Source: Bacteroides ovatus (GTDB taxonomy: Bacteria; Bacteroidota; Bacteroidia; Bacteroidales; Bacteroidaceae). From it: a stretch of DNA of 64,000 bases. Shown one piece after another: positions 1-64,000 of this stretch. Made by a program: the position numbers and the translations under genes. Under the pieces are notes generated by a model, which was given only the letters and a program-made list of their open reading frames with translations, searched no databases and was not told the DNA's origin. Each line of letters opens with the position of its first letter. Position 1 is the first letter of the stretch. The stretch covers positions 4,278,001-4,342,000 of the forward strand of contig NZ_CP012938.1 in the NCBI RefSeq assembly GCF_001314995.1, written 5' to 3'.

Positions 1-966
1 AATCTGTTCTTTGGCAGCGTTCAGGAAATCTTCTTTTGCAGAGTAGATGGTTGTAATGGCTTCTTGCGAATTGACCGATAACTTATATGCATATTGAGAA
101 GCTTTGGGAATATTAAAATAGTCATTACTCAAACGATAGTCTTCCATAATGACGTCTTCGTTGACTCCAAGAGCGGCAAGCAATAAGGCGGAAACGACCC
201 CTGTACGCCCTTTCCCGGATGTACAATGAATCACAACCGGATAATGAGTACGGTCGAGAAGGACGGTGAACAGCTTTTTGAATTCCTTTTGGTAGTTTAT
301 AACTAATTCCCGATTCATTTGTTCTACCAAACGATAAATAGTGTCACTTTTTATCTTCTCTTCCTGAATTCCTTGCAGAATTTCTTCCATGTTCCCTGTG
401 AGAATAGGGATATGTATGATATTAAATTCATCATCATGCAATTGCGGGTAGTTGTGGCGTTCATTTTCAGAACGTAAGTCTATGATTGTCCGTATCCCCA
501 TATTCTTAAGTTCCTGGCGTGAGCAGGGAGGAATGCTGTCTATTTGTGCGGAACGGTATATCATTCCCCAGCGAAGAGATTTGCCAGTACCGGCAGATTC
601 ATATCCTCCTAAATCACGGAAATTCTGTATGCCGGGGATATTAATGTTGCGGGTAGCCACTTTGATTCGGTATTTGTTATTAAATACCATCAAGTAGTAA
701 TAGCGTTGGGACGGATCATTGGTTACGATGGTCATTTTACCACTGGAAATGTTGGTTATTGCAATGGGAGAATTTTCCGGAATAGTTTCAGGAGAAGTGG
801 AAGTGTATACTTTTACCTGCCCTTTTAATATTGGTGCTGTTTCCCATTTGATAATACAGTTTCCTACGTTGTTTTCTTCACATACCACAGATATAGCAGG
901 TGATGTGCCGGAACATGATGGGAGCACTAATAAAACAGTAAGCCAGCTTAACAGGTTTTTATACAT
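1..966 (-). CDS. Tyrosine-type protein phosphatase lipoprotein, partial at the window edge
   Basis: The reading frame is open from an ATG at 966 to base 1, so the C-terminus lies outside the window. The N-terminus is a lipoprotein signal with lipobox LPSC (Cys18), which places the protein on the outside of the inner membrane or in the outer membrane. After a short beta-rich region, the segment from about residue 110 resembles the Y_phosphatase3 family (NFRDLGGY, then an ID.R segment). The phosphatase signature HCTSGKGRTG follows, with candidate nucleophile Cys248 and Arg254 (CX5R). It is encoded on the same strand as, and downstream of, the GH76/GH125 mannosidase pair, but a strong terminator separates them. 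A role in removing phosphate from phosphorylated mannan is possible but is inference only. The family call is firm; the substrate is unknown. Confidence 0.88.
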   Translation of the reverse strand, partial: MYKNLLSWLTVLLVLPSCSGTSPAISVVCEENNVGNCIIKWETAPILKGQVKVYTSTSPETIPENSPIAITNISSGKMTIVTNDPSQRYYYLMVFNNKYRIKVATRNINIPGIQNFRDLGGYESAGTGKSLRWGMIYRSAQIDSIPPCSRQELKNMGIRTIIDLRSENERHNYPQLHDDEFNIIHIPILTGNMEEILQGIQEEKIKSDTIYRLVEQMNRELVINYQKEFKKLFTVLLDRTHYPVVIHCTSGKGRTGVVSALLLAALGVNEDVIMEDYRLSNDYFNIPKASQYAYKLSVNSQEAITTIYSAKEDFLNAAKEQI

Positions 967-1067
967 AGTTTCTTTGCCTTGAATCGTATACTGCAAAGAT
1001 AAGAATTACCCGAAGATGTGGTAATTCCTTTGCGATAATTAGCCAAAGTTAATAGTAATTTACGTGT

Positions 1068-1103
1068 TAAAAAAGGGCACATCTTCTGATGGAAGAGTGC
1101 CCT
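1068..1103 (-). terminator. Intrinsic terminator after the GH125 gene
   Basis: Read on the minus strand, AGGGCAC pairs with GTGCCCT (1074-1080 with 1097-1103). The stem continues with TCTTC/GAAGA inside and is followed directly by six T residues (1068-1073). It lies about 30 bases past the GH125 stop, so it should end the mannosidase operon before the phosphatase gene. Confidence 0.85.
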
Positions 1104-1131
1104 GAATGAAAAATTGTATAAATCAGCTTTA

Positions 1132-2598
1132 TTAGATGCTGTTCAATAAATCAGTTTTTCCTTCATTTATTAACTTTAAAATTAGTTCGCCGAACAAGGT
1201 ATTTTGCCATGCAAACCAAGCACGGGTGAAGTTATTGGGATCATCTTTGTGAAAAGATTCATGCATAAAGCCTGTCCCTGCGTCTGTGTTGATTAGCATT
1301 TTTACACACTCCTTGATCTCCTGGTCGTCCTGACTGGTAAATGCTTTCATCATGATACTCATAGGCCATACCATGTCATAGCCGATGTGAGGACCACCAA
1401 TTCCTTCTCCTGCTTTTCCTTTGAAGAAATAAGGATTATCCTTGCTCCATACAAAACGGCGTGTATTCTGATAGATAGGATCGTTAATATCTACATCGCC
1501 AAGATAAGGCATTGCCAATAAACTTGGTACATTAGCATCATCCATTAAAAAATGATTTCCGAAACCATCTACCTCAAAAGTATAAATTGTACCATATTTA
1601 GGGTGATTGTAAGTTGCATATTTTTTTAGTGCAGTCTCTACTTCTTTTGCCAGATCTGTACATTGTTTTGCCATTTCTGCATTTTGATTTACAGTATTCA
1701 GAATTTCAGCAGCTTTCTTTAACGAAGAAACAGCAAAGAAATTAGACGGCACGAGAAATTGCAAGGTTGTAGCATCGTCAGATGGACGGAAGGCTGAAAC
1801 AATTAGTCCGACAGGATTCACAGGAGCACCTAAACCGTTGTTGTTTAATGTATCGAGTGCACGTTCCGTTTTGCGTTGAAATTTATAAGGTCCTACTCCC
1901 TCCTTACGTTGTTGCTCCTTAAAAGTAGACAGGATGTTGGTGATGGCTTGTATCCATTCACTATCAAAAATACTGGCATCACCGGTCTCTTTCCAATATT
2001 GGTAGGCCAGACGTAGTGGGTAACATAGAGAATCTATTTCCCATTTTCTTTCATGTAATTCCGGTTTCATATCGGTCAGGTCGGACATCCAATCTCCTCC
2101 CACAGCCCCATCATTGAAAGCATTGGCGTATGGATCGATATTTATACATTTAAATTGTCTGCGTATCACTCCTTCGAGCATTTTCTTCAATTCCGGGTCT
2201 TTATTCGCTAATTGTATATAAGGCCAAACCTGTGCTCCTGAGTCACGTAACCACATGGCATGGATATCTCCTGTGTAGACGAAAGTATCAGGCTTACCGT
2301 CTGTTGTACGGTAATGAACTGTTGTCTCAAGGGTATTTGGAAAACAATTCTCGAACATCCATGCCAATTTTTGATTAGTAAGTAGCTTTTTCACCCTGAT
2401 GATTTCTGCTTCCACGGCTTTTGATTTAAAAAGCCGCTTGTTTACGGGTGGACGATTACTTTTATAAGCGGCAATTTCAGCTGCTTGATTGACCACATTG
2501 GTATGATCCTTAGCCAGGATAAGTTCTGTAGCTTTGGCAGGACCTCCCATTAATAGGGTGGTCGTGATGATACATATTCCGATATTTCTTTTCTTCAT
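1132..2598 (-). CDS. GH125 family exo-alpha-1,6-mannosidase
   Basis: This 488-residue protein matches glycoside hydrolase family 125, metal-independent inverting exo-alpha-1,6-mannosidases. Hallmarks are DIHAMWLRDS at residues 111-120, the NAFNDG..GGDW block, KWEIDSL and GTGFMHESF; the Asp of KWEID and the Glu of MHESF are the likely acid and base by family analogy. I chose the ATG at 2598 because it gives a signal peptide starting MKKRNIGICIITTT and clears the upstream gene by 35 bases. A longer frame to 2700 would overlap GH76 and lacks a signal at its start. It probably forms an operon with the GH76 gene just upstream: the endo-mannanase cuts the alpha-1,6 backbone and this enzyme trims mannose from the products. 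Confidence 0.93.
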   Translation of the reverse strand: MKKRNIGICIITTTLLMGGPAKATELILAKDHTNVVNQAAEIAAYKSNRPPVNKRLFKSKAVEAEIIRVKKLLTNQKLAWMFENCFPNTLETTVHYRTTDGKPDTFVYTGDIHAMWLRDSGAQVWPYIQLANKDPELKKMLEGVIRRQFKCINIDPYANAFNDGAVGGDWMSDLTDMKPELHERKWEIDSLCYPLRLAYQYWKETGDASIFDSEWIQAITNILSTFKEQQRKEGVGPYKFQRKTERALDTLNNNGLGAPVNPVGLIVSAFRPSDDATTLQFLVPSNFFAVSSLKKAAEILNTVNQNAEMAKQCTDLAKEVETALKKYATYNHPKYGTIYTFEVDGFGNHFLMDDANVPSLLAMPYLGDVDINDPIYQNTRRFVWSKDNPYFFKGKAGEGIGGPHIGYDMVWPMSIMMKAFTSQDDQEIKECVKMLINTDAGTGFMHESFHKDDPNNFTRAWFAWQNTLFGELILKLINEGKTDLLNSI

Positions 2599-2633
2599 AT
2601 CTCTATTGTTTTTAAGAGGGTTATTAAAAGTGA

Positions 2634-3797
2634 TTATTGTAAATCGATTCCGCCTAGTCTTCCATACATTTCTATGAAAGCAGCTTGTGTCAAGAGCCAT
2701 TTTTTCTCGTTTTTATCTGTGCCGCTCCAATCTGTCTGGAACAAGCCTCGTTCATCTCTGGCATGATGCCATGCGTAATCAAGACTTCTCTGGAAATCGG
2801 TTAGATAAGTCTTGTTATGGTCTATCTGATAAAGTTCAATAAAGCCTCTAAGCATAACGGCTGTGAACCAAATATTTCCTTTTTTCAGTAATTGGAATGT
2901 TTGTCCGTCTGGAGAGGTGAACTGAGTGAAGAAGTGCTTGTGACACGCTTCTGCTATATTTTGTGCATCTTCCAGATAACTTTTCTGTTTGGTAATTTGA
3001 TAGAGTAGGGCAGCTGCCTGCATCATTTGTCCACTGTTATAGGCAAATTTGGCACGACCGGTTTTCTTGTTGAGTGAGATGTTGTCAAAGTATAGATGAT
3101 CTTTTGAGTCTTCCAGGTTCTTTTTAGTCCATTCGTATAACTCTTTTCCTTCTTTTAAATAGGCATCATCTTGAGTAGCTTGAAATAGTTTGAGAGCGAA
3201 TACGGCTCCCGGTGCATTAGAACAAGTATTTTTAGATTCCTTCTTTTGTTCGCACCAGTAGACTCCTCCGCCGAGTACGTCATCTTTACCACTAAGGATA
3301 AACTTCCATATTAGTTTAGCTTTCTCCAGATAAGCTTGTTTTCCTGTCATTCGATAAAAATCGGTAAAATCGATACCTAACCAGACGTTATCATCATAAA
3401 AACGATCGGAGAGAGGTTGGCTGCTGATATAAGATGAGTAAGCGAATGGTTCTCTTCGTGTGTCGAAGTATTCTTCCAATCCTGGTAGTACTTTGTTTTC
3501 CAGAAGCTTTTTATACTTCTTATTTCCAGTGCTCTCCAGTAATGCATTTACTGCAGAGAATGTACCCGAATACGGCCAAAGGTAGGAATATTCATTGCGT
3601 CTTTTTGCTTGTTCTTCTGATGCTAGATAAGTTGCCTTACTGTCTTGGTCAAAAGGATAATTCTCACGTAAAAGACAGGTGTTGGGTGCTGCATAGTTTT
3701 GGTAAAGAGCATCCAAAGTTTGCTGTGCTTTTTCTATGTTAGGATTTGTGTTTGCAATGGTGAAAGCACAAATAACATTAAGTAATAGGCCGTTCAT
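2634..3797 (-). CDS. GH76 family endo-alpha-1,6-mannanase
   Basis: The 387-residue protein has the (alpha/alpha)6-barrel repeat pattern of GH76 and the diagnostic catalytic pair of adjacent aspartates in YDDNVWLG (Asp135, Asp136). GH76 enzymes hydrolyse the alpha-1,6-mannan backbone of yeast mannan. The N-terminus (MNGLLLNVICAF) is a short hydrophobic export signal without a clear lipobox, so a periplasmic location is more likely than the surface. It is first in the mannosidase operon, 35 bases before GH125, and lies downstream of the DUF6377 regulator at 4012-5628 on the same strand. No SusC/SusD pair accompanies these two enzymes inside the window, so they may depend on a transporter elsewhere. 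Confidence 0.92.
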   Translation of the reverse strand: MNGLLLNVICAFTIANTNPNIEKAQQTLDALYQNYAAPNTCLLRENYPFDQDSKATYLASEEQAKRRNEYSYLWPYSGTFSAVNALLESTGNKKYKKLLENKVLPGLEEYFDTRREPFAYSSYISSQPLSDRFYDDNVWLGIDFTDFYRMTGKQAYLEKAKLIWKFILSGKDDVLGGGVYWCEQKKESKNTCSNAPGAVFALKLFQATQDDAYLKEGKELYEWTKKNLEDSKDHLYFDNISLNKKTGRAKFAYNSGQMMQAAALLYQITKQKSYLEDAQNIAEACHKHFFTQFTSPDGQTFQLLKKGNIWFTAVMLRGFIELYQIDHNKTYLTDFQRSLDYAWHHARDERGLFQTDWSGTDKNEKKWLLTQAAFIEMYGRLGGIDLQ

Positions 3798-3867
3798 AAT
3801 TTTTTATTTAAGTGGTGTTTATATAAATAGTAATTTGAATTAGTTCGCAGGTTTTATTGTGACCCTA

Positions 3868-3875
3868 CAAAAATA
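3868..3875 (-). promoter_or_regulatory. Sigma-ABfr -7 box for the GH76-GH125 operon
   Basis: On the minus strand TATTTTTG fits the Bacteroides -7 consensus TAnnTTTG, about 70 bases before the GH76 start. Upstream lie TGATAATCA (3942-3950) and two direct copies of TCAGGGAAT (plus-strand reading, 3948-3956 and 3963-3971, 15-bp period), which are candidate operator elements. Confidence 0.6.
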
Positions 3876-3941
3876 CCTTATTTCGGTTACTTTTTAAGAG
3901 GGGAGTGAGCAGATTGTAAATGATTGTTTAGGGTATGTTGT

Positions 3942-3971
3942 TGATAATCAGGGAATATTTGGTCAGGGAAT
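3942..3971. promoter_or_regulatory. Candidate operator: TGATAATCA plus duplicated TCAGGGAAT
   Basis: TGATAATCA is a near-perfect 9-bp palindrome 66 bases upstream of the GH76 -7 box. The same sequence sits 65 bases before the -7 box of locus D (46784-46792), and a variant sits 76 bases before that of locus C (30736-30744). It partly overlaps the first of two TCAGGGAAT direct repeats. Binding by the neighbouring DUF6377 regulator is inference. Confidence 0.45.
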
Positions 3972-4011
3972 CTCTGATAAATGTAAATGATGCTGTATGA
4001 TTAATGCACTG

Positions 4012-5628
4012 TTATTCCCGGATTTGTTGTCCGATTCGAGCTACTTTTTCTTCAAATTCATTCCGGTCTCCATTTGCTTTGATCCGCATTTTTGAGCGGT
4101 AATTATAGATGGTCGATAATGAGTACTGTAAGAAATGAGCTATTTTCACACTGTCTGTAATTCCCAGTCGGATAAGTGCGAAGATCCGTAATTCGGGTGT
4201 TAAGAGTTTGCCGGGTCCTGGAATGATTGCATTTTCCGGTAAAAGCAATGCGTTAAAATCTTCGACGAAATTCGGAAAGAGATTCAGGATTGCTTTGTCG
4301 AAGTTATTATAAAATTCAGCCAGATCTTCTTCTGTATTGAGAGAGGAGTGGAGGAAAGAGGTTACTTTCTTTATATCTTCACTTTTGGCTATTTTGAGTG
4401 CTCTTTTCTTAAAATTGGCAATTTTACTGATATAACTGGTATATTGTTCCATATACAGCCCTACATATTCTTCTTTGATTTTATTGTTATCTGCCAATAT
4501 TGAGTTCATTTGTTGTATTTCGTAAAGATGATAAGACAAACTCTCATTAGCTTGTTCCACTTTACCTTTTTGTTTTTTCAGTTGTACGGACAGGATGAAT
4601 AGCAGAATGCAGACAATGCATAATGCAATGAGCAATGCCGTTATGATGATAAATTTATGTTTCTCCTTTTCTTGAAATGCCTTATCTATGAAAAGATACA
4701 TATCTGAGGCTTCGATGGTGTTAATTCTCGCATTACATAGGATAGCGTCCTCCATTGCATTTTTCATATATTTAGATGCCCGGTCTATGTCCCCACTCTC
4801 AAAGATTAGTTTGGCTAATATTTTTAAAGAGAGGTTTTCTCTAGCTCCATTTAATACATCAGAAATGGCGGATATTGCGAAATACTTAATCGTATTCTCA
4901 TGATCATTTTTACCTTGATAGGCAGATGCCAGAGAATATGCTATGATTCCGGCATTTCTTGAATAGGGTGTATAACTTTGATAAGTGCTGTCCAGTATAT
5001 GAATAGCATCATCATACTTTTTATGGAAAAGAAGAGTTGGTGCGGTTATAAAAGCTCGTACGTTTGATGGGACTTCTTTGCATTGGAGCAGCGAATCGCG
5101 ATATATTTGTGCTATCAGATCATTTTCTTGTGAATCGTCCTCGTTGGAAGCAAAAGCTTTCTGGTGATTGTAGATCGTGACTTGTCCGAGAAAATATTCA
5201 GCTTTGAGTTTAGGAGATAGTTGCTTTTGTTGCATCGAATTGGTAATTGCCAAAGCTTCTTTGAAAAAGCCCATCGAAGATAATATTCTTGAATAATCCA
5301 GTTTAGCTTCAATTAAAAGTTCTTTGTCATTACTTTCTTGAGCGAACCTGTTCATGTGGATGGCATAGGCTAAAGCGGAATCTTTTTGGAAAGATGAATA
5401 CTCAAAACAAAGAGACTGTGCTGTCCCAACTTTCTTTCGAATATCCCTGGATTGTCTTAATATTATTTTCAGGCTGTCTATCTGTCTTTGCTTTTGTTGG
5501 GTATAACTAGCTTTGTTTTGTAGAGATTTATCTAATACTTTTAACAATGTTTTTACTTCATCGTTTGCTTTTGCTGGTAAACTGATGAAGATAAAGATTA
5601 TCAATAGAGGTAAAATAAATCTTTTCAT
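4012..5628 (-). CDS. DUF6377-type membrane-spanning transcriptional regulator (locus A)
   Basis: The 538-residue protein begins with a signal sequence (residues 1-21). A TPR-like alpha-helical sensor region follows (about 25-320), then one transmembrane helix (about 325-349), a coiled-coil stretch (about 350-390) and a C-terminal helix-turn-helix of LuxR type (about 475-525, with ELRIFALIRLG and SLSTIYNYRSKM). The topology suggests a periplasmic sensor joined directly to a cytoplasmic DNA-binding domain. Two paralogues, at 29032 and 45087, share this layout and the near-identical C-terminal helix. Each of the three precedes a glycan-degradation operon, so this one probably controls GH76-GH125. 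The ligand is not known to me. Family assignment to DUF6377 rests on recall of such Bacteroides proteins. Confidence 0.8.
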   Translation of the reverse strand: MKRFILPLLIIFIFISLPAKANDEVKTLLKVLDKSLQNKASYTQQKQRQIDSLKIILRQSRDIRKKVGTAQSLCFEYSSFQKDSALAYAIHMNRFAQESNDKELLIEAKLDYSRILSSMGFFKEALAITNSMQQKQLSPKLKAEYFLGQVTIYNHQKAFASNEDDSQENDLIAQIYRDSLLQCKEVPSNVRAFITAPTLLFHKKYDDAIHILDSTYQSYTPYSRNAGIIAYSLASAYQGKNDHENTIKYFAISAISDVLNGARENLSLKILAKLIFESGDIDRASKYMKNAMEDAILCNARINTIEASDMYLFIDKAFQEKEKHKFIIITALLIALCIVCILLFILSVQLKKQKGKVEQANESLSYHLYEIQQMNSILADNNKIKEEYVGLYMEQYTSYISKIANFKKRALKIAKSEDIKKVTSFLHSSLNTEEDLAEFYNNFDKAILNLFPNFVEDFNALLLPENAIIPGPGKLLTPELRIFALIRLGITDSVKIAHFLQYSLSTIYNYRSKMRIKANGDRNEFEEKVARIGQQIRE

Positions 5629-5665
5629 ATATTAAGTAAGATTGCTTATTGAATATGGTTGTTTG

Positions 5666-5673
5666 CAAAGATA
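5666..5673 (-). promoter_or_regulatory. -7 box of the locus A regulator
   Basis: TATCTTTG on the minus strand fits TAnnTTTG, about 40 bases before the ATG at 5628. No clear TTTG -33 box is visible at the usual spacing. Confidence 0.55.
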
Positions 5674-5780
5674 AGGAAATCCATATTAAGTTAAGGTTGA
5701 CAGATTAACTTAATATGGATTTTATGAAAATAGGGATTTCGCTGGATGAATTACTTATATCCAAATCCTTATTTGTAATA

Positions 5781-6701
5781 TCACTTGTATTTTTGTGCAA
5801 ACTCCACCGAAACCGAATTGCAGAAACTTCGGCAAACTTCAGCTGCGAAGTCTTTCCCGCATTGGATTATTTTATCCCAGATCTCTTCATTCAAGTTATT
5901 TAGATCGCGGTATCGGACATCGTATTTGAGTAATCCGTAGATCAGCCCTGCATTGAAGTTATCACCAGCTCCAATAGTACTGACTGCTTGTAATGGTTCT
6001 ATCGGATAATCTTTATTGACCAGATTAGTGCGTAACGCTACCTTTTCCGCACCTGCAGTACAGATGAACCGGGGACAGTAGAATTTGATTTTATCCTTGT
6101 AAATCTTGTCTATATCCTGCATGTTATACATATATAGAAAATCCTCTAAAGAACCGCGTACAATATCCGCATATTCCAGATTTTCAATAATGGTCGGAGC
6201 CAGTTTCATGGCTTCATTCTTGTGTGAAGAACGGAAATTCGGGTCATAATAGATGATGGCTTTCTTTTCACGTGCCTGATCTAGTAATTCGAGAATCTTC
6301 TCCCTCAGAACCGGATTCAGTGCGTAATAAGAACCCACCATGACAATGTCGTCTTCCTCTAGTTTCGGAAACAAAACATCCAGACGTTGCTTCGGGTAGT
6401 CTTTGTAGAAGATATATTCGGCATCACTCTGCTCGTTCAGGAAGGCTAAAGATACGGGTGATTTTCCATCCGGGAATACATTTACATGATCGGTTGGAAT
6501 ATGATTCTCACGCATGAACTGCAGGATAATATTGCCTACACGATCATTTCCGGTTTCACTGATGAAGCCGACGTTTATTCCCATTCGTCCCAATGAGACA
6601 ATACCGTTGAATACAGAACCTCCCGGTACGGCTGCGGAAGGCTGGTCACCTCGAAAGATGATATCGAGGATGGTCTCTCCGATACCGATTACTTTTCGCA
6701 T
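5781..6701 (-). CDS. PfkB-family carbohydrate kinase
   Basis: This 306-residue cytoplasmic protein is a ribokinase/PfkB-fold sugar kinase. It has the N-terminal substrate-binding GG motif (PGGSVFNG, about 26-33) and the C-terminal PfkB signature with GAGDNFNAG, in which Asp247 is the expected catalytic base. These enzymes transfer phosphate from ATP to a sugar or nucleoside hydroxyl; fructokinase-like activity is most common for this Bacteroides subgroup, but the substrate cannot be read from sequence. Its start overlaps the end of the SIS-domain gene by 13 bases, so the two are translationally coupled, and with the LOG gene they form a three-gene operon (7834 to 5781). Confidence 0.88.
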   Translation of the reverse strand: MRKVIGIGETILDIIFRGDQPSAAVPGGSVFNGIVSLGRMGINVGFISETGNDRVGNIILQFMRENHIPTDHVNVFPDGKSPVSLAFLNEQSDAEYIFYKDYPKQRLDVLFPKLEEDDIVMVGSYYALNPVLREKILELLDQAREKKAIIYYDPNFRSSHKNEAMKLAPTIIENLEYADIVRGSLEDFLYMYNMQDIDKIYKDKIKFYCPRFICTAGAEKVALRTNLVNKDYPIEPLQAVSTIGAGDNFNAGLIYGLLKYDVRYRDLNNLNEEIWDKIIQCGKDFAAEVCRSFCNSVSVEFAQKYK

Positions 6702-7294
6702 AGTGATCTTGATTTTTCTCCCAGATAACCGCCATGGTGACGTTTTGAATATTCAGCGATAGTAAATCCTGTTTCCTTCATGGTTTGTACTACCAATATA
6801 TCTCCGATCACTGTCATGGCAGTAGTGGATGTAGTAGGAGTCATCCCTAACACACAGACTTCTGCAGGCTTGCCGGTACTTAGACAGACATCCGATTCTT
6901 TTGCCAGCGGACTATCCGGATTTCCGGTGATAACGATAAACTTCAGATCCGGGTCCAGATTATGGGCTAAGCGGGTTAATTCCACAATCTCACGTGTCTT
7001 GCCAGAGTTAGAGATCAGCAGGAGTAGATCGTTTTTTTGTAAGATACCCAAATCCCCGTGTTGCGCCTCGCTGGGATGCAGAAAGACGGATGGAATACCG
7101 GTGGAACAGAAAGTCGTAGCAATGTTCATAGCAATCTGCCCGGCTTTTCCCATACCGGAAGTTACCAGTTTTCCCTTTTTCTGATGTATTTGTTCTACAA
7201 TCAGTTTCACCGCTTTTTCATAAGCGTCTGTTACGGGGATGTTGAGCACAGCTTGTGCTTCCTGTTGCAAAAGTTGTTTGATGGAGTCTATCAT
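6689..7294 (-). CDS. SIS-domain sugar-phosphate isomerase, KpsF/GutQ-like without CBS domains
   Basis: The 201-residue protein is a single SIS domain. It shows SGMGKAG, HPSEAQHGDLG (about 73-83), SNSGKTRE (95-102) and a TTSTTAM block, all typical of D-arabinose-5-phosphate isomerases (KdsD/KpsF/GutQ). It lacks the two CBS domains of the long E. coli enzymes. Stand-alone SIS versions acting in Kdo synthesis are known from Bacteroides, so interconversion of ribulose-5-phosphate and arabinose-5-phosphate is the best guess. It starts 6 bases after the LOG gene and overlaps the PfkB gene, so the three are co-transcribed. Confidence 0.85.
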   Translation of the reverse strand: MIDSIKQLLQQEAQAVLNIPVTDAYEKAVKLIVEQIHQKKGKLVTSGMGKAGQIAMNIATTFCSTGIPSVFLHPSEAQHGDLGILQKNDLLLLISNSGKTREIVELTRLAHNLDPDLKFIVITGNPDSPLAKESDVCLSTGKPAEVCVLGMTPTTSTTAMTVIGDILVVQTMKETGFTIAEYSKRHHGGYLGEKSRSLCEK

Positions 7295-7300
7295 ATAGGA

Positions 7301-7834
7301 TCAGTTTATTTTTTCTTTTAATTCATTTAATGTGTTTGCTACTTCGTAATAGGTTGAGAAAGGCTGTCGTGCAAAACCTTTGTTCTCCAGGGTGTGGAGT
7401 GCTTTTAATAGCTCGTCGTAAAAACCATATTCATTGTAGAAAATGACCTTCTTCCGGTGATATCCGATAGAGGCAGCGGCTATTACGTGGAAAATCTCAT
7501 CAAGAGTACCGACGCCTCCGGGGAGTGCAACCAATACCTCCGACTTCTCCGTTATGATATCTTTGCGGTCACTCAAGTTACGGGTATGAATTTCTTCATC
7601 TAACAGACTGCTTACCTTGCCATTCTCTTCCAGTTTGGCAGGAACTACTCCAATGACCTTACCGCCATTTTCTTTCACGGCACGAGCTATGCATTCCATT
7701 AATCCGAGGCTGGCTCCTCCATATATCAAGGTTTTGCCTGTCTGCCCCATCCATTTGCCTATTTGGCTGGCGCTTTCGAAGTACATTTTGTCAATGTTAT
7801 CGGAGGCGGAACAGAATATTCCTATCTTTTCCAT
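7301..7834 (-). CDS. LOG-family (TIGR00730) Rossmann-fold protein
   Basis: The 177-residue protein has the LOG/lysine-decarboxylase-like signature PGGVGTLDE (105-113), an IYGGASLGLM loop and a conserved Arg in NLSDRK. Characterised members are cytokinin riboside 5'-monophosphate phosphoribohydrolases, releasing a base from a nucleoside monophosphate; in gut bacteria the role is probably nucleotide salvage or housecleaning. I chose the ATG at 7834, which begins MEKIGIFCSAS as in the family; the frame extends to 7888 but the extra 18 residues are not conserved-looking. It is the first gene of the LOG-SIS-PfkB operon, divergent from the M16 peptidase. Confidence 0.87.
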   Translation of the reverse strand: MEKIGIFCSASDNIDKMYFESASQIGKWMGQTGKTLIYGGASLGLMECIARAVKENGGKVIGVVPAKLEENGKVSSLLDEEIHTRNLSDRKDIITEKSEVLVALPGGVGTLDEIFHVIAAASIGYHRKKVIFYNEYGFYDELLKALHTLENKGFARQPFSTYYEVANTLNELKEKIN

Positions 7835-7900
7835 ATACGTTGTTGCTGTTATAGTCCACAAATATCTGCAATTTTCTATAAACAGCAATAAGTTTTATTG

Positions 7901-7908
7901 TATTTTTG
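7901..7908 (+). promoter_or_regulatory. -7 box for the M16 peptidase gene
   Basis: TATTTTTG fits TAnnTTTG and lies 31 bases before the ATG at 7940. The -33 box is not clear. Confidence 0.5.
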
Positions 7909-7939
7909 TGGCATTAATTCAATAAGGAAGTATAAAACG

Positions 7940-9160
7940 ATGCAAGGTAACGAATATACATTGCCAAATGGCCTGCGTATTATCCATGAACCAACCCTCT
8001 CAAAAGTAGCTTATTGTGGTTTTGCGATTGATGCCGGAACCCGTGATGAGGCAGAGAATGAGCAGGGAATGGCCCATTTTGTAGAACATCTGATTTTTAA
8101 GGGAACGGAGAAGCGGAAAGCCTGGCATATCCTCAACCGGATGGAGAATGTAGGTGGTGACCTGAATGCTTATACAAATAAGGAAGAAACTGTCGTCTAT
8201 GCCGCTTTCCTGAAAGAACATCTGGAACGTGCGCTTGAGTTGTTGGGGGATATTGTATTTCATTCAACCTTTCCGCAGCATGAGATAGAAAAAGAAACAG
8301 AGGTCATTATCGATGAAATCCAGTCGTATGAAGATACTCCGTCGGAACTGATATTTGACGATTTTGAAGACATGATCTTCCGCAATCATCCATTGGGAAG
8401 AAACATTCTTGGTAAGCCGGAACTTCTGCGAAGTTTTCGCACGGAAGATGTTCTATCGTTTACCCGCCGTTTTTACCAACCGGGAAATATGGTGTTTTTT
8501 GTTCAGGGGCAGTACGAGTTCAAGAGAATCATCCGCCTGGTAGAAAAATACCTGTTGGATATTCCTGATGTGAAGGTAGAGAATCGGCGTACACCTCCGC
8601 CTCTGTATGTGCCGGAACATTTGACGGTGGCTAGAGATACGCACCAGGCACATGTCATGATCGGTAGCCGTGGCTATAATGCGTATGATGACAAGCGTAC
8701 TGCACTCTATCTGCTGAATAATGTCCTTGGAGGTCCCGGAATGAATAGTAAACTGAATGTGTCCCTTCGCGAACGCAGAGGACTGGTCTATAATGTCGAA
8801 TCCAATCTGACTTCCTATACGGATACGGGAGCTTTCTGTATTTATTTCGGGACGGATGTGGATGACATGGATACTTGCCTGAAATTGACCTATAAGGAAT
8901 TGAAGCGGATGCGCGATACAAAGATGACTTCTTCCCAGTTGGCGGCAGCGAAAAAGCAGTTGATCGGGCAAATCGGAGTAGCGTCCGATAACTTTGAGAA
9001 TAATGCGTTAGGGATGGCGAAAACATTCCTTCATTATCATAAGTATGAATCATCCGAGCTTGTTTTTAAGCGTATAGAAGAGCTAACAGCAGAGATGTTG
9101 TTGGAAGTTGCCAATGAGATGTTTGCAGAGGAATACTTATCTACGTTGATTTACAAATAA
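7940..9160 (+). CDS. M16 family zinc metallopeptidase
   Basis: The 406-residue protein carries the inverted zinc motif HFVEH (46-50) in GMAHFVEHLIFKGT. A downstream acidic segment (EVIIDEIQSYEDTP) supplies the third zinc ligand, and a C-terminal inactive-like half follows with GGPGMNSKL..LRERRGLVYNV. This is the pitrilysin/processing-peptidase family. There is no signal peptide, suggesting a cytoplasmic oligopeptidase. The start at 7940 is supported by AAGGAAG about 11 bases upstream and by alignment of the first residues with the family; the frame extends to 7898 but that would place the -7 box inside the gene. It is divergent from the LOG operon. Confidence 0.9.
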   Translation: MQGNEYTLPNGLRIIHEPTLSKVAYCGFAIDAGTRDEAENEQGMAHFVEHLIFKGTEKRKAWHILNRMENVGGDLNAYTNKEETVVYAAFLKEHLERALELLGDIVFHSTFPQHEIEKETEVIIDEIQSYEDTPSELIFDDFEDMIFRNHPLGRNILGKPELLRSFRTEDVLSFTRRFYQPGNMVFFVQGQYEFKRIIRLVEKYLLDIPDVKVENRRTPPPLYVPEHLTVARDTHQAHVMIGSRGYNAYDDKRTALYLLNNVLGGPGMNSKLNVSLRERRGLVYNVESNLTSYTDTGAFCIYFGTDVDDMDTCLKLTYKELKRMRDTKMTSSQLAAAKKQLIGQIGVASDNFENNALGMAKTFLHYHKYESSELVFKRIEELTAEMLLEVANEMFAEEYLSTLIYK

Positions 9161-9172
9161 TTGATTGACAGA

Positions 9173-9203
9173 TTTGCTTTCATTGCCAGAATTCGTATTT
9201 TTG
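9173..9203 (+). promoter_or_regulatory. Complete sigma-ABfr promoter for the AAA-ATPase gene
   Basis: TTTG (9173-9176) and TATTTTTG (9196-9203) are separated by exactly 19 bases, matching the Bacteroides -33/-7 consensus. The gene starts 42 bases further on, at 9246. Confidence 0.75.
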
Positions 9204-9245
9204 TAGCAGATACGTATGTGATAACAATCTAATAGTAGAAATTGT

Positions 9246-10814
9246 ATGTTGGTGACGGGCAGAAAACTCCCTATCGGGATTCAGACTTTCGAAGATATCC
9301 GCAATGACGGATACTTGTATGTAGATAAGACCGCATTGATGTGGACTATAGCAAACATCGGTAAACCTTTTTTTTTAAGCCGTCCGCGCCGATTCGGAAA
9401 GAGTTTGTTAATTTCTACGTTTGAAGCCTATTTCAAGGGACGGCGTGACCTTTTCACGGGACTTGCCGTGGAACAATTAGAAAAGAAGTGGGAAGAATAT
9501 CCCGTACTGCATCTGGATTTGAATGCCGAGAAATATGATTCACCGGACAGATTGGATGCTATTTTAAGTAACCAGTTAACTCAATGGGAAGCTATATATG
9601 GCAGGGGAGAAGATGAAACCACTTTGTCTTCCCGCTTCTTGGGTGTCATTCGTCGTGCCTCCGAACAAGCAGGCAGGGGTGTTGTAGTCCTGGTGGATGA
9701 GTATGATAAGCCCTTACTACAGGCTATTCAGAATGAACCGCTTCTCGATTCTTACCGTTCTACTTTGAAAGCTTTCTACGGTGTGTTGAAGAGTGCAGAC
9801 CGCTATCTTCGTTTTGCTTTTCTGACAGGTGTCACCAAATTCTCGCAAGTAAGTGTGTTTAGTGATCTGAACCAATTGAATGACATCAGTCTGAATTATG
9901 ACTTCTCTACTCTTTGTGGAATCACCCGCGAAGAACTTCTTGCTAATTTTGAACCGGAGATTGCGGCTTTATCACAAGCGAATGATATGAGTACGGAAGA
10001 AGTTGTAGAAACAATGACCCGACAGTATGACGGCTATCATTTTCATCCTAATGGAGAAGGAGTGTTCAATCCGTTCAGTGTGCTGAATGCGTTTTTTAGT
10101 AAAGAGTTCGGCAATTACTGGTTTCAGACCGGAACTCCTACTTTCCTTGTGAAGTTATTGAAAGAGAGCGATTATGATCTTCGCTTGCTGATGGATGGTA
10201 TAGAGACAGCTGCTTCCGCTTTCACTGAATATCGTGCTGATAGGAAAAATCCTATTCCATTGATTTATCAGAGTGGTTATCTGACTATTAAAGATTATGA
10301 CAGAGAGTTTAGACTTTATCGTTTAGGCTTTCCTAACGACGAAGTACGTTATGGCTTTCTTAACTTTTTACTCCCATTTTATACGGCAGTCACGGATGAA
10401 GAACGAAGCTTTTATATAGGTAAGTTTGTTCAAGAACTACGTACAGGCAATGTTGACGCTTTCATGCACCGCTTTGAAGCTTTCTTTGCAGATTTTCCTT
10501 ACGAGTTGAATGACCAGACTGAACGTCATTATCAAGTCATCATATATTTAATATTCAAACTGATGGGACAATTCACGCAGGCAGAAGTACATAGCTCACG
10601 GGGACGTGCAGATGCGGTTGTACGAACCCCGAAGTTCATCTATATTTTCGAATTCAAGCTGAATGGGACTGTTGAGCAGGCCATGGAGCAGATTGAAGAA
10701 AAAGGTTATGCTTTTCCTTATACGGCAGAGGATCAACAAGTGATAAAAGTTGGTGTAGAGTTTAGCGCAGAGAAACGAAATGTAGAGCGCTGGATGGTAG
10801 CGAAAGAAATTTAA
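9246..10814 (+). CDS. AAA-ATPase-like / PD-(D/E)XK nuclease-like protein (DUF1703 type)
   Basis: The 522-residue protein joins an N-terminal AAA-ATPase_like domain to a C-terminal PDDEXK_9-type domain. The ATPase part has the P-loop variant RPRRFGKSL (46-54) and Walker B VVVLVDEYDKPL. The nuclease-like part has GRADAVV..PKFIYIFEFKLNG, carrying the D...E-x-K motif. Such proteins are abundant and multicopy in Bacteroidales; their function is not established, and links to mobile DNA or defence have been suggested. It has its own promoter. The next gene begins 13 bases after its stop, so read-through is possible. Confidence 0.88.
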   Translation: MLVTGRKLPIGIQTFEDIRNDGYLYVDKTALMWTIANIGKPFFLSRPRRFGKSLLISTFEAYFKGRRDLFTGLAVEQLEKKWEEYPVLHLDLNAEKYDSPDRLDAILSNQLTQWEAIYGRGEDETTLSSRFLGVIRRASEQAGRGVVVLVDEYDKPLLQAIQNEPLLDSYRSTLKAFYGVLKSADRYLRFAFLTGVTKFSQVSVFSDLNQLNDISLNYDFSTLCGITREELLANFEPEIAALSQANDMSTEEVVETMTRQYDGYHFHPNGEGVFNPFSVLNAFFSKEFGNYWFQTGTPTFLVKLLKESDYDLRLLMDGIETAASAFTEYRADRKNPIPLIYQSGYLTIKDYDREFRLYRLGFPNDEVRYGFLNFLLPFYTAVTDEERSFYIGKFVQELRTGNVDAFMHRFEAFFADFPYELNDQTERHYQVIIYLIFKLMGQFTQAEVHSSRGRADAVVRTPKFIYIFEFKLNGTVEQAMEQIEEKGYAFPYTAEDQQVIKVGVEFSAEKRNVERWMVAKEI

Positions 10815-10827
10815 TATAAAATTGATT

Positions 10828-11925
10828 ATGAAAAACTTAATACGAAATGTCTGGGTTTGCTTGGGGCTGATGGTGCTTCCCTTCACAGCCTCCGGACAAC
10901 AAAAGGATAACATTACCTATGTGCCGGCTCAAGAGCTTTTACTGGTAGGCAAAGCAACTACCGAAGGCGAATACTTCCATCGGGTAGATACAGCCAAGTA
11001 TCGTACAATGCCTCCCACAGTGAAGAAACTATTCACAAACTCTGCCGGTCTGGCTATCTCTTTTACAACGAATAGCCCCGTCATAAAAGCCAAATGGATG
11101 GTTCCTGATAATTACCAGTTACCCAATCTGACCAGAGTTGCTCAGAAAGGTCTGGATTTATATATCAAACGGGATGGAAAATGGCAATTTGCCGGAGTAG
11201 GGATACCGGGTGGTGTGACTACGGAAAAAGTGCTTGTTGATAATATGGGTACGGAAGAGAAAGAATGTTTGTTATATCTGCCTTTATATGATGAACTGAA
11301 AAGTCTGGAAATAGGTGTTTCTTCTGATGCACACATACGTAAAGGAGAAAATCCGTTCAAAGAAAAGATAGTGGTATACGGGTCCAGTATTTTGCAGGGA
11401 GCATCTGCCAGTCGTCCCGGGATGGCTTATCCGGCTCGTTTGTCCCGTAGCAGCGGATATAATTTTATCAATTTAGGATTGAGCGGAAACGGCAAGATGG
11501 AGAAAGAAGTTGCCGAGATGTTGGCGGATATTGATGCGGATGCTTTCATTCTCGATTGTATTCCTAATCCTTCTCCCAAAGAGATAACCGACCGGACTGT
11601 TGATTTTGTAATGACGTTGCGCCAGAAGCATCCGGATACGCCTATTATTGTGATACAGACATTGATACGTGAAACAGGTAATTTCAACCAGAAAGCTCGT
11701 GAGAATGTAAAACGACAGAACGAGGCCATCGCTGAACAGGTAGAAGTATTGCGAAAGAAGAATGTCAAGAACCTGTATTTCATAAAAGAAGATCAATTCT
11801 TGGGAACAGACCATGAGGGGACTGTAGATGGGACCCATCCGAATGACTTGGGATTCGACCGAATGTTGAAGAAATATAAACCGGCTATCAGTAAGATTCT
11901 GAAGATCAAATTCAAGGCTGAATAA
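10828..11925 (+). CDS. SGNH/GDSL-type hydrolase, secreted
   Basis: The 365-residue protein has an N-terminal signal peptide ending near ASGQ, a beta-sandwich N-terminal domain (about 30-165) and a C-terminal SGNH hydrolase domain. The blocks are VVYGSSILQG (nucleophile Ser), NLGLSGNGK, a C-terminal DGTHPND carrying the catalytic Asp and His, and DADAFILDCIPN. These enzymes are esterases, often deacetylating carbohydrate. The ATG at 10828 is preferred over a TTG six bases earlier. It sits convergent to the GDPD gene of locus B and shares a bidirectional terminator with it. An ester-removal role in glycan use is plausible but unproven. Confidence 0.86.
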   Translation: MKNLIRNVWVCLGLMVLPFTASGQQKDNITYVPAQELLLVGKATTEGEYFHRVDTAKYRTMPPTVKKLFTNSAGLAISFTTNSPVIKAKWMVPDNYQLPNLTRVAQKGLDLYIKRDGKWQFAGVGIPGGVTTEKVLVDNMGTEEKECLLYLPLYDELKSLEIGVSSDAHIRKGENPFKEKIVVYGSSILQGASASRPGMAYPARLSRSSGYNFINLGLSGNGKMEKEVAEMLADIDADAFILDCIPNPSPKEITDRTVDFVMTLRQKHPDTPIIVIQTLIRETGNFNQKARENVKRQNEAIAEQVEVLRKKNVKNLYFIKEDQFLGTDHEGTVDGTHPNDLGFDRMLKKYKPAISKILKIKFKAE

Positions 11926-11964
11926 CAGGAATGAAAGATTATAACAGAGACAGATAGAAAAAAT

Positions 11965-11996
11965 AAAGGTCAATTCATGGGGGTGAATTGGCCTTT
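11965..11996. terminator. Bidirectional terminator between SGNH hydrolase and the GDPD gene
   Basis: AAAGGTCAATTCA (11965-11977) pairs with TGAATTGGCCTTT (11984-11996) with one G-U pair. There are T-runs on both strands (TTTTTCTTTT on plus, TTTATTTTTTC on minus), so it can end both convergent transcripts. Confidence 0.9.
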
Positions 11997-12031
11997 TTCT
12001 TTTGCAAATGTGTTAAGTTGCTGTTGGTATT

Positions 12032-12931
12032 TTATAGTTTCCTTAAACCTTTATCTTCTAAGTATTTGATTAATTCTTGGGGACGATCAGTTTGTATCAT
12101 AGTTGCCTTATGTTCCAGTATCCATCCCCAATGCTTATCTTTACCTTCTAATAGGGCGTTTTCGTCATCATGTCCACCGCATAGACTATCCCATAGAGTA
12201 TTCATCCATACCCGGCTACCAGATTGTACAATTTTATCAATAACCTTTAAATTTGAAGTCTGTTCGTCTTTGAAGCAGAGTTCATAGGCTATTGGCGTAA
12301 AGTCTTTAATAAAACTTTCGGTCGCTTTTATATCTTCTTCTTTCCATAAATGAATGATAGGCATATAGAGCATACTGGTATTGGTTCCATATTCCTCTTG
12401 AACTTTCTCGACAGGATACCTTCCTTTTATAATCACTTGTTTTTCCATTCCACATTTTCGAATGATGGGAAGAATCTCCTTTATATATGTTCCGCCTTTA
12501 TCTATATTGACCAGAATACGATCTTTACATGTCATTAACGCTTCTTCTAAAGTGGGTATGGATCGGCGGGTCTTTATACCGTTTCCACTTTTCAGCACAA
12601 ATTGTTTTAGTTCTGTTGTCGTATAGTTTTTAATGGCGCCTTTTCCTGTTGAAGTGCGGTCTAGCGTTGCGTCATGCATACAAATAAAGTTGTTGTCTTT
12701 GGTTTGCTGAATGTCAAGTTCAACCATGTCTGCTCCCATAGCGATGGCATTCTCTATACATTGTATGGAGTTCTCCGGAGCATTCCTCCAGTCGCCACGG
12801 TGAGCTATAACAAATACATATTGAGAATTCTTGTCGTGAAGATTCCTCAATAGTTTATCAATTCTGGATTCTGCTTCAGCAGATAATGAAACCAGAAGAA
12901 CTGATAATAGAAATATAATTTTCCTTGTCAT
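12032..12931 (-). CDS. Secreted glycerophosphodiester phosphodiesterase family protein (locus B, canonical motif)
   Basis: The 299-residue protein has a signal peptide (1-20, ending AEA) and one GDPD TIM-barrel domain. The canonical active-site residues are present: AHRG (His44, Arg45), APENS (Glu53), VELD (Glu71, Asp73) and MHD followed by LDRTS (His86). The later metal-ligand position reads VNIDK rather than E-I-K, as in a known GDPD subgroup. GDPDs hydrolyse glycerophosphodiesters to an alcohol and glycerol-3-phosphate using divalent metal. No lipobox is seen, so it is probably periplasmic. It is last in the sigma-controlled operon (22336 to 12032) and is closest in type to the GDPD at 41527. 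Confidence 0.88.
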   Translation of the reverse strand: MTRKIIFLLSVLLVSLSAEAESRIDKLLRNLHDKNSQYVFVIAHRGDWRNAPENSIQCIENAIAMGADMVELDIQQTKDNNFICMHDATLDRTSTGKGAIKNYTTTELKQFVLKSGNGIKTRRSIPTLEEALMTCKDRILVNIDKGGTYIKEILPIIRKCGMEKQVIIKGRYPVEKVQEEYGTNTSMLYMPIIHLWKEEDIKATESFIKDFTPIAYELCFKDEQTSNLKVIDKIVQSGSRVWMNTLWDSLCGGHDDENALLEGKDKHWGWILEHKATMIQTDRPQELIKYLEDKGLRKL

Positions 12932-12997
12932 ACGTGCTTTTCTTAAATAAAATGTTTTGATCTATATTGGGTACCTATGAAAAACTATCCTATAAAG

Positions 12998-13963
12998 TTA
13001 TCTTAATCCTTTTTCTTTTAAATAAGAGTTGACAAGATCAGAGTAATCAGTTTGCACAACTTCTATTTTGTTATCTATAAAAGTTTGAAGGTGCGAATAT
13101 TTACTATTCAGTAGATCGCTATCCCAATCTAAATGATTGGCATAACCTACTAACTTGGCATCTTTAATAGCTCCCATTAGTTCAGTGAGAGATGCATTGT
13201 CTATTCCGAATTGTACCATTTGTACTTTACTGTAATATTTGGCGAGGACTTTTACTTCTGCCGCAGTGGATACCCATGGAAAAGGAATGGCTCCAGGGTT
13301 AATAGTATTCATTTCTTCAATATATGATGTACTGGAACCAGTATAATAGCAAACCTGGTCGATCATCCCTTTTTCTGCAACCGTTTTAATGATTTTACCT
13401 AAAAGACCCTTCTCTTTTACATCGACACAAACATAGATTTTGCCTTTCGCAGCATCCAATACTTCCTCAAGTGTAGGCACTTTGTATTCAGTGATACCTT
13501 TAGAACCTTTTAAAAAATATTGATAAAGAGTTTGATAAGTCATATTGGCTACAGCACCAGTTCCGTTTGTTGTAGCATTAATGGTTGTATTGTGCATATT
13601 TACGATTACTCCGTCAGAAGTTGCTCTAGGGTCTATTTCAATCATATCGGCACCGACTTCTATTGCATATTGGATAGCGGGAATAGAATTTTCAGGAATT
13701 CCGTCACGTATTCCCTTATAGGTGTTGCTACGATGAGCGCAAGTCCACATTTTCAGACTTGTGTTGCTGGAAAGATTCTTTAAGTCGGTTGTTAAACTTT
13801 TAGTGTCAGGTTCTTCACCTGGGTCCTCCGGGTCTTCATTATCATCCGGAGGAGTCGGCTGATTTTTGTTTTCATATTCATCATTGGAAGAGCCGCAACT
13901 GGTACACATTACTTGCCCGGATACAAGTAAGATGATTGCCAAAAGAAAAAATACTTTCTTCAT
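12998..13963 (-). CDS. GDPD-family lipoprotein with altered active-site motif (locus B)
   Basis: The 321-residue protein has a lipoprotein signal (candidate Cys20 or Cys23), then an acidic Pro/Asp/Glu-rich linker (about 35-55) of the kind found in surface-exposed Bacteroides lipoproteins. A GDPD barrel follows. His77-Arg78 (AHR), Glu91 (PEN), Glu109 and Asp111 (EID) and His124 are present. However, the usual HD..LDRTT block reads HNTTINATT, so Asp becomes Asn125 and the Asp-Arg pair becomes Asn-Ala. The lipoprotein at 30900 has the same NATTNGTG ending. It may therefore be a distinct subfamily with a different substrate or weaker activity. It lies between the beta-propeller lipoprotein and the periplasmic GDPD. 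Confidence 0.85.
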   Translation of the reverse strand: MKKVFFLLAIILLVSGQVMCTSCGSSNDEYENKNQPTPPDDNEDPEDPGEEPDTKSLTTDLKNLSSNTSLKMWTCAHRSNTYKGIRDGIPENSIPAIQYAIEVGADMIEIDPRATSDGVIVNMHNTTINATTNGTGAVANMTYQTLYQYFLKGSKGITEYKVPTLEEVLDAAKGKIYVCVDVKEKGLLGKIIKTVAEKGMIDQVCYYTGSSTSYIEEMNTINPGAIPFPWVSTAAEVKVLAKYYSKVQMVQFGIDNASLTELMGAIKDAKLVGYANHLDWDSDLLNSKYSHLQTFIDNKIEVVQTDYSDLVNSYLKEKGLR

Positions 13964-13993
13964 AGTCTTTTTATTTTATTTATTAGATAATGT

Positions 13994-14021
13994 AGGATAG
14001 GCTATCGAAATAACCTATCCT
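13994..14021 (-). other. Intercistronic hairpin before the lipoprotein GDPD gene
   Basis: AGGATAGGCTAT (13994-14005) pairs with ATAACCTATCCT (14010-14021) with one G-U pair and a four-base loop. On the minus strand it is not followed by a clear T-run, so it may be an RNA-processing or stability element or a weak attenuator. Confidence 0.6.
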
Positions 14022-14033
14022 GTTTGATTTGAA

Positions 14034-15719
14034 TTATTTTACTGTAGCAGTGTGTTGAGCGTCTTTTGCACGCATCGGCCAGCCTGTTGTTGGTAATCCT
14101 TTCACATATTTGGATGACAGGGCCACTAATAAACTTTTCGATTCATCTTGGGTGTTAGTAATGGCCACATAGATAGTCCCGTCTGCATCCACTACCGGTG
14201 AACTCCAGAATTTGCCTTGTGTTGCAGCCCATTCGGATGCATAAGCACTTTCACTGTTAGCAATTGCTCCGGCCACATCAAGTACGGCAATAGCGTCAGT
14301 ACCATTTGCGTCAAGGATATAGAAATTACCACGTTCCGTACCGAACAAGATATGTCCATCCTTATCAATAACAGGAGTACTGCTAACACTTTCTGATATC
14401 TCATATTGCCATTTGATAGTTCCACCTGCTGACAATGCAACAATTCCGCCAGGCATATCTCCCTGACTTTTCAATGAGGCATATACAGTGCCATCTGTGC
14501 CGATAACGACTCCTCCCTGATCTTGTTTGCCGGTATTCTCAATAGGGGTAGTCCAACGTACACTACCGTCACTGGCAACGGAATAGATGGTAGTAGTCAG
14601 ATCAGATGTATAAATCATGCCATATACATTTCCTTCATTGTCTATGGCCATTGATGCATGACAGCCGCTGTTCAAACCACTGTCAAATGCTCTCCATGCC
14701 CATGGGCTGAAAGTATTGTCATCTTTAGCCATAGTAGCTTTTGCTACACCAAACATTCCGTAGTTGGTACACATGATATACATCATTCCTTGTTTGGAGA
14801 TAACAGGACCTGCATAAACACCTCCGGCAGGACCGCTGGTACCATCTGCGTTAGTTAAATAGCTAACACGGTTTCCTGTTGTTTTGTCTACCGCAATCAT
14901 TGAACCGGTGCTTCCCCCATTACCACAGTATACATATTTATCATCAAATGCTGGTGACACACTACGCATTTTGGCATTGGCGGCGTTACCTTTATTCCAA
15001 AAACCGGTAGTCGGATCATTGAAAGTAATCCATTTCTTATTTCCATCAGGATTGATAGCAAATAGTTTACCATTGCTTCCGTCACCTGTGCCAATGTAGA
15101 TTGTACCATCCGTATCTACAGACGGTGTCATGTTTGAGCCTCCTGTTGCCTGCGCTCCCCAAGATGGATCAGTCATGTCGAATGACCATTTTTCAATACC
15201 TGAAGTTACATCATAACTATGTAATATGTGGTCATTACTATTGATGTAAACCGTTTTTTCATCAGGAGAAAGAGCGGCGGAATTGGAAACTAACTTGGCT
15301 AAATGAGTGGAGGAGGTCCATAGTAATGTGAGGTCTCCTTTTTCTACTACTTTATCGGTAATTTCAATTGTTTTCCGGTAGAGGTTCGATCTTCCACTGC
15401 TGTCGGTTATGGTCAAACTAACAACAAATATACCTTTCTCATTGTACACGTGCTTCGGGCTTTCTTCGGTAGAAGTCGTTCCGTCCCCGAAATCCCATAC
15501 ATAAGTAAAGTTGCCACTACCTCCATAAGATGCGTTAGTGAATTGTATTTCACCTTCTATTTGCCCTCTTTCGGGAGCGATTGAGAAAGTTGCGGAAGGA
15601 ATATCTTTCCCGGCATTGTCTTCGTTGCTGCATGCGGCAAATAATAAAAGACAAACAATATATATGAACGGACATATCCGTACTTTATTTTTAATAGTTG
15701 TCATACACATAATAATCAT
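14034..15719 (-). CDS. PKD-domain, PQQ-type beta-propeller lipoprotein (locus B)
   Basis: The 561-residue protein has lipobox LFAAC (Cys30). A PKD domain follows (about 40-120; WDFGDGTTS and HVYNEKGIF are diagnostic), then a repeated beta-propeller with pyrroloquinoline-quinone-like repeats such as GTDGTVYA, IDKDGHILFGTE and VDADGTIYVA. No catalytic motif is evident. By position after SusC and SusD it is the likely surface glycan-binding protein of this locus, with the propeller as a binding platform. Starts at 15719, 15710 and 15704 are all possible; the longest is given. A phosphodiesterase or lyase activity of the propeller cannot be excluded. Confidence 0.85.
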   Translation of the reverse strand: MIIMCMTTIKNKVRICPFIYIVCLLLFAACSNEDNAGKDIPSATFSIAPERGQIEGEIQFTNASYGGSGNFTYVWDFGDGTTSTEESPKHVYNEKGIFVVSLTITDSSGRSNLYRKTIEITDKVVEKGDLTLLWTSSTHLAKLVSNSAALSPDEKTVYINSNDHILHSYDVTSGIEKWSFDMTDPSWGAQATGGSNMTPSVDTDGTIYIGTGDGSNGKLFAINPDGNKKWITFNDPTTGFWNKGNAANAKMRSVSPAFDDKYVYCGNGGSTGSMIAVDKTTGNRVSYLTNADGTSGPAGGVYAGPVISKQGMMYIMCTNYGMFGVAKATMAKDDNTFSPWAWRAFDSGLNSGCHASMAIDNEGNVYGMIYTSDLTTTIYSVASDGSVRWTTPIENTGKQDQGGVVIGTDGTVYASLKSQGDMPGGIVALSAGGTIKWQYEISESVSSTPVIDKDGHILFGTERGNFYILDANGTDAIAVLDVAGAIANSESAYASEWAATQGKFWSSPVVDADGTIYVAITNTQDESKSLLVALSSKYVKGLPTTGWPMRAKDAQHTATVK

Positions 15720-15733
15720 TTAAGGTTTTGTTA

Positions 15734-17128
15734 TTAATTTCCTGTATATCCCGCATATCCGGGATTTTGTGGGTAGGCTACCGTACCGGCCATGTCAATC
15801 TCATCTTGAGGGATCGGATAATACATCAGATAAGTACGACCATCAAGTGTTTCTAGCAATTCTAAGCGATTTGTACGTTTGATGTCCTGCCAGCGCATAC
15901 CTTCAGCATAAAATTCACGACGGCGTTCGTCCAAGATCAATGTCTGATATTCTTTGTCCGATAGAGCTTTGATTGCTGCTTCACTTGGAGCGGTAGTATA
16001 TCTTTTTTTCATATATTCCACTAATGCGGCGGCTCCGTTCGTTTTTCCGAGAGCTTCGGCTTTTACCAGATACATTTCTGAAATACGGGAGATTACTACC
16101 GGTGTGCAGGTATAATCTGACGTTTCCGCCAATTGATAAGTCCCATTCGGATATTTGATTACGCGGTTGGCATCTTGGCTGGTGAATGTGGCTTTTAACC
16201 GTACGTCTCCTTTGCGTGAAAGAGTATTATCATCAGCAAAAAGACTACTATAACACCAATCAGATGGAGCATAATTCCATGAACCGTCCGTGTCATTAAC
16301 GTATAATGTGAAGTTTAGAGGACTGGATGCTCTTGAATTATTAACATAGGCAAATATAATTTCCGGACTTGAACTTCCTGCAACCCAATTTTTAGAGAAA
16401 TCCATAGCGGTGGATGCGAGCGAGAAACTGGAATTAGCTAATACTGCTTCTGCATAGTTTGCAGCATCCGTCATCTTGTTCTGGAAAAGAGCTACACGTG
16501 CAGCAAGTGCATTTGCTGCGTCAGAAGATACGTACCATTTGGAATCTGCTTTTGACAGTAAGCGGATAGCTTTACCCAAATCTTCTTCGATGAATGTCCA
16601 TACTTCAGCTTCCGGAGAGATAGGAACCACCTCTTTTGAACGTTTACGCAGGATGGGGACATTTCCATAATGAGAGGCCAGACGATAATAAATAAATGCA
16701 CGGAAATAGTAAGAGACACCACCTACTTTTTTCATAAGAGCACTTTCTTTATTTTCGGAAGCTTCATAAGTTTCTACGAGAAAATTGACCTGATGCAATG
16801 TTGTAAATGAGTTTCTCCAAAAGGAGAGAATGTTAATTGCCTGATTGGTATACGAGGGAGACATTTCGCATGGGTCTGTAATTTGACCTCCTCCGGGACC
16901 TGCTTTGAAATTTTCCCCTTGTATATCATCCAACCACCAGAAAGTGAATGTATAATTTTCCATAGTGGCGTATACTCCATTTAATAGCTTTTCGAGATCA
17001 TCATCCGTCAAGGCTGATTGAGGAATTGCATGTCGGGGGCTGATGTCGTCCAGCCAGTCAGAACAGCTCGTGCCGAGTATAGTTATGGTCATTAAAACCA
17101 GAGTGAATAATAGTTTTATATTTTTCAT
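15734..17128 (-). CDS. SusD/RagB family outer-membrane lipoprotein (locus B)
   Basis: The 464-residue protein has lipobox LGTSC (Cys22) and the SusD family TPR scaffold. Conserved features include YYFRAFIYYRLASHYGNVPI, ISEMYLVKAEAL and the C-terminal ERRREFYAEGMRWQDIKR segment. SusD proteins cap the SusC channel and capture glycan on the cell surface. I prefer ATG 17128 over an upstream GTG at 17158, which would overlap the SusC gene. It follows SusC directly, 10 bases after its stop, and precedes the propeller lipoprotein, so the order SusC-SusD-accessory lipoprotein is standard for a polysaccharide utilisation locus. Confidence 0.94.
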   Translation of the reverse strand: MKNIKLLFTLVLMTITILGTSCSDWLDDISPRHAIPQSALTDDDLEKLLNGVYATMENYTFTFWWLDDIQGENFKAGPGGGQITDPCEMSPSYTNQAINILSFWRNSFTTLHQVNFLVETYEASENKESALMKKVGGVSYYFRAFIYYRLASHYGNVPILRKRSKEVVPISPEAEVWTFIEEDLGKAIRLLSKADSKWYVSSDAANALAARVALFQNKMTDAANYAEAVLANSSFSLASTAMDFSKNWVAGSSSPEIIFAYVNNSRASSPLNFTLYVNDTDGSWNYAPSDWCYSSLFADDNTLSRKGDVRLKATFTSQDANRVIKYPNGTYQLAETSDYTCTPVVISRISEMYLVKAEALGKTNGAAALVEYMKKRYTTAPSEAAIKALSDKEYQTLILDERRREFYAEGMRWQDIKRTNRLELLETLDGRTYLMYYPIPQDEIDMAGTVAYPQNPGYAGYTGN

Positions 17129-17138
17129 ATCGTTAGTT

Positions 17139-20100
17139 TTAGAAGTTAATGCTTGCACCTATGATAAAACTCTTTAATGTGGCTTGTTCTCCGAAATCTG
17201 CTCCGTAGCTGTTGCCTGTCGGATTACTTTCGTATGAGAATTCCGGATCATATCCGGAATATTTGGTCAGTGTAAAAAAGTTGTCGAGAGAAACAAAGAT
17301 GCGAGCTCCCGTTACATGTATTTTTGACAACAGAGAATGAGGAAGGCTATATCCCAATGTGATGGTTTTGAATTTGAAATAAGAAGCATCTTCCAGATAA
17401 CGGGTAGAAACAAGATTGTTTCCGAAACCGCCGGTGAACGTGCCTGCCAAAGTAGGGCGTGGAACAGTGTTGCTAGTTCCTTCTCCCCTCCAGTAATGGT
17501 TGGCGGCATATTTTGATATGTTATAGAATTGTTCCGAATCGACCAGTGTGCCATTTTTGTAACCTTTGATACTGCTGGACGCCAAGCCGAGATGTTCCGT
17601 ACCTTCTGTTCCCCCGCAGCCTTTCCATGCTGACAGGATTTTACCTCCGGCTGCAAATTGGCAGAAAATGGATAAGTCGAAGTTTTTCCAGTTCATAGTC
17701 GAAGTGATACCACCATAAATGTCAGGTGTAACCTTTCCTACATACATGCGGTCATCGTCTGTGATGTCTCCGTCATTGTTGTAGTCAAAGTACTTACAAT
17801 CACCAGCACGTACTCCTTTTGCGTAGAGTTTGCTTGGTACTTCCTGGTCGGTTTGATAAATACCATCCTGACGCAACATATAGAAAGCACTAACCGGTTT
17901 ACCTACCATTAAAGCATGCATTACTTTACCGGTATTGGCACCACCACCGTTGATTTTCATATCAAGTACTCCATCCAATGACAACAGTTTGTTTTTTGTA
18001 TAGGAGAGGTTAGTAGCAAGCTCCCATTTAAAAGGACCATCGAATATTTTACCGCTCACCATCACTTCCAATCCTTTGTTCTCCAGCGAGCCGATATTGG
18101 CTGTCCGGGTAGTATATCCTGTTGTAGCAAGAGTACTGATATTATAAAGTAATCCGCTTGTCTTTTGATAGTATCCGTCTACAGATAGCGCCAGTCGTCC
18201 GTTGAATAGCTCTGCGTTGATTCCGACATTCACCTGATTAGCTTTCTCCCAGATAAGATCCGCAGCATCTGCTCCGATTTTAAAACCGGATGAACCATTA
18301 TAGGAATTTCCTCCCGAAGTTACTAATGACATAGCTGCCCAGTTACTGATACCATCCATACTGCCAGTCTTACCCCAACTGGCTCGTAGCTTTAAGTCAT
18401 TCAGTGGCGTGCCTTTAGGGAAAAAAGGTTCGTTGATAATCCGCCACGCGAAAGAAGCAGAAGGAAATGTTCCATAACGTTTATCTTTTGAGAAACGTGA
18501 AGAACCGTCACGACGCATCGTTACATTTAAGATATAGCGATTATCCCAATTCAGGGCGGCACGTCCGAAATAAGATTCGAGTGCATATGCATTATATCCG
18601 ATACTACCTGCGTAGATGTTAGAACCGGAATTTATCAGACCGAAGCTGGAAGAAGGATAAGCACCGTTTGCGTAATTATCACTGTAAGCTCCAAAAGTTT
18701 CATAGTTATACTCTTCGTATGAGTGACCAAGCATGGCTGAATAAGTCAGTTTATCCCAACTATTTTCATACGAAATTACGTTGTCTATAACATATCGGTA
18801 ACTTACATTTTTCTGTTCGCTAAGTGCACCCCATCCTGCATTTTTGGAACGTGCGTCATGTTTCTCTGAAATTGTTTTCTTTTCTTCATCAAGAATACCG
18901 TATATGCTGAATGAGGGAGTGTATTTGAGTCCTTTGATAGGAGTAATATCAAAACTAAGGGCAGCTACTCCTTGTTTCTTATGTACAGTCCAGTCTTCTT
19001 CATTAATCAGCATAACGGGATTATGACGACATAATTCTGTTGACATCACTGTATAGCCTCCATCTTCCCGATAAGCTCCAATCCATGGTTGTTCTTCACG
19101 GGCAGTACGAATCACTTTCAAACTGGTAGATGACTCTTCCACTTTATCGAAACGGCTGTAAGATCCTGTGAGATTCAGATTCAGTTTAAACCATTTGTTC
19201 AGCTGATGAGTAAATTTTGCCCTTAGGTTGGTTTGCTGGAATCCGCTGGTACGGATGATACCTTGTTGGTCGTTAAATCCCACAGAGGTGAAAAAGGTAG
19301 TTTTCTCATTACCTCCCGAGAGATTGATAGATGCCATAGTAGAGTGTGCTATATCACGTTGAATGAGTCCGAGCCAGTCTGTTTCGGTAATCCGGTCGGG
19401 GATAAAGAATGATTTTGTGTCCTTCTTCTGCACATTCCAATTATCTACGGCTGCTTGCATAGTACGAGTATATTCTGCTACATTTGCCATTGGTATATCG
19501 TTGGCAATCCATCCAAGGCTGTGGCGTACACTGGCATTTACGCGTGTTTTACTGTTGGTGTTTCCCGATTTTGTGGTGATGATGACAACACCGTTGTTAG
19601 CTCGCGAACCATAGATGGCAGCAGCTGAAGCATCTTTCAATACGTCCATGCGTTCGATGTCGTTGGGGTTTAGCATAGGCATTGATTCACTGGGAACTCC
19701 ATCGACCACATACAATGGGGTGCTGTTACCTGTGATGGATGCAATACCGCGTACCCGTACACTCGGTTGTTCACCGGGGGTACCGCTGGCAGAGGCTACA
19801 TTTACACCAGGAGTACGACCTTGCAGCATTTTAGCTACATTGTAGTCACTGCCTTGGTCCAGATCATCCACTTTCAGGCTACTGATAGAAGTAGTTACTA
19901 GTTTTTCGGACTGGGAGCCATAGCCGACTACAACTATCTCATTTAATGCAATGCTACTTTCTTTCAAATATATTTTCAGATTGTTTTTATTGCCGGCTTT
20001 CACTTGTTGTGAGTCAAATCCAATATAAGATACTGTTAGTGGTTGGTTAGGATCTGCTACAATGGTAAAGTTTCCGTTAATATCTGTAATGACTCCGGTT

Positions 20101-20552
20101 CCTTTTCCTTGCATGACATTGGCGCCAATAATAGGAATTCCACTTTCATCTAGTACGGTTCCTTTAATCGCTCTCTTTTCATTACTTCTTTGTTCTGTCT
20201 CCTGCTTTACCAATACGATGGTGTTGTTGGTAAATGAATAAGATATATTCAAAGGAGTAAATACCTGTGAGAGCGCTTCGCTGATAGGTTTCTTTGTGCA
20301 GCTAATTGTCACTTTAGTCTGATCGTTAAGAACATGATTCCGGTATACAAAAGTATATCTCGTTTGCTGTTCTACTTGTTTCATGAAAGTTTTTACCGTG
20401 CCATTTTTGATATGAATGGACACATTTCCTTCTTGGGCAAACACTCCCGAAGGGAATAAAATTATAGCAGCGGATAAAATGGTAAAGTTTCTAAAAATAA
20501 GGCTGTTCCGCAGTTTCCTTCTCAATAAAAATGTTAACTTTGTGATATTCAT
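17139..20552 (-). CDS. SusC/RagA TonB-dependent transporter with STN domain (locus B)
   Basis: The 1137-residue protein has a signal peptide (cleavage near Ala39). An STN domain (about 46-115) follows, then a carboxypeptidase-regulatory-like beta-sandwich (GTVLDESGIPIIGANVMQ, about 130-205), the plug domain and a 22-strand barrel ending in aromatic Phe (ASINF). The STN domain is the part that signals to FecR-type anti-sigma factors, consistent with the sigma/FecR genes just upstream. The protein imports glycan with its SusD partner. ATG 20552 gives a normal signal peptide; the frame also has an ATG at 20594, directly after a strong hairpin. Confidence 0.94.
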   Translation of the reverse strand: MNITKLTFLLRRKLRNSLIFRNFTILSAAIILFPSGVFAQEGNVSIHIKNGTVKTFMKQVEQQTRYTFVYRNHVLNDQTKVTISCTKKPISEALSQVFTPLNISYSFTNNTIVLVKQETEQRSNEKRAIKGTVLDESGIPIIGANVMQGKGTGVITDINGNFTIVADPNQPLTVSYIGFDSQQVKAGNKNNLKIYLKESSIALNEIVVVGYGSQSEKLVTTSISSLKVDDLDQGSDYNVAKMLQGRTPGVNVASASGTPGEQPSVRVRGIASITGNSTPLYVVDGVPSESMPMLNPNDIERMDVLKDASAAAIYGSRANNGVVIITTKSGNTNSKTRVNASVRHSLGWIANDIPMANVAEYTRTMQAAVDNWNVQKKDTKSFFIPDRITETDWLGLIQRDIAHSTMASINLSGGNEKTTFFTSVGFNDQQGIIRTSGFQQTNLRAKFTHQLNKWFKLNLNLTGSYSRFDKVEESSTSLKVIRTAREEQPWIGAYREDGGYTVMSTELCRHNPVMLINEEDWTVHKKQGVAALSFDITPIKGLKYTPSFSIYGILDEEKKTISEKHDARSKNAGWGALSEQKNVSYRYVIDNVISYENSWDKLTYSAMLGHSYEEYNYETFGAYSDNYANGAYPSSSFGLINSGSNIYAGSIGYNAYALESYFGRAALNWDNRYILNVTMRRDGSSRFSKDKRYGTFPSASFAWRIINEPFFPKGTPLNDLKLRASWGKTGSMDGISNWAAMSLVTSGGNSYNGSSGFKIGADAADLIWEKANQVNVGINAELFNGRLALSVDGYYQKTSGLLYNISTLATTGYTTRTANIGSLENKGLEVMVSGKIFDGPFKWELATNLSYTKNKLLSLDGVLDMKINGGGANTGKVMHALMVGKPVSAFYMLRQDGIYQTDQEVPSKLYAKGVRAGDCKYFDYNNDGDITDDDRMYVGKVTPDIYGGITSTMNWKNFDLSIFCQFAAGGKILSAWKGCGGTEGTEHLGLASSSIKGYKNGTLVDSEQFYNISKYAANHYWRGEGTSNTVPRPTLAGTFTGGFGNNLVSTRYLEDASYFKFKTITLGYSLPHSLLSKIHVTGARIFVSLDNFFTLTKYSGYDPEFSYESNPTGNSYGADFGEQATLKSFIIGASINF

Positions 20553-20594
20553 AGTTGATAATGTTTTGATGTATAAAATTTTATCGACTTCCAT

Positions 20595-20626
20595 ACAACC
20601 AAAGGATTGGGCGATTCTTTGGTTGT
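20595..20626 (-). other. Strong hairpin between fecR and susC
   Basis: ACAACCAAAG (20595-20604) pairs perfectly with CTTTGGTTGT (20617-20626), and the stem can extend inward through wobble pairs. It lies in the gap between the FecR stop and the preferred SusC start and lacks a T-run, so it is more likely an mRNA-stability or translation-control element than a terminator. Confidence 0.65.
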
Positions 20627-20678
20627 TCTTTTTTGATTTTAACTACTATGTGTTTTCCATAAGCTCCTTTCTTTTAAA

Positions 20679-21620
20679 TTAGTAAATAGTTATTATATCT
20701 TTATGTATCTCGTACTTAAATCCGTATTGTATGCTTAAGGATCTTATGACATTCTGTATACTTTCGTTTCGGAAAGATCCCGATAGTAAATCTTGTGCGA
20801 TTTGCTTATGATGCAATCTGATTTCCACCCCATACCATCGTTCTATCTGGGCTATTACATCAATTAATGGTGTGGATTCAAAGATGAGGTAATTATCTCT
20901 CCATCCGGCTTCAACATGGGCATCCGCTTTGCTTATTCGTAGTGTTCTGTCCATAGCGGAATAGGTTGCCTTTTGTCCAGGTGAAAGCGTATATTCATGG
21001 GGAAGTGAACCACCTGATATTCTGATTCGTCCGCTAAGTAAAGACGTTTCTACAATGTCTTTTTTATAGGTCTTTACATTGAATGAAGTTCCTACTACTT
21101 CAATTTGCAGATCGTTGATTATTACCTTGAATGGGCAATCGGGATTCTTGGCAACATCGAAAAAGGCTTCTCCTGATAGTTTGACGAGGCGTTGCTTGGA
21201 GTTGTTTACATCATATTCCAGGTTTGTAGCCGCATTTAGATGTACAAATGTACCATCAGGGAGAGCCATTTCTGCTTTACTGCCAGCTCTAACTGTTACA
21301 GCAACCATTTGACTTTCCGGGTTATTCATCCATGTATAAAGTCCAAAAGAGGATGATAGGATGATAGCGATAATGGCAGCATATTTCATATATTGCAGCC
21401 AACGGCGTCTCCAAATGATTTATTGTAGTTCCTTTCGAATTTGCTTTTTCATCATAGGAGGCATCTTTATCTCTACTGTGTCGTTTTCCATATCTATCAT
21501 GGTATTCCATAACTCTTCGTCAGGTATGTTGTTGAGTTCATTTCTGAACTTTCCAATATCGGAAGAGGTGATTCCTTTTTCGATGTACTGGCAATATAAC
21601 TTTTTAAATTGTGGACTCAT
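20679..21620 (-). pseudogene. FecR-type anti-sigma factor interrupted by an in-frame TAA
   Basis: Two open segments lie in the same frame: 21620-21423 encodes the cytoplasmic N-terminal sigma-binding part (starts MSPQFKKLYCQYIEKG), and 21389-20679 encodes the transmembrane helix plus the periplasmic FecR domain. They are separated only by TAA at 21420-21422 followed by ten sense codons (IIWRRRWLQY) that look like the normal positive-inside flank of the membrane helix. The FecR part has LPDGTFVHLNAATNLEYD, GEAFFDVAK, VVGTSFNVKTY, LSPGQKA and the C-terminal DUF4974-like end. One C-to-T change (CAA to TAA) would explain the break. If real, the full anti-sigma factor is not made; the C-terminal part might restart at ATG 21389. 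Confidence 0.85.
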
Positions 21621-21769
21621 ATTATTGGTGTTTCTATAGGTTATACGTAAATACATAAAGGGAGTACTAGACTTTTTTTATGTTGTAGAGCATAGAAAAA
21701 GTTAGGAATAGTAGGTGTTTGTAGAGTTTTGTGGAGTTTTAATTATTCCTACTGAAAGTGTTATTCTTG

Positions 21770-22336
21770 TTACAGGAAGAAAATAAAGAGAATATTATAT
21801 TTCATCATTTCGCTGCGAAGAATCTTCAGGGCGGAAGTCAGATAGTTTTTCACCGTTTGTTCGGAGAGATCCAGTTGTTCGGCTATTTGCTTGATGGGGA
21901 TATGTTTCTCCCTGCTTAATTCATAAATCTCGTGTTCCCGTTGTGACAGAACTTTCTTCGATTGTTGAAGTTGTTGCAGGAATTCGTCGTACAATAAGAT
22001 ATCTTCCGGCGATACGTCAGTTGCCTGGTTCTCGCAATACTCCATAAAGTCTTCGAATTGCAGTTCGTTGACTTGTTTGCGGAAATAATCGATTACCTGA
22101 TGTTTGGCAATAGTGAAAATAAAGGCTTGCAGATTGCCGAAGCTATTCAACTGGTTACGGTTGTCCCATAGGCGTAAAAAGGTATCCTGAACAATATCCT
22201 GTGTCAGGGAACGATTTTTTAGTTGTTTAAGAACAAAGCTGTAAAGTCGGTCGGCATAGGCTTCATAAATCTGTGTAAAAGCCTGGTAGGAGCCGTTGCG
22301 TAGTTCTTTTATGCACTGTATTTCGTCTATTTTCAT
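21770..22336 (-). CDS. ECF-type RNA polymerase sigma factor (locus B)
   Basis: The 188-residue protein has sigma-70 region 2 (YEAYADRLYSFVLKQ..LTQDIVQDTFLRLWDNR) and region 4 (LSQREHEIYELSREKHIPIKQIAEQLDLSEQTVKNYLTSALKIL), with no region 1 or 3, as in extracytoplasmic-function sigma factors of the Bacteroides SusC-linked type. It is upstream of the FecR-type anti-sigma gene and an STN-containing SusC, the classic trans-envelope signalling trio, usually used for host glycans. AAAGG lies directly before the ATG. Because the anti-sigma gene is broken, its activity may be deregulated. Confidence 0.94.
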   Translation of the reverse strand: MKIDEIQCIKELRNGSYQAFTQIYEAYADRLYSFVLKQLKNRSLTQDIVQDTFLRLWDNRNQLNSFGNLQAFIFTIAKHQVIDYFRKQVNELQFEDFMEYCENQATDVSPEDILLYDEFLQQLQQSKKVLSQREHEIYELSREKHIPIKQIAEQLDLSEQTVKNYLTSALKILRSEMMKYNILFIFFL

Positions 22337-22362
22337 CCTTTCTGCAATAGAAGTAGGTCGGG

Positions 22363-22370
22363 CAAATGTA
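22363..22370 (-). promoter_or_regulatory. -7 box of the ECF sigma gene
   Basis: TACATTTG on the minus strand fits TAnnTTTG and lies 26 bases before the ATG at 22336. Confidence 0.6.
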
Positions 22371-22521
22371 CTGAAATAATTTAGAAATCAACAAATCTAT
22401 GTGAATAAATAAAGAGAAACCGATGTCCGGTAGTTGGCAGATGAATTTTATTTTGCAATCATATTACAATCATATATTGAGCTTTATTGTGCCGTCTCTT
22501 GCTTTCCGCTAATTAATTTTG

Positions 22522-22529
22522 TATCTTTA
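22522..22529 (+). promoter_or_regulatory. Probable -7 box of the HU-like gene
   Basis: TATCTTTA differs from TAnnTTTG at the last base. Initiation a few bases downstream would put the whole 22-bp repeat array (22536-22711) in the 5' untranslated leader of the HU-like gene. The rest of the 22337-22730 gap holds only the sigma-gene promoter and AT-rich DNA. Confidence 0.45.
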
Positions 22530-22535
22530 CTGTTT

Positions 22536-22711
22536 TTTACCCTTGTAAAGACAGGTGGTCACCTTATGCAGTGATAAATATCACCTTATAAGGTGACATT
22601 AGGCTGTTTACAAAGTGACTATTGTCCCGTTACAATCGGACAACTATCCGAGTGCATAAACAATGATAAATCTCTGCACTGAAAATCTTTATTCTCTGCA
22701 CTGAAAAATCT
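22536..22711. repeat. Eight-unit, 22-bp phased array of short palindromes in the HU-like gene leader
   Basis: Units begin at 22536, 22558, 22580, 22602, 22624, 22646, 22668 and 22690. The cores differ but several are dyads at the same phase: TTTAC-4-GTAAA in the first, GTCAC..GTGAT in the second, the 16-bp palindrome TCACCTTATAAGGTGA in the third, and GTCC..GGAC in the fifth. The last two share CTCTGCACTGAAAA exactly 22 bases apart. The same period and style recur at 60357-60720. Confidence 0.7.
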
Positions 22712-22730
22712 TAAATATAACAATAAGATT

Positions 22731-23354
22731 ATGGCCTTTTACAATTTAAAGAAGAAGCCTGCCTTGACTACTAAGGAAGGAGAAACGGAAACAATGTATG
22801 CCGACATTGTCTACAGTGGAACGATTCCGGCAGAACGATTGATCCGTGGTGTTGCTAAGAGAACCGGATTTAAGGAAGGAGTGATAGAAGGTATCCTGAT
22901 GGAACTGAAAGACGATGTATTGCAATATCTAGGTGAAGGATACCGCGTCGAATTGGGAGAGTTCGGCTTCTTTTCAGCCAAAGTGAAAGCTTCCCGATTG
23001 GTAGCAAATAAGAATGATATTCGTTCTGAATCCGTAGCTTTCAACGGGGTGAATTTCCGTGCTTCCAAGAGTATGCGTGTGGGTATTCGCGGAGATTTGG
23101 AGCGTAGAAAGTGTGTCGATTTCAACACTTCGCGTAAGTGGGACAGAAACAATCTGGAGAAACTCGTCCTGCAATATATCGGAGAGCATGGCTTCATCAC
23201 AAGAGCCACTTATACGCAACTTACAGGACGCCTGAAGAATACTGCATTGGACGATCTTAAATCTTTTGCAGCCGAAGGCATTATCAAGCGAGAGGGACGG
23301 GGTAATCAGATGCATTTCATTGCACCGCCACGAAAGGAACCGGATGGCGAGTAG
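22731..23354 (+). CDS. HU-like DNA-binding protein with C-terminal winged-helix extension
   Basis: The 207-residue protein begins with an HU/IHF-like fold of the long Bacteroides type (about 1-125; ADIVYSGTIPAERLIRGVAKRTGF, then LGEFGFFSAKVKA). A C-terminal part (about 135-200) follows with a helix-turn-helix look, YTQLTGRLKNTALDDLKSFAAEGIIKREGRG. HU-like proteins bend DNA. In Bacteroides this long class is found in many copies, often at the edge of variable regions. It precedes an AraC regulator and a GC-rich lipoprotein that looks transferred. The leader contains a 22-bp phased palindrome array that could be a binding platform or an RNA structure; both are inference. Confidence 0.85.
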   Translation: MAFYNLKKKPALTTKEGETETMYADIVYSGTIPAERLIRGVAKRTGFKEGVIEGILMELKDDVLQYLGEGYRVELGEFGFFSAKVKASRLVANKNDIRSESVAFNGVNFRASKSMRVGIRGDLERRKCVDFNTSRKWDRNNLEKLVLQYIGEHGFITRATYTQLTGRLKNTALDDLKSFAAEGIIKREGRGNQMHFIAPPRKEPDGE

Positions 23355-23503
23355 TGAAATCTAACGGAATATCGATGGAAACCTTGTCGTACAAGATTGG
23401 AGATTGGGAACAGAACAGAGAAATGAAGAGGTAGTATCTACCCGAATGGATTGAATCAGTGCAAAATGTGGTATAAGTATGATGTATGGCTAAAAAAATA
23501 CAG

Positions 23504-23511
23504 TACCTTTG
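23504..23511 (+). promoter_or_regulatory. -7 box of the AraC-type gene
   Basis: TACCTTTG fits TAnnTTTG, 99 bases before the ATG at 23611. It lies in the 23355-23610 gap, which otherwise shows no feature. Confidence 0.5.
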
Positions 23512-23610
23512 GCTGTGAATACAGGTAAAACGGTGATGAGGTGTCTATGAAACAGCCTTACAGTGGATTTCTCGTCCGAATGTTGTTTGACCGATAACAC
23601 AGACTATAAT

Positions 23611-24708
23611 ATGTTGGATATCATATACTACTTCAATATCTTCGGTTGTCTGACGATGGGGATGGCTCTGCTGTTGATTCAAACAGCCCCACAGCTGATA
23701 AACCCGCACTACCGCAATGCCAAACGATTCCTGGGTATTGCATCGATTATCGTGGCTCTGTGCAATGCGCTTATCCTTTACAACAGGGTACAGGAGAGCG
23801 TTGCCGAAATATTTGCAATGCCTGTGCTCGTTGCGGCACAGTTGCAGGCGGCGCTTTTTACTTTTATCGTACTGATACTTTTTCATTCACCATACGTTTG
23901 CCGGCGAAATATTTTGCGACACCTCTGCCCGACATTGTTTTTTGTGGGACTCTATCTATTAACGATACTTCTATTTCCTGATGTGAGGATCTATTCGGTG
24001 GATGAGTATATAGCGAATATCACGAATCCGGTTCTTTTGTTAAGAACTGTATTTGCGGCTACTTATCTGACGCAGATCGTGATTTACGTCCGTTTATTCC
24101 GGCGTGAGCAACGGAATTATATGGCCAAGATTGAGAACTATTTCTCCGACACCGACAAATATGAATTCCGGTGGGCTTCGAGACTGTTCTACGAGGCTGC
24201 CTGTATCGGCGCCGTTCTGGTGTTCAGTATATTCCCTGCCCCGTTATTCGACGGAATAATTACGGTGGTGGTTACAGTGTACTACTTTAACTTTGGAGTG
24301 AGGTATATCAACTACCAATACAAACTTTACTATGAGGCTTTGCCCGCGATAGAGGAGAAGGAAGAATCGCAGCCGACAAAGGAGAGTGAAGGAGACAGGG
24401 AACTGGAAGATGAAATGGCAAAACTATTATTGTATCTCCAGCAGGGTGTTGTGCTGGGCGACTATGCCGAGGCTCTGCATATTCCGGAACGGAAACTATC
24501 TGTATTCATCAATTCGACTTACGGGGTGAGTTTCAAACGTTGGGTGAACAATAAACGGGTAGAATACGCCACAGAGCAAATGGCGAAACATCCGGATTAT
24601 ACAATGGAGAGAATTGCCGAGCTTTCGGGTTTTGCCCACAAAAGCCATTTCTGTAAAATTTTCCGGGAGATAACGGGGGGATCTTTTACCGAGTACAAAA
24701 ATAGATAA
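23611..24708 (+). CDS. Membrane-anchored AraC-family transcriptional regulator
   Basis: The 365-residue protein has an N-terminal half with about six to seven hydrophobic helices (about 1-245) and an AraC/XylS DNA-binding domain at the C-terminus. The latter has two helix-turn-helices: GDYAEALHIPERKLSVFINSTYG and MERIAELSGFAHKSHFCKIFREITGGSF. This layout suggests a membrane-embedded sensor linked directly to transcription. I prefer ATG 23611 (MLDIIYYFNIFG) over GTG 23563, because the upstream residues are polar and precede the first membrane helix. The next gene is the GC-rich lipoprotein, with an inverted repeat upstream of its promoter that could be this regulator's site. Confidence 0.87.
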   Translation: MLDIIYYFNIFGCLTMGMALLLIQTAPQLINPHYRNAKRFLGIASIIVALCNALILYNRVQESVAEIFAMPVLVAAQLQAALFTFIVLILFHSPYVCRRNILRHLCPTLFFVGLYLLTILLFPDVRIYSVDEYIANITNPVLLLRTVFAATYLTQIVIYVRLFRREQRNYMAKIENYFSDTDKYEFRWASRLFYEAACIGAVLVFSIFPAPLFDGIITVVVTVYYFNFGVRYINYQYKLYYEALPAIEEKEESQPTKESEGDRELEDEMAKLLLYLQQGVVLGDYAEALHIPERKLSVFINSTYGVSFKRWVNNKRVEYATEQMAKHPDYTMERIAELSGFAHKSHFCKIFREITGGSFTEYKNR

Positions 24709-24782
24709 TACCTCCAAGCTGTTGTATATTTGGCGATACAGCTTGTTCCAACATACAATAAATCCACAAAAAACACTTGTGT

Positions 24783-24848
24783 TGCACGTTTCGACGTCAG
24801 ATATGCGTAAACGTGCACCAATCATCCAAAATTTTCATTATATTTTTG
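24783..24848 (+). promoter_or_regulatory. Inverted repeat and -7 box before the leucine-rich-repeat lipoprotein gene
   Basis: TGCACGTTT (24783-24791) and AAACGTGCA (24809-24817) are perfect 9-bp inverted arms. They lie just upstream of where a -33 box would be for the -7 box TATTTTTG at 24841-24848. This spacing fits an activator site, perhaps for the adjacent AraC protein; alternatively the dyad is the AraC gene terminator. Confidence 0.5.
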
Positions 24849-24916
24849 CTGCGTAGGGCATAAACCGCTCTGCGCTTTTTTGTTTTCCCATGAATATTAA
24901 TCAAATATAAAACAAC

Positions 24917-26590
24917 ATGAAAAAGATTTTTTCTTTGTTAGTGCTATGTGCAACAGTAGTCTTTGCTTCGTGCAGCAAGGACGATCCGGTAACGGATCCC
25001 GTGCCGGAAGGTATCGTCGTCACCACCTACGACGCCCTGCTCAACGCCCTGCAGACGGGCGGCACCTCGGCCGATGCCCCGACACTCATTACGCTGGGCG
25101 GCAACATCACGATACCTGCGGGAGGTGACTACGACACCCCTCCCATGAACGGCAGCGGCCACTTCAAGATAGACGGCGGGCACCACACCCTCACTTGGGA
25201 TAACACCGCCAGCAACCGCCACCTCCTCGGCAATTTCAGCCCCGACGCCGGTGCCGTTTATATCGAACTCACCAATATCAATCTGGACCGACAAGATATG
25301 AACGCCGCAGTATGTGTTTACAACGGCAAGATTACGCTGGGCAAAGACGTGGCATTGAGTGGGCAAGATGACAACATGATTCTGGCTAACGGCGAGAAAG
25401 CGGAATTGGAACTGGGTGACGGCTGCGAATTGTCTTACGAGACAGGCAGCAGTCCGTGCTGTGTAAGCGTCTGGTATGGTGCCACCCTCGTGCTGAACGG
25501 GGGAAAGACCGCTGCCGGGGCTTACATAGGCCTGGACTGCAATTTTTACCCGGCCGTCTCCTATCCCCTTATCTCCGTTCCGAAAGCCCTCACGGGTGAT
25601 GTGCACCTCCTTCTCAAAATGATCGGTACAACCCCCGTCGCCCAAGGCATTGGCAATTACCAACTGACGCAGGCGGACTGCGACCGCCTGATAGTGAATC
25701 CGGAGTCAACGGTCGGCGTCTATGCGGGATGGGGTGGGAAGTACGACGGCAACTTTGAACTTCACCTCGACCCTGCGGCGGATTATCAAATCAAGCTGCG
25801 CCTGAAAAATTTCACACCCCCTACCTCCGGCACTATCGACGTGACCGGCATGACCGACGTCGTGGCGCGGGCAACCATCTGTGCAGCCCTCGAAGCAGGC
25901 CACACCGAAATCGAGCTGAAGGGCGAACTTTCCAAGATAGGAATGGGCGGGCAGTGGGGTGTATTTGCCGATAATACGCAAATCACGAAATGCGACCTCA
26001 CCGAAGTGACGGGCTGGGGTGCAACGCCAACTTTGCCCGAACTCGCCTTTAAGGATTGCACCGCCTTGCAGGAGGTGACGCTGCCCGATGGCGTGCAGGT
26101 AATTGGAGAGTATGCCTTTATCCGTTGCGCCGCGTTGACTACGGTGAATCTTTCGCAGGTCACCCAGATTGATGAAAGCGCATTTCGGGGATGCACTTCA
26201 TTGAAGACGCTCACTTTGGATAATGTGGCAGCGATAGGCCTGGATGCTTTCTACGGATGCACGGGCCTCGAAACGCTCAAAATACCGAAGTGTACTCGGT
26301 TCGGCAATTATATCGTAACGGGCTGCAAAGCTCTCACCCGGATAGAAGCCATCGCAGCCGGAGATTTCGTTCACATAAGTGATGGTAGCAGCATAGAGCG
26401 CACCGCCGTTTTTCACAACAGAACCGCTCATTCCGGAGATAACGTATTCAATCCCGCCAAGTGCGACCTCGTGCTGAACGCCGACAAGCAAGAGGGTGGC
26501 GGGGCCGTCCCCACAGTCTCCGCCAACAATGAATGGACTGTGGCGCAGTACGGCGGCCTCATGAGATGGAAGAGTATCACGCCACCGTAA
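24917..26590 (+). CDS. GC-rich BspA-type leucine-rich-repeat lipoprotein
   Basis: The 557-residue protein has lipobox VFASC (Cys19). A beta-rich region (about 35-300) resembles a right-handed helix (DAPTLITLGGNITIPAGG, FKIDGGHHTLTW). It is followed by at least four LRR_5/BspA-like repeats (about 355-480; LPELAFKDCTALQEVTLPDGVQVIGEYAFIRC shows the A-F..C.xL pattern). BspA-like repeats mediate surface contacts with host proteins or other cells. The base composition is visibly much richer in G and C than neighbouring genes, with codons such as GCC, GGC and ACC dominating, which points to recent transfer. The start is supported by a normal lipoprotein signal and the promoter at 24841. Confidence 0.85.
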   Translation: MKKIFSLLVLCATVVFASCSKDDPVTDPVPEGIVVTTYDALLNALQTGGTSADAPTLITLGGNITIPAGGDYDTPPMNGSGHFKIDGGHHTLTWDNTASNRHLLGNFSPDAGAVYIELTNINLDRQDMNAAVCVYNGKITLGKDVALSGQDDNMILANGEKAELELGDGCELSYETGSSPCCVSVWYGATLVLNGGKTAAGAYIGLDCNFYPAVSYPLISVPKALTGDVHLLLKMIGTTPVAQGIGNYQLTQADCDRLIVNPESTVGVYAGWGGKYDGNFELHLDPAADYQIKLRLKNFTPPTSGTIDVTGMTDVVARATICAALEAGHTEIELKGELSKIGMGGQWGVFADNTQITKCDLTEVTGWGATPTLPELAFKDCTALQEVTLPDGVQVIGEYAFIRCAALTTVNLSQVTQIDESAFRGCTSLKTLTLDNVAAIGLDAFYGCTGLETLKIPKCTRFGNYIVTGCKALTRIEAIAAGDFVHISDGSSIERTAVFHNRTAHSGDNVFNPAKCDLVLNADKQEGGGAVPTVSANNEWTVAQYGGLMRWKSITPP

Positions 26591-26594
26591 TCCG

Positions 26595-26635
26595 CGCCTT
26601 TCCTGAAGTTGAACTTCAAGGCGGTCTGATTTATT
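26595..26635 (+). terminator. Terminator after the leucine-rich-repeat gene
   Basis: TGAAGTT-G-AACTTCA (26604-26618) is flanked by CGCCTT/AAGGCG, forming a hairpin followed shortly by TTATTTTTT. It starts four bases after the stop codon. Confidence 0.7.
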
Positions 26636-26916
26636 TTTTGAAATCCAATTTTATGCCTGATGCGGTTGACGACATATGTTGTCGTAAAAAGATTATATCT
26701 TAATTAGTAGTCGATTAAAAACGCTCTGTCATCGGCAGATTACAAAATAGATCTCCGCCCAACTTACAAAAAGGGTCCCCACTGTCAAATTGCAGGGATC
26801 CTTTTGCTTTATACAATTTACTCCGCATGACTTAGGAAAGCTGTCCTCTGTCAAAAGGAAGATCATCGAATAACGGAGTTTTTTTATTGTCGAATTGTAT
26901 AAAAACCGGTCGTGAG
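26636..26916. other. Intergenic region with hairpins, possible mobile-element relic
   Basis: No gene is supported here. AAAAGGGTCCC (26769-26779) pairs with GGGATCCTTTT (26795-26805) over 15 loop bases and could act as a terminator in either direction. ACGACA/TGTCGT forms a smaller hairpin near 26668-26685. Short phrases such as CTGTCATCGGCAGATTAC and GTCAAAAGGAAGATC recall insertion-sequence ends, but no matching pair of ends is found, so this stays unresolved. Confidence 0.35.
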
Positions 26917-26947
26917 TTTGTTTCCTGAGAGAATTTTGTTACTTTTG
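26917..26947 (+). promoter_or_regulatory. Complete sigma-ABfr promoter for the 2-hydroxyacid dehydrogenase gene
   Basis: TTTG (26917-26920) and TACTTTTG (26940-26947) are separated by 19 bases, matching the consensus. The transcript would have a leader of about 145 bases before the ATG at 27098, with no obvious known riboswitch. Confidence 0.75.
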
Positions 26948-27097
26948 TATTCGAAAGAGTTACTTGAAGATACAACTCTGCAAATCGCTAAAATGCGCAC
27001 AGTTACCAAATTGTTATCTCTCAATTCCCCAAATTATGCAAAGTGTTTATTCTTCAATTGGTTATCTTAACCGCGAATAATCTAAAATAAAAAAACG

Positions 27098-27982
27098 ATG
27101 TTTCAGAAACTTGTAGCTATAGAGCCGGTCAGTCTGGTTCCGTCGGCCGAAAAAGCGTTGTATTCATTTGCCGGTCAGGTGGTGATGTATCCTGATATAC
27201 CCGCGAATGATGATGAAATCATTGCCCGTATCGGAGATGCTGATGCGGTGCTTTTGAGTTATACCTCCCGTATCAACCGGTATGTACTCGAGTGTTGTCC
27301 GAATGTGAAATACATTGGAATGTGTTGCTCACTCTATTCTCCCGAAAGTGCCAATGTCGATATTCGCTATGCTAATGAACGGGGTATCACGGTGACAGGT
27401 ATCCGGGATTATGGTGACGAGGGAGTAGTGGAATATGTAGTCAGTGAGTTGGTGCGCTGTTTGCACGGCTTTGGACAGGAATCGTGGGAGCAGTTGCCTC
27501 GTGAGATTACCGGATTGAAAGTCGGAATAGTCGGACTGGGTAAGTCTGGCGGCATGATAGCGGATGCCTTGAAATTCTTTGGTGCTGAAATTTCATATTA
27601 TGCCCGCAGTGAGAAAGAAGCGGCTACTGCCAAAGGATATCGCTTTTTGCCATTGAGGGAACTCCTGGCAGAGAGTGAAGTCATTTGTTGTTGCCTGAAT
27701 AAAAATACGATTCTGTTGCACGAAGAGGAATTTAAGCAGATGGGTAACCGGAAGATCTTATTCAATACCGGTTTGTCGCCGGCATGGGATGAGGCTGCTT
27801 TTACTGAATGGCTGGAAGGTGATAACCTTTGCTTTTGTGACACGATAGGCGCATTGGGGGGTGAGCAACTTCTCAATCATCCGCATGTACGTTGTATGCA
27901 GGTGTCTACTGGCCGCACGCGTCAGGCGTTTGACCGCCTGAGCGCAAAAGTACTGGCCAATCTGTCAGAATACAATGGGTGA
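27098..27982 (+). CDS. D-isomer-specific 2-hydroxyacid dehydrogenase family protein
   Basis: The 294-residue cytoplasmic protein has the family's Rossmann nucleotide-binding domain (ITGLKVGIVGLGKSGGMIADALKFFGAEISYYAR, with GLGKSG) inserted between halves of a catalytic domain. The catalytic-region equivalents are less standard: there is no clear GRG...E...H set, and the end reads CDTIGALGGEQLLNHPHVRCMQVSTG. This may mean a divergent substrate or a non-dehydrogenase role. It converges with the aspartate-dehydrogenase-like gene, and the coding ends overlap by 18 bases. The substrate is unknown. Confidence 0.82.
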   Translation: MFQKLVAIEPVSLVPSAEKALYSFAGQVVMYPDIPANDDEIIARIGDADAVLLSYTSRINRYVLECCPNVKYIGMCCSLYSPESANVDIRYANERGITVTGIRDYGDEGVVEYVVSELVRCLHGFGQESWEQLPREITGLKVGIVGLGKSGGMIADALKFFGAEISYYARSEKEAATAKGYRFLPLRELLAESEVICCCLNKNTILLHEEEFKQMGNRKILFNTGLSPAWDEAAFTEWLEGDNLCFCDTIGALGGEQLLNHPHVRCMQVSTGRTRQAFDRLSAKVLANLSEYNG

Positions 27983-28753
27983 AGCGATATTAATCAGGGT
28001 GCTCACTACTGACCACCCTGCAATATCCGATGTGGCACTATAAATGTCTACTACGGCATGCACCTGGTCGTTCTTGATTTCTACTCTTTGCGTATCTCCC
28101 ACAAATCCGGGAGTAGACTGTATGGATACCTGCATGTTCTCCGGACCGACAGAAGCCCGTGAGGCGGCAACTGTAACATTCACTTTGGTTGGAAAGAGGC
28201 GAATAGCTTCCGCAGCACTACCGGAGAAAACAGTACGTTGTTCCGTTTGCAAAGAATCATCATAAACGGGAGTTCCTTTGAGTCCATTAGGACCTTTTTC
28301 ATTGAAGAAGCGGGCCGTCGTATTTCCCATCAGAGAGGCAGTTCTTAAAACGTCGAATCCACCGGTAGCTCCGGATGCGATATAGACCCGTGTACCATTT
28401 GCTCTGGCGGTTTCTGTCACTTCTCGATAGAAAACTTCATCTGCCAAAGCACCGATAGACAAGGTAATGACAGACGTTCCGTTTTTCAATGCCGGCAAAG
28501 CCAATTCCCGCATAGCGGCAGGAGAGGCCGATTCTACCAGATAATCTGGTTTTAATGCCAATAACTCTTCCAATTTGGCACAAGCAATGCAAGGTTTGCC
28601 ATGTTGCTGCATTTTATTTACGATGTGCGCTGCTTTTGATGCCGTACGCGAATAGACACCTACCAGATCATAATCTGGTAATGAGCCTTTGACAACTGCA
28701 TCCGCAACGATTTCTGCAAGTCGTCCACATCCTACAATGACTAACTTTTTCAT
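27965..28753 (-). CDS. L-aspartate dehydrogenase-like protein (NadX/DUF108 family)
   Basis: The 262-residue protein has an N-terminal Rossmann fold (KKLVIVGCGRLAEIVADAV) and the C-terminal DUF108 domain of aspartate dehydrogenases (GATGGFDVLRTA, FPTKVNVTVAASRASVGPENMQVSIQSTPG). Known members oxidise L-aspartate with NAD(P) to iminoaspartate for NAD synthesis. The Gly in GCGRLAE replaces the common G-x-G-x-x-G, so cofactor preference is uncertain. The pairing with a hydroxyacid dehydrogenase on the opposite strand is convergent, not operonic. Confidence 0.84.
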   Translation of the reverse strand: MKKLVIVGCGRLAEIVADAVVKGSLPDYDLVGVYSRTASKAAHIVNKMQQHGKPCIACAKLEELLALKPDYLVESASPAAMRELALPALKNGTSVITLSIGALADEVFYREVTETARANGTRVYIASGATGGFDVLRTASLMGNTTARFFNEKGPNGLKGTPVYDDSLQTEQRTVFSGSAAEAIRLFPTKVNVTVAASRASVGPENMQVSIQSTPGFVGDTQRVEIKNDQVHAVVDIYSATSDIAGWSVVSTLINIASPIVF

Positions 28754-28961
28754 GCAACAAAGATAATACTTTTATTGGTAAGAGCTTCGGTTGGTAATAT
28801 GGTATTTATTTTCATCAGGTATGTATCCGGGAATGGATTTGTCTGATAGAGTAAGACTCATTTTTATTAATGATAATGTAACATATACTCTGTTTGGCTC
28901 CTGTTTTTTCTTTATAATAGATTACTTGTTCCTTTAATTTATGAGCCATTTATAGTTAGGT

Positions 28962-28986
28962 TACGAAGATTTTCTATACATTTGTC
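28962..28986 (+). promoter_or_regulatory. Promoter element of the locus C regulator, shared with locus D regulator
   Basis: A 25-base element containing TACGAAGATTTTCT and ending with the -7 box TACATTTG (28977-28984) differs by one base from 45021-45045, the promoter of the locus D regulator. Such conservation outside the -7 box suggests common control or descent from one duplicated regulator-promoter unit. The rest of 28754-28961 shows no feature. Confidence 0.65.
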
Positions 28987-29031
28987 CGGTTAATCTCTAT
29001 CATCTCATACTCACTAAAGTCTATCCGCCCA

Positions 29032-30681
29032 ATGAAAAAGAACTGTCTACTCTGCTTTTTGCTCTTCTTTTCCTGCCATTCAGCTTTAGCTGGTGAAAGC
29101 TTGGACTCATTGTTAAATGTGCTTGATAAAACGATTAAGGAAGCCGATACTTATGTGCAAATTAAAGAGAATAAACTCCATGAACTGAAAAAAGAAGCAC
29201 GAAAGACACCTCCCTTTTCTGTCGAACGCTATAATCTGAATAACGATATTTATCTTGAATATAAAGCATACAGTTCCGATTCTGCACTCCACTATCTGAA
29301 TGAAAATATGCTGTTGGCACGCCAGTTGAATGACAAAGAGCGGGAACTTAAAATTCAATTGGAGCTATCCTATCTGTTATCCTCCATCGGAATGTATATG
29401 GAAGCAGCGGATATACTTAACTCGATTGATCGTCAGACATTGCCATCGTCTCTTTTGGGACATTACTATACTTGTTACGAGCATGTATATTTCGAAGCAG
29501 GAGCGGCACAACCCCGATATAAGATGTTTGCTTCCCGCTATGTGAAATTGAGCCATGCATACCGTGATTCCATGCAGATCACTTTAGATCCGTCCTCGGC
29601 TACATACCTGTGGTTGCGTGAGACTCAACTAAGAGAAGCCGGAAAATACGATGAGGCTCTTGAATTCAGTGACCGCCGGCTCGCAGAATCTTCTTTCGGA
29701 ACACCTCAATATGCACTGGTAGCCTATCAGCGTTTCCGTCTTTTTGAGAGCATGGGCAAGAAAGACGAGCATTTGTATTATCTGGTACTTTCAGCCATAT
29801 CAGATGTTCGTTCCGCCATTAAGGAGCAATCTTCTTTGATGGTATTGGCACAGGAACTGAATAGTAAAGGAGATTTGAAACGTGCCTATGACTATATCAA
29901 TTTCTCATGGGAAATATCACAATTCTATAAAACGCGGTTGCGGAGCTGGATGAATATCACCCCGCTTTCTATGATAAACGGGAATTATCAGGATATTATC
30001 AAGCAACAAAACCGGGAATTACTGATCTATATTGTGTGCGTAGCCTTGTTGGCATTACTGTTGGTGATTGCATTAATCTATATCTACCGACAGATGAAAG
30101 CCCTTTCCATCGCCAAAAAAGGATTGCAGGAAGTAAACGAACGGCTCTTCTCGTTAAATGAAGAACTCGAAGAAGTGAACCGTCATCTTCGTTCCACCAA
30201 TCTGGAACTTTCCGAGTCCAATCTTATTAAAGAAGCCTATATTGCCCGTTTCTTCAAACTGTGCTCTGTATATGTAGACCGTTTGCAAGCGTACAGAAAG
30301 CTGGTAAACAAGAAACTGCAACGCGGACAAGTGGCAGAATTGCTCAAAATGACACACCTTAGCAATGACATTGTAACCGTTGAGGTGCAAGAATTATATG
30401 CGAACTTTGATTCCGCTTTCCTGCATCTCTTTCCTAATTTTGTGGAATCTCTCAATGCCTTATTATTACCTGACGAACAAATCGTTTTGAAACCGGATGA
30501 ATTACTGAATACCGAACTGCGTATTTTTGCTTTGATACGGTTGGGAATAAAAGACAGTTCGCAGATTGCGGAACTTCTGCATTATTCGGTGAATACAATC
30601 TATAATTATCGTTCGAGAGTAAAAACAAAAGCACGTGTTTCACGAGACGATTTTGAAGATTTGGTGGCAAAAATCCGTTAA
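29032..30681 (+). CDS. DUF6377-type membrane-spanning transcriptional regulator (locus C)
   Basis: The 549-residue protein has a signal sequence (1-20, ending ALAG), a helical TPR-like periplasmic region, one transmembrane helix (about 325-350), a heptad-rich linker with LFSLNEELEEVNRHL, and the C-terminal LuxR-like helix-turn-helix (ELRIFALIRLGIKDSSQIAELL, then SVNTIYNYRSRV). It is clearly more similar to the 45087 paralogue than to the one at 4012; compare the LDSLLNVLD start, the YIYRQMK membrane exit and the NTELRIFALIRLG block. It precedes the GDPD-SusCD operon by 218 bases and probably activates it in response to an imported oligosaccharide. Confidence 0.82.
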   Translation: MKKNCLLCFLLFFSCHSALAGESLDSLLNVLDKTIKEADTYVQIKENKLHELKKEARKTPPFSVERYNLNNDIYLEYKAYSSDSALHYLNENMLLARQLNDKERELKIQLELSYLLSSIGMYMEAADILNSIDRQTLPSSLLGHYYTCYEHVYFEAGAAQPRYKMFASRYVKLSHAYRDSMQITLDPSSATYLWLRETQLREAGKYDEALEFSDRRLAESSFGTPQYALVAYQRFRLFESMGKKDEHLYYLVLSAISDVRSAIKEQSSLMVLAQELNSKGDLKRAYDYINFSWEISQFYKTRLRSWMNITPLSMINGNYQDIIKQQNRELLIYIVCVALLALLLVIALIYIYRQMKALSIAKKGLQEVNERLFSLNEELEEVNRHLRSTNLELSESNLIKEAYIARFFKLCSVYVDRLQAYRKLVNKKLQRGQVAELLKMTHLSNDIVTVEVQELYANFDSAFLHLFPNFVESLNALLLPDEQIVLKPDELLNTELRIFALIRLGIKDSSQIAELLHYSVNTIYNYRSRVKTKARVSRDDFEDLVAKIR

Positions 30682-30735
30682 TAAAATCTGTGCCCAATCT
30701 ACCTTTTAATGTGAGCTTGTTTAGAAATAAAATAT

Positions 30736-30828
30736 TAATAATCAGGTGGTTATTTCTTTGAGAGAATTGTAGATTTCCACTTATATTCCCTTTGCTATTT
30801 TTTATCGGGGCATTTCCCTCTATTTTTG
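30736..30828 (+). promoter_or_regulatory. Promoter region of the locus C operon
   Basis: TATTTTTG (30821-30828) fits the -7 consensus, 71 bases before the ATG at 30900. TAATAATCA (30736-30744) is one mismatch from the TGATAATCA of loci A and D and lies 76 bases upstream, that is, one helical turn further than in those loci. An inverted repeat GGAAC-6-GTTCC follows at 30840-30855 in the leader. Confidence 0.5.
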
Positions 30829-30899
30829 TCATAACCGAACGGAACGAACAGGTTCCGCCTTCGGGAGTTCCTTTTTTATTAACCTTTATAGAAATACAA

Positions 30900-32072
30900 A
30901 TGAAAAATGAATTACTGCATTTTTTTGTTCCGGAAAAAGGAAGAAGAACAAAACGCCAGCCGATAAGCTGGTTATGCTGTTGGGCTATTCTATTGGGAAT
31001 AGTTTGCAACGCTTGCTCTGACGATGATCCTGTGAAAAAGAATCCTTACCTGCAAGTAAGTACCCGTGCCCTGCTGAAAGAAGTGGTGGAGGTCAAATTC
31101 AACAACATTGATGGAAATACCGATATTACTGTCGATTTTGGTGACGGGACGGTCAAGGAGGGAAAGGCTGCTAATCCCATCACTTATGCCTATACCCAAA
31201 GTGGTGACTACACACTGCATGTTACGGCAGGTCAGTATGAGGTGCAGAAGAGAATCCGCATCTATAATCTGTTGGCGTTGACGGAGGCAATGAAGCAATT
31301 CAGAGAGCCGGACAACAAAAAAGTGTGGGTCATGACGCACCGTGCGCACACGTCGGACAGGACTGTTCCCGAAAATTCAGTCTCTTCCGTAGAAGATGCC
31401 ATTGATTCGGGCGCTGAAGTGATCGAGTGTGATACTCACGTGACAAGCGACGGAGTGGTAGTGGTATGCCATGACCAGACCATCAATGCCACTACGAATG
31501 GCACAGGCGACATCACGAAAATGACCTATGCGGAATTACAGAAGTACAACCTGAAAGACCGGAATGGCCGGGTGACTGATGAAAAAATGCCTACTCTGGA
31601 AGAGTTTCTGAAAGCAGGCCGAGGTAGAATCTATTACAATCTTGACTACTCTCCGCGCACGGCGACCTCGCAGCAAGTGGTGGATATTGTAATGAAACTG
31701 GATATGATGGAATCGGTATTCTTCTACTGTAACAGTGCGCAGAAAGCGGAAGAAGTATTGGGCATTACTCCTAAAGCGCATGTATATACATGGACAGGAA
31801 GTCATAAACCGATGATGGGGCTACCGGGCAATTACTTTGTGCAATACAGCTACCTGACAAACGGGAAAAGTACTCCTTTGGGAAGTTCAATCAATGACGG
31901 AATGTTGGCTACGGTAAATATGCTTCCGGCAAGTGGCAGTAACGTATCAGAATGGACACTGAACGAGGGCTATCTGGATGAACTCTTGCAAATCTATCCG
32001 ATGGTATGTATGATACAGACCGATTTACCGGACTTGTTGATTCCGGCCTTACAGGCAAGAGGGCTTCGTTAA
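30900..32072 (+). CDS. PKD-domain GDPD-family lipoprotein (locus C)
   Basis: The 390-residue protein has a lipoprotein signal (candidate Cys39 in VCNAC), a PKD-like domain (about 50-122; VDFGDGTVKEG and YAYTQSGDYTLHV), and a GDPD barrel. His147-Arg148 (THR), Glu158 (PEN), Glu176 and Asp178 (ECD) and His191-Asp192 are all present. The following block reads TINATTNGTG instead of LDRTTNGTG, as in the lipoprotein at 12998. The ATG at 30900 is chosen because it follows the promoter and begins the signal; the frame runs open upstream to 30792 over the -7 box. It opens the operon before SusC, so a surface enzyme that prepares substrate for import is the natural reading. Confidence 0.87.
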   Translation: MKNELLHFFVPEKGRRTKRQPISWLCCWAILLGIVCNACSDDDPVKKNPYLQVSTRALLKEVVEVKFNNIDGNTDITVDFGDGTVKEGKAANPITYAYTQSGDYTLHVTAGQYEVQKRIRIYNLLALTEAMKQFREPDNKKVWVMTHRAHTSDRTVPENSVSSVEDAIDSGAEVIECDTHVTSDGVVVVCHDQTINATTNGTGDITKMTYAELQKYNLKDRNGRVTDEKMPTLEEFLKAGRGRIYYNLDYSPRTATSQQVVDIVMKLDMMESVFFYCNSAQKAEEVLGITPKAHVYTWTGSHKPMMGLPGNYFVQYSYLTNGKSTPLGSSINDGMLATVNMLPASGSNVSEWTLNEGYLDELLQIYPMVCMIQTDLPDLLIPALQARGLR

Positions 32073-32103
32073 CTTTATCATCTAATATAAAAATCATCTA
32101 TTT

Positions 32104-35100
32104 ATGAGAAATATTCATTTCAAAACGTGTACCTGTCTGTTAGGTATATTGCTGATGCTGTTTTCCGGCATCCAGGCAAGAGGAGCTTCTTTAGAAGTGC
32201 AGCAGGAACGCAAGATATCCGGTACGGTGGTCGATGAAAAGGGTGAACCTGTCATCGGAGCTTCGGTGGTAGTTATAGAGACAAAACAAGGTACCATTAC
32301 CAATATCGATGGTAAATTCCAGGTGAATACCCCGCAGAACGGACATTTAAAAGTCTCTTATATCGGTTATGAAACACAAGAAGTGGCTGTCAAAGACCGG
32401 CAATTACTGAAAATCGTGTTGAAAGAAGAATCCACTGCTTTGAATGAAGTGGTAGTGGTGGGTTATGGTACGATGAAACGGAAAGAAATGACCTCGGCTA
32501 TTTCGCATGTCGGTGCGAAAGACCTGAATCAAATCTCCAGTCTCGATGCTTCCATGCTGTTGCAGGGAAAAGTATCCAGTGTGTCTGTTTCCAATACGGC
32601 TTTGGCCGATCCGAACAGTACGGGAAGTATCCAGATTCGTGGTATATCTTCGCGTAATGCCGGGCTAGGTCCGTTGATTGTTGTAGACGGAGTGCCGGGA
32701 GGGGATATGACAAATATCAATCCTGCCGATATTGAATCGATCGATGTGTTGAAAGACGGTGCCGCTTCCGCTATTTATGGTACACGCGGTAGCAATGGTG
32801 TAATCCTTGTGAATCTGAAAAAAGGAACCCGTGACGGGGAAGTGCATACTACTTATAGTGCTGCCGTCACCTTCAATAAAGCAAAGAAAGAGCTGGACAT
32901 TATGAATGCGGAAGAATATCGTGCTTACCGCACGGTTTCCAATCCACTTTCCGATATGGGAGCAAGTACGGACTGGTTTGATGCCGTTACCCGTTTGGGA
33001 GTGACACACATGCACACGTTGACCTTTTCCGGAGGTAATGCGAGAACCAATTATCGTGTAACAGCCGATTATCGTAAAGCGCAGGGAATTGACTTGCGTT
33101 CCGACCGTAGGGAATATGGTGCGCGTGCTACCATCAGCCACACAACGAAAGACGGCCTGTTTACCTTTGCGGCTAACATGACTCCCCGTGTCATCGACCG
33201 GAACAAGTCAGCCAGTGTCTATGGCAGTGTCATCAAGAATAATCCGACAATGCCGGTTTATGATCCTGAATCAGCTAACGGATACTATCGTTTTCCGTCC
33301 GGAGGTGACAGCTCGAATATTGTCGAACAATTGAATGAGGAAGAGAATGGCACAGAGATTAAATTGCTGGAATGGAATGCTACTGCTGCCGTTAATTTGC
33401 TGCCGTTGTTCAATCCTAATAATCCGAACATGGTCTTGAAATCACAGGTTACTGTTTCACAGTATCAGGTAGATAAGTTCAATGGATGGTTCATCCCGTC
33501 TACCTATGGTCCTAATGTCAATTCGGGGGTTGCCGGAAAAGCGAGCCGTGACTTTGATAAAAACACCAACAACAATCTTGAATGGGTGACCAACTTCTCT
33601 ACACGCATCAAGGATCATCAAATCCGTGCAATGGTGGGGTATAGCTATAATTATGGGGTAAGTTCGGGTATGGGAGCCGAAAACTGGGACTTCTCTTCCG
33701 ACGGATTGACGTATAATAATCTGGGTTCCGGTCTGGAAGCAGCCAAAGAAGGAAAAACCATGATGAGTTCTTATAAAAATGACCATAAATTAATCAGCTT
33801 CTTCGGACGTGTCAATTATGATTGGAAAGAGCGCTATTTGTTCACTTTCTCTTTACGTCACGAAGGTTCCTCCCGTTTCGGTGAGAATCATAAATGGGGT
33901 AATTTTCCGGCTGTATCTGTCGGCTGGCGTATCTCGGATGAGAAGTTTATGAAAGGACTCTCATGGATTGACGATTTGAAGATACGTTATGACTATGGGG
34001 TGACAGGTAATCAGGAAATAGGTAATTACCAGTCTTTGGCTACTTATAAAGCTTATGGCTGGTATCAGTATGGCGGCAACAACTTCCATGTATGGGGACC
34101 GAGTAAGAATGTCAATTCGGAACTTCGTTGGGAGAAGGGACACAATCAGAATATCGGTTTGGACTTCTCGCTCTTCAAACACAAAGTGACCGGTTCATTT
34201 AACTATTTCCACCGTAAACAAAGCGATTTGCTCGGTAGCTATTCCGTATCGGTTCCGCCCAATTTGTTCTCTACCATCTATGCCAATGTGGGTACATTGC
34301 GCAATACCGGTTTCGAGCTTGATATAACTGTAAATGCTGTCCGGACAAAGGATTTCACTTATAGTTTTACTTTAGTGGGAGCCACTAATAACAATAAGTT
34401 TGTCAGCTTCTCTAATGATGTATACAAAGGGCAGAAATATTACTCCACCTGTAACATGGCGAATCCTAACAATCCGGGATATTTGCAACGGATTGAAGAG
34501 GGAGAACGTATCGGTAACTACTTCACCTACCGTTATGCAGGAGTCGATAAAAAGGGTGACTGGCTGATTTATGACAAGAAAGGAAATGTGATTCCTGTAG
34601 CGCAGGGTACGGAAGAAGACAAGGCGGTGACCGGAAACGGTTTGCCGAAATTCACCGGTTCTATGACGCATAACTTCACTTACAAGAACTTCGACTTGAC
34701 TGTTGCCCTCCGCGGTGCTGCCGGGTTTGATATATTCAATGTGCACGACTTTTATTTCGGCTTGCAGAGTATGAGTACCAACCAGCTAACGACTGCCTAT
34801 TCGAAGAATTCGCATATCACGACGGGTAAGAATGTGATTACCGACTATTTCATTGAATCGGGTGATTACCTGAAGATAGACAACATCACTTTAGGATATA
34901 CCATGAACCTGAATAAGAAGTATATTGAGAAGATACGTTTGTTCGGTACGGCCAACAATCTTTATACATTCACGAAGTTCACAGGTGTAGATCCTTCTAC
35001 ATACGAAGTGAATGGACTGACACCGGGTACTTTCGGAGGAGGATACAACTATTATCCGTCTGCCTTCCAGTTTATTTTAGGTTTACAAGTTAGTTTTTAA
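32104..35100 (+). CDS. SusC/RagA TonB-dependent transporter (locus C)
   Basis: The 998-residue protein has a signal peptide. A carboxypeptidase-regulatory-like domain follows (about 36-110; ISGTVVDEKGEPVIGASVVV, VSYIGYETQEV), then the plug (about 120-240; NEVVVVGYGTMKRKE, IDVLKDGAASAIYGTRGSNGVILV) and a beta-barrel ending LGLQVSF. There is no STN domain, so signalling is through the DUF6377 regulator rather than a sigma factor. It starts 31 bases after the GDPD gene and is followed at 13 bases by its SusD partner. Confidence 0.95.
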   Translation: MRNIHFKTCTCLLGILLMLFSGIQARGASLEVQQERKISGTVVDEKGEPVIGASVVVIETKQGTITNIDGKFQVNTPQNGHLKVSYIGYETQEVAVKDRQLLKIVLKEESTALNEVVVVGYGTMKRKEMTSAISHVGAKDLNQISSLDASMLLQGKVSSVSVSNTALADPNSTGSIQIRGISSRNAGLGPLIVVDGVPGGDMTNINPADIESIDVLKDGAASAIYGTRGSNGVILVNLKKGTRDGEVHTTYSAAVTFNKAKKELDIMNAEEYRAYRTVSNPLSDMGASTDWFDAVTRLGVTHMHTLTFSGGNARTNYRVTADYRKAQGIDLRSDRREYGARATISHTTKDGLFTFAANMTPRVIDRNKSASVYGSVIKNNPTMPVYDPESANGYYRFPSGGDSSNIVEQLNEEENGTEIKLLEWNATAAVNLLPLFNPNNPNMVLKSQVTVSQYQVDKFNGWFIPSTYGPNVNSGVAGKASRDFDKNTNNNLEWVTNFSTRIKDHQIRAMVGYSYNYGVSSGMGAENWDFSSDGLTYNNLGSGLEAAKEGKTMMSSYKNDHKLISFFGRVNYDWKERYLFTFSLRHEGSSRFGENHKWGNFPAVSVGWRISDEKFMKGLSWIDDLKIRYDYGVTGNQEIGNYQSLATYKAYGWYQYGGNNFHVWGPSKNVNSELRWEKGHNQNIGLDFSLFKHKVTGSFNYFHRKQSDLLGSYSVSVPPNLFSTIYANVGTLRNTGFELDITVNAVRTKDFTYSFTLVGATNNNKFVSFSNDVYKGQKYYSTCNMANPNNPGYLQRIEEGERIGNYFTYRYAGVDKKGDWLIYDKKGNVIPVAQGTEEDKAVTGNGLPKFTGSMTHNFTYKNFDLTVALRGAAGFDIFNVHDFYFGLQSMSTNQLTTAYSKNSHITTGKNVITDYFIESGDYLKIDNITLGYTMNLNKKYIEKIRLFGTANNLYTFTKFTGVDPSTYEVNGLTPGTFGGGYNYYPSAFQFILGLQVSF

Positions 35101-35113
35101 AAAAAGAACCATT

Positions 35114-36889
35114 ATGAAAATAACAAAATATATCATAGGATTGAGTATGATGGCGGGCACAGTGTTAGGCTTACCGTCTTGTACGGATCTGTCGGAAACG
35201 GTGTATGACCAGGTGATGTCCAAAAACTATTATAACACGAAACAGGATGTTATCAACGCTGTTTTCCGTCCCTTTGAGCACATGTATTGCTGTATCTGGA
35301 TACGCCATGAGAACGAGGAACTTCCGGCAGATCAGTTGATTACTCCCACTCGTGGCACTTGGTGGTACGATGGAGGTTTGTGGGAAATGTATCACCGTCA
35401 TCAATATGATGATATCAATCAAGGCGACTGGTTGAGCGAATGGGAAAACTTTTATGTAGGTATCGGCCAATGCAATATGGTATTGGATGACTTGAACCAA
35501 TTGAATCCGTCCAATTTTGGTTTGAGTGACAGTGAATTTGAAAGTTTTAAAGCGCAGTTGCGCTGTATGCGTGCCTGGGGCTATCTCCGTCTGTTGAATA
35601 CCCATCGCAACTGTATTCTGACTACTACATCAGACCAGGCTGTGAACGAATTGCCGGAAAACCGGAAACAAGTCTCTCCGCAAGTAATGTTCGATTTCAT
35701 CGAGAGTGAATTGAAAGACTACTGTCTGGCAGCTTTGCCCTCCAAGAGTGGACAATCCGGAAACGGTAGCCAACAGGGACAGTTTACGAAAGCTGCTGCG
35801 GCATCCTTATTGGTGCGTCTCTATCTGAATGCGGAGGTATGGATCGGTCAGGCGAAATGGCAGGAATGTATCGATATGTGTAAACGTATCACGGGAGGAG
35901 AGTTCGGATATTATGCGATTGCGGATAACTGGTATGAACCTTTCGACTGGAACAATGAAATGTGCAATGAGGTGATCTTCGGTTTTCCCGGTTCTTACGG
36001 GCTGACCAGCTGGCATCTGCAAAATGACAGAAGAACGGTTTACGGACGTGGTTTGCCTTATGGTAGTGCGTATTATCTGAAAATAGAGGGAAATGGCGAA
36101 CGGAATCCGAAATACGCGCTTTCACCGAGCTATGACAATCAGCAGCCACGAGAACTGTTCGACTATGGATTGGGAATGGTTACCCGGAAGTTTGCTAAGT
36201 ATCAGGGAGACATACGTTATAAGCAATATGTAAACACTGGTAACAATACCCGTGAAGGTATGTTCTTTCTCGAAGGTAAGATTGCCAACTCCGCTGTCAG
36301 CGGAGGATATGCTAAGAATCCGGACAATCAATATGTGATTTATTTGCGTGACCAGGTCGGACGATTCGAAGGGAATGCAGAGTCAGGCTATATCTCCAAT
36401 CCGGCTTATAAGGAATCTAAATTGGGTAATGGTGACTTCAACTCCGGACTTTACTGTGTGAAGTATCCTTTCTATCCGTTTACCGGAGGTTATTATATTG
36501 AGTCCGACTATACAGAGATTCGTTTGGCAGAGATTATTTATTCTCAAGCTGAAGCTCTTCTCCGTCTCGGACAGGCGGGTGAGGCTGGTAAATTGTTGAA
36601 CAGCGTGCGTAAGCGTAACTACGAAAACTTTACAGCAAATATCGCTTACCAGCCGGAAGGCAACGTGGTACTCGATCGGAAAGAAATGCTGGATGAGTGG
36701 GGACGGGAATTTCTGGCGGAAAGCCGTCGTCGTACAGACTTGATTCGTTTCGGCAGGTATCAGGAAGCATGGTGGGACAAACCACGGGATGCGGACAATC
36801 ATTATGAGCTGTTCCCCTTGTCGCAGACACAACTGGAACAGAATGAATACCTGAAACAGAATCCCGGTTATCCGGATATTGCCCGGTGA
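35114..36889 (+). CDS. SusD/RagB family outer-membrane lipoprotein (locus C)
   Basis: The 591-residue protein has lipobox LPSC (Cys23) and the SusD fold. Conserved blocks are QLRCMRAWGYLRLLNTHRNC, AAASLLVRLYLNAEVWIG, EIRLAEIIYSQAEALLRLGQAGEAGKLLNSVRKR and the C-terminal DEWGREFLAESRRRTDLIRFG. It is longer than many SusD proteins, with a middle insertion (about 290-440) rich in Tyr and Trp that may form a larger ligand lid. It binds substrate at the surface and closes the SusC channel. Confidence 0.94.
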   Translation: MKITKYIIGLSMMAGTVLGLPSCTDLSETVYDQVMSKNYYNTKQDVINAVFRPFEHMYCCIWIRHENEELPADQLITPTRGTWWYDGGLWEMYHRHQYDDINQGDWLSEWENFYVGIGQCNMVLDDLNQLNPSNFGLSDSEFESFKAQLRCMRAWGYLRLLNTHRNCILTTTSDQAVNELPENRKQVSPQVMFDFIESELKDYCLAALPSKSGQSGNGSQQGQFTKAAAASLLVRLYLNAEVWIGQAKWQECIDMCKRITGGEFGYYAIADNWYEPFDWNNEMCNEVIFGFPGSYGLTSWHLQNDRRTVYGRGLPYGSAYYLKIEGNGERNPKYALSPSYDNQQPRELFDYGLGMVTRKFAKYQGDIRYKQYVNTGNNTREGMFFLEGKIANSAVSGGYAKNPDNQYVIYLRDQVGRFEGNAESGYISNPAYKESKLGNGDFNSGLYCVKYPFYPFTGGYYIESDYTEIRLAEIIYSQAEALLRLGQAGEAGKLLNSVRKRNYENFTANIAYQPEGNVVLDRKEMLDEWGREFLAESRRRTDLIRFGRYQEAWWDKPRDADNHYELFPLSQTQLEQNEYLKQNPGYPDIAR

Positions 36890-36944
36890 AATCGGTGAAT
36901 TTGCGATTATTCTTATCTAATGTACAAGTTAAAAAAGAAAGAAA

Positions 36945-38396
36945 ATGAAAAATAGTTTATTCATAATATCGAAGCTATGTATGCTGGCTTTCATTCTCCT
37001 GTTGGCACAGGGATGCCAGGAAGACTATGAGATGATAGACCCGCCGCTGATGACCGACTACGACGATGATCTGGACGAAGAAGTGATTATGCAGAAAGGG
37101 CTGGAGAGTTACTTTGTGACTCAATTCGGTGAAGGTGAGATGGATGGTAGTTCCTGGGAACAGGCGTTGGATGTGGCTGGTTTCCGTAAGCTGTTGAGCG
37201 GTTCTGTCGATCTGTCCAAGAGTACGATTTACATGAGTCAGGGGAAATATGTCATGTCCGAAGAAAGTGGACTTGGTGTAATCGTTCGTAAGAATGTAAA
37301 GGCGATTAAGGGCGGATATAGTCAGTTTAGCGAAGGGACCGATGTTTCGGCACGTGATATAGATACATATGTGACTGTTATCAGCGGCGATGTGAACGGA
37401 AATAAACAGGCGGATGCCGGTGATTGTGGTTTGTTATTGGTGAAGAAAGGGCATATTACCATTGAGGGAGTTACTTTCCAATATGGATATGTTTCTGAAG
37501 CGGATGCCAGTACAACCGAATGTGGTAGTGGAATTTATGTGAGCGGCGGTGCCGGTGATACTTCCATCGAGTTGACCGACTGCGTGATTAGAGATTGTAC
37601 ATCAGGAGTAACGACTTCTGCCAAGCAGGGTGGTCCGGCAGTCTTTGTCTTGTCGGGACAGGTACGGCTGAATAATGTGAACTTGCTGGATAACACGGCT
37701 GTCGGTCGTGGAGGAGCTGTTCGTTGTAATAGCAAGACAGCGGTGGTGTTTATGAATGGTTGTCTGCTGAAAGGTAATTCTCATAACGGTTCGTGGGGAA
37801 ATGGTATTCAGATGTCGGAAGGACATATCTGTATTAACAATACCACGTTGATAGATAATATGGGGACAGGTGCCGCTTTGAACGGAGGAGGAAGTATCCT
37901 GCTGACCAATAATACAATCATTGGAAATACGAGCGATAGTCATGGAGCAGTACGTTGTGAGACAGGTGTCGGCGGTGATACGAAGTTTATTAATAACCTA
38001 TTGCTCTCTGAAAATCCTTCGGCTCCGAGCTTTAATCTGAACGGCAGCAATTTTGAAGCCTTTTCGAAGGGATATAATGTGTATCAGCGCGTGACGGGAA
38101 TAACGATGAGTGCGTCCGATACGGCTTATCCCAATCCGGTGAATGGTACGCTGGATGAAAAGGGAGTGTATGTGTGGGATCTTAATCAGATTGGTTCGGT
38201 AAAAGGATATGCTACCAAACAGGCGGTGATAGAAGTTGCGAAAAGTTTTAATCCGGTGGCTTCGCCTATTGCTAATTTGGGAGAAGTGTTTGTGGAATGG
38301 GTCGGTGAAGATGCTTTCGGTATAGACCAACGCGAAGTGACTCGTAATGCGAACAAGATGCAAGCCGGTGCTTATGATGCGGTTCTGACAAATTAA
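36945..38396 (+). CDS. Right-handed beta-helix lipoprotein, putative surface glycan-binding protein
   Basis: The 483-residue lipoprotein (lipobox LAQGC, Cys24) has an acidic N-terminal linker (DYDDDLDEE) typical of surface-exported Bacteroides lipoproteins. A parallel beta-helix (about 150-370) follows, with repeats such as IELTDCVIRDCTSG, VRLNNVNLLDNTAVGRGGAVRC and INNTTLIDNMG. Its helix and C-terminus (IDQREVTRNANKMQAGAYDA) closely resemble the C-terminal half of the protein at 39328. No lyase catalytic residues stand out, so binding is more likely than cleavage, although a polysaccharide lyase is possible. Confidence 0.82.
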   Translation: MKNSLFIISKLCMLAFILLLAQGCQEDYEMIDPPLMTDYDDDLDEEVIMQKGLESYFVTQFGEGEMDGSSWEQALDVAGFRKLLSGSVDLSKSTIYMSQGKYVMSEESGLGVIVRKNVKAIKGGYSQFSEGTDVSARDIDTYVTVISGDVNGNKQADAGDCGLLLVKKGHITIEGVTFQYGYVSEADASTTECGSGIYVSGGAGDTSIELTDCVIRDCTSGVTTSAKQGGPAVFVLSGQVRLNNVNLLDNTAVGRGGAVRCNSKTAVVFMNGCLLKGNSHNGSWGNGIQMSEGHICINNTTLIDNMGTGAALNGGGSILLTNNTIIGNTSDSHGAVRCETGVGGDTKFINNLLLSENPSAPSFNLNGSNFEAFSKGYNVYQRVTGITMSASDTAYPNPVNGTLDEKGVYVWDLNQIGSVKGYATKQAVIEVAKSFNPVASPIANLGEVFVEWVGEDAFGIDQREVTRNANKMQAGAYDAVLTN

Positions 38397-38415
38397 ATTC
38401 TAAAACGACTGTAAC

Positions 38416-39309
38416 ATGAAGAAGATATTTTATATGATAGCTTTGGGTATCGGACTAGCCGGATGCTCAAACAACGAGGATGAGTTACTATCAATGGGCA
38501 GTTTCCCCGAAGATCATGTCATCCGCGTCATTACCGAAGTGAATGAACCTCTGTCACGTGCAGGGTATGACGCCATGAATCTGGAACGTTTCGGATTAAT
38601 GATCCGTAACAGCGAAAATGCTGCTTATAACTATCATAAACAAATGATTGGTTCCGGCAGTTCCTGGAGTACATCCGACGGTCAACAGATGCTTTGGGAT
38701 GCAGAAAGAACACCTGTGACGATGATAGCGTATGCGCCATTTATGAGTGAAGCTACTCCGGATGCTTCGTTGACGGTCAATGCGTTAACCAACCAGTCTA
38801 CCGAAGAAAATGTGAAATCCTCCGATTTCCTGTTGATGAAAGCAACAGTTGACCCGGAGCAGGATTTGACGGCGGATGGGAAACTGAAAATCTCTTTGAA
38901 TCATGCCATGAGCAAGCTGATTATAAAAATCACGGTCAATGGTACGACGGATGCTTCCATGAGTAAGTTAGGAGATATGGCCATCAATGGGGCTGTTGTC
39001 AATGCCACTTGTGATTTGTCGGCAGCGGCTCCGGTAGTTGTTCCTGCTGCGGATGCGGTAGTGGCAACTGTGGCTCCCTATAAAGGGACGGAATCCTGCG
39101 AATGTATCCTGCCTCCGCAAAAAATAGCAGAGGGTTTCTCTGTCAATTTCAGCTATGACGGGAAACTGTATATCTGGACTGCAAAAGAGGCCATTGAACT
39201 GGAGAAGGGCGTGGAACATACCTTAACTCTCAATGTAAACACAACAGTCCGACTGGCTGCTAAGGTGGCCAGAAATTGGGCAACCGGGCAACTTATCGAC
39301 CGGAATTAA
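38416..39309 (+). CDS. Fimbrillin-like lipoprotein (Mfa-like family)
   Basis: The 297-residue lipoprotein (lipobox LAGC, Cys17) has the fimbrillin-family pattern: VIRVITEVNEPLSRAGYD near the start, WDAERTPVTMIAYAPF, the central LKISLNHAMSKLIIKI and a C-terminal LEKGVEHTLTLNVNTT. Bacteroides fimbrillins form cell-surface fibres, but copies embedded in utilisation loci may serve as glycan-binding proteins. It lies 19 bases after the beta-helix gene and 18 bases before the fusion gene, so it is part of the same operon. Confidence 0.83.
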   Translation: MKKIFYMIALGIGLAGCSNNEDELLSMGSFPEDHVIRVITEVNEPLSRAGYDAMNLERFGLMIRNSENAAYNYHKQMIGSGSSWSTSDGQQMLWDAERTPVTMIAYAPFMSEATPDASLTVNALTNQSTEENVKSSDFLLMKATVDPEQDLTADGKLKISLNHAMSKLIIKITVNGTTDASMSKLGDMAINGAVVNATCDLSAAAPVVVPAADAVVATVAPYKGTESCECILPPQKIAEGFSVNFSYDGKLYIWTAKEAIELEKGVEHTLTLNVNTTVRLAAKVARNWATGQLIDRN

Positions 39310-39327
39310 AGAAGGAGGAGATAAACT

Positions 39328-41478
39328 ATGAAGATTACAAAACTGATATTGGCTGCGTATCTACTAATGAGTATGGCGGCTTGTGATACGGATAAAAATA
39401 TAGCTGTATACGGTGAAGATTCCGGTGCTATTCAGATTGAAGCCGCTATTAATACTGCCTTTACCCGCAGTAATCCCGGTGCGGCGGGAGATCAGCAGAA
39501 ACAATTTAATGAGGGTGATGAAATTCAGTTAAGTTGTGAGGATGGGTATCTGAATTATGTACTTGCCGGAGGAAAATGGGTGCCGACCGATAACTATTAT
39601 TTGAGATGGGGTGCAGAGCCGGTGACTTATTCGGCTTTCTATCCAGTGGTAAGTGGAGCCAGTACGACTAATTTTACGCTTCCCACGAATCAGCAACGTC
39701 TCGAAAATCTGGCTAAAGCAGATTATATGACGTGTACTGTGGAGAATGCAACAGACGATGGTTCCCGTATTCTTCGTTTGGGCATGAACCGGAAAATGGC
39801 AAAAGTAATCATGACGCTTGCAGATGTAGGCGGACAAGGTAAGGTGCAGGGGGTAAAGATCGGTTCTTATCAGGGATATACGAATGGCGAAGTGGTATCG
39901 GGTACTTCTTTGATATCGCCGTTCATTACAGTTCCCGAAGGTGGTAAGGCAGGACAGAACGGTTGCACTTATACTGCCATCGTAGCCCCCGGAAAAGCCG
40001 GGACAACCGATACGTTTGTCTCCTTGAATTATTTGGGAGAAGATTTGGTATTACCCGGTATCCCGGAATTGAAGCCCGCAAAGTGTTATGAATTCACGCT
40101 GAAAGTGGAAGGTTCGATTATAACCATTAGTGAACCCATTGTTTCTCCGTGGGATAGCGGTACTTTGCCGGGAGGAGATGCGGAAGAATTGCAGCTTGCG
40201 GCTTACTACGTAAAAGAACAGCCTGCCGGAAACGCAACCGGTATGGATTGGGATAATGCAATGGGAGTGGATGCGCTGCGCAACTTATTACAGACGAATG
40301 GTAACAGCGACATTTCCAACGCTAATGCAGTCAAACTGGATGGCAAGAAGATTTATGTAGCTGCAGGCTCTTATGAGATGGCGAAAGAAAATTCCGGCGT
40401 GAAGATAGAATATAGCGGTTATAGCAAGCAAGTGGAAATAACGATTGAAGGCGGATATGATCCTTCAAGTACGGGAACGGACTTGACTAAGCGTGACGTT
40501 CGTAAATATACGACTGCTTTTGTCAGAAATAGCGGCAGTGGAGCGTCAGCAACATCCAACTCTTTATTAGTGCTGGGTAATCAGACAAATATTATTTTCG
40601 ACGGTTGTACTTTCAACGGACAATATGGATTGAGCGATGCAGGAAGTGTCCGTGCCGTATTTGTTGCGGCAGGTGGAGGTGATGCAACCCTGCAACTGAA
40701 TAATTGTGTCATCAAGAACTTCAATCGCGGAAGCGATGGTGGAACAGATGGTGGAGCAGCCGTTAAAGTATCAAAGGGAAGAGTCCTGCTAAATGATGTA
40801 GAGATGGTGAATAACAAGGCGACAGGGCGGGGAGGAGCCATCACTACCACCGCAGCAAACAGCTTCCTGTTTATGAATAATTGCTTGTTACATGAGAATT
40901 ATGCACCGACCGCTTGGGGAACTGCCATTCATGCCGGAAATGGATATGTCTGTATGAATAATGTAACCGTACTTGGTACCACCGCTACCGGAGGAAATAG
41001 TATCACAGTCAATGGAGATGCCTATTTTATGCTTGCCAATACTACCATTGTTGGAAATTCAGGTAATCCGAACGGTGTCTTCCGTGCAGGGAAGAATGCT
41101 TCCCTGGTGGTCAACTCTTTATTTGCCAAAGGAGCCGGAAACAGGACGATTTATGCAGGTAATATCACTTCCGGAGGATACAATGTCTATCAGGCGGCGG
41201 ATGCAGGTTGGGGAGCTGTTGCTACAGACACAGACTATTCATCCCAAACTCTTCCCGCTGCAACTTTGACCGATGGTGTTTACCAATGGACGGTAACCGG
41301 TACTATTGATGAATTTGCGACGAAGCAGGCTGTGATTGATGCGGTGAAATCTTTCGATGCAACTGTGGGACAGCAATTTATCAATTGGGTGGGCGAGAAC
41401 GGCTTTGGAGTAGACCAACGAGGAGTTGCCCGTAATGTCAACAAGATGCAGGCTGGTGCTTATGATGCCGGGTTGTAG
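39328..41478 (+). CDS. Fimbrillin / beta-helix fusion lipoprotein
   Basis: The 716-residue lipoprotein (lipobox MAAC, Cys19) has an N-terminal fimbrillin-like domain (about 25-280; AINTAFTRSNPG, WGAEPVTYSAFYPV, LRLGMNRKMAKVIMTL) fused to a right-handed beta-helix domain (about 285-716). The second part parallels the separate protein at 36945: WDNAMGVDALRNLL against WEQALDVAGFRKLL, GRGGAITT against GRGGAVRC, and NKMQAGAYDA at both ends. Thus the two preceding genes appear here as a single polypeptide, which supports their working together. It is probably surface exposed. No enzyme motif is seen. Confidence 0.83.
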   Translation: MKITKLILAAYLLMSMAACDTDKNIAVYGEDSGAIQIEAAINTAFTRSNPGAAGDQQKQFNEGDEIQLSCEDGYLNYVLAGGKWVPTDNYYLRWGAEPVTYSAFYPVVSGASTTNFTLPTNQQRLENLAKADYMTCTVENATDDGSRILRLGMNRKMAKVIMTLADVGGQGKVQGVKIGSYQGYTNGEVVSGTSLISPFITVPEGGKAGQNGCTYTAIVAPGKAGTTDTFVSLNYLGEDLVLPGIPELKPAKCYEFTLKVEGSIITISEPIVSPWDSGTLPGGDAEELQLAAYYVKEQPAGNATGMDWDNAMGVDALRNLLQTNGNSDISNANAVKLDGKKIYVAAGSYEMAKENSGVKIEYSGYSKQVEITIEGGYDPSSTGTDLTKRDVRKYTTAFVRNSGSGASATSNSLLVLGNQTNIIFDGCTFNGQYGLSDAGSVRAVFVAAGGGDATLQLNNCVIKNFNRGSDGGTDGGAAVKVSKGRVLLNDVEMVNNKATGRGGAITTTAANSFLFMNNCLLHENYAPTAWGTAIHAGNGYVCMNNVTVLGTTATGGNSITVNGDAYFMLANTTIVGNSGNPNGVFRAGKNASLVVNSLFAKGAGNRTIYAGNITSGGYNVYQAADAGWGAVATDTDYSSQTLPAATLTDGVYQWTVTGTIDEFATKQAVIDAVKSFDATVGQQFINWVGENGFGVDQRGVARNVNKMQAGAYDAGL

Positions 41479-41526
41479 CAATAAAGTAATAGGTCGTTGA
41501 ACAAAATTGAGTAGAAAGATTAAATA

Positions 41527-42438
41527 ATGATAGATATGAAGAAAAGCAAGTTTATAGTGCTTTTGTTACTTTTCTGTTTGCAGCCAGGTTTCCTGGCTGC
41601 ACAACGGGCGGAGGCCATCCGCAAGGATGTATTGAATCCGCACCTGGATAAAGTATTGGTGGTGGCGCACCGTGGAAATTGGAGTATTGCCCCCGAAAAC
41701 TCCCTGGCGGCTATTGATAGTGCTATTCGGATGAAAGTGGACATTGTAGAGATTGATATCCGTAAGACGAAAGACGGTCAGCTGGTGCTGATGCATGATG
41801 ATACGGTAGATCGCACCACCAATGGTACAGGAAAAGTGAAAGATAAGACATTGGCTGAAATAAAGCAACTTCGGTTGAAAGATAAAGACGGCCGTCTGAC
41901 GGAACATACGGTTCCTACTTTGGAAGAAGCTTTGCTGGCTGCCAAAGGCCAGATAATGGTTAACCTGGATAAGGCTTACAGTATTTTTGATGATGTGTAT
42001 GTTATATTGAAGAAAACCGATACTGCCGATTTAGTGATAATGAAAGGTGCTCAACCGGTGGAGACCGTGAAGCGGGAGTTCGGCTCTTATCTGGATAAGG
42101 TAATCTATATGCCCGTCGTAACGATTGATGAGGAGAAATCGATGAAGGTAGTCGAGGACTATATGGAACAGTTGCATCCGGTTGCTTTTGAGTTGTGTTA
42201 CCGGAATGTATCAAGTCCGGTACCTGCCCGGATGGAACGCAGGCTGGCAGGGAAAAGCCTGATCTGGTATAACACTTTGTGGGCTTCTCTGGCAGGAGGG
42301 CATGATGATGAGGCTGCCAGGAAAGACCCGGATGCAAGCTATGGGTATCTGATAAACAAGTTGGGAGCAAGAATCCTCCAAACAGATAGTCCGGCTTTTA
42401 TGCTCGATTATTTGAGAAGTAAAGGATGGCATGACTAA
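41527..42438 (+). CDS. Secreted glycerophosphodiester phosphodiesterase family protein (locus C, canonical motif)
   Basis: The 303-residue protein has a signal peptide (ending near LAAQ) and a GDPD barrel with full canonical residues: VAHRG (His48, Arg49), APENS (Glu57), VEIDIRKTKDG (Glu75, Asp77) and MHDDTVDRTTNGTG (His90, Asp91). NLDK occupies the later metal-ligand position, as in the 12032 protein, which it resembles closely (AHRG.W..APENS; ELCF/ELCY; TLW.SL.GGHDDE). No lipobox is seen, so it is likely periplasmic. Starts at 41527 and 41536 are both possible. It follows the surface lipoproteins and precedes GH20 by 17 bases. Confidence 0.89.
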   Translation: MIDMKKSKFIVLLLLFCLQPGFLAAQRAEAIRKDVLNPHLDKVLVVAHRGNWSIAPENSLAAIDSAIRMKVDIVEIDIRKTKDGQLVLMHDDTVDRTTNGTGKVKDKTLAEIKQLRLKDKDGRLTEHTVPTLEEALLAAKGQIMVNLDKAYSIFDDVYVILKKTDTADLVIMKGAQPVETVKREFGSYLDKVIYMPVVTIDEEKSMKVVEDYMEQLHPVAFELCYRNVSSPVPARMERRLAGKSLIWYNTLWASLAGGHDDEAARKDPDASYGYLINKLGARILQTDSPAFMLDYLRSKGWHD

Positions 42439-42455
42439 TCACTAAGACTAAATTT

Positions 42456-44963
42456 ATGAACGATATAAAGTTTTCTTTATGGGCAGCGGGATGGTTGCTC
42501 ATCCTGCTCCTTGCAGGCAGTTGTAAGTCAGCAAATGAATCGAGAGCTCCGGTTGCTTTAACCTGGGAAATGGGAAGCTACGATGGGAATGGTAAATATT
42601 ATGAGAATTCTTTTGTATTGAAGAATGTTTCGGATGCTCCTATAGGAAAGGATTGGGAGATTTATTATTCGCAGTTTCCCCGTTCGATCCGGCAGGATGC
42701 TTCGTCACCGGTTAGGGTAGAGGAAGTAAATGCGACCCTTTTTAAAATATATCCGGGAGAAGGATTTATTTCACTGGCTCCGGGAGATTCATTGAAAGTG
42801 ATATTCCAGTGTGACGGAGAAGTGCCGAAGAATTCACATGCACCCGAAGGGAGTTATTGGGTCAGTCAGTCGGGGGCGTTGAAAGGTAAGCCGCTGCCTG
42901 TGACGTTGCATACCATTCCATTGCCTGTTACGGAATGGCAAAAGACGGCCGCACGGAAGACGTACGAAACCAACCTTCGTTTACTGAATGTGGAAACTCC
43001 GGAGTTCCGGACGACGGATATCATACCTTCCGTAAAGAAGGTGCTTGCTACCGGAGGAGAAACGGTGTTGGAGAAACAACTATCTTTGACTTTCCATGAA
43101 GATTTTGCCAATGAAGGAAAACTGTTGAAAGAGAAGCTCACCGCATGGTATGGATTGGAAGTTGTGTCGGAAGCACCGGTTACCATTGTCATGGATTATC
43201 TCTCTGACAGGAAAAAGGCAGTCAATGAGGAATATTATGAACTGTGCATTGACGGTCAGCAGATCAGGATTAGTGCCGCTACTCCACATGGAGTTTTTAA
43301 TGGTACACAGACTTTGTTAGGATTGCTGAAAGGGCAGGAAAGCCCGTTCCGGTTGGAAGCAATGTCTATACAGGATTATCCGGACTTATTATATCGGGGA
43401 CAGATGCTCGATATTGCCCGAAATTATACAACGGTGGATAACTTAAAGAAGCTGATTGATATGCTCTCTTCTTACAAACTGAATGTGCTCCAGTTCCATT
43501 TCTCAGATGATGAAGGCTGGCGGTTGGAAATTCCGGGATTGGAGGAGTTGACTGCAATCGGATCGCGGCGGGGACATACAACCGATGAAAAAGACTGGCT
43601 GTATCCGGCTTATGATGGTGGATATGATCCGTATGCCGCAACATCAGGAAATGGTTATTATACCCGGGAGGAATTTATTGATTTATTACGATATGCGGCG
43701 GAAAGACATGTGCAGGTAATCCCGGAAATAGAATCCCCCGGTCATGCACGTGCGGCGATTGTGGCAATGAATGTACGTTATAAGAAATACATCGATACCG
43801 ATCCGGAGAAAGCGAAAGAATATCTTTTGAGTGACTTGCAGGATACTTCCCGATATGTTTCGGCACAAGCCTATACGGATAACGTTATGAATGTAGCCTT
43901 GCCCTCCACTTATCGTTTTATGGAAAAGGTGATTCAGGAAATAGTGGCTATGTATAAGGAAGCCGGTGCACCGTTGACTACCATTCATTTGGGAGGTGAT
44001 GAAGTGGCTAAGGGTGCATGGATGGGATCTCCTTTATGCAGGGCGTTAATGGAAGAGCAAGGCATGGAAAAGGCGCATGACCTGGCCGAATATTTCATTA
44101 CCCGGGTAGTTGATTGCCTGCAACAGCATCATTTGTCTTTTAATGGCTGGCAGGAAGTAGCTTTGGGGCATCAGAAAGACACTCATGCTTATTTATCCCA
44201 ACGGGCAGCCGGTATCAATTCATGGAAGACTGTTCCGGAATGGAAAGAGGATGAGATTCCTTATCAGATAGCCAATAACGGTTATCCGGTCATTCTCTGC
44301 AATGTGAATAATTTCTATCTGGATTTGGCTTATGATGCTCATCCCGATGAACCGGGACATTTCTGGGGAGGATATGTGGATGAATCCAAAGCATTCTCCA
44401 TGCTTCCGTTCGATGTCTATCGTTCCTCACGTACGGATATGGCAGGCAATCCGGTGGAAATCAGTTCCGTGGGAAAAGGAAAAACGACATTGACCGCATC
44501 CGGCAGGAAACAAATAAAAGGGGTACAGGCACAATTGTTTGCCGAAACAATTCGAGGATTTCAATGGGTAGAATATTATACATTCCCTAAAGTGATGGGA
44601 TTGGTAGAACGTGGCTGGAATGCGCATCCGGAATGGGAAACCCTTTCCGGTGCAATGGAGCAGCAAGCCTTTGACCGCGATCTGGCACTGTTCTATGAAA
44701 AAATCAGTGTAAAGGAAATGCCTTGCTGGAGCCGGATGGGGATAAACTTCCGTTTGCCTCATCCCGGACTCTCCATTCAGGATGGACTTCTGTACGCGAA
44801 TACTTCTATCGAAGGAGCACAGATACGCTATACGACGGATGGGACTGAACCGACGGTTGATTCGGAATTATGGGAGACTCCTGTAGCCTGTCAGTCTGCG
44901 GTTGTAAAAGCAAAACTGTTTTATAGGGATAAGCAAAGTGTGACTAGCTGTTATTGGCAGTAA
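42456..44963 (+). CDS. GH20 beta-N-acetylhexosaminidase lipoprotein
   Basis: The 835-residue lipoprotein (lipobox LAGSC, Cys23) has four regions. An N-terminal cellulose/chitobiase-binding-like domain (about 33-155) is followed by a GH20b-like domain (about 185-305) and the GH20 catalytic barrel (about 310-680), with the substrate-assisted Asp-Glu pair at 515-516 in HLGGDEV and FHFSDDEGWRLEIPG. A chitobiase C-terminal domain ends the protein (about 760-835; IRYTTDGTEPT). It removes terminal beta-linked GlcNAc or GalNAc. Together with two GDPD proteins this implies a substrate with both amino-sugar and glycerophosphodiester groups. It is the last gene of the locus C operon. Confidence 0.92.
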   Translation: MNDIKFSLWAAGWLLILLLAGSCKSANESRAPVALTWEMGSYDGNGKYYENSFVLKNVSDAPIGKDWEIYYSQFPRSIRQDASSPVRVEEVNATLFKIYPGEGFISLAPGDSLKVIFQCDGEVPKNSHAPEGSYWVSQSGALKGKPLPVTLHTIPLPVTEWQKTAARKTYETNLRLLNVETPEFRTTDIIPSVKKVLATGGETVLEKQLSLTFHEDFANEGKLLKEKLTAWYGLEVVSEAPVTIVMDYLSDRKKAVNEEYYELCIDGQQIRISAATPHGVFNGTQTLLGLLKGQESPFRLEAMSIQDYPDLLYRGQMLDIARNYTTVDNLKKLIDMLSSYKLNVLQFHFSDDEGWRLEIPGLEELTAIGSRRGHTTDEKDWLYPAYDGGYDPYAATSGNGYYTREEFIDLLRYAAERHVQVIPEIESPGHARAAIVAMNVRYKKYIDTDPEKAKEYLLSDLQDTSRYVSAQAYTDNVMNVALPSTYRFMEKVIQEIVAMYKEAGAPLTTIHLGGDEVAKGAWMGSPLCRALMEEQGMEKAHDLAEYFITRVVDCLQQHHLSFNGWQEVALGHQKDTHAYLSQRAAGINSWKTVPEWKEDEIPYQIANNGYPVILCNVNNFYLDLAYDAHPDEPGHFWGGYVDESKAFSMLPFDVYRSSRTDMAGNPVEISSVGKGKTTLTASGRKQIKGVQAQLFAETIRGFQWVEYYTFPKVMGLVERGWNAHPEWETLSGAMEQQAFDRDLALFYEKISVKEMPCWSRMGINFRLPHPGLSIQDGLLYANTSIEGAQIRYTTDGTEPTVDSELWETPVACQSAVVKAKLFYRDKQSVTSCYWQ

Positions 44964-45020
44964 TTAGTGGAATAGTATAATAGATTTACTTTTAATTTCT
45001 AGCCGTTTTATTCTTTAAAA

Positions 45021-45045
45021 TACGAAGATTTTCTCTACATTTGTC
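45021..45045 (+). promoter_or_regulatory. Promoter element of the locus D regulator
   Basis: It contains TACGAAGATTTTCT and the -7 box TACATTTG (45036-45043), and is 24 of 25 bases identical to 28962-28986. The start codon is 41 bases further on. Confidence 0.65.
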
Positions 45046-45086
45046 TTTATTAGTCTTGTAATCTTCTATTAAAGTTTAATACTCCG

Positions 45087-46730
45087 ATGAAAAAAAAGTA
45101 CCTGATATTTCTTTTGCTTCTCTCTTTTCCACTATATACCTGGGCTGATAAGACTCTGGACTCACTGTTGAATGTGCTTGATTTGACAATTCAGGAACAT
45201 GAGACTTATGTAGCTCAACGTGAATCACGTATCAGACACCTTAAAGAGTTGACACACGAGATAGAAGCAAGTTCTGCGGAGCATTACAATCTGAACAGTC
45301 AGATATACAAAGAATATAAAGCCTTTATCTGCGACTCTGCAATCCACTATTTGAATGAAAATATCCGGATTGCAGAGCGCTTGCATGATACAGACCGGAA
45401 GATAGAAAGTCAGTTGCAGCTTTCATTATTATTATCTTCAACGGGAATGTACACGGAGTCTATTGATGTTTTAGAATCAGTAGACCGACAGAAAGTTGTC
45501 TCCCGTTTAATTGCTGATTATTATACTTGCTTTGACCATGTGTATGGTGAATTGAGCGTTTATACCCAGGATAAAACCCTTTCGGGACGTTACTGGAGTA
45601 TCTCGCAGGCATATAGAGATTCTTTATATGCTATATTGCCCCCAGAATCGGAAGAGTACCTGATGATGCGTGAAGCATCACTTCGCGATCAACACCAGTA
45701 TGAGGAAGCCTTAAAAGTGAATGATCTCCGGCTGGCAGAAATAGAAGTAAATACTCCACAGTATGCATTGGTCACTTACCATCGCTCTTTGATTTACAAA
45801 TACAGTAATGATAGTCTGGGAGAGAAACGAAATCTATGTCTTTCTGCTATATCGGATATCCGTTCTGCTATTAAAGATCATGCTTCGTTGTGGATGCTTG
45901 CCCAACTACTTTATGAAGATGGTGATATGGAACGTGCGTACCAATATATGCGCTTTTCCTGGAATGCGACAAAGTTCTATAATGCCCGTTTGCGTAGCTG
46001 GCAGAGTGCTGACGTGCTTTCATTGATTGATAAAACCTATCAGGCAATGATTGAAAAGCAGAACGACCGTCTTCAACAGAACCTGCTGCTTATCACTGCA
46101 CTGTTGGTGTTGTTGATTGTAGCCTTAGGATATATCTACCGTCAGATGAAAAAGCTGGCGGATGCAAGAAATCATCTTCAGGTAGCCAATGGACAGTTAA
46201 ACGGATTGAATGAGGAGTTGAGGCAAATGAATAGTTGCCTGTCTTCCACCAATATTGAACTTTCGGAGTCCAATCAGATCAAGGAAGAGTATATTGCCCG
46301 TTTCATCAAGCTGTGTTCTACTTATATCAACCGTTTGGACGCTTACCGGAGGATGGTGAATAAGAAAGTATCTGCCGGACAGATTGCGGAATTATTAAAG
46401 ATAACGCGTTCGCAGGATGCTCTTGATGAAGAACTGGAAGAATTATATGCTAACTTTGATACAGCTTTTTTGCATCTCTTCCCTAATTTTGTGGGGAAAT
46501 TCAATGATTTATTGCAGGACAATGAACATATCCTGCCGAAAAAAGATGAGTTATTGAACACTGAACTACGAATCTTCGCTTTAATACGTCTGGGTATTGA
46601 AGACAGTTCGCAAATTGCGGAATTTCTTCGTTATTCAGTGAATACAATCTATAATTACCGGGCGAAAGTAAGGAATAAGGCCCGTGGATCGAGAGACGAT
46701 TTTGAGATTTTAGTACGAAAAATTCGCTGA
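45087..46730 (+). CDS. DUF6377-type membrane-spanning transcriptional regulator (locus D)
   Basis: The 547-residue protein has a signal sequence (1-20), a helical TPR-like periplasmic sensor, one transmembrane helix (about 330-350, LLLITALLVLLIVALGYIY), a coiled-coil linker and the C-terminal LuxR-like helix-turn-helix (NTELRIFALIRLGIEDSSQIAEFL, SVNTIYNYRAKV). It is the closest paralogue of the locus C regulator and shares its promoter element. It lies 209 bases upstream of the beta-1,6-glucan operon, so it is its probable activator. Differences in the sensor region between paralogues presumably give separate ligand specificity. Confidence 0.83.
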   Translation: MKKKYLIFLLLLSFPLYTWADKTLDSLLNVLDLTIQEHETYVAQRESRIRHLKELTHEIEASSAEHYNLNSQIYKEYKAFICDSAIHYLNENIRIAERLHDTDRKIESQLQLSLLLSSTGMYTESIDVLESVDRQKVVSRLIADYYTCFDHVYGELSVYTQDKTLSGRYWSISQAYRDSLYAILPPESEEYLMMREASLRDQHQYEEALKVNDLRLAEIEVNTPQYALVTYHRSLIYKYSNDSLGEKRNLCLSAISDIRSAIKDHASLWMLAQLLYEDGDMERAYQYMRFSWNATKFYNARLRSWQSADVLSLIDKTYQAMIEKQNDRLQQNLLLITALLVLLIVALGYIYRQMKKLADARNHLQVANGQLNGLNEELRQMNSCLSSTNIELSESNQIKEEYIARFIKLCSTYINRLDAYRRMVNKKVSAGQIAELLKITRSQDALDEELEELYANFDTAFLHLFPNFVGKFNDLLQDNEHILPKKDELLNTELRIFALIRLGIEDSSQIAEFLRYSVNTIYNYRAKVRNKARGSRDDFEILVRKIR

Positions 46731-46783
46731 TTAAGACTGTAAACTAACCACTTTTTTGGATATGTTATATGTGTGTAAATGGT

Positions 46784-46865
46784 TGATAATCATTTTGATG
46801 ATGTTTTGTGTCATCCACTTATTGACCCCTCCCTGTTAGCTCACTTTAATTTCTTTATACTTTTG
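46784..46865 (+). promoter_or_regulatory. Promoter region of the beta-1,6-glucan operon
   Basis: TACTTTTG (46858-46865) fits the -7 consensus, giving a leader of roughly 65-70 bases before SusC at 46940. TGATAATCA (46784-46792) lies 65 bases upstream of the -7 box, matching the 66-base spacing at locus A. Confidence 0.55.
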
Positions 46866-46939
46866 ATCTGTGCTTCGAAGGTAATGAGAACAGCTATTAC
46901 GGACGAGCATCTATTATTAACTTTAAAATTTTAGTACGC

Positions 46940-49900
46940 ATGAAAAAGAACAAGCGAAAAATCCTTTCGGGGAGTCGCAAGATTTTCTTTGCTATCTTGG
47001 CAATGTTTTTATCTTTGAGTGCATCTGCACAGCAATTTACCGCGTCCGGTCAGGTCCTGGATGCTCAAAAAGAACCACTAATTGGTGTTAGTGTACAAGA
47101 AAAAGGTACATCTAACGGGGCAATTACCGATTTGGATGGTAACTTCACATTAAACGTTAAACAAAATGCCATTTTGATATTCTCTTACGTGGGCTACAAA
47201 TCACAGGAGATAAAGGCAGCCCGCCAGATGAAGATCACACTTCAAGAAGATAATGAAGTGCTCGATGAAGTAGTGGTGATCGGTTATGGTTCGGTGAAGC
47301 GGAAAGATGTGACTACCGCTATCTCTTCCGTATCTACCAAAGATTTGGATATGCGACCTATTGTGTCGGCAGGACAGGCCATTCAAGGTAAGGCAGCCGG
47401 TGTTTCGGTGATTCAGCCTAACGGTACGCCGGGAGGTGAAATGTCTATCCGCGTACGTGGTACTACCTCTATGAATGGTAGTAATGATCCGCTGTATGTG
47501 GTGGACGGAGTGCCTGTAGACAATATCAAATTCCTTTCTCCGAACGATATTGAAAGTATGCAGATTTTGAAAGATGCTTCTTCAGCATCTATTTACGGTT
47601 CGCGTGCTGCCAACGGAGTCATTCTTATTACTACGAAAGCCGGTGCTTCCGGAAATGCAAAAGTTTCTCTGACAGCCCAATTCGGATTGAACAAAGTGGC
47701 TGATAAAGTGGAGTCCTTGAATTCGGCACAATATAAAGAACTGCAGGATGAAATCGGACTGGTATCTTTGCCGGATGGATTGCCTGACCGCACCGACTGG
47801 TTTGACGAAACGTATACGACCGGAAAGACTCAGAATTATCAGGTAGCTGTATCCAATGGTAACGAGAAGATGAAATACTATCTTTCTGCAGGCTATCTGA
47901 AAGAACAGGGAGTGTTGGACATCTCTTATTACAAGCGTTACAACTTCCGTGTAAACCTTGAAAATCAGGTCCGTAAATGGTTAACGATTAGTGCCAATAT
48001 CTCTTACTCAGACTATACAAGTAATGGAGGTGGAGCAATGGGAACAGGTGCGAATCGTGGTGGTGTTATTCTGGCTGTTATCAATACACCAACTTATGCA
48101 CCGGTATGGGATGCTTTGAACCCAAATCAGTATTACAATAATTTCTATGGAGTCGGTAATATTACAAATCCATTGGAAAATATGGCACGTGCGAAAAATA
48201 ACAAGGATAAGGAAAACCGCTTACTGGCATCGGGTAATATATTGTTGACTCCATTCCCGGAGCTGAAGTTCAAGTCTACTCTTACTCTTGACCGTCGCAA
48301 TGCCGTTAATACCACTTTTCTTGATCCGATTTCTACTGCCTGGGGACGCAATCAGTATGGTGAGGGCTCGGATAATCGGAATATGAACACAGTTTTGACA
48401 TTTGATAATGTGCTGACTTATAATAAAAATTTCAAGAAACATGGCTTGGAAGTAATGGCTGGTTCGTCATGGACGGATTCAGACTATTCAAATAGTTGGA
48501 TCAATGGCTCTCACTATCGTAGCGACCTGATTCAGACATTGAATGCTGCCAATAAAATATCCTGGGATAATACAGGTACGGGTGCGTCTCAATGGGGGAT
48601 TATGTCATTTTTCGGACGTGTAGCTTATAACTTCGATAGTAAATATCTGCTAACAGCTAATCTTCGTGCCGATGGCTCTTCTAAATTACATCCCGATCAT
48701 CGTTGGGGCGTATTTCCCTCATTTTCTGCTGCCTGGCGTATTTCTTCGGAGAAGTTCATGGAGAACCTGACATGGATTGACGATTTAAAGTTGCGCGGTG
48801 GCTGGGGACAAACAGGTAACCAGTCGGGTATTGGTGACTATGCATATTTGCAGCGTTACAATATTGGTCGTATCGAATGGTTCAAGAAAGGCGGTGAAGG
48901 TGATTCGACTGATTACGCAAATGCTGTTCCTACCATTAGTCAGGCAAATTTACGTACATCTGATTTGACATGGGAAACCACGACACAGACCAATATAGGT
49001 CTGGATCTGACCATATTGAATGGACGGTTGACGTTTAATGCAGACTATTATTATAAGAAGACCAAAAACATGTTGATGAATGTATCATTACCTGCTGGTG
49101 CCGCGGCAGCTACGTCTATTGCCCGTAACGAGGGTGAAATGGTAAATAAGGGTTTTGAGCTTTCTATTAGTTCGAAGAATCTTCGTGGAGGAGCATTTAC
49201 ATGGGATACAGACTTCAATATTTCTTTTAACCGGAATAAATTGACAAAACTGGAATTACAGAAAGTTTATTACGATGCTAAAACAGCAGATGTGGTGAAT
49301 GATTATGTGGTACGTAATGAACCGGGACGTGCTTTAGGAGGTTTCTACGGTTATATAAGTGATGGGGTAGACCCTGAAACTGGTGAATTGATGTATCGTG
49401 ATTTGAATAATGATGGCAAAATATCATCTTCTGACCGTACTTATATCGGTGATCCGAATCCAGACTTCACTTATGGTATGACTAATACGTTTTCATGGAA
49501 AGGCTTTAATTTAAGTATCTTTATCCAAGGTTCTTATGGTAACGATATTTATAACGCTTCGCGTATTGAAACGGAAGGAATGTATGATGGCAAAAATCAG
49601 TCAACCCGTGTCTTGAACCGATGGAAGATTCCGGGTCAAATTACAGACATGCCTAAGGCTAATTTCAAATTACTCAATTCTACCTATTTTGTAGAAGATG
49701 GTAGTTATCTAAGATTAAAGGATGTTTCCTTGTCATACAACTTTAAAGGTAAACTGTTGAAGAAATGGGGAATTACCCGCCTACAACCTTACTTCACGGC
49801 TACTAACCTGCTGACATGGACCAGCTATTCGGGAATGGACCCGGAAGTAAACCAATGGGGAAACAGCGGTACGGTACAAGGTATCGATTGGGGTACTTAC

Positions 49901-49945
49901 CCCCATTGCAGATCATACGTGTTTGGTATTAATGTTGAATTCTAA
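46940..49945 (+). CDS. SusC/RagA TonB-dependent transporter (locus D)
   Basis: The 1001-residue protein has a signal peptide (1-30, ending SASA). A carboxypeptidase-regulatory-like domain follows (about 35-105; GQVLDAQKEPLIGVSVQEKG), then the plug (about 115-230; DEVVVIGYGSVKRKDVTT, MQILKDASSASIYGSRAANGVILITTKAG) and a barrel ending FGINVEF. There is no STN domain. Its partner SusD follows immediately. By locus architecture it should import beta-1,6-gluco-oligosaccharides. Confidence 0.95.
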   Translation: MKKNKRKILSGSRKIFFAILAMFLSLSASAQQFTASGQVLDAQKEPLIGVSVQEKGTSNGAITDLDGNFTLNVKQNAILIFSYVGYKSQEIKAARQMKITLQEDNEVLDEVVVIGYGSVKRKDVTTAISSVSTKDLDMRPIVSAGQAIQGKAAGVSVIQPNGTPGGEMSIRVRGTTSMNGSNDPLYVVDGVPVDNIKFLSPNDIESMQILKDASSASIYGSRAANGVILITTKAGASGNAKVSLTAQFGLNKVADKVESLNSAQYKELQDEIGLVSLPDGLPDRTDWFDETYTTGKTQNYQVAVSNGNEKMKYYLSAGYLKEQGVLDISYYKRYNFRVNLENQVRKWLTISANISYSDYTSNGGGAMGTGANRGGVILAVINTPTYAPVWDALNPNQYYNNFYGVGNITNPLENMARAKNNKDKENRLLASGNILLTPFPELKFKSTLTLDRRNAVNTTFLDPISTAWGRNQYGEGSDNRNMNTVLTFDNVLTYNKNFKKHGLEVMAGSSWTDSDYSNSWINGSHYRSDLIQTLNAANKISWDNTGTGASQWGIMSFFGRVAYNFDSKYLLTANLRADGSSKLHPDHRWGVFPSFSAAWRISSEKFMENLTWIDDLKLRGGWGQTGNQSGIGDYAYLQRYNIGRIEWFKKGGEGDSTDYANAVPTISQANLRTSDLTWETTTQTNIGLDLTILNGRLTFNADYYYKKTKNMLMNVSLPAGAAAATSIARNEGEMVNKGFELSISSKNLRGGAFTWDTDFNISFNRNKLTKLELQKVYYDAKTADVVNDYVVRNEPGRALGGFYGYISDGVDPETGELMYRDLNNDGKISSSDRTYIGDPNPDFTYGMTNTFSWKGFNLSIFIQGSYGNDIYNASRIETEGMYDGKNQSTRVLNRWKIPGQITDMPKANFKLLNSTYFVEDGSYLRLKDVSLSYNFKGKLLKKWGITRLQPYFTATNLLTWTSYSGMDPEVNQWGNSGTVQGIDWGTYPHCRSYVFGINVEF

Positions 49946-49959
49946 TGAAAGGAAAGATT

Positions 49960-51480
49960 ATGAAACTAAGAACTATATTTTATGGATTAACCTCTGGTTT
50001 GCTATTGGGGCTTTCTTCCTGTTCGCTGAATTATGAGCCATTAGACACCTATTCGGATGTGACGGAAGGAGTGACAAGTGATGGTACGAAAATTGTATTC
50101 AAGGATAAAGCGGCAGTTGAAAGCCATTTGACAACGCTTTATAATCAAATGCGTGACCGTCAGGAACACTGGTATGTGGATTTACTTCTTATTGCAGAAT
50201 CACATGCCGACAATGCCTATGCAGGAACTACAGGAGCAGAAGTTGTTCCGTTTGAGAATAACTCTATTGAAGGTTCAAACTCTGTATTGGAACGGGACTG
50301 GAACCGGTATATGGAAGACGTTGCCCGCGCTAATATCTTGATTTGTAATATTGACGCAGTGACAGATAATTCGTTGACTACTGCCGAACGTGCTCAATAC
50401 AAGGCAGAAGCAAAGATATTCCGTGCCATGATAATGTTCGACATGGTACGTCTGTGGGGGGATTTTCCAGTGATTACCACCGTAGCAGAAGATATTACCT
50501 CTGATAATATTGAGGATGTATATCCGCAATATTTCCCAGAACAGAATACGGAACTTGAAGCTTATCAGCAGATTGAAAGAGATTTATTGGACGCTGTGCA
50601 GTATGCTCCGGATAACACACCGGGGAATAAAACTTTGTTTACCAAATCTGTAGCCCGTACCTTATTGGCTAAGATTTACGCCGAGAAACCTTTACGTGAT
50701 TATACGAAAGTTATCCAATATTGTGATGAGGTGAAAGCTGACGGTTTTGATCTGGTGGATGATTTCAGTGATTTGTTTGGGATGAATGCTGCGGGAACAG
50801 ATGCGAAGATGCGTAATACGAAAGAATCGATTCTTGAAGCACAATTTACTCCCGGAGCAGGTAACTGGTGCACATGGATGTTCGGTCGTGATTTGGTAAA
50901 TTGGAATAACAATTTCACATGGGCGAAATGGGTGACTCCATCACGTGACTTGATTAGTACTTTCAAACAGGAAGGGGATGAAGTTCGTTTCAAAGAATCT
51001 GTTGTTTATTATGATTGTGGTTGGAGCAACTATTATCCGTCTGATAATTATCCGTTCATGTATAAATGCCGTTCGGCGAATAGCAGCATCATTAAATATC
51101 GCTATGCCGATGTACTGTTGCTGAAAGCAGAAGCCCTGATCATGCAGGATACACCTGATTTGGAAGGAGCAGCCGATATTATAGATGAAGTTCGCGATCG
51201 TGCCAAATTGGGAGCACTTTCTTCTTCTACCCGTTCAAATAAAGATGCATTGCTGAATGCTTTGCTTAAAGAACGCCGGTTGGAACTGGCTTTTGAGGGA
51301 CAACGCTGGTTCGATTTAGTCCGTCTGGACAAGGTAGAAGAGGTGATGAATGCTGTGCATGCGAAAGATTCAGGACGCAAAGCGCAAGTTTACACTTATG
51401 ATAAGAATTCCTACCGTTTGCCTATTCCACAATCGGTAATCGACGCGAATGATAAGATTCATCAGAATCCGGGTTATTAA
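49960..51480 (+). CDS. SusD/RagB family outer-membrane lipoprotein (locus D)
   Basis: The 506-residue lipoprotein (lipobox LSSC, Cys21) has the SusD fold with AEAKIFRAMIMFDMVRLWGDFPV, SVARTLLAKIYAEKPLRDY, YADVLLLKAEALI and the C-terminal ERRLELAFEGQRWFDLVRLDK. I prefer ATG 49960, preceded by GAAAGGAAAG, over ATG 49945, which overlaps the SusC stop codon and would put polar residues before the signal. It works with the SusC at 46940 to capture and import the glycan. Confidence 0.94.
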   Translation: MKLRTIFYGLTSGLLLGLSSCSLNYEPLDTYSDVTEGVTSDGTKIVFKDKAAVESHLTTLYNQMRDRQEHWYVDLLLIAESHADNAYAGTTGAEVVPFENNSIEGSNSVLERDWNRYMEDVARANILICNIDAVTDNSLTTAERAQYKAEAKIFRAMIMFDMVRLWGDFPVITTVAEDITSDNIEDVYPQYFPEQNTELEAYQQIERDLLDAVQYAPDNTPGNKTLFTKSVARTLLAKIYAEKPLRDYTKVIQYCDEVKADGFDLVDDFSDLFGMNAAGTDAKMRNTKESILEAQFTPGAGNWCTWMFGRDLVNWNNNFTWAKWVTPSRDLISTFKQEGDEVRFKESVVYYDCGWSNYYPSDNYPFMYKCRSANSSIIKYRYADVLLLKAEALIMQDTPDLEGAADIIDEVRDRAKLGALSSSTRSNKDALLNALLKERRLELAFEGQRWFDLVRLDKVEEVMNAVHAKDSGRKAQVYTYDKNSYRLPIPQSVIDANDKIHQNPGY

Positions 51481-51511
51481 TTCAACTAAAAAACATAGAA
51501 AACTTAAGATT

Positions 51512-53002
51512 ATGATAGACATGAGAAATATAGCATTGACTTTTTTAGGATGTTTCACCATATTAGCTGCATGCAGCAACAGTGACGATGCGGAAAAACC
51601 TGTGGCACCCATTCCCACCGGAGATGTGACTATTTATTCCACCACCAATAGTCTGACTCGCGATTTGACTCGTGATGCCGTTAATTTCAGTTTGAAAGAT
51701 AACTTGGCGCCTACTTCCATTACATTGAACCCGACTGAACAATATCAGACAATGGACGGCTTTGGCGTAGCTATCACAGGTGCTACCTGTTTTAATCTTC
51801 TGCAAATGAAACCGGAAGACCGCCATGCTTTCCTGACGGAAACGTTCTCTGATGACAAAGGCTTCGGATTTAGCTATATCCGTATCTCTATTGGTTGCTC
51901 GGACTTCTCATTGAGTGAATATACTTGTTGTGATAAGAAAGGTATTGAAAATTTTGCTCTACAGAGTGAAGAAAAAGAGTATATTCTGCCTATTCTGAAA
52001 GAGATTCTGGACATCAATCCTTCTATAAAAATTATTGCCGCACCTTGGACATGTCCAACATGGATGAAGGTGAAAAGCCTCACAGACCTTACTCCATTTG
52101 AGTCATGGACAAACGGTCAGCTCAATCCTGCCTATTATCAGGATTATGCCACTTATTTTGTAAAATGGGTGCAAGCCTTCAACGCTGAGGGTATTGATAT
52201 CTATGCCGTAACTCCACAGAACGAACCGTTGAATCGTGGTAATTCCGCTTCACTTTATATGAGTTGGGAAGAACAGAGAGACTTCGTAAAAACAGCACTT
52301 GGTCCTAAATTCAAAACAGCCGGATTAGCTACGAAGATTTATGCATACGATCATAATTATGATTATAGCGATATTGAAACAGAAAAGAACTACCCCGGTA
52401 AGATGTATGAAGACCCGGCTGCTTCCCAATATCTGGCCGGAGCTGCTTATCACAACTATGGCGGCAACCGCGAAGAACTTTTGAATATGCACAAAGCTTA
52501 TCCTGAAAAAGAACTTCTTTTCACGGAGACTTCTATCGGAACCTGGAACAGCGGACGCGACTTGTCGAAACGATTGCTGGAAGATATGAAGGAAGTTGCA
52601 TTGGGTACAATCAATAACTGGTGTAAAGGTGTTATCGTATGGAACCTGATGCTTGATAATGACCGTGCTCCTAACCGTGAAGGCGGTTGCCAGACTTGCT
52701 ACGGAGCAGTGGATATCAGTAATAGCGACTATAAGACAATTATCCGTAACTCACATTATTATATCATCGCTCATCTTTCAAGTGTAGTGAAACCAGGAGC
52801 CCTACGTATCGGTGCCACAGGTTATGCCGACAGCAATATCATGTATTCTGCTTTCGAGAATCCGGACGGAACATACGCTTTTGTCCTGATGAATAACAAT
52901 GAAAAGACCAAGAGAATAACCTTTAGTGACGGCAAGCGCCATTTTGCTTATGATGTTCCTGGCAAATCTGTGACTTCCTATCGTTGGGCAAAGTCGGAAT
53001 AA
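51512..53002 (+). CDS. GH30 family endo-beta-1,6-glucanase, lipoprotein
   Basis: The 496-residue lipoprotein (lipobox LAAC, Cys21) is a GH30 enzyme. MDGFGVAITGAT opens the barrel, TPQNEP carries the acid/base Glu238, and FTETSIGTW carries the nucleophile Glu339; a small beta-domain is formed by both ends. The gene order SusC-SusD-GH30-binding protein-GH3 matches the Bacteroides thetaiotaomicron locus for fungal beta-1,6-glucan (pustulan), in which the GH30 is a surface endo-1,6-beta-glucanase. I chose ATG 51512; the frame is open from 51449 but that overlaps the SusD gene and lacks a signal at its start. Beta-glucosylceramidase is the alternative family activity. Confidence 0.9.
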   Translation: MIDMRNIALTFLGCFTILAACSNSDDAEKPVAPIPTGDVTIYSTTNSLTRDLTRDAVNFSLKDNLAPTSITLNPTEQYQTMDGFGVAITGATCFNLLQMKPEDRHAFLTETFSDDKGFGFSYIRISIGCSDFSLSEYTCCDKKGIENFALQSEEKEYILPILKEILDINPSIKIIAAPWTCPTWMKVKSLTDLTPFESWTNGQLNPAYYQDYATYFVKWVQAFNAEGIDIYAVTPQNEPLNRGNSASLYMSWEEQRDFVKTALGPKFKTAGLATKIYAYDHNYDYSDIETEKNYPGKMYEDPAASQYLAGAAYHNYGGNREELLNMHKAYPEKELLFTETSIGTWNSGRDLSKRLLEDMKEVALGTINNWCKGVIVWNLMLDNDRAPNREGGCQTCYGAVDISNSDYKTIIRNSHYYIIAHLSSVVKPGALRIGATGYADSNIMYSAFENPDGTYAFVLMNNNEKTKRITFSDGKRHFAYDVPGKSVTSYRWAKSE

Positions 53003-53024
53003 GAACCTTAAAACGATCAAAACA

Positions 53025-55022
53025 ATGAAAAAAAATATTTATATCATATTAGCTATGGCAGGAATATTATCCATGAATTCCTGCAGTGATGACGAATTCT
53101 TGCCCGGTAGTCCGAGTATGGAAATCAAAGCGGAGAATGCAGATGCTCTTTTTGGTGACAGTCTTCCGTTTACGATTAAAGCTTCGGACGTGGATGTACC
53201 TCTTTCTACCTTGAAAGCACAGCTTTTTTATGGAGAAGAACAAGTGTCCGAAACGGTCATCCGTACAAAGACAAGCGGAAACGATTATACTGGTAAAATC
53301 TTCATTCCTTATTATGCTAATATTCCTAATGGAAAGGCAACCTTGAAATATATTCTTCAGAATATTCACTTTACTACAACAGAAATGACGAAAGAGCTCG
53401 CTCTGGCACGACCGGACTTTCCCTATCTGACATTAGTGGATGAAGAGGGAAAAGAGTACCGGATGGAACGGCAATCCATGTACCAGTATAGCGTGACAGG
53501 AGATTTTTCTCAAAAGATGAAGGCATATATCAAAACTCCGAAAGTGGGAGAGAATGGCAACGAATTGACTTTCGGTTGGGACAATGGGACGATTGAAACC
53601 GGTTCAACTAACTCTATCTCTTTTTCTAATACGGAACCGGGGAGCTATGCTATTAAATTTAATACGTTGACTTATGAAGCAGAGCCATTTGCTAAATTGA
53701 AGGTGAACGGTGAAGACATGGAGCTGGTAGAGAATGATATTTATGCAATCAAACTCGCTTTGAAGAAGAATGATATTCTAACGTTTGAAGGGGTACCTGA
53801 TTATGATAATTGGTGGATAGATCAGGATTATTTTGAGAAGCAGGAAGATGGAACATTGAAATTCCTTCCGATTGATGGAAGTTACCAAATAACGGCAAAT
53901 GGTAAACTGAAATATTTCTCTGTCATTGCTTTGAAGAATGGTGAGGCTGCCAAGTTGCAGGAAGATGGAACAGGTGCTATCTGGGCTATTGGAACAGGAA
54001 TCGGCAAGCCATCGGTTGCACTTTCTGAAGTAGGATGGACTCCGGAAAACGGTCTGTGCATGCCGCAGCTTACTGCGAAAAAGTATCAACTGACATTCAT
54101 AGCCGGAGTAACAATGAAAGTGGATGATATCAACTTTAAATTCTTCTATATCAATAAATGGGACAATGGCGAGTTTAAAGGAGATGCTATTTCTACAACG
54201 AGCGAATTGGTTAAAATCTCTTCAGACGGTAACCTGGGACTGCAAGAAGGACAGAAGTTCGAAAGAGGAGGCATTTACAGATTTACAGTTGATGTAACAA
54301 AAGGCAATACCAAGGCTGTGTTGACAGTGGAGAAAGTAGGGAAGGTAGATTTACCCGCACCGGATATCTTCTTTGGTAATAGTAAGATGGAGGTGACAGA
54401 TACTGATATATATAAGTCGGATCAGGTGTTTACACGTGGTCAAATGATAACTGTCACTGGCATTGATAATTTGAATGAGTGGTGGATTGATCCTGACTTC
54501 TTTGAGAAACAAAGTGATGGGACATTGAAGTTTCTTCCTATTAATGGAGATTATCGGGTGACAGCTAATGGTATCTTGAAATATTTCTCTGTAATAGCTT
54601 TGAAAGATGGTAAACCGGCCAAATTACAAGATGACGGAACAGGTGCAATTTGGGCTATCGGGAAAGGAATCGGTAAACCTTCTGTTACATCTTCCGAAGT
54701 GGGCTGGGAGACAGGTAAGGCTCTCTGTCTGGCACAAGTTGCTCCTAAAAAGTATCAGCTAACCTTGAAAGCCGGGGAAACACTGAAGACTAGTGGTGAC
54801 TGGGAGGCGATTAGTTTTAAGTTCTTCTATCAAAATGATTGGGGAGGAGAATTCAGTAATTATGCAAGTAATACTTTAGTGGAACAGCTTAAACTTACAG
54901 GCTCCGGAAACTTGGAAATGCAGGATAATAAAGCATTTGAAGAAGGAGGTGTTTATCGATTTACCATTGATGTCACGAATGGTAATGCTAATGCTATTCT
55001 GAAGGTTGAGAAAATAAATTGA
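53025..55022 (+). CDS. Surface glycan-binding lipoprotein with a duplicated C-terminal module
   Basis: The 665-residue lipoprotein (lipobox MNSC, Cys20) has an N-terminal SusE/F-like beta-sandwich region (about 30-225) and two clearly homologous modules, about 231-438 and 452-665. Each has a WWID..(Y/F)FEKQ.DGTLKFLPI segment (Trp263-264 and Trp486-487), a KYFSVIAL..(N/D)G segment, DGTGAIWAIG.GIGKPSV and a RFT(V/I)DVT.GN end. The modules resemble DUF5121-type domains as I recall them. The paired Trp residues are natural sugar-stacking platforms. By position it is the surface glycan-binding protein of the beta-1,6-glucan locus; duplication would raise avidity. Confidence 0.85.
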   Translation: MKKNIYIILAMAGILSMNSCSDDEFLPGSPSMEIKAENADALFGDSLPFTIKASDVDVPLSTLKAQLFYGEEQVSETVIRTKTSGNDYTGKIFIPYYANIPNGKATLKYILQNIHFTTTEMTKELALARPDFPYLTLVDEEGKEYRMERQSMYQYSVTGDFSQKMKAYIKTPKVGENGNELTFGWDNGTIETGSTNSISFSNTEPGSYAIKFNTLTYEAEPFAKLKVNGEDMELVENDIYAIKLALKKNDILTFEGVPDYDNWWIDQDYFEKQEDGTLKFLPIDGSYQITANGKLKYFSVIALKNGEAAKLQEDGTGAIWAIGTGIGKPSVALSEVGWTPENGLCMPQLTAKKYQLTFIAGVTMKVDDINFKFFYINKWDNGEFKGDAISTTSELVKISSDGNLGLQEGQKFERGGIYRFTVDVTKGNTKAVLTVEKVGKVDLPAPDIFFGNSKMEVTDTDIYKSDQVFTRGQMITVTGIDNLNEWWIDPDFFEKQSDGTLKFLPINGDYRVTANGILKYFSVIALKDGKPAKLQDDGTGAIWAIGKGIGKPSVTSSEVGWETGKALCLAQVAPKKYQLTLKAGETLKTSGDWEAISFKFFYQNDWGGEFSNYASNTLVEQLKLTGSGNLEMQDNKAFEEGGVYRFTIDVTNGNANAILKVEKIN

Positions 55023-55055
55023 TCTGAAGATTGATATCGGATTTTTATTGAAACT

Positions 55056-55089
55056 ATCCTGAAAGGGTGTAATAGTACCCTTTCAGGAT
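55056..55089 (+). terminator. Hairpin between the binding-protein gene and GH3
   Basis: ATCCTGAAAGGGT (55056-55068) pairs perfectly with ACCCTTTCAGGAT (55077-55089), eight-base loop. The T-run is weak (TCATCTT), so partial termination or mRNA processing is likely, which would lower GH3 expression or require its own promoter in the 55090-55202 gap. Confidence 0.7.
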
Positions 55090-55202
55090 TCATCTTAGAC
55101 TGAATAACGTAAAAAACATTAATAAACTCATCCGCAACTAGGAAATATTCCCCATTTGAGAGTCTATATAAATAAAGTATGAACTTATTTCTTATATCAT
55201 AA

Positions 55203-57455
55203 ATGAACATGAAATTCAAAGCAATGTTACTTGGCTTGTCTGTGATAACTGCGCTGCCTGCCTTTGCGCAGAAGCCGGTGTATCTGGATACTGGTAAGCC
55301 TATTGAAGAGAGAGTGAAAGATGCATTGAACCGGATGACCCTTGAAGAAAAGGTGAAGATGATTCATGCACAGTCTAAATTTAGTTCGGCAGGCGTTCCC
55401 CGCCTCGGAATTCCCGAAGTATGGGCTACCGACGGTCCTCACGGTATCCGTCCGGAAGTGTTGTGGGATGAATGGGATCAGGCTGGATGGACAAACGATT
55501 CCTGTATTGCCTATCCGGCACTGACGTGTCTTTCTGCTACATGGAATCCCGAAATGTCGCATCTTTATGGAAAAAGTATCGGTGAAGAGGCACGTTACCG
55601 CAAGAAAGACATCTTGTTGGGTCCCGGTGTGAATATCTACCGTACTCCCTTGAACGGACGTAACTTCGAGTATATGGGAGAAGACCCGTATCTGTCCGCC
55701 ACTATGGTGGTGCCTTACATCAAAGGTGTACAAGAGAACGGGGTAGCTGCCTGTGTGAAGCATTATGCCTTGAACAATCAGGAGTTCAACCGTCATACCA
55801 CCAATGTGCAATTGAGTGATCGTGCTCTTTATGAAATATACCTGCCTGCTTTTAAAGCGGCTGTCCAGGAAGGTGGAACATGGTCGATTATGGGCTCTTA
55901 TAATCTCTATCAGGGAGAGCACGCCTGTCACAACAAGCGCCTGCTTCGAGATATTCTTCGCGATGAATGGGGCTTTGATGGCGTCGTAGTGTCCGACTGG
56001 GGAGGTGTGCACAACACCGAACAGGCTATTCATAACGGCATGGACTTGGAGTTTGGTTCTTGGACGAACGGACTGTCTGCCGGAACGAGAAATGCGTATG
56101 ATAATTATTACCTTGCTTTTCCTTACCTGAAACTGATAAAAGAGGGTAAAGTAGGAACAAAGGAACTGGACGAAAAGGTTAGCAATGTCCTTCGTCTGAT
56201 TTTCCGTACTTCAATGGACCCGCACAAACCATTCGGCTCTTTAGGTTCTCCCGAGCACGGGCAGGCCGGACGTGAGATAGCTGAAGAAGGAATTGTGCTG
56301 TTGCAGAACAACGGTAACGTATTGCCTATCGATTTGAATAAAGCGAAGAAAATCGCAGTGGTCGGTGAAAATGCGATAAAGATGATGACTGTGGGCGGTG
56401 GTAGTTCTTCTTTGAAAGTGAAATATGAGATTTCTCCATTGGATGGACTGAAAAGCCGTGTGGGTTCAAAAGCGGAAGTGGTGTATGCCCGTGGATATGT
56501 CGGCGATCCGACAGGAGAGTATAACGGTGTGAAAACCGGTCAGGACTTGAAAGACAACCGTTCGGAAGATGAACTGCTCGCTGAGGCTTTGCAAGTGGCT
56601 AAAGATGCCGACTATGTTATCTTCTTCGGTGGCTTGAACAAGAGTAATCATCAGGATTGTGAAGATTCGGACCGTGCTTCTTTAGGTTTGCCTTACGCGC
56701 AGGATAGAGTGATAAGCGAACTGGCAAAGGTGAATAAAAACCTGATTGTTGTCAATATCTCCGGCAATGCAGTGGCTATGCCTTGGGTGAATGAAGTGCC
56801 TGCTATTGTTCAGGGTTGGTTCTTGGGTTCGGAAGCCGGAACAGCTCTTGCTTCTGTATTGGTGGGAGACGCTAACCCTTCAGGGAAACTTCCTTTCACC
56901 TTCCCTGCAAAACTGGAAGATGTAGGTGCTCATAAACTGGGCGAATATCCCGGTAATAAAGAAGAGCTGGCACAGTCTAAACATAGAGGGGACACCATTA
57001 ATGAAATCTATCGGGAAGATATTTTCGTAGGTTATCGCTGGGCGGATAAAGAGAAAATCAAACCGCTGTTCCCGTTCGGACACGGATTGAGCTACACTAC
57101 TTTCGCCTATGGAAAACCCTCGGCCGACAAGAAGACAATGACAGCAGATGATACCATCTCTTTCACGGTCAATGTGAAGAATACAGGCACTCGTGAAGGT
57201 CAGGAAGTTGTTCAGCTTTATATCAGTGATAAGAAATCCTCTCTCCCTCGTCCGGTAAAAGAGTTGAAAGGTTTCCAAAAAGTGAAACTGGCTCCGGGCG
57301 AAGAGAAAGCGGTAACGCTGACGATTGATAAGAAAGCATTGAGCTTCTTCGATGATGCCAAGCACGAATGGGTGGCCGAACCGGGCAAATTTGAGGCAAT
57401 CATCGGTAGTTCATCCAGAGATATTAAAGGTATTGTACCATTTGAGTTGAAATAG
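55203..57455 (+). CDS. GH3 family beta-glucosidase
   Basis: The 750-residue protein has a signal peptide (ending AFAQ), the GH3 N-terminal barrel (about 35-350; KHYALNNQE, and VVVSDWGG with nucleophile Asp265), the alpha/beta sandwich (about 360-590) and a C-terminal fibronectin-type III-like domain (about 640-745). No lipobox is present, so it is periplasmic, as expected for an enzyme that reduces imported beta-1,6-gluco-oligosaccharides to glucose. It closes the locus. A short relic of a second, similar GH3 3' end lies about 3 kb downstream at 60481-60543. Confidence 0.94.
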   Translation: MNMKFKAMLLGLSVITALPAFAQKPVYLDTGKPIEERVKDALNRMTLEEKVKMIHAQSKFSSAGVPRLGIPEVWATDGPHGIRPEVLWDEWDQAGWTNDSCIAYPALTCLSATWNPEMSHLYGKSIGEEARYRKKDILLGPGVNIYRTPLNGRNFEYMGEDPYLSATMVVPYIKGVQENGVAACVKHYALNNQEFNRHTTNVQLSDRALYEIYLPAFKAAVQEGGTWSIMGSYNLYQGEHACHNKRLLRDILRDEWGFDGVVVSDWGGVHNTEQAIHNGMDLEFGSWTNGLSAGTRNAYDNYYLAFPYLKLIKEGKVGTKELDEKVSNVLRLIFRTSMDPHKPFGSLGSPEHGQAGREIAEEGIVLLQNNGNVLPIDLNKAKKIAVVGENAIKMMTVGGGSSSLKVKYEISPLDGLKSRVGSKAEVVYARGYVGDPTGEYNGVKTGQDLKDNRSEDELLAEALQVAKDADYVIFFGGLNKSNHQDCEDSDRASLGLPYAQDRVISELAKVNKNLIVVNISGNAVAMPWVNEVPAIVQGWFLGSEAGTALASVLVGDANPSGKLPFTFPAKLEDVGAHKLGEYPGNKEELAQSKHRGDTINEIYREDIFVGYRWADKEKIKPLFPFGHGLSYTTFAYGKPSADKKTMTADDTISFTVNVKNTGTREGQEVVQLYISDKKSSLPRPVKELKGFQKVKLAPGEEKAVTLTIDKKALSFFDDAKHEWVAEPGKFEAIIGSSSRDIKGIVPFELK

Positions 57456-57490
57456 GTAGATGTTTGGTTAGAGATCTTTTTTTAGGAGAT

Positions 57491-57527
57491 GAAGGCGGTT
57501 CCGGGTACAGGAGCCGCCTTCTTTGTT
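57491..57527 (+). terminator. Terminator of the beta-1,6-glucan operon
   Basis: GAAGGCGGTTCC (57491-57502) pairs with GGAGCCGCCTTC (57510-57521), one G-U pair, seven-base loop, followed by TTTGTTT. Confidence 0.88.
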
Positions 57528-57790
57528 TATAGTCGGGATAGAACTTACTACCATTCACCCTTAATTTGTATTATCTTCCCATATAGGAAAAAGTAGCTTT
57601 AAGTTTGATGAGAAAAGGATAAAATCCAATTTGTCCACAAACTGTGGACGATTTGCCAGTTCCGTACAGAATCGAATAATTTTTCCCACTGGATATTTAT
57701 TTCCCACCTTTTCAACTCCCCTTTCACCTTTTCTCTGTTTCCTCGATGAATAAGGAGTTTACGGGTGAAGGGCAACAACTTCACTATCTC
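57528..57790. other. Gene-free flank with scattered dyads, possible degenerate extension of the repeat arrays
   Basis: No gene is supported. Short dyads include GGAT-3-ATCC (57617-57627), GTCCACA-3-TGTGGAC (57633-57649) and GTGAAG-8-CTTCAC (57765-57784). Joined across the IS66 insertion to the array at 60335, this would be one repeat-rich region before the element inserted. Spacing here is irregular. Confidence 0.35.
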
Positions 57791-57844
57791 TTCACCAGGT
57801 AAGCGTCTCCGCGATTCTATCTTGTCGCCCTTTTTTCATTCTTA

Positions 57845-57852
57845 TATTTTTG
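57845..57852 (+). promoter_or_regulatory. IS66 transposase operon -7 box
   Basis: TATTTTTG fits TAnnTTTG, 46 bases from the left end of the element and 23 bases before tnpA. The orphan end at 60721 has TATCTTTG at the same distance. Confidence 0.55.
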
Positions 57853-57874
57853 CTATGTATAAAAATGAAGCATT

Positions 57875-58279
57875 ATGGATTTAGCAGAAAATCGATTTGG
57901 AAAAACTTGGAAACATTTCCTTGAAGTATTGAAAGTAGACTACAATTGTTCTTTAGCCGATGTTTGCCGCGATCAGCATACCACTTTTGGTGGTATGAGT
58001 TCCTGGATGTCCAGACGGGGCTATAGCGTTAAACAAGCCAAGGCAGATGTGGTCCGTGATTATTATGGCGGCGTTGAACCCTCCCAACCGACAACTTCCT
58101 CTCCTTCATTCACTCAAATAGCACCCGCCATGTTGTCGGAAGAAGAGTTTAGTCTTGCCGGGATCACAATCACCTTTAACAGTGGAACCACCATTTCGGT
58201 CAAACGGGCCACACCCGGTGGTGTTATTAAAATGTTGCGCGATTACGAAAGAACGGAGGGAGATCCATGTATTCTCTAA
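57875..58279 (+). CDS. tnpA: IS66 accessory protein TnpA
   Basis: The 134-residue protein is at the position of IS66 orf1. It has a helix-turn-helix-like N-terminal part (FLEVLKVDYNCSLADVCRDQHTTFGGMSSWM) and a C-terminal segment ISVKRATPGGVIKMLRDYE. TnpA-type proteins bind DNA and are needed for transposition in some IS66 members. It overlaps tnpB by 13 bases, so translation is coupled. Confidence 0.85.
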   Translation: MDLAENRFGKTWKHFLEVLKVDYNCSLADVCRDQHTTFGGMSSWMSRRGYSVKQAKADVVRDYYGGVEPSQPTTSSPSFTQIAPAMLSEEEFSLAGITITFNSGTTISVKRATPGGVIKMLRDYERTEGDPCIL

Positions 58280-58617
58280 CATCAGCCAATCGCTACTATC
58301 TGTACCAGGGCTTTGTTCGTATGAACCTTGGCATTGACGGTTTATTCAAAATTATACGATCGGAAATGAAGGACTTGTCTCCCGTTTCCGGAGATATCTT
58401 TTTATTCTTTGGTAAAAACCGACAAAGTGTAAAAATACTGCGTTGGGATGGCGATGGCTTTCTTCTGTACTACAAGCGCCTCGAAGGTGGAAGTTTTGAG
58501 TTACCGACATTTAACCCCAATACAGGCAATTACGAGATCTCTTATCAGGTTTTGTCTTTTATCTTAAATGGAGTGTCATTAAAGTCTGTACGGTTGAGAA
58601 AACGTTTCAGGATCTAA
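58267..58617 (+). CDS. tnpB: IS66 Orf2 accessory protein TnpB
   Basis: The 116-residue protein matches the IS66 Orf2 family: DGLFKIIRSEM, SGDIFLFFGKNRQSVKILRWDGDGFLLYYKRLEGGSFELP is the diagnostic block. It starts inside the end of tnpA (ATG 58267). Its molecular role in transposition is not settled. Confidence 0.92.
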   Translation: MYSLTSANRYYLYQGFVRMNLGIDGLFKIIRSEMKDLSPVSGDIFLFFGKNRQSVKILRWDGDGFLLYYKRLEGGSFELPTFNPNTGNYEISYQVLSFILNGVSLKSVRLRKRFRI

Positions 58618-58703
58618 TTCAACATTCTGATTATTAGTTATTTGTGCTAAAGATATCATCCGGTTTATTTGGCCAATTCGTTGATTTTTTATATCTTTAT
58701 GCC

Positions 58704-60269
58704 ATGAAAAAGGATGAGATCATAGAGTTATTGAAGGAACAAATCAAGGGATTACGAGATGACAACAACAGACTCTTGGACCAAATAGATGCTTTGATAA
58801 AGGAGGTTTCTTCCCTTAAAGAGGCACTCCTTCAAAAAGGCGAATCTCTTAGCAAGCAACAGCGCCTTACTAAGGGACTCGCCAAACTTGTATCCAACAC
58901 ATCCGAACAGCAACAGGCTCCCCAATCTGCCATATTCGAAGAAGAGCGGCAGAAGATAGAAGCGGAAAAAGCAGATAAGCGTAAAGCAAGAAAGAACAAT
59001 GGGGCCAAACGTGACATGCATTATGAGATGGAGGAAGAAGAACATGTCGTTTATCCCGATGATCCCGATTTTGACATCAATAAGGCCCGGTTGTTTACCA
59101 CTGTTCCCAGAATATGCGTCCGCTATGAATGTGTACCCATGCGCTTCATCAAGCATGTCTACAAGATACACACCTATACGCAAGAAGGTCGCCTGTTTGA
59201 GGGAAAAACACCGGCTTCGGCCTTCTTGAATTCCAGCTATGACGGTTCATTTATTGCCGGATTGATGGAATTACGTTATATACAATCGCTACCTGTTGAA
59301 AGAATCATCAACTACTTCGAGAGTCATGGCTTTACGCTGAAGAAACCTACGGCTCATAAGTTGATAGAGAAAGCCTCAAACCTCTTCGAAAATCTTTATA
59401 AGTGCATCCGGCAGACAGCTTTGAGTGATCCTTATAAGGCAGCCGATGAAACCTATTACAAAATACTCGTCCCAGAAAAGAACAGCAAGGGAAAAGGAGT
59501 CAGGAAGGGATACCTTTGGGTGGTTGTCGGCATAAACACCAGGATGATATACTTGCTCTATGATGACGGCTCCCGGTCTGAAAGAGTTATTCTTAACGAA
59601 TTAGGCAGTTGCAAAGGTATCATACAAAGCGATGGTTACTCACCTTACCGGAAGCTCGAAAGCGATGCTTATCCCAATATCACACGCATCCCGTGCTTGC
59701 AACATATAAAACGGAAATTTATAGATTGCGGTGAGAAGGAGCCGGATGCAAAAAGAATCGTGGAGCTGATAAACGCACTTTATCAAAACGAGCATAAGCA
59801 TAAAGTTGGGGTTGAGGGATGGACGGTAGAACAGAATCTTATGCATCGAAAAAAGTATGCGCCGGACATACTCGGAGAAATAAAAGATGTGCTTGATGAA
59901 ATAGAAGAACGGGGGGATTTATTACCTAAGAGCGAACTGCAGGAAGCCATTACCTATCTTCGCAATGAGTGGAATGCAGTGGTGGACATCTTTAATTATG
60001 GTGACACTTATCTGGACAACAATATGGTTGAACGGATGAACCGGTACATATCCTTATCTAGAAAAAACTCATTGTTCTTCGGCAGCCATAAGGGGGCCGA
60101 ACGAGGCGCCATACTCTATACGATAGCACTCACTTGTAGGATGCATAAAGTGAATCTATTTGAGTATCTCACGGATGTGATAAACAGAACAGCCGAATGG
60201 CAACCGAACACACCAATTGAAAAATACAGGGAACTGCTTCCTGACAGATGGGAAAAGGCTAATGACTAA
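58704..60269 (+). CDS. tnpC: IS66 DDE transposase TnpC
   Basis: The 521-residue protein has an N-terminal coiled coil (about 5-50; EIIELLKEQIKGL..LLDQIDALIKEV), a basic linker, and the IS66 DDE catalytic region (about 165-450). The latter has DETYYKILV, YLWVVVGINTRMIYLLYDDGSRSE, IIQSDGYSPY and NNMVERMNR. The C-terminal IS66_C segment ends YRELLPDRWEKAN. ATG 58704 is chosen because it begins MKKDEIIELLK; the open frame to 58644 has no clear ribosome site. Confidence 0.93.
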   Translation: MKKDEIIELLKEQIKGLRDDNNRLLDQIDALIKEVSSLKEALLQKGESLSKQQRLTKGLAKLVSNTSEQQQAPQSAIFEEERQKIEAEKADKRKARKNNGAKRDMHYEMEEEEHVVYPDDPDFDINKARLFTTVPRICVRYECVPMRFIKHVYKIHTYTQEGRLFEGKTPASAFLNSSYDGSFIAGLMELRYIQSLPVERIINYFESHGFTLKKPTAHKLIEKASNLFENLYKCIRQTALSDPYKAADETYYKILVPEKNSKGKGVRKGYLWVVVGINTRMIYLLYDDGSRSERVILNELGSCKGIIQSDGYSPYRKLESDAYPNITRIPCLQHIKRKFIDCGEKEPDAKRIVELINALYQNEHKHKVGVEGWTVEQNLMHRKKYAPDILGEIKDVLDEIEERGDLLPKSELQEAITYLRNEWNAVVDIFNYGDTYLDNNMVERMNRYISLSRKNSLFFGSHKGAERGAILYTIALTCRMHKVNLFEYLTDVINRTAEWQPNTPIEKYRELLPDRWEKAND

Positions 60270-60289
60270 AAAGGGATCATTAGCCTTTT
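60253..60289 (+). terminator. Transposase terminator overlapping the tnpC stop
   Basis: AAAAGGCTAATGA (60253-60265) pairs perfectly with TCATTAGCCTTTT (60277-60289), followed by TATTTT. It lies inside the IS, just before its right end, and would block read-out into flanking DNA. Confidence 0.88.
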
Positions 60290-60334
60290 TATTTTAATAC
60301 ACTATATAGAATCGCGGAGACGCTTACTTCACCA

Positions 60335-60444
60335 GTAGCGATTAGTTTCAAGAATTGTTTCAAGGCTTGAAACAATCCGTTTCTCGGTGTGAAACACTTC
60401 GTTTCCCTGCTTGAAACACTTTGTTTCAAGGCTTGAAACTAATT
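60335..60444. repeat. 22-bp phased palindrome array, GTTTC..GAAAC type
   Basis: Units begin at 60357, 60379, 60401 and 60423, with a partial one at 60345. Each reads GTTTC, seven bases, GAAAC; the first and fourth contain the palindrome GTTTCAAG-G-CTTGAAAC. The period is exactly 22 bases, as in the HU-like gene leader and in the array at 60546. Confidence 0.8.
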
Positions 60445-60480
60445 GCGAAATAGCTTTATTAATCTTGCTCAATGGTGTAC

Positions 60481-60543
60481 GAGTTTGAGGCAGTCATCGG
60501 TAGTGCATCCAGAGATGTGAAAGGTACTGTGCCGTTGTTTTAA
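60481..60543 (+). pseudogene. Relic of the 3' end of a second GH3 beta-glucosidase gene
   Basis: Translated from 60481 it reads EFEAVIGSASRDVKGTVPLF then TAA. The intact GH3 at 55203-57455 ends FEAIIGSSSRDIKGIVPFELK. About 20 codons are recognisable, with no GH3 sequence further upstream. It is either the remainder of a lost tandem GH3 gene or a duplicated end. It lies between the two 22-bp arrays. Confidence 0.8.
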
Positions 60544-60545
60544 GT

Positions 60546-60720
60546 ATTAATATTTGAGTTATAGGCTATTAATACTTTGTATCTAGGTTATTAATACTTG
60601 AGTTGTTGGATATATATACCCAAGACGTAGGATATATATATCCAACGTGCAGGATATATATGCCCAATACATTGGATATATATACCCAACAAATTGGATG
60701 TATACACTCATTTATATGAT
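60546..60720. repeat. 22-bp phased array with shifting AT-rich cores
   Basis: ATTAAT recurs at 60546, 60568 and 60590. GGATATATAT recurs at 60608, 60630, 60652 and 60674, with GGATGTATAC at 60696. The period is 22 bases throughout, across the change of core. The unit at 60630 holds the perfect palindrome GGATATATATATCC. No coding function is apparent. Confidence 0.8.
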
Positions 60721-60774
60721 GTAAGCATCTCCACAGTGCTATCTTGTCATTTATCCCTCGGCTTTTTATCTTTG
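60721..60774 (+). mobile_element. Orphan IS66-type left end with promoter
   Basis: The sequence begins GTAAGCATCTCCAC and matches the intact IS66 left end at 23 of the first 28 bases. A -7 box TATCTTTG (60767-60774) lies 46 bases in, exactly as TATTTTTG does in the IS. No tnp gene or right end follows, so this is probably a decayed relative. Confidence 0.6.
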
Positions 60775-60985
60775 TGAAGGAGGTGAAAGATGGTTCTTTC
60801 TGTATTTTACATCCTCTTTCACCATAAGATTTTGATTTATAGTCATTCAGCTAAAGGTGAAACCGGTGAACCTTCAAAATGAATCTTATAGTTGCAAGTA
60901 GGCTTTAGAAAGTTCTGTCTTAAGCTTATTGCTGTAAACTTCAATTAATACTGATTTTCTTTTCTCTTTTCTGATTTTATATTCT
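60775..60985. other. Gene-free stretch with one inverted repeat
   Basis: GGTGAAAGA (60782-60790) and TCTTTCACC (60815-60823) are perfect 9-bp arms; the rest is AT-rich with no supported gene. Confidence 0.4.
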
Positions 60986-60993
60986 ATCTTTGC
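60986..60993 (+). promoter_or_regulatory. -7 box of the structured leader
   Basis: TATCTTTG is a perfect fit to TAnnTTTG. It would start RNA near 61000, about 240 bases before the next gene. Confidence 0.6.
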
Positions 60994-60999
60994 AATGCT

Positions 61000-61238
61000 C
61001 TTTATCAAAATCCACAGCAGGGAAACTGCTGTATCTAGTGTGGCAAGCTTTTTTTATGCTTGTCCCATTTTCCTATATGGCGGTTTCGCACCCCCATGTA
61101 GGATGTTAATGCACCTACTGCCTGTTGTGGATGGTGAAGAGCAATGGGACAGGCGGAACCGCTTCTTTTATTCCTTAAAACTACCTTTCTGTATCGCCCC
61201 ATTAAACTTAATTTATTCACCATTTAATTAAAATTCTT
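61000..61238 (+). ncRNA. Candidate structured leader RNA or small RNA
   Basis: CCACAGCAGG (61012-61021 region) can pair with CCTGTTGTGG (61122-61131 region), enclosing CAGCAGGGAAACTGCTG, a GGCAAGC/GCTTGTC hairpin and a CCTATATG/CATGTAGG hairpin. The phrase TGTCCCATT near 61053 is also perfectly complementary to AATGGGACA near 61143, giving an alternative fold. A 78-codon frame (60995-61231) overlaps it but has no protein-like features. I recognise no known riboswitch. Pairings were found by eye. Confidence 0.4.
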
Positions 61239-61727
61239 ATGGAAGAAGTTTTAAGCAATCAGCAGGCCCGTCCGGGGGACGCGACGCAACTCATGCACGT
61301 TATCTTTTCATCCGATGATGAAATGATGGCTTTTTATCTGACTCTCAATCGTTTTATGAATCCTGAAAGCTATCTGGTGGAACGAACAGACCGAAAGAGA
61401 CTGGAGGATTTAGCTAATACGCTTTATAGTAATGTGGCGGCCTTTGAAGCCATCCGTACTTATAAGTCGATAAGTGTGAAAGAGGTGATTAGAGGATTCG
61501 GCGCGCACATGATGAATACGCAAATCTCCAATACCAATCGTTTCCAGAGTGCTGATGCAGTGGGAACGTTAATGAATTGTATACTGAATACCACTAAAAA
61601 CAGTTGGCAATTTAAAAAAATGGATCGGAATAACAATATACATCTTCAGAATGTACGATACTTATTGAATCGGTTGGATGCGGCAGAATCTAATGAAGAG
61701 AAGAATCGTGAAGAAGTAGCGGTATAA
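61239..61727 (+). CDS. Conserved-looking hypothetical protein
   Basis: The 162-residue protein is not recognised. It is soluble, with no signal peptide or membrane helix, mostly helical by appearance, and rich in Asn, Arg and Met (FLTLNRFMNP-like start, IRGFGAHMMNTQISNTNRF in the middle, an acidic end ESNEEKNREEVAV). It has its own probable promoter with a long, structured leader, and a terminator follows. Its neighbours are insertion-sequence remnants and an AlbA_2 protein, which suggests accessory DNA, but no function can be assigned. Confidence 0.7.
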   Translation: MEEVLSNQQARPGDATQLMHVIFSSDDEMMAFYLTLNRFMNPESYLVERTDRKRLEDLANTLYSNVAAFEAIRTYKSISVKEVIRGFGAHMMNTQISNTNRFQSADAVGTLMNCILNTTKNSWQFKKMDRNNNIHLQNVRYLLNRLDAAESNEEKNREEVAV

Positions 61728-61824
61728 ACAGCTTTATAGAGCTCATTTAGTGATTATGGTTTAGTTGAGAGTATGATACGGGATTATAGTATTATGATGT
61801 ATGATGCTATCGCTAAACCTTAAT

Positions 61825-61855
61825 CACCTTTTAAGAAGATAAAGGTGGTTTCATT
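61825..61855 (+). terminator. Terminator after the 162-residue protein gene
   Basis: CACCTTT (61825-61831) pairs with AAAGGTG (61841-61847), followed by GTTTCATTTTT. A second dyad, GTGATTATGGTTTAG against CTAAACCTTAATCAC, overlaps from 61750 to 61827. Confidence 0.65.
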
Positions 61856-61933
61856 TTTCAATATACCTATTGTGTGAACTGTCTTGGTAGGGAAGTAACT
61901 TGTTTCTATGCTACTATCTTACAAAAAAAAGAG

Positions 61934-61941
61934 TACTTTTG
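61934..61941 (+). promoter_or_regulatory. -7 box of the AlbA_2 gene
   Basis: TACTTTTG fits TAnnTTTG and lies 19 bases before the ATG at 61961, which supports that start over the longer frame from 61874. Confidence 0.55.
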
Positions 61942-61960
61942 TGAATCAATAATATATGGT

Positions 61961-63409
61961 ATGAAAATAGATAATCTTGAAGATATAAAAAACCTGATTG
62001 TTCAGACTGAAAATGAACAACTGGAATTTAAAGAAACCACCGGACAGTTGGAGCGAGGAATGGAAACACTTTGCGCTTTCCTTAATGGAGAAGGTGGAAC
62101 GGTTTTATTCGGTGTTACTGACAAAGGGAAAATAATCGGACAAGAAGTTGCTGATGTAACTAAAAGGTGTATTGCGGAAGCTATTAACAGATTGGAACCA
62201 ACAGCCACAGTGCAAGTTTCTTATATACCTGTTTCAGATAGCAATAAAAAGATAATAGCCCTTTATGTCGATGATTCAAGGTTAAATCGTCCGTTTTGCT
62301 ATAAAGGTCGTCCTTATTATCGTGTAGAAAGCGTGACGTCAATTATGCCGCAAGCGGTGTACAACCGATTGCTGATGCTTCGTGACGAAGCGAAATACCG
62401 TTGGGAATTGTTTGAAAACACCAAACTCTCTATACAGGATATGGATGAGAATGAGATTTTAAAAACGGTGAGGCTTGGAATAGAATGTGGTCGTCTACCA
62501 GAGAACACGGGGAACAATGTTGCCGTTATTTTAGAGAGATTCGGGTTGCTGGCAAATGGTGTATTAAACAATGCCGCAGCCATACTGTTTGCTAATCGGG
62601 AACTGATAGAATATCCACAATGCCTCTTGAGATTGGCACGTTTCAAAGGAACGGATAAAATGATCTTTATGGATAATCAGCGCGTGCAAGGTAATCTGTT
62701 CAAATTGCTTGATGCAGCAATGGCCTTTATATTTAAGCATCTTTCTCTGTCGGGTACAACCGAAGGGTTGGAACGAGAAGAGCATTTGACGATTCCTTAT
62801 AAAGCTATACGGGAAGGGGTTGTCAATTCGCTTTGTCATAGACAACTTCGAACTCCTGGCGGCTCTGTAGGAATAGCTATCTATGATGATCGTGTGGAAA
62901 TCGAAAATCCGGGTACATTCCCTCGTGATTGGGATATGGAAAAGATGAAATCCGAACATTGTTCAGAACCACAGAATCCTTTAATTGCCAATGTGCTTTA
63001 CAGACGTAAATTATTAGAGAGTTGGGGGCGTGGTATAAGTTTAATGACGAAAGAATGTCAAAAAGCAAACTTGCCAGAACCGGAATTTGAGTTATCTAAT
63101 GGTTTTGTGAAACTTATTTTCCGATATGGGGAGGATAACCGCATAAGTACCGTACAAGTACCACATAAGTACCACATAAGTACCATACAAGTTCAGACTC
63201 TATTAAATGTTATTGAGTATAGCACATATTCCGTTAAGGAAATGATGGAACTTTTAGGCTTGAAAAATCGTAGTTACTTTTCAAAAGAATACTTAAGACC
63301 CGCTATTGAAATAGGAGTGCTAGAACCTATTTTCCCGGAGCAACTGAGAAGTCCAAAGCAGAAGTATCGCCTGACTGAAAAAGGAAAGTCTTTAATAAAG
63401 AAAGGATAA
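61961..63409 (+). CDS. Schlafen AlbA_2-domain / RecG-like C-terminal ATPase family protein
   Basis: The 482-residue protein has an N-terminal AlbA_2 domain (about 5-130; ENEQLEFKETTGQLERG, GGTVLFGVTDKGKIIGQ) and a C-terminal HATPase_c_4-like domain (about 285-390; IPYKAIREGVVNSLCHRQ, IAIYDDRVEIENPGTFP, NPLIANVLYR). A small winged-helix tail ends it (about 410-482; YSVKEMMELLGLKNRSYFSKEYLRPAIE). Such proteins are often called transcriptional regulators or ATP-dependent helicase-like; some are near defence or mobile genes. The linker before the tail is encoded by five 11-bp repeats. ATG 61961 is chosen for the promoter and family start. Confidence 0.86.
   Translation: MKIDNLEDIKNLIVQTENEQLEFKETTGQLERGMETLCAFLNGEGGTVLFGVTDKGKIIGQEVADVTKRCIAEAINRLEPTATVQVSYIPVSDSNKKIIALYVDDSRLNRPFCYKGRPYYRVESVTSIMPQAVYNRLLMLRDEAKYRWELFENTKLSIQDMDENEILKTVRLGIECGRLPENTGNNVAVILERFGLLANGVLNNAAAILFANRELIEYPQCLLRLARFKGTDKMIFMDNQRVQGNLFKLLDAAMAFIFKHLSLSGTTEGLEREEHLTIPYKAIREGVVNSLCHRQLRTPGGSVGIAIYDDRVEIENPGTFPRDWDMEKMKSEHCSEPQNPLIANVLYRRKLLESWGRGISLMTKECQKANLPEPEFELSNGFVKLIFRYGEDNRISTVQVPHKYHISTIQVQTLLNVIEYSTYSVKEMMELLGLKNRSYFSKEYLRPAIEIGVLEPIFPEQLRSPKQKYRLTEKGKSLIKKG
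63143..63197 (+). repeat. Five 11-bp tandem repeats inside the AlbA_2 gene
   Basis: Units begin at 63143, 63154, 63165, 63176 and 63187, with consensus AYAAGTACCAY. They encode the linker STVQVPHKYHISTIQV. Eleven is not a multiple of three, so gain or loss of one unit would shift the frame and remove the winged-helix tail. Confidence 0.75.
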
Positions 63410-63425
63410 CAAATGACAAGAAATG

Positions 63426-63442
63426 CAGTAATGGCATTACTG
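63426..63442. other. Palindrome after the AlbA_2 gene
   Basis: CAGTAATG-G-CATTACTG is a perfect 8-bp-arm dyad 17 bases past the stop. The gap to the convergent WbqC-like gene holds no T-run, so a protein-binding site or weak hairpin is equally possible. Confidence 0.5.
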
Positions 63443-63501
63443 TGAGATATTCGGTAATTATAAAGACTTATGTAACTTTACATTCCGATAGAAAAGTGAG
63501 G

Positions 63502-64000
63502 TCATTGTTTGCCCAGTACCAACAGACTTTCCGGTCCCATATTGAACAACAGGTCTATGATACTCAAATTAGGCAGGAAACCCAGTTTGGACTCAAAAAC
63601 CTGATAGTAAGGTTGTGGGACAAATTCTGTATCTACTTCCCTGAAATCCTTTTTCGGATGAATTACTTCCCGAAAATCGGATTCTCCGGGAGCAAACTCC
63701 ATCTTATATTCGGAAGTGCGCTCAATGGTGGGGTGAATATCAATCAACTCACAGACCATCCGGCAGAGTTCTTCGTTGAAATCGATTAAAAACTCGTATT
63801 TCTTTTCATAGAAGGGGCGGAAGTCGTCCTTGTAGTACTCAAAGAAAGGAGTATTGTTGTAGGCCGATTCGATGGCGTTCCAATGTAGATGTCTCCAGTT
63901 GCCGTGGTCGGAGATGCGGATATCTTTCATCGGACACTTCAATGTGTCGGGTTTTACGGTTGGGATAGAAAGGGCTAACTCACCCGATGGGCCGGCAATG
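63502..64000 (-). CDS. WbqC-like family protein, partial at the window edge
   Basis: The frame is open from base 64000 to the stop at 63502, so the N-terminus is missing; 166 codons are present. Visible features are the family-like AGPSGELALSIPTVKP strand, ISDHGNWRHLHWNAIESAYNNTPFFEYYKDDFRPFYEKKYEFLIDFN and the C-terminal SIIDLLFNMGPES. WbqC-like proteins are linked to surface polysaccharide biosynthesis, but their reaction is not well defined. It converges with the AlbA_2 gene. TTG or ATG codons near 63930-63942 are internal, since similarity continues upstream. Confidence 0.85.
   Translation of the reverse strand, partial: IAGPSGELALSIPTVKPDTLKCPMKDIRISDHGNWRHLHWNAIESAYNNTPFFEYYKDDFRPFYEKKYEFLIDFNEELCRMVCELIDIHPTIERTSEYKMEFAPGESDFREVIHPKKDFREVDTEFVPQPYYQVFESKLGFLPNLSIIDLLFNMGPESLLVLGKQ

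Follow-up and report, generated by a model that had tools for sequence, protein, structure and literature searches.

SusCD loci with paired GDPD enzymes in Bacteroides ovatus: a candidate two-compartment uptake route for glycerophosphodiester-containing molecules

The window is a stretch of 64,000 nucleotides from Bacteroides ovatus (contig NZ_CP012938.1, positions 4,278,001 to 4,342,000). It contains two loci, B and C, whose gene identities and coordinates, given in a preliminary description, were confirmed by domain scans. In both, SusC and SusD genes lie side by side, accompanied by genes for a lipoprotein enzyme, a predicted periplasmic enzyme, and a regulator. Locus B lies on the minus strand. 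It begins with an ECF sigma factor (21770-22336; PF04542, PF08281) and a FecR-type anti-sigma factor, annotated for the 3' part of its frame (20679-21389; PF04773, PF16344); translation of this frame from 21620 revealed an in-frame TAA after residue 66. The SusC-like TonB-dependent transporter (17139-20594; PF07715, PF13715) has an STN domain (PF07660) and is followed by a SusD-like lipoprotein (15734-17158; PF07980, PF14322), a lipoprotein with a PKD domain and a PQQ-type beta-propeller (14034-15719, C-SNEDN; PF18911, PF13360), a lipoprotein GDPD that is a probable surface enzyme (12998-13963, C-GSSNDE; PF03009, E 1.1e-18), and a GDPD with a signal peptide (SPI) and DUF4996, predicted to be periplasmic (12032-12931; PF03009, E 8.5e-25; PF16387, E 5.6e-35). 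The domain scan found no glycosidase in the operon. A neighboring SGNH esterase on the plus strand (10822-11925; PF14606, PF14607; PDB 4lhs, 770.8 bits over 343 aa) is a possible accessory, and a relative of it is present in another locus with a GH20 enzyme (L006, 12621-13706).

Locus C lies on the plus strand and starts with a DUF6377 regulator (29032-30681; PF19904, E 2.3e-87). A GDPD lipoprotein with a PKD match, probably a surface enzyme, comes next (30900-32072, C-SDDDP; PF03009, E 1.2e-26); its longest frame begins at TTG 30792. Then follow a SusC-like transporter (32104-35100; PF07715, PF00593), a SusD-like lipoprotein (35114-36889; PF07980, PF14322), a right-handed beta-helix lipoprotein (36945-38396; PF13229), and two fimbrillin-like lipoproteins (38416-39309, PF13149, E 8.6e-32; 39328-41478, PF13149, E 5.4e-17), the larger of which gave no match in a PDB sequence search. 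The beta-helix protein was modeled (pLDDT 89.7) as a source of a substrate hint, which was dropped, its matches to lyase- and esterase-type beta-helices being weak and uninformative (best E 1.2e-4, TM-scores to 0.54). The locus ends with a GDPD with a signal peptide (SPI) and DUF4996, predicted to be periplasmic (41527-42438; PF03009, PF16387) and close to the solved structure 3i10 (E 2e-126), and with a GH20 beta-hexosaminidase lipoprotein (42456-44963; PF00728, E 2.9e-84; PDB 9joq, 1qba).

The preliminary description had assigned to each locus SusC, SusD, a lipoprotein GDPD, a signal-peptide GDPD, and a separate PKD-containing surface protein. The first four are present in both, the signal-peptide enzyme with DUF4996, but a separate PKD protein occurs only in locus B; in locus C, the PKD match is marginal (PF00801, 25.0 bits against a cut-off of 23.5) and sits inside the GDPD lipoprotein itself. 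The block NATTNGTG, which had been taken as the mark of the surface lipoprotein class, is the usual H-D-x-T-[ILV]-[DN]-R-T-T block carrying A in place of R. It defines no class: the genome has a third lipoprotein GDPD, in the sister locus L001, and this one carries DRTTTGKG instead.

Alignment of the seven GDPDs of four loci in this genome (B, C, and the sister loci L001 and L002, outside the window) showed no variation at H77, R78, E91, N92, E109, D111, H124, and D181 (numbered as in the locus B lipoprotein), and the H-R, E-N, E-x-D, and H set is also invariant in ten members of the lipoprotein class. The catalytic positions of the GDPDs of loci B and C are kept, and the 12032-12931 enzyme, whose nearest solved structure is 3i10 (E 2.3e-70), retains H, R, EN, ExD, H, and D. 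An AlphaFold model of the 12998-13963 protein (pLDDT 90.5) has the TIM-barrel GDPD fold, with 3i10, 3mz2, and 4oec, and also Bacillus subtilis GlpQ 5t9b, among its best PDB matches. In surface lipoproteins of Bacteroides, the lipid cysteine is closely followed by acidic residues. The lipoprotein GDPDs of this genome share this feature, and those at 12998 and 30900 are probably located at the cell surface; most of the DUF4996 GDPDs have plain signal peptides. A literature search for DUF4996 gave no match, and the solved structures 3i10 (Bacteroides thetaiotaomicron), 3mz2, and 3no3 (Parabacteroides distasonis) are titled merely GDPD or putative GDPD.

The recurrence of both GDPD types beside SusCD, which the preliminary description had expected, was found in 11 of the 11 lipoprotein-class genes detected: a lipoprotein-class profile identified these genes in 8 of 199 family genomes, and each lies together with a DUF4996 GDPD in a single SusCD locus. 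No lipoprotein-class GDPD was found outside such loci in the 199 genomes; nine of the 11 genes were seeds of the profile, and the weight therefore rests on this lack of members elsewhere. The pairing is rare (8/199 genomes), and the two-GDPD form is a minority (6/26 SusCD loci in the family sample and 4/51 in the named set). Relatives were obtained by an alignment-based scan of genome contigs, a single-protein query having found none. The cassette recurs across genera. In the family sample, 22 of 48 loci lacked SusCD in the directon that holds the DUF4996 GDPD, with contig ends scored as misses, so the link of this GDPD to SusCD does not extend to all genera.

In the B. ovatus genome, all four DUF4996 GDPDs and all three lipoprotein-class GDPDs lie in SusCD loci. 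A chance neighborhood, with GDPDs near SusCD simply because SusCD loci are so many, has almost nothing to recommend it: the genome does have 120 SusD genes, which at 6.5 kb cover 22.7% of it, but seven of its eight GDPDs lie within 6.5 kb of a SusD gene (P 1.9e-4 for at least seven of eight under random placement), and at least three neighboring GDPD pairs within 12 kb would arise with P 9e-5. Both values are indicative only, because the 6.5 and 12 kb distances were set after the real ones were known; the recurrence counts across genera also contradict chance. AAA-ATPase_like genes adjoin three of the four loci, which had suggested a link, but the genome has 20 of them.

In the SusD tree, most cassette SusDs form one clade, and those of loci B and C fall outside it on separate branches; SusCD and GDPD genes were probably joined more than once. 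A reading of B and C as duplicates, two copies of one system, was rejected on the different branches of their SusDs. These two SusDs may bind different ligands. Among the SusDs sampled, the one closest to the locus B protein (L194) adjoins two calcineurin-like phosphoesterases. A single background SusD (L179) falls inside the main clade. The five neighboring proteins scanned (of L192) comprise two of the alginate-lyase family, one with a TIG domain, one with a weak TIG match, and an oxidoreductase; there is no phosphodiesterase among them, so the clade also takes in SusDs from outside GDPD loci.

The two sister loci each end in a GlpT-like organophosphate transporter. In a genome search with the L001 transporter, these two were the only close copies, both immediately following a DUF4996 GDPD; the window has no such transporter. 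Across the family (199 genomes, E up to 1e-60), 18 of 22 such transporters adjoin a DUF4996 GDPD. The nearest solved relative of the L001 transporter is Escherichia coli GlpT (1pw4, E 3e-50), and seven positions that we take to form the GlpT substrate site (Arg45, Arg269, His165, Lys80, and tyrosines) are invariant in all 36 transporters compared (31 distinct). We call these proteins GlpT-like and not GlpT because they score 213.5 and 205.2 bits with the GlpT equivalog TIGR00712, whose cut-off is 632.55. Models of the PgtP and UhpC type outscore it (260.6 and 248.8 against 213.5 bits), so the substrate could be another organophosphate; the transporters fall under every NCBIfam cut-off, these two types included. 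A locus of an uncultured Aquimarina (L106) has PhoD between a propeller and the GDPD-transporter pair, and in another relative (L016) a propeller related to that of locus B is fused with a GDPD domain in one protein, replacing two separate genes. The metallo-beta-lactamase-fold protein of L002 had no match in a PDB sequence search.

We interpret loci B and C, with a probability of roughly 0.58, as systems for outer-membrane uptake of glycerophosphodiester-containing molecules through a two-compartment relay. Outside the cell, the surface lipoprotein GDPD would cleave phosphodiester bonds with the aid of binding proteins of the PKD/propeller or beta-helix kind and, in locus C, of GH20; the fragments would be captured by SusD and imported by SusC; the signal-peptide DUF4996 GDPD would free glycerol 3-phosphate in the periplasm; and a GlpT-like transporter, encoded in the two sister loci, would move it to the cytoplasm. 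At the level of sequence, this reading draws on the gene content, the intact catalytic residues, the recurring pairing, and the linkage to GlpT-like transporters; we infer cell location, the order of steps, activity, and the use of the sister-locus transporters by B and C. The interpretation in the preliminary description is partly supported, but a glycan as substrate is not supported: of the two loci, only C has a glycosidase, and relatives have GH92, PhoD, or proteins of the phosphatase type or metallo-beta-lactamase fold. Possible substrates are teichoic acid, lipid head groups, and glycan decorations. The likeliest class, and the least certain part of the proposal, is Gram-positive wall glycerol-phosphate polymers or glycerophosphate-decorated glycans. 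The literature search yielded neither expression nor activity data on these genes, and for expression it gave only an iron study of B. thetaiotaomicron (PMC10434189, in part); the main text of PMC3243724 makes no mention of phosphodiester, glycerophosph, or teichoic.

Scavenging of phosphorus or lipid head groups is a rather improbable alternative, in which the loci would correspond, in the gut, to the PusCD (phosphate utilization) loci of Flavobacterium and would take up head groups of deacylated phospholipids or other organophosphates, not polymers. In PusCD loci, SusCD stands beside phosphodiesterases and phosphatases, and phosphate depletion induces these loci, according to the sections of PMC8115612 considered here. 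The metallo-beta-lactamase-fold, PhoD-like, HAD, and Exo_endo_phos proteins among other cassette members agree with it, as do the phosphoesterases beside L194, but the relation of L194 to the locus B SusD has moderate support (82) and long branches. Small head groups should need neither a surface cut nor SusCD, and two glycosidases, GH20 of locus C and GH92 of other loci, point to sugars. Those same glycosidases speak for ordinary glycan utilization, in which the GDPDs would strip glycerophosphate side groups from glycans for the glycosidases: GH20 follows the DUF4996 GDPD in four of four locus C-type loci (window, L006, L013, L032), and GH92 adjoins GDPD in four further loci (L094, L100, L113, L124). 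We consider it unlikely, since the locus B operon has none (in relatives, unlabeled genes were scanned in part, and glycosidases there may have been missed) and the GlpT-like transporter in two sister loci points to the phosphate product as a nutrient in its own right.

That the GDPD fold has drifted to other chemistry, such as a phosphodiester lyase with a cyclic phosphate product, or to a non-phosphate substrate, seems very unlikely. An Asp replaces the usual Glu at the position that we take to be the third metal ligand, and the PF03009 match is confined to roughly the first 100-140 of 244 positions, with DUF4996 or no match in the C-terminal half. However, the remaining catalytic positions are invariant, and the fold matches are GDPDs, including GlpQ with bound glycerol 3-phosphate.

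Returning to the two-compartment relay, a broader and tentative proposal is that Bacteroidota have a widespread, recurrently assembled way of foraging on the glycerol-phosphate polymers of other bacteria. A surface GDPD (in other genera PhoD or a metallo-beta-lactamase-fold enzyme) would cut Gram-positive teichoic acid, and SusCD, the DUF4996 GDPD, and a dedicated GlpT-like transporter would act in turn; loci B and C would be separate recruitments, with GH20 removing hexosamine decorations in C. If the relay exists, a common gut genus could draw carbon and phosphorus from the cell-wall polymers or membrane head groups of neighbors, host, or diet. Its route would be of the Sus type but missed by glycan-centered annotation, and DUF4996 would gain a role. 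There are four concrete loci in one genome, and SusCD, DUF4996 GDPD, and GlpT-like transporter form a searchable set.

In B. subtilis, teichoic acid is cut endolytically by PhoD and exolytically by GlpQ, the GDPD releasing glycerol 3-phosphate (PMC7086022, in part). PhoD and GDPD also occur together in L106, but the B. subtilis system, as described there, turns over its own wall and has no outer membrane or SusCD (PMC7086022). Sus-type PULs, like loci B and C, have SusC, SusD, a surface lipoprotein enzyme, a periplasmic enzyme, and a linked regulator; they differ in that the main enzymes of B and C are phosphodiesterases and the locus B operon has no glycosidase. In the E. coli GlpQ-GlpT route for glycerophosphodiesters, a periplasmic GDPD is followed by GlpT-type uptake, and unlike in B and C, there is no surface enzyme or TonB-dependent importer. 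The nearest known kind are the PusCD loci, in which, as in B and C, SusCD is co-located with phosphodiesterases (for B and C by family, not activity). Here we take PF13653 to be the GDPD_2 family. PUSI-IV of Flavobacterium johnsoniae, proposed to import organic phosphorus, have SusCD beside periplasmic phosphodiesterases or a phosphatase; in PUSII, PhoA1 carries PF13653 and the regulator is of the FecR type, as in locus B (PMC8115612, in part). Unlike B and C, PUSI-IV have, in the sections considered, no PF03009 enzyme and no same-fold surface and periplasmic pair, and unlike for the sister loci, no GlpT or glycerol-3-phosphate transporter is mentioned there (PMC8115612). Induction by phosphate depletion was shown for PUS (PMC8115612).

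The window covers bases 4278001-4342000 of a genome that consists of one contig (6,472,489 bases). Pfam scans bore out the gene lists of both loci in the preliminary description. Locus B (window 12032-22336, minus strand) encodes an ECF sigma factor, FecR, SusC, SusD, a PKD-propeller lipoprotein, a lipoprotein GDPD, and a signal-peptide GDPD with a DUF4996 domain. Locus C (window 29032-44963, plus strand) encodes a DUF6377 regulator, a PKD-GDPD lipoprotein, SusC, SusD, a beta-helix protein, two fimbrillin-like lipoproteins, a signal-peptide GDPD with DUF4996, and a GH20 enzyme. The regulators (ECF sigma/FecR versus DUF6377) are indeed unrelated. PDB entry 4lhs matches the SGNH esterase over its whole 343-residue chain. 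The anti-sigma frame of locus B (window 20679-21620, minus strand) is interrupted by an in-frame TAA behind residue 66, which leaves an open FecR frame of 236 aa, versus 319 aa in the sister locus L001; this strain may regulate locus B differently. An adjoining locus (window 45087-57455) codes for a DUF6377 regulator, SusC, SusD, GH30, a DUF5016/5125/5121 protein, and GH3, and looks similar to the beta-1,6-glucan locus of B. thetaiotaomicron. The alpha-mannan-type enzymes GH125 and GH76 lie at window 1132-5628 with a further DUF6377 regulator.

Each of the genome's four DUF4996 GDPDs belongs to a SusCD locus. The two loci outside the window are L001 (G000:C1:6414000-6433900; ECF, FecR, an AAA-ATPase gene, SusC, SusD, a PKD-GDPD lipoprotein, a PKD-propeller protein, a DUF4996 GDPD, and an MFS transporter) and L002 (G000:C1:112000-131000; SusC, SusD, a propeller, a TIM-barrel protein, a metallo-beta-lactamase-fold lipoprotein, a DUF4996 GDPD, and an MFS transporter). 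AAA-ATPase_like/PDDEXK_9 genes, with 20 copies genome-wide, occur within or next to three of the four loci (window 9246-10814; L001 3363-4922; L002 11176-12741).

The L001 and L002 transporters are 95% identical, and the sole further match to the L001 protein in the genome has 21% identity (E 2.5e-4). Their nearest solved structure is GlpT (1pw4, E 3e-50). For the L001 protein, NCBIfam gave 260.6 bits for PgtP, 248.8 for UhpC, and 213.5 for GlpT; no NCBIfam model reached its cut-off for either transporter, and PgtP and UhpC outscored GlpT, so we term them GlpT-like. Residues Y38, Y42, R45, K80, H165, Y266, and R269 (GlpT numbering) were conserved in all 36 transporters compared (31 distinct; from fetched loci, >350 bits and >380 residues). 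The aligned glucose-6-phosphate exchanger SLC37A4 has Met at His165 and Lys at Arg269. Within the organophosphate group, glycerol 3-phosphate is their putative substrate.

The four loci together encode seven GDPDs, in whose alignment HR, EN, ExD, and the second His were invariant. An Asp was also invariant at the position of the third metal ligand, which in GDPDs is usually Glu. The lipoprotein GDPD of locus B was modelled with pLDDT 90.5; structures matching the model included 3i10, 3mz2, 4oec, and a glycerol 3-phosphate complex of B. subtilis GlpQ (5t9b, E 6.9e-17). The block NATTNGTG does not serve as a mark of the lipoprotein class: it differs from the usual block by an R-to-A change that is absent from the genome's third lipoprotein GDPD.

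Acidic residues after the lipid cysteine mark surface export in Bacteroides, and the lipoprotein GDPDs have them (C-GSSNDE in locus B, C-SDDDP in locus C, C-GDDST in L001). Our own crude lipobox rule, counted over overlapping locus sets, classed as lipoproteins 12 of 14 lipoprotein-class proteins and all 24 propeller proteins; the two misses included the locus C lipoprotein GDPD, and a stricter rule missed both lipoprotein GDPDs of the window. Under the crude rule, DUF4996-type proteins had a plain signal peptide in 109 of 143 cases (29 lipoprotein, five neither). These patterns weakly suggest a surface location for the lipoprotein GDPDs.

When 199 genomes of the family were searched with PF16387, 46 proved to have DUF4996 GDPDs (57 matches). 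We fetched 48 loci (L004-L051), every match outside the window's own genome except a 59-residue frame in G134. SusC and SusD were in the same directon (gaps <400 bases; contig ends scored as misses) in 26 and absent from it in 22; of the 26, 15 had a transporter and six a lipoprotein GDPD. A named set, the best 80 of at least 544 confirmed loci ranked by likeness to cassette members, overlaps this sample; 51 of the 80 had SusCD, a share biased upward by the ranking, 13 of these with a transporter and four with a lipoprotein GDPD. Genera with SusCD-bearing loci include Bacteroides, Phocaeicola, Segatella, Pedobacter, Mucilaginibacter, Hymenobacter, and Aquimarina. On a KSB1 MAG contig (L114), the transporter frame is partial and SusD was not called.

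Reciprocal searches of the 199 genomes used the L001 transporter, itself from a cassette and so favouring nearer matches, and found 22 genes in 20 genomes (E up to 1e-60), 18 of them ≤0.8 kb from a DUF4996 match. The other four comprised the three genes of lowest identity (53-54%) and one at 65%. The co-occurrence of the two GDPD types was also upheld: a lipoprotein-class profile found 11 genes above 260 bits in eight genomes, all ≤10.1 kb from a DUF4996 match, although nine were profile seeds (nine of 10 rows), found and placed by construction. The genes new to the profile were in G197 and a fusion in G161. No lipoprotein-class member away from DUF4996 GDPDs was found in the 199 genomes, and the next matches (≤186 bits) were DUF4996 or other GDPDs. 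This fusion (L016, 843 residues) joins propeller, PKD, and GDPD; four other genomes have 847-residue GDPD frames, scanned in their GDPD part, with almost the same distance to the next GDPD (866-885 bases). In Bacteroides stercorirosoris, L053 has two tandem proteins of ~530 aa (3318-6514; GDPD matches of 40-42 bits), with a lipoprotein GDPD, a DUF4996 GDPD, and a transporter.

The SusD tree held 55 of 87 cassette-labelled SusDs (same strand, ≤12 kb from a DUF4996 GDPD; a few may be chance neighbours) and a non-random 59 of the genome's 116 others, the SusD of the window's GH30 locus being present twice. By a quick method, the label required 10 changes, at least five forced by well-supported branches; shuffled labels averaged 38.7, and none of 500 shuffles was as low. 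One clade (support 96) held 42 cassette rows, including L001 and L002, and one background row from an alginate-lyase locus. Three sets lay outside it in separate places: the locus B SusD with L016, the locus C SusD with L006, and the L009/L012/L109 group. SusCD and GDPD were thus probably joined on more than one occasion. Among the SusDs sampled, the neighbour of that of locus B (support 82, long branches) came from L194 (G000:C1:1799000-1818900; ECF, FecR, SusC, SusD, two calcineurin-like phosphoesterases), which recalls Flavobacterium PUSI. The neighbour of the locus C SusD (support 99) came from L193 (G000:C1:3524000-3543900; SusC-SusD, two ADP-ribosylglycohydrolase-family proteins, a PfkB kinase), which may serve the uptake of ADP-ribose or nucleosides.

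The constant part of the cassette is SusCD plus the DUF4996 GDPD, often with a transporter. Beside that GDPD, other cassettes carry a metallo-beta-lactamase-fold protein, a PhoD-like phosphatase, Exo_endo_phos, HAD, DUF218, GH92, or a second or fused GDPD; unlabelled genes were scanned in part, and some metallo-beta-lactamase-fold matches fell just under the Pfam cut-off. PhoD, GDPD, and a GlpT-like transporter stand together in an uncultured Aquimarina (L106). GH92 directly adjoins the GDPD in L094, L100, L113, and L124 (three Mucilaginibacter and one Sphingobacteriaceae record), where it possibly serves phosphodiester-linked mannans. In B. subtilis, GlpQ trims glycerol phosphate off wall teichoic acid step by step and is hindered by substituents, and PhoD cuts internally, even in glycosylated polymer (PMC7086022). 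By analogy, the locus C GH20 could strip hexosamine substituents.

Our results showed that paired-GDPD SusCD loci are real and beyond chance. A relay of surface cut, SusCD import, and periplasmic cut is a good hypothesis, and both the GlpT-like transporter and the reciprocal tests strengthen it. A literature search, largely outside subscription journals and preprints, found no paper on a SusCD-GDPD cassette. Pfam PF13653 is the GDPD_2 family. The closest described system is PusCD, where PUSII PhoA1 carries PF13653 (PMC8115612), so a SusCD pair with a GDPD-like domain next to it is already in print. In two further papers, B. thetaiotaomicron BT4724-25 (TonB receptor, SusD) and BT4727 (GDPD) share one iron-response table, function not given (PMC10434189), which indicates that the arrangement exists in that species, and Flavobacterium IR1 has a GDPD within an upregulated putative PUL (PMC12758843).
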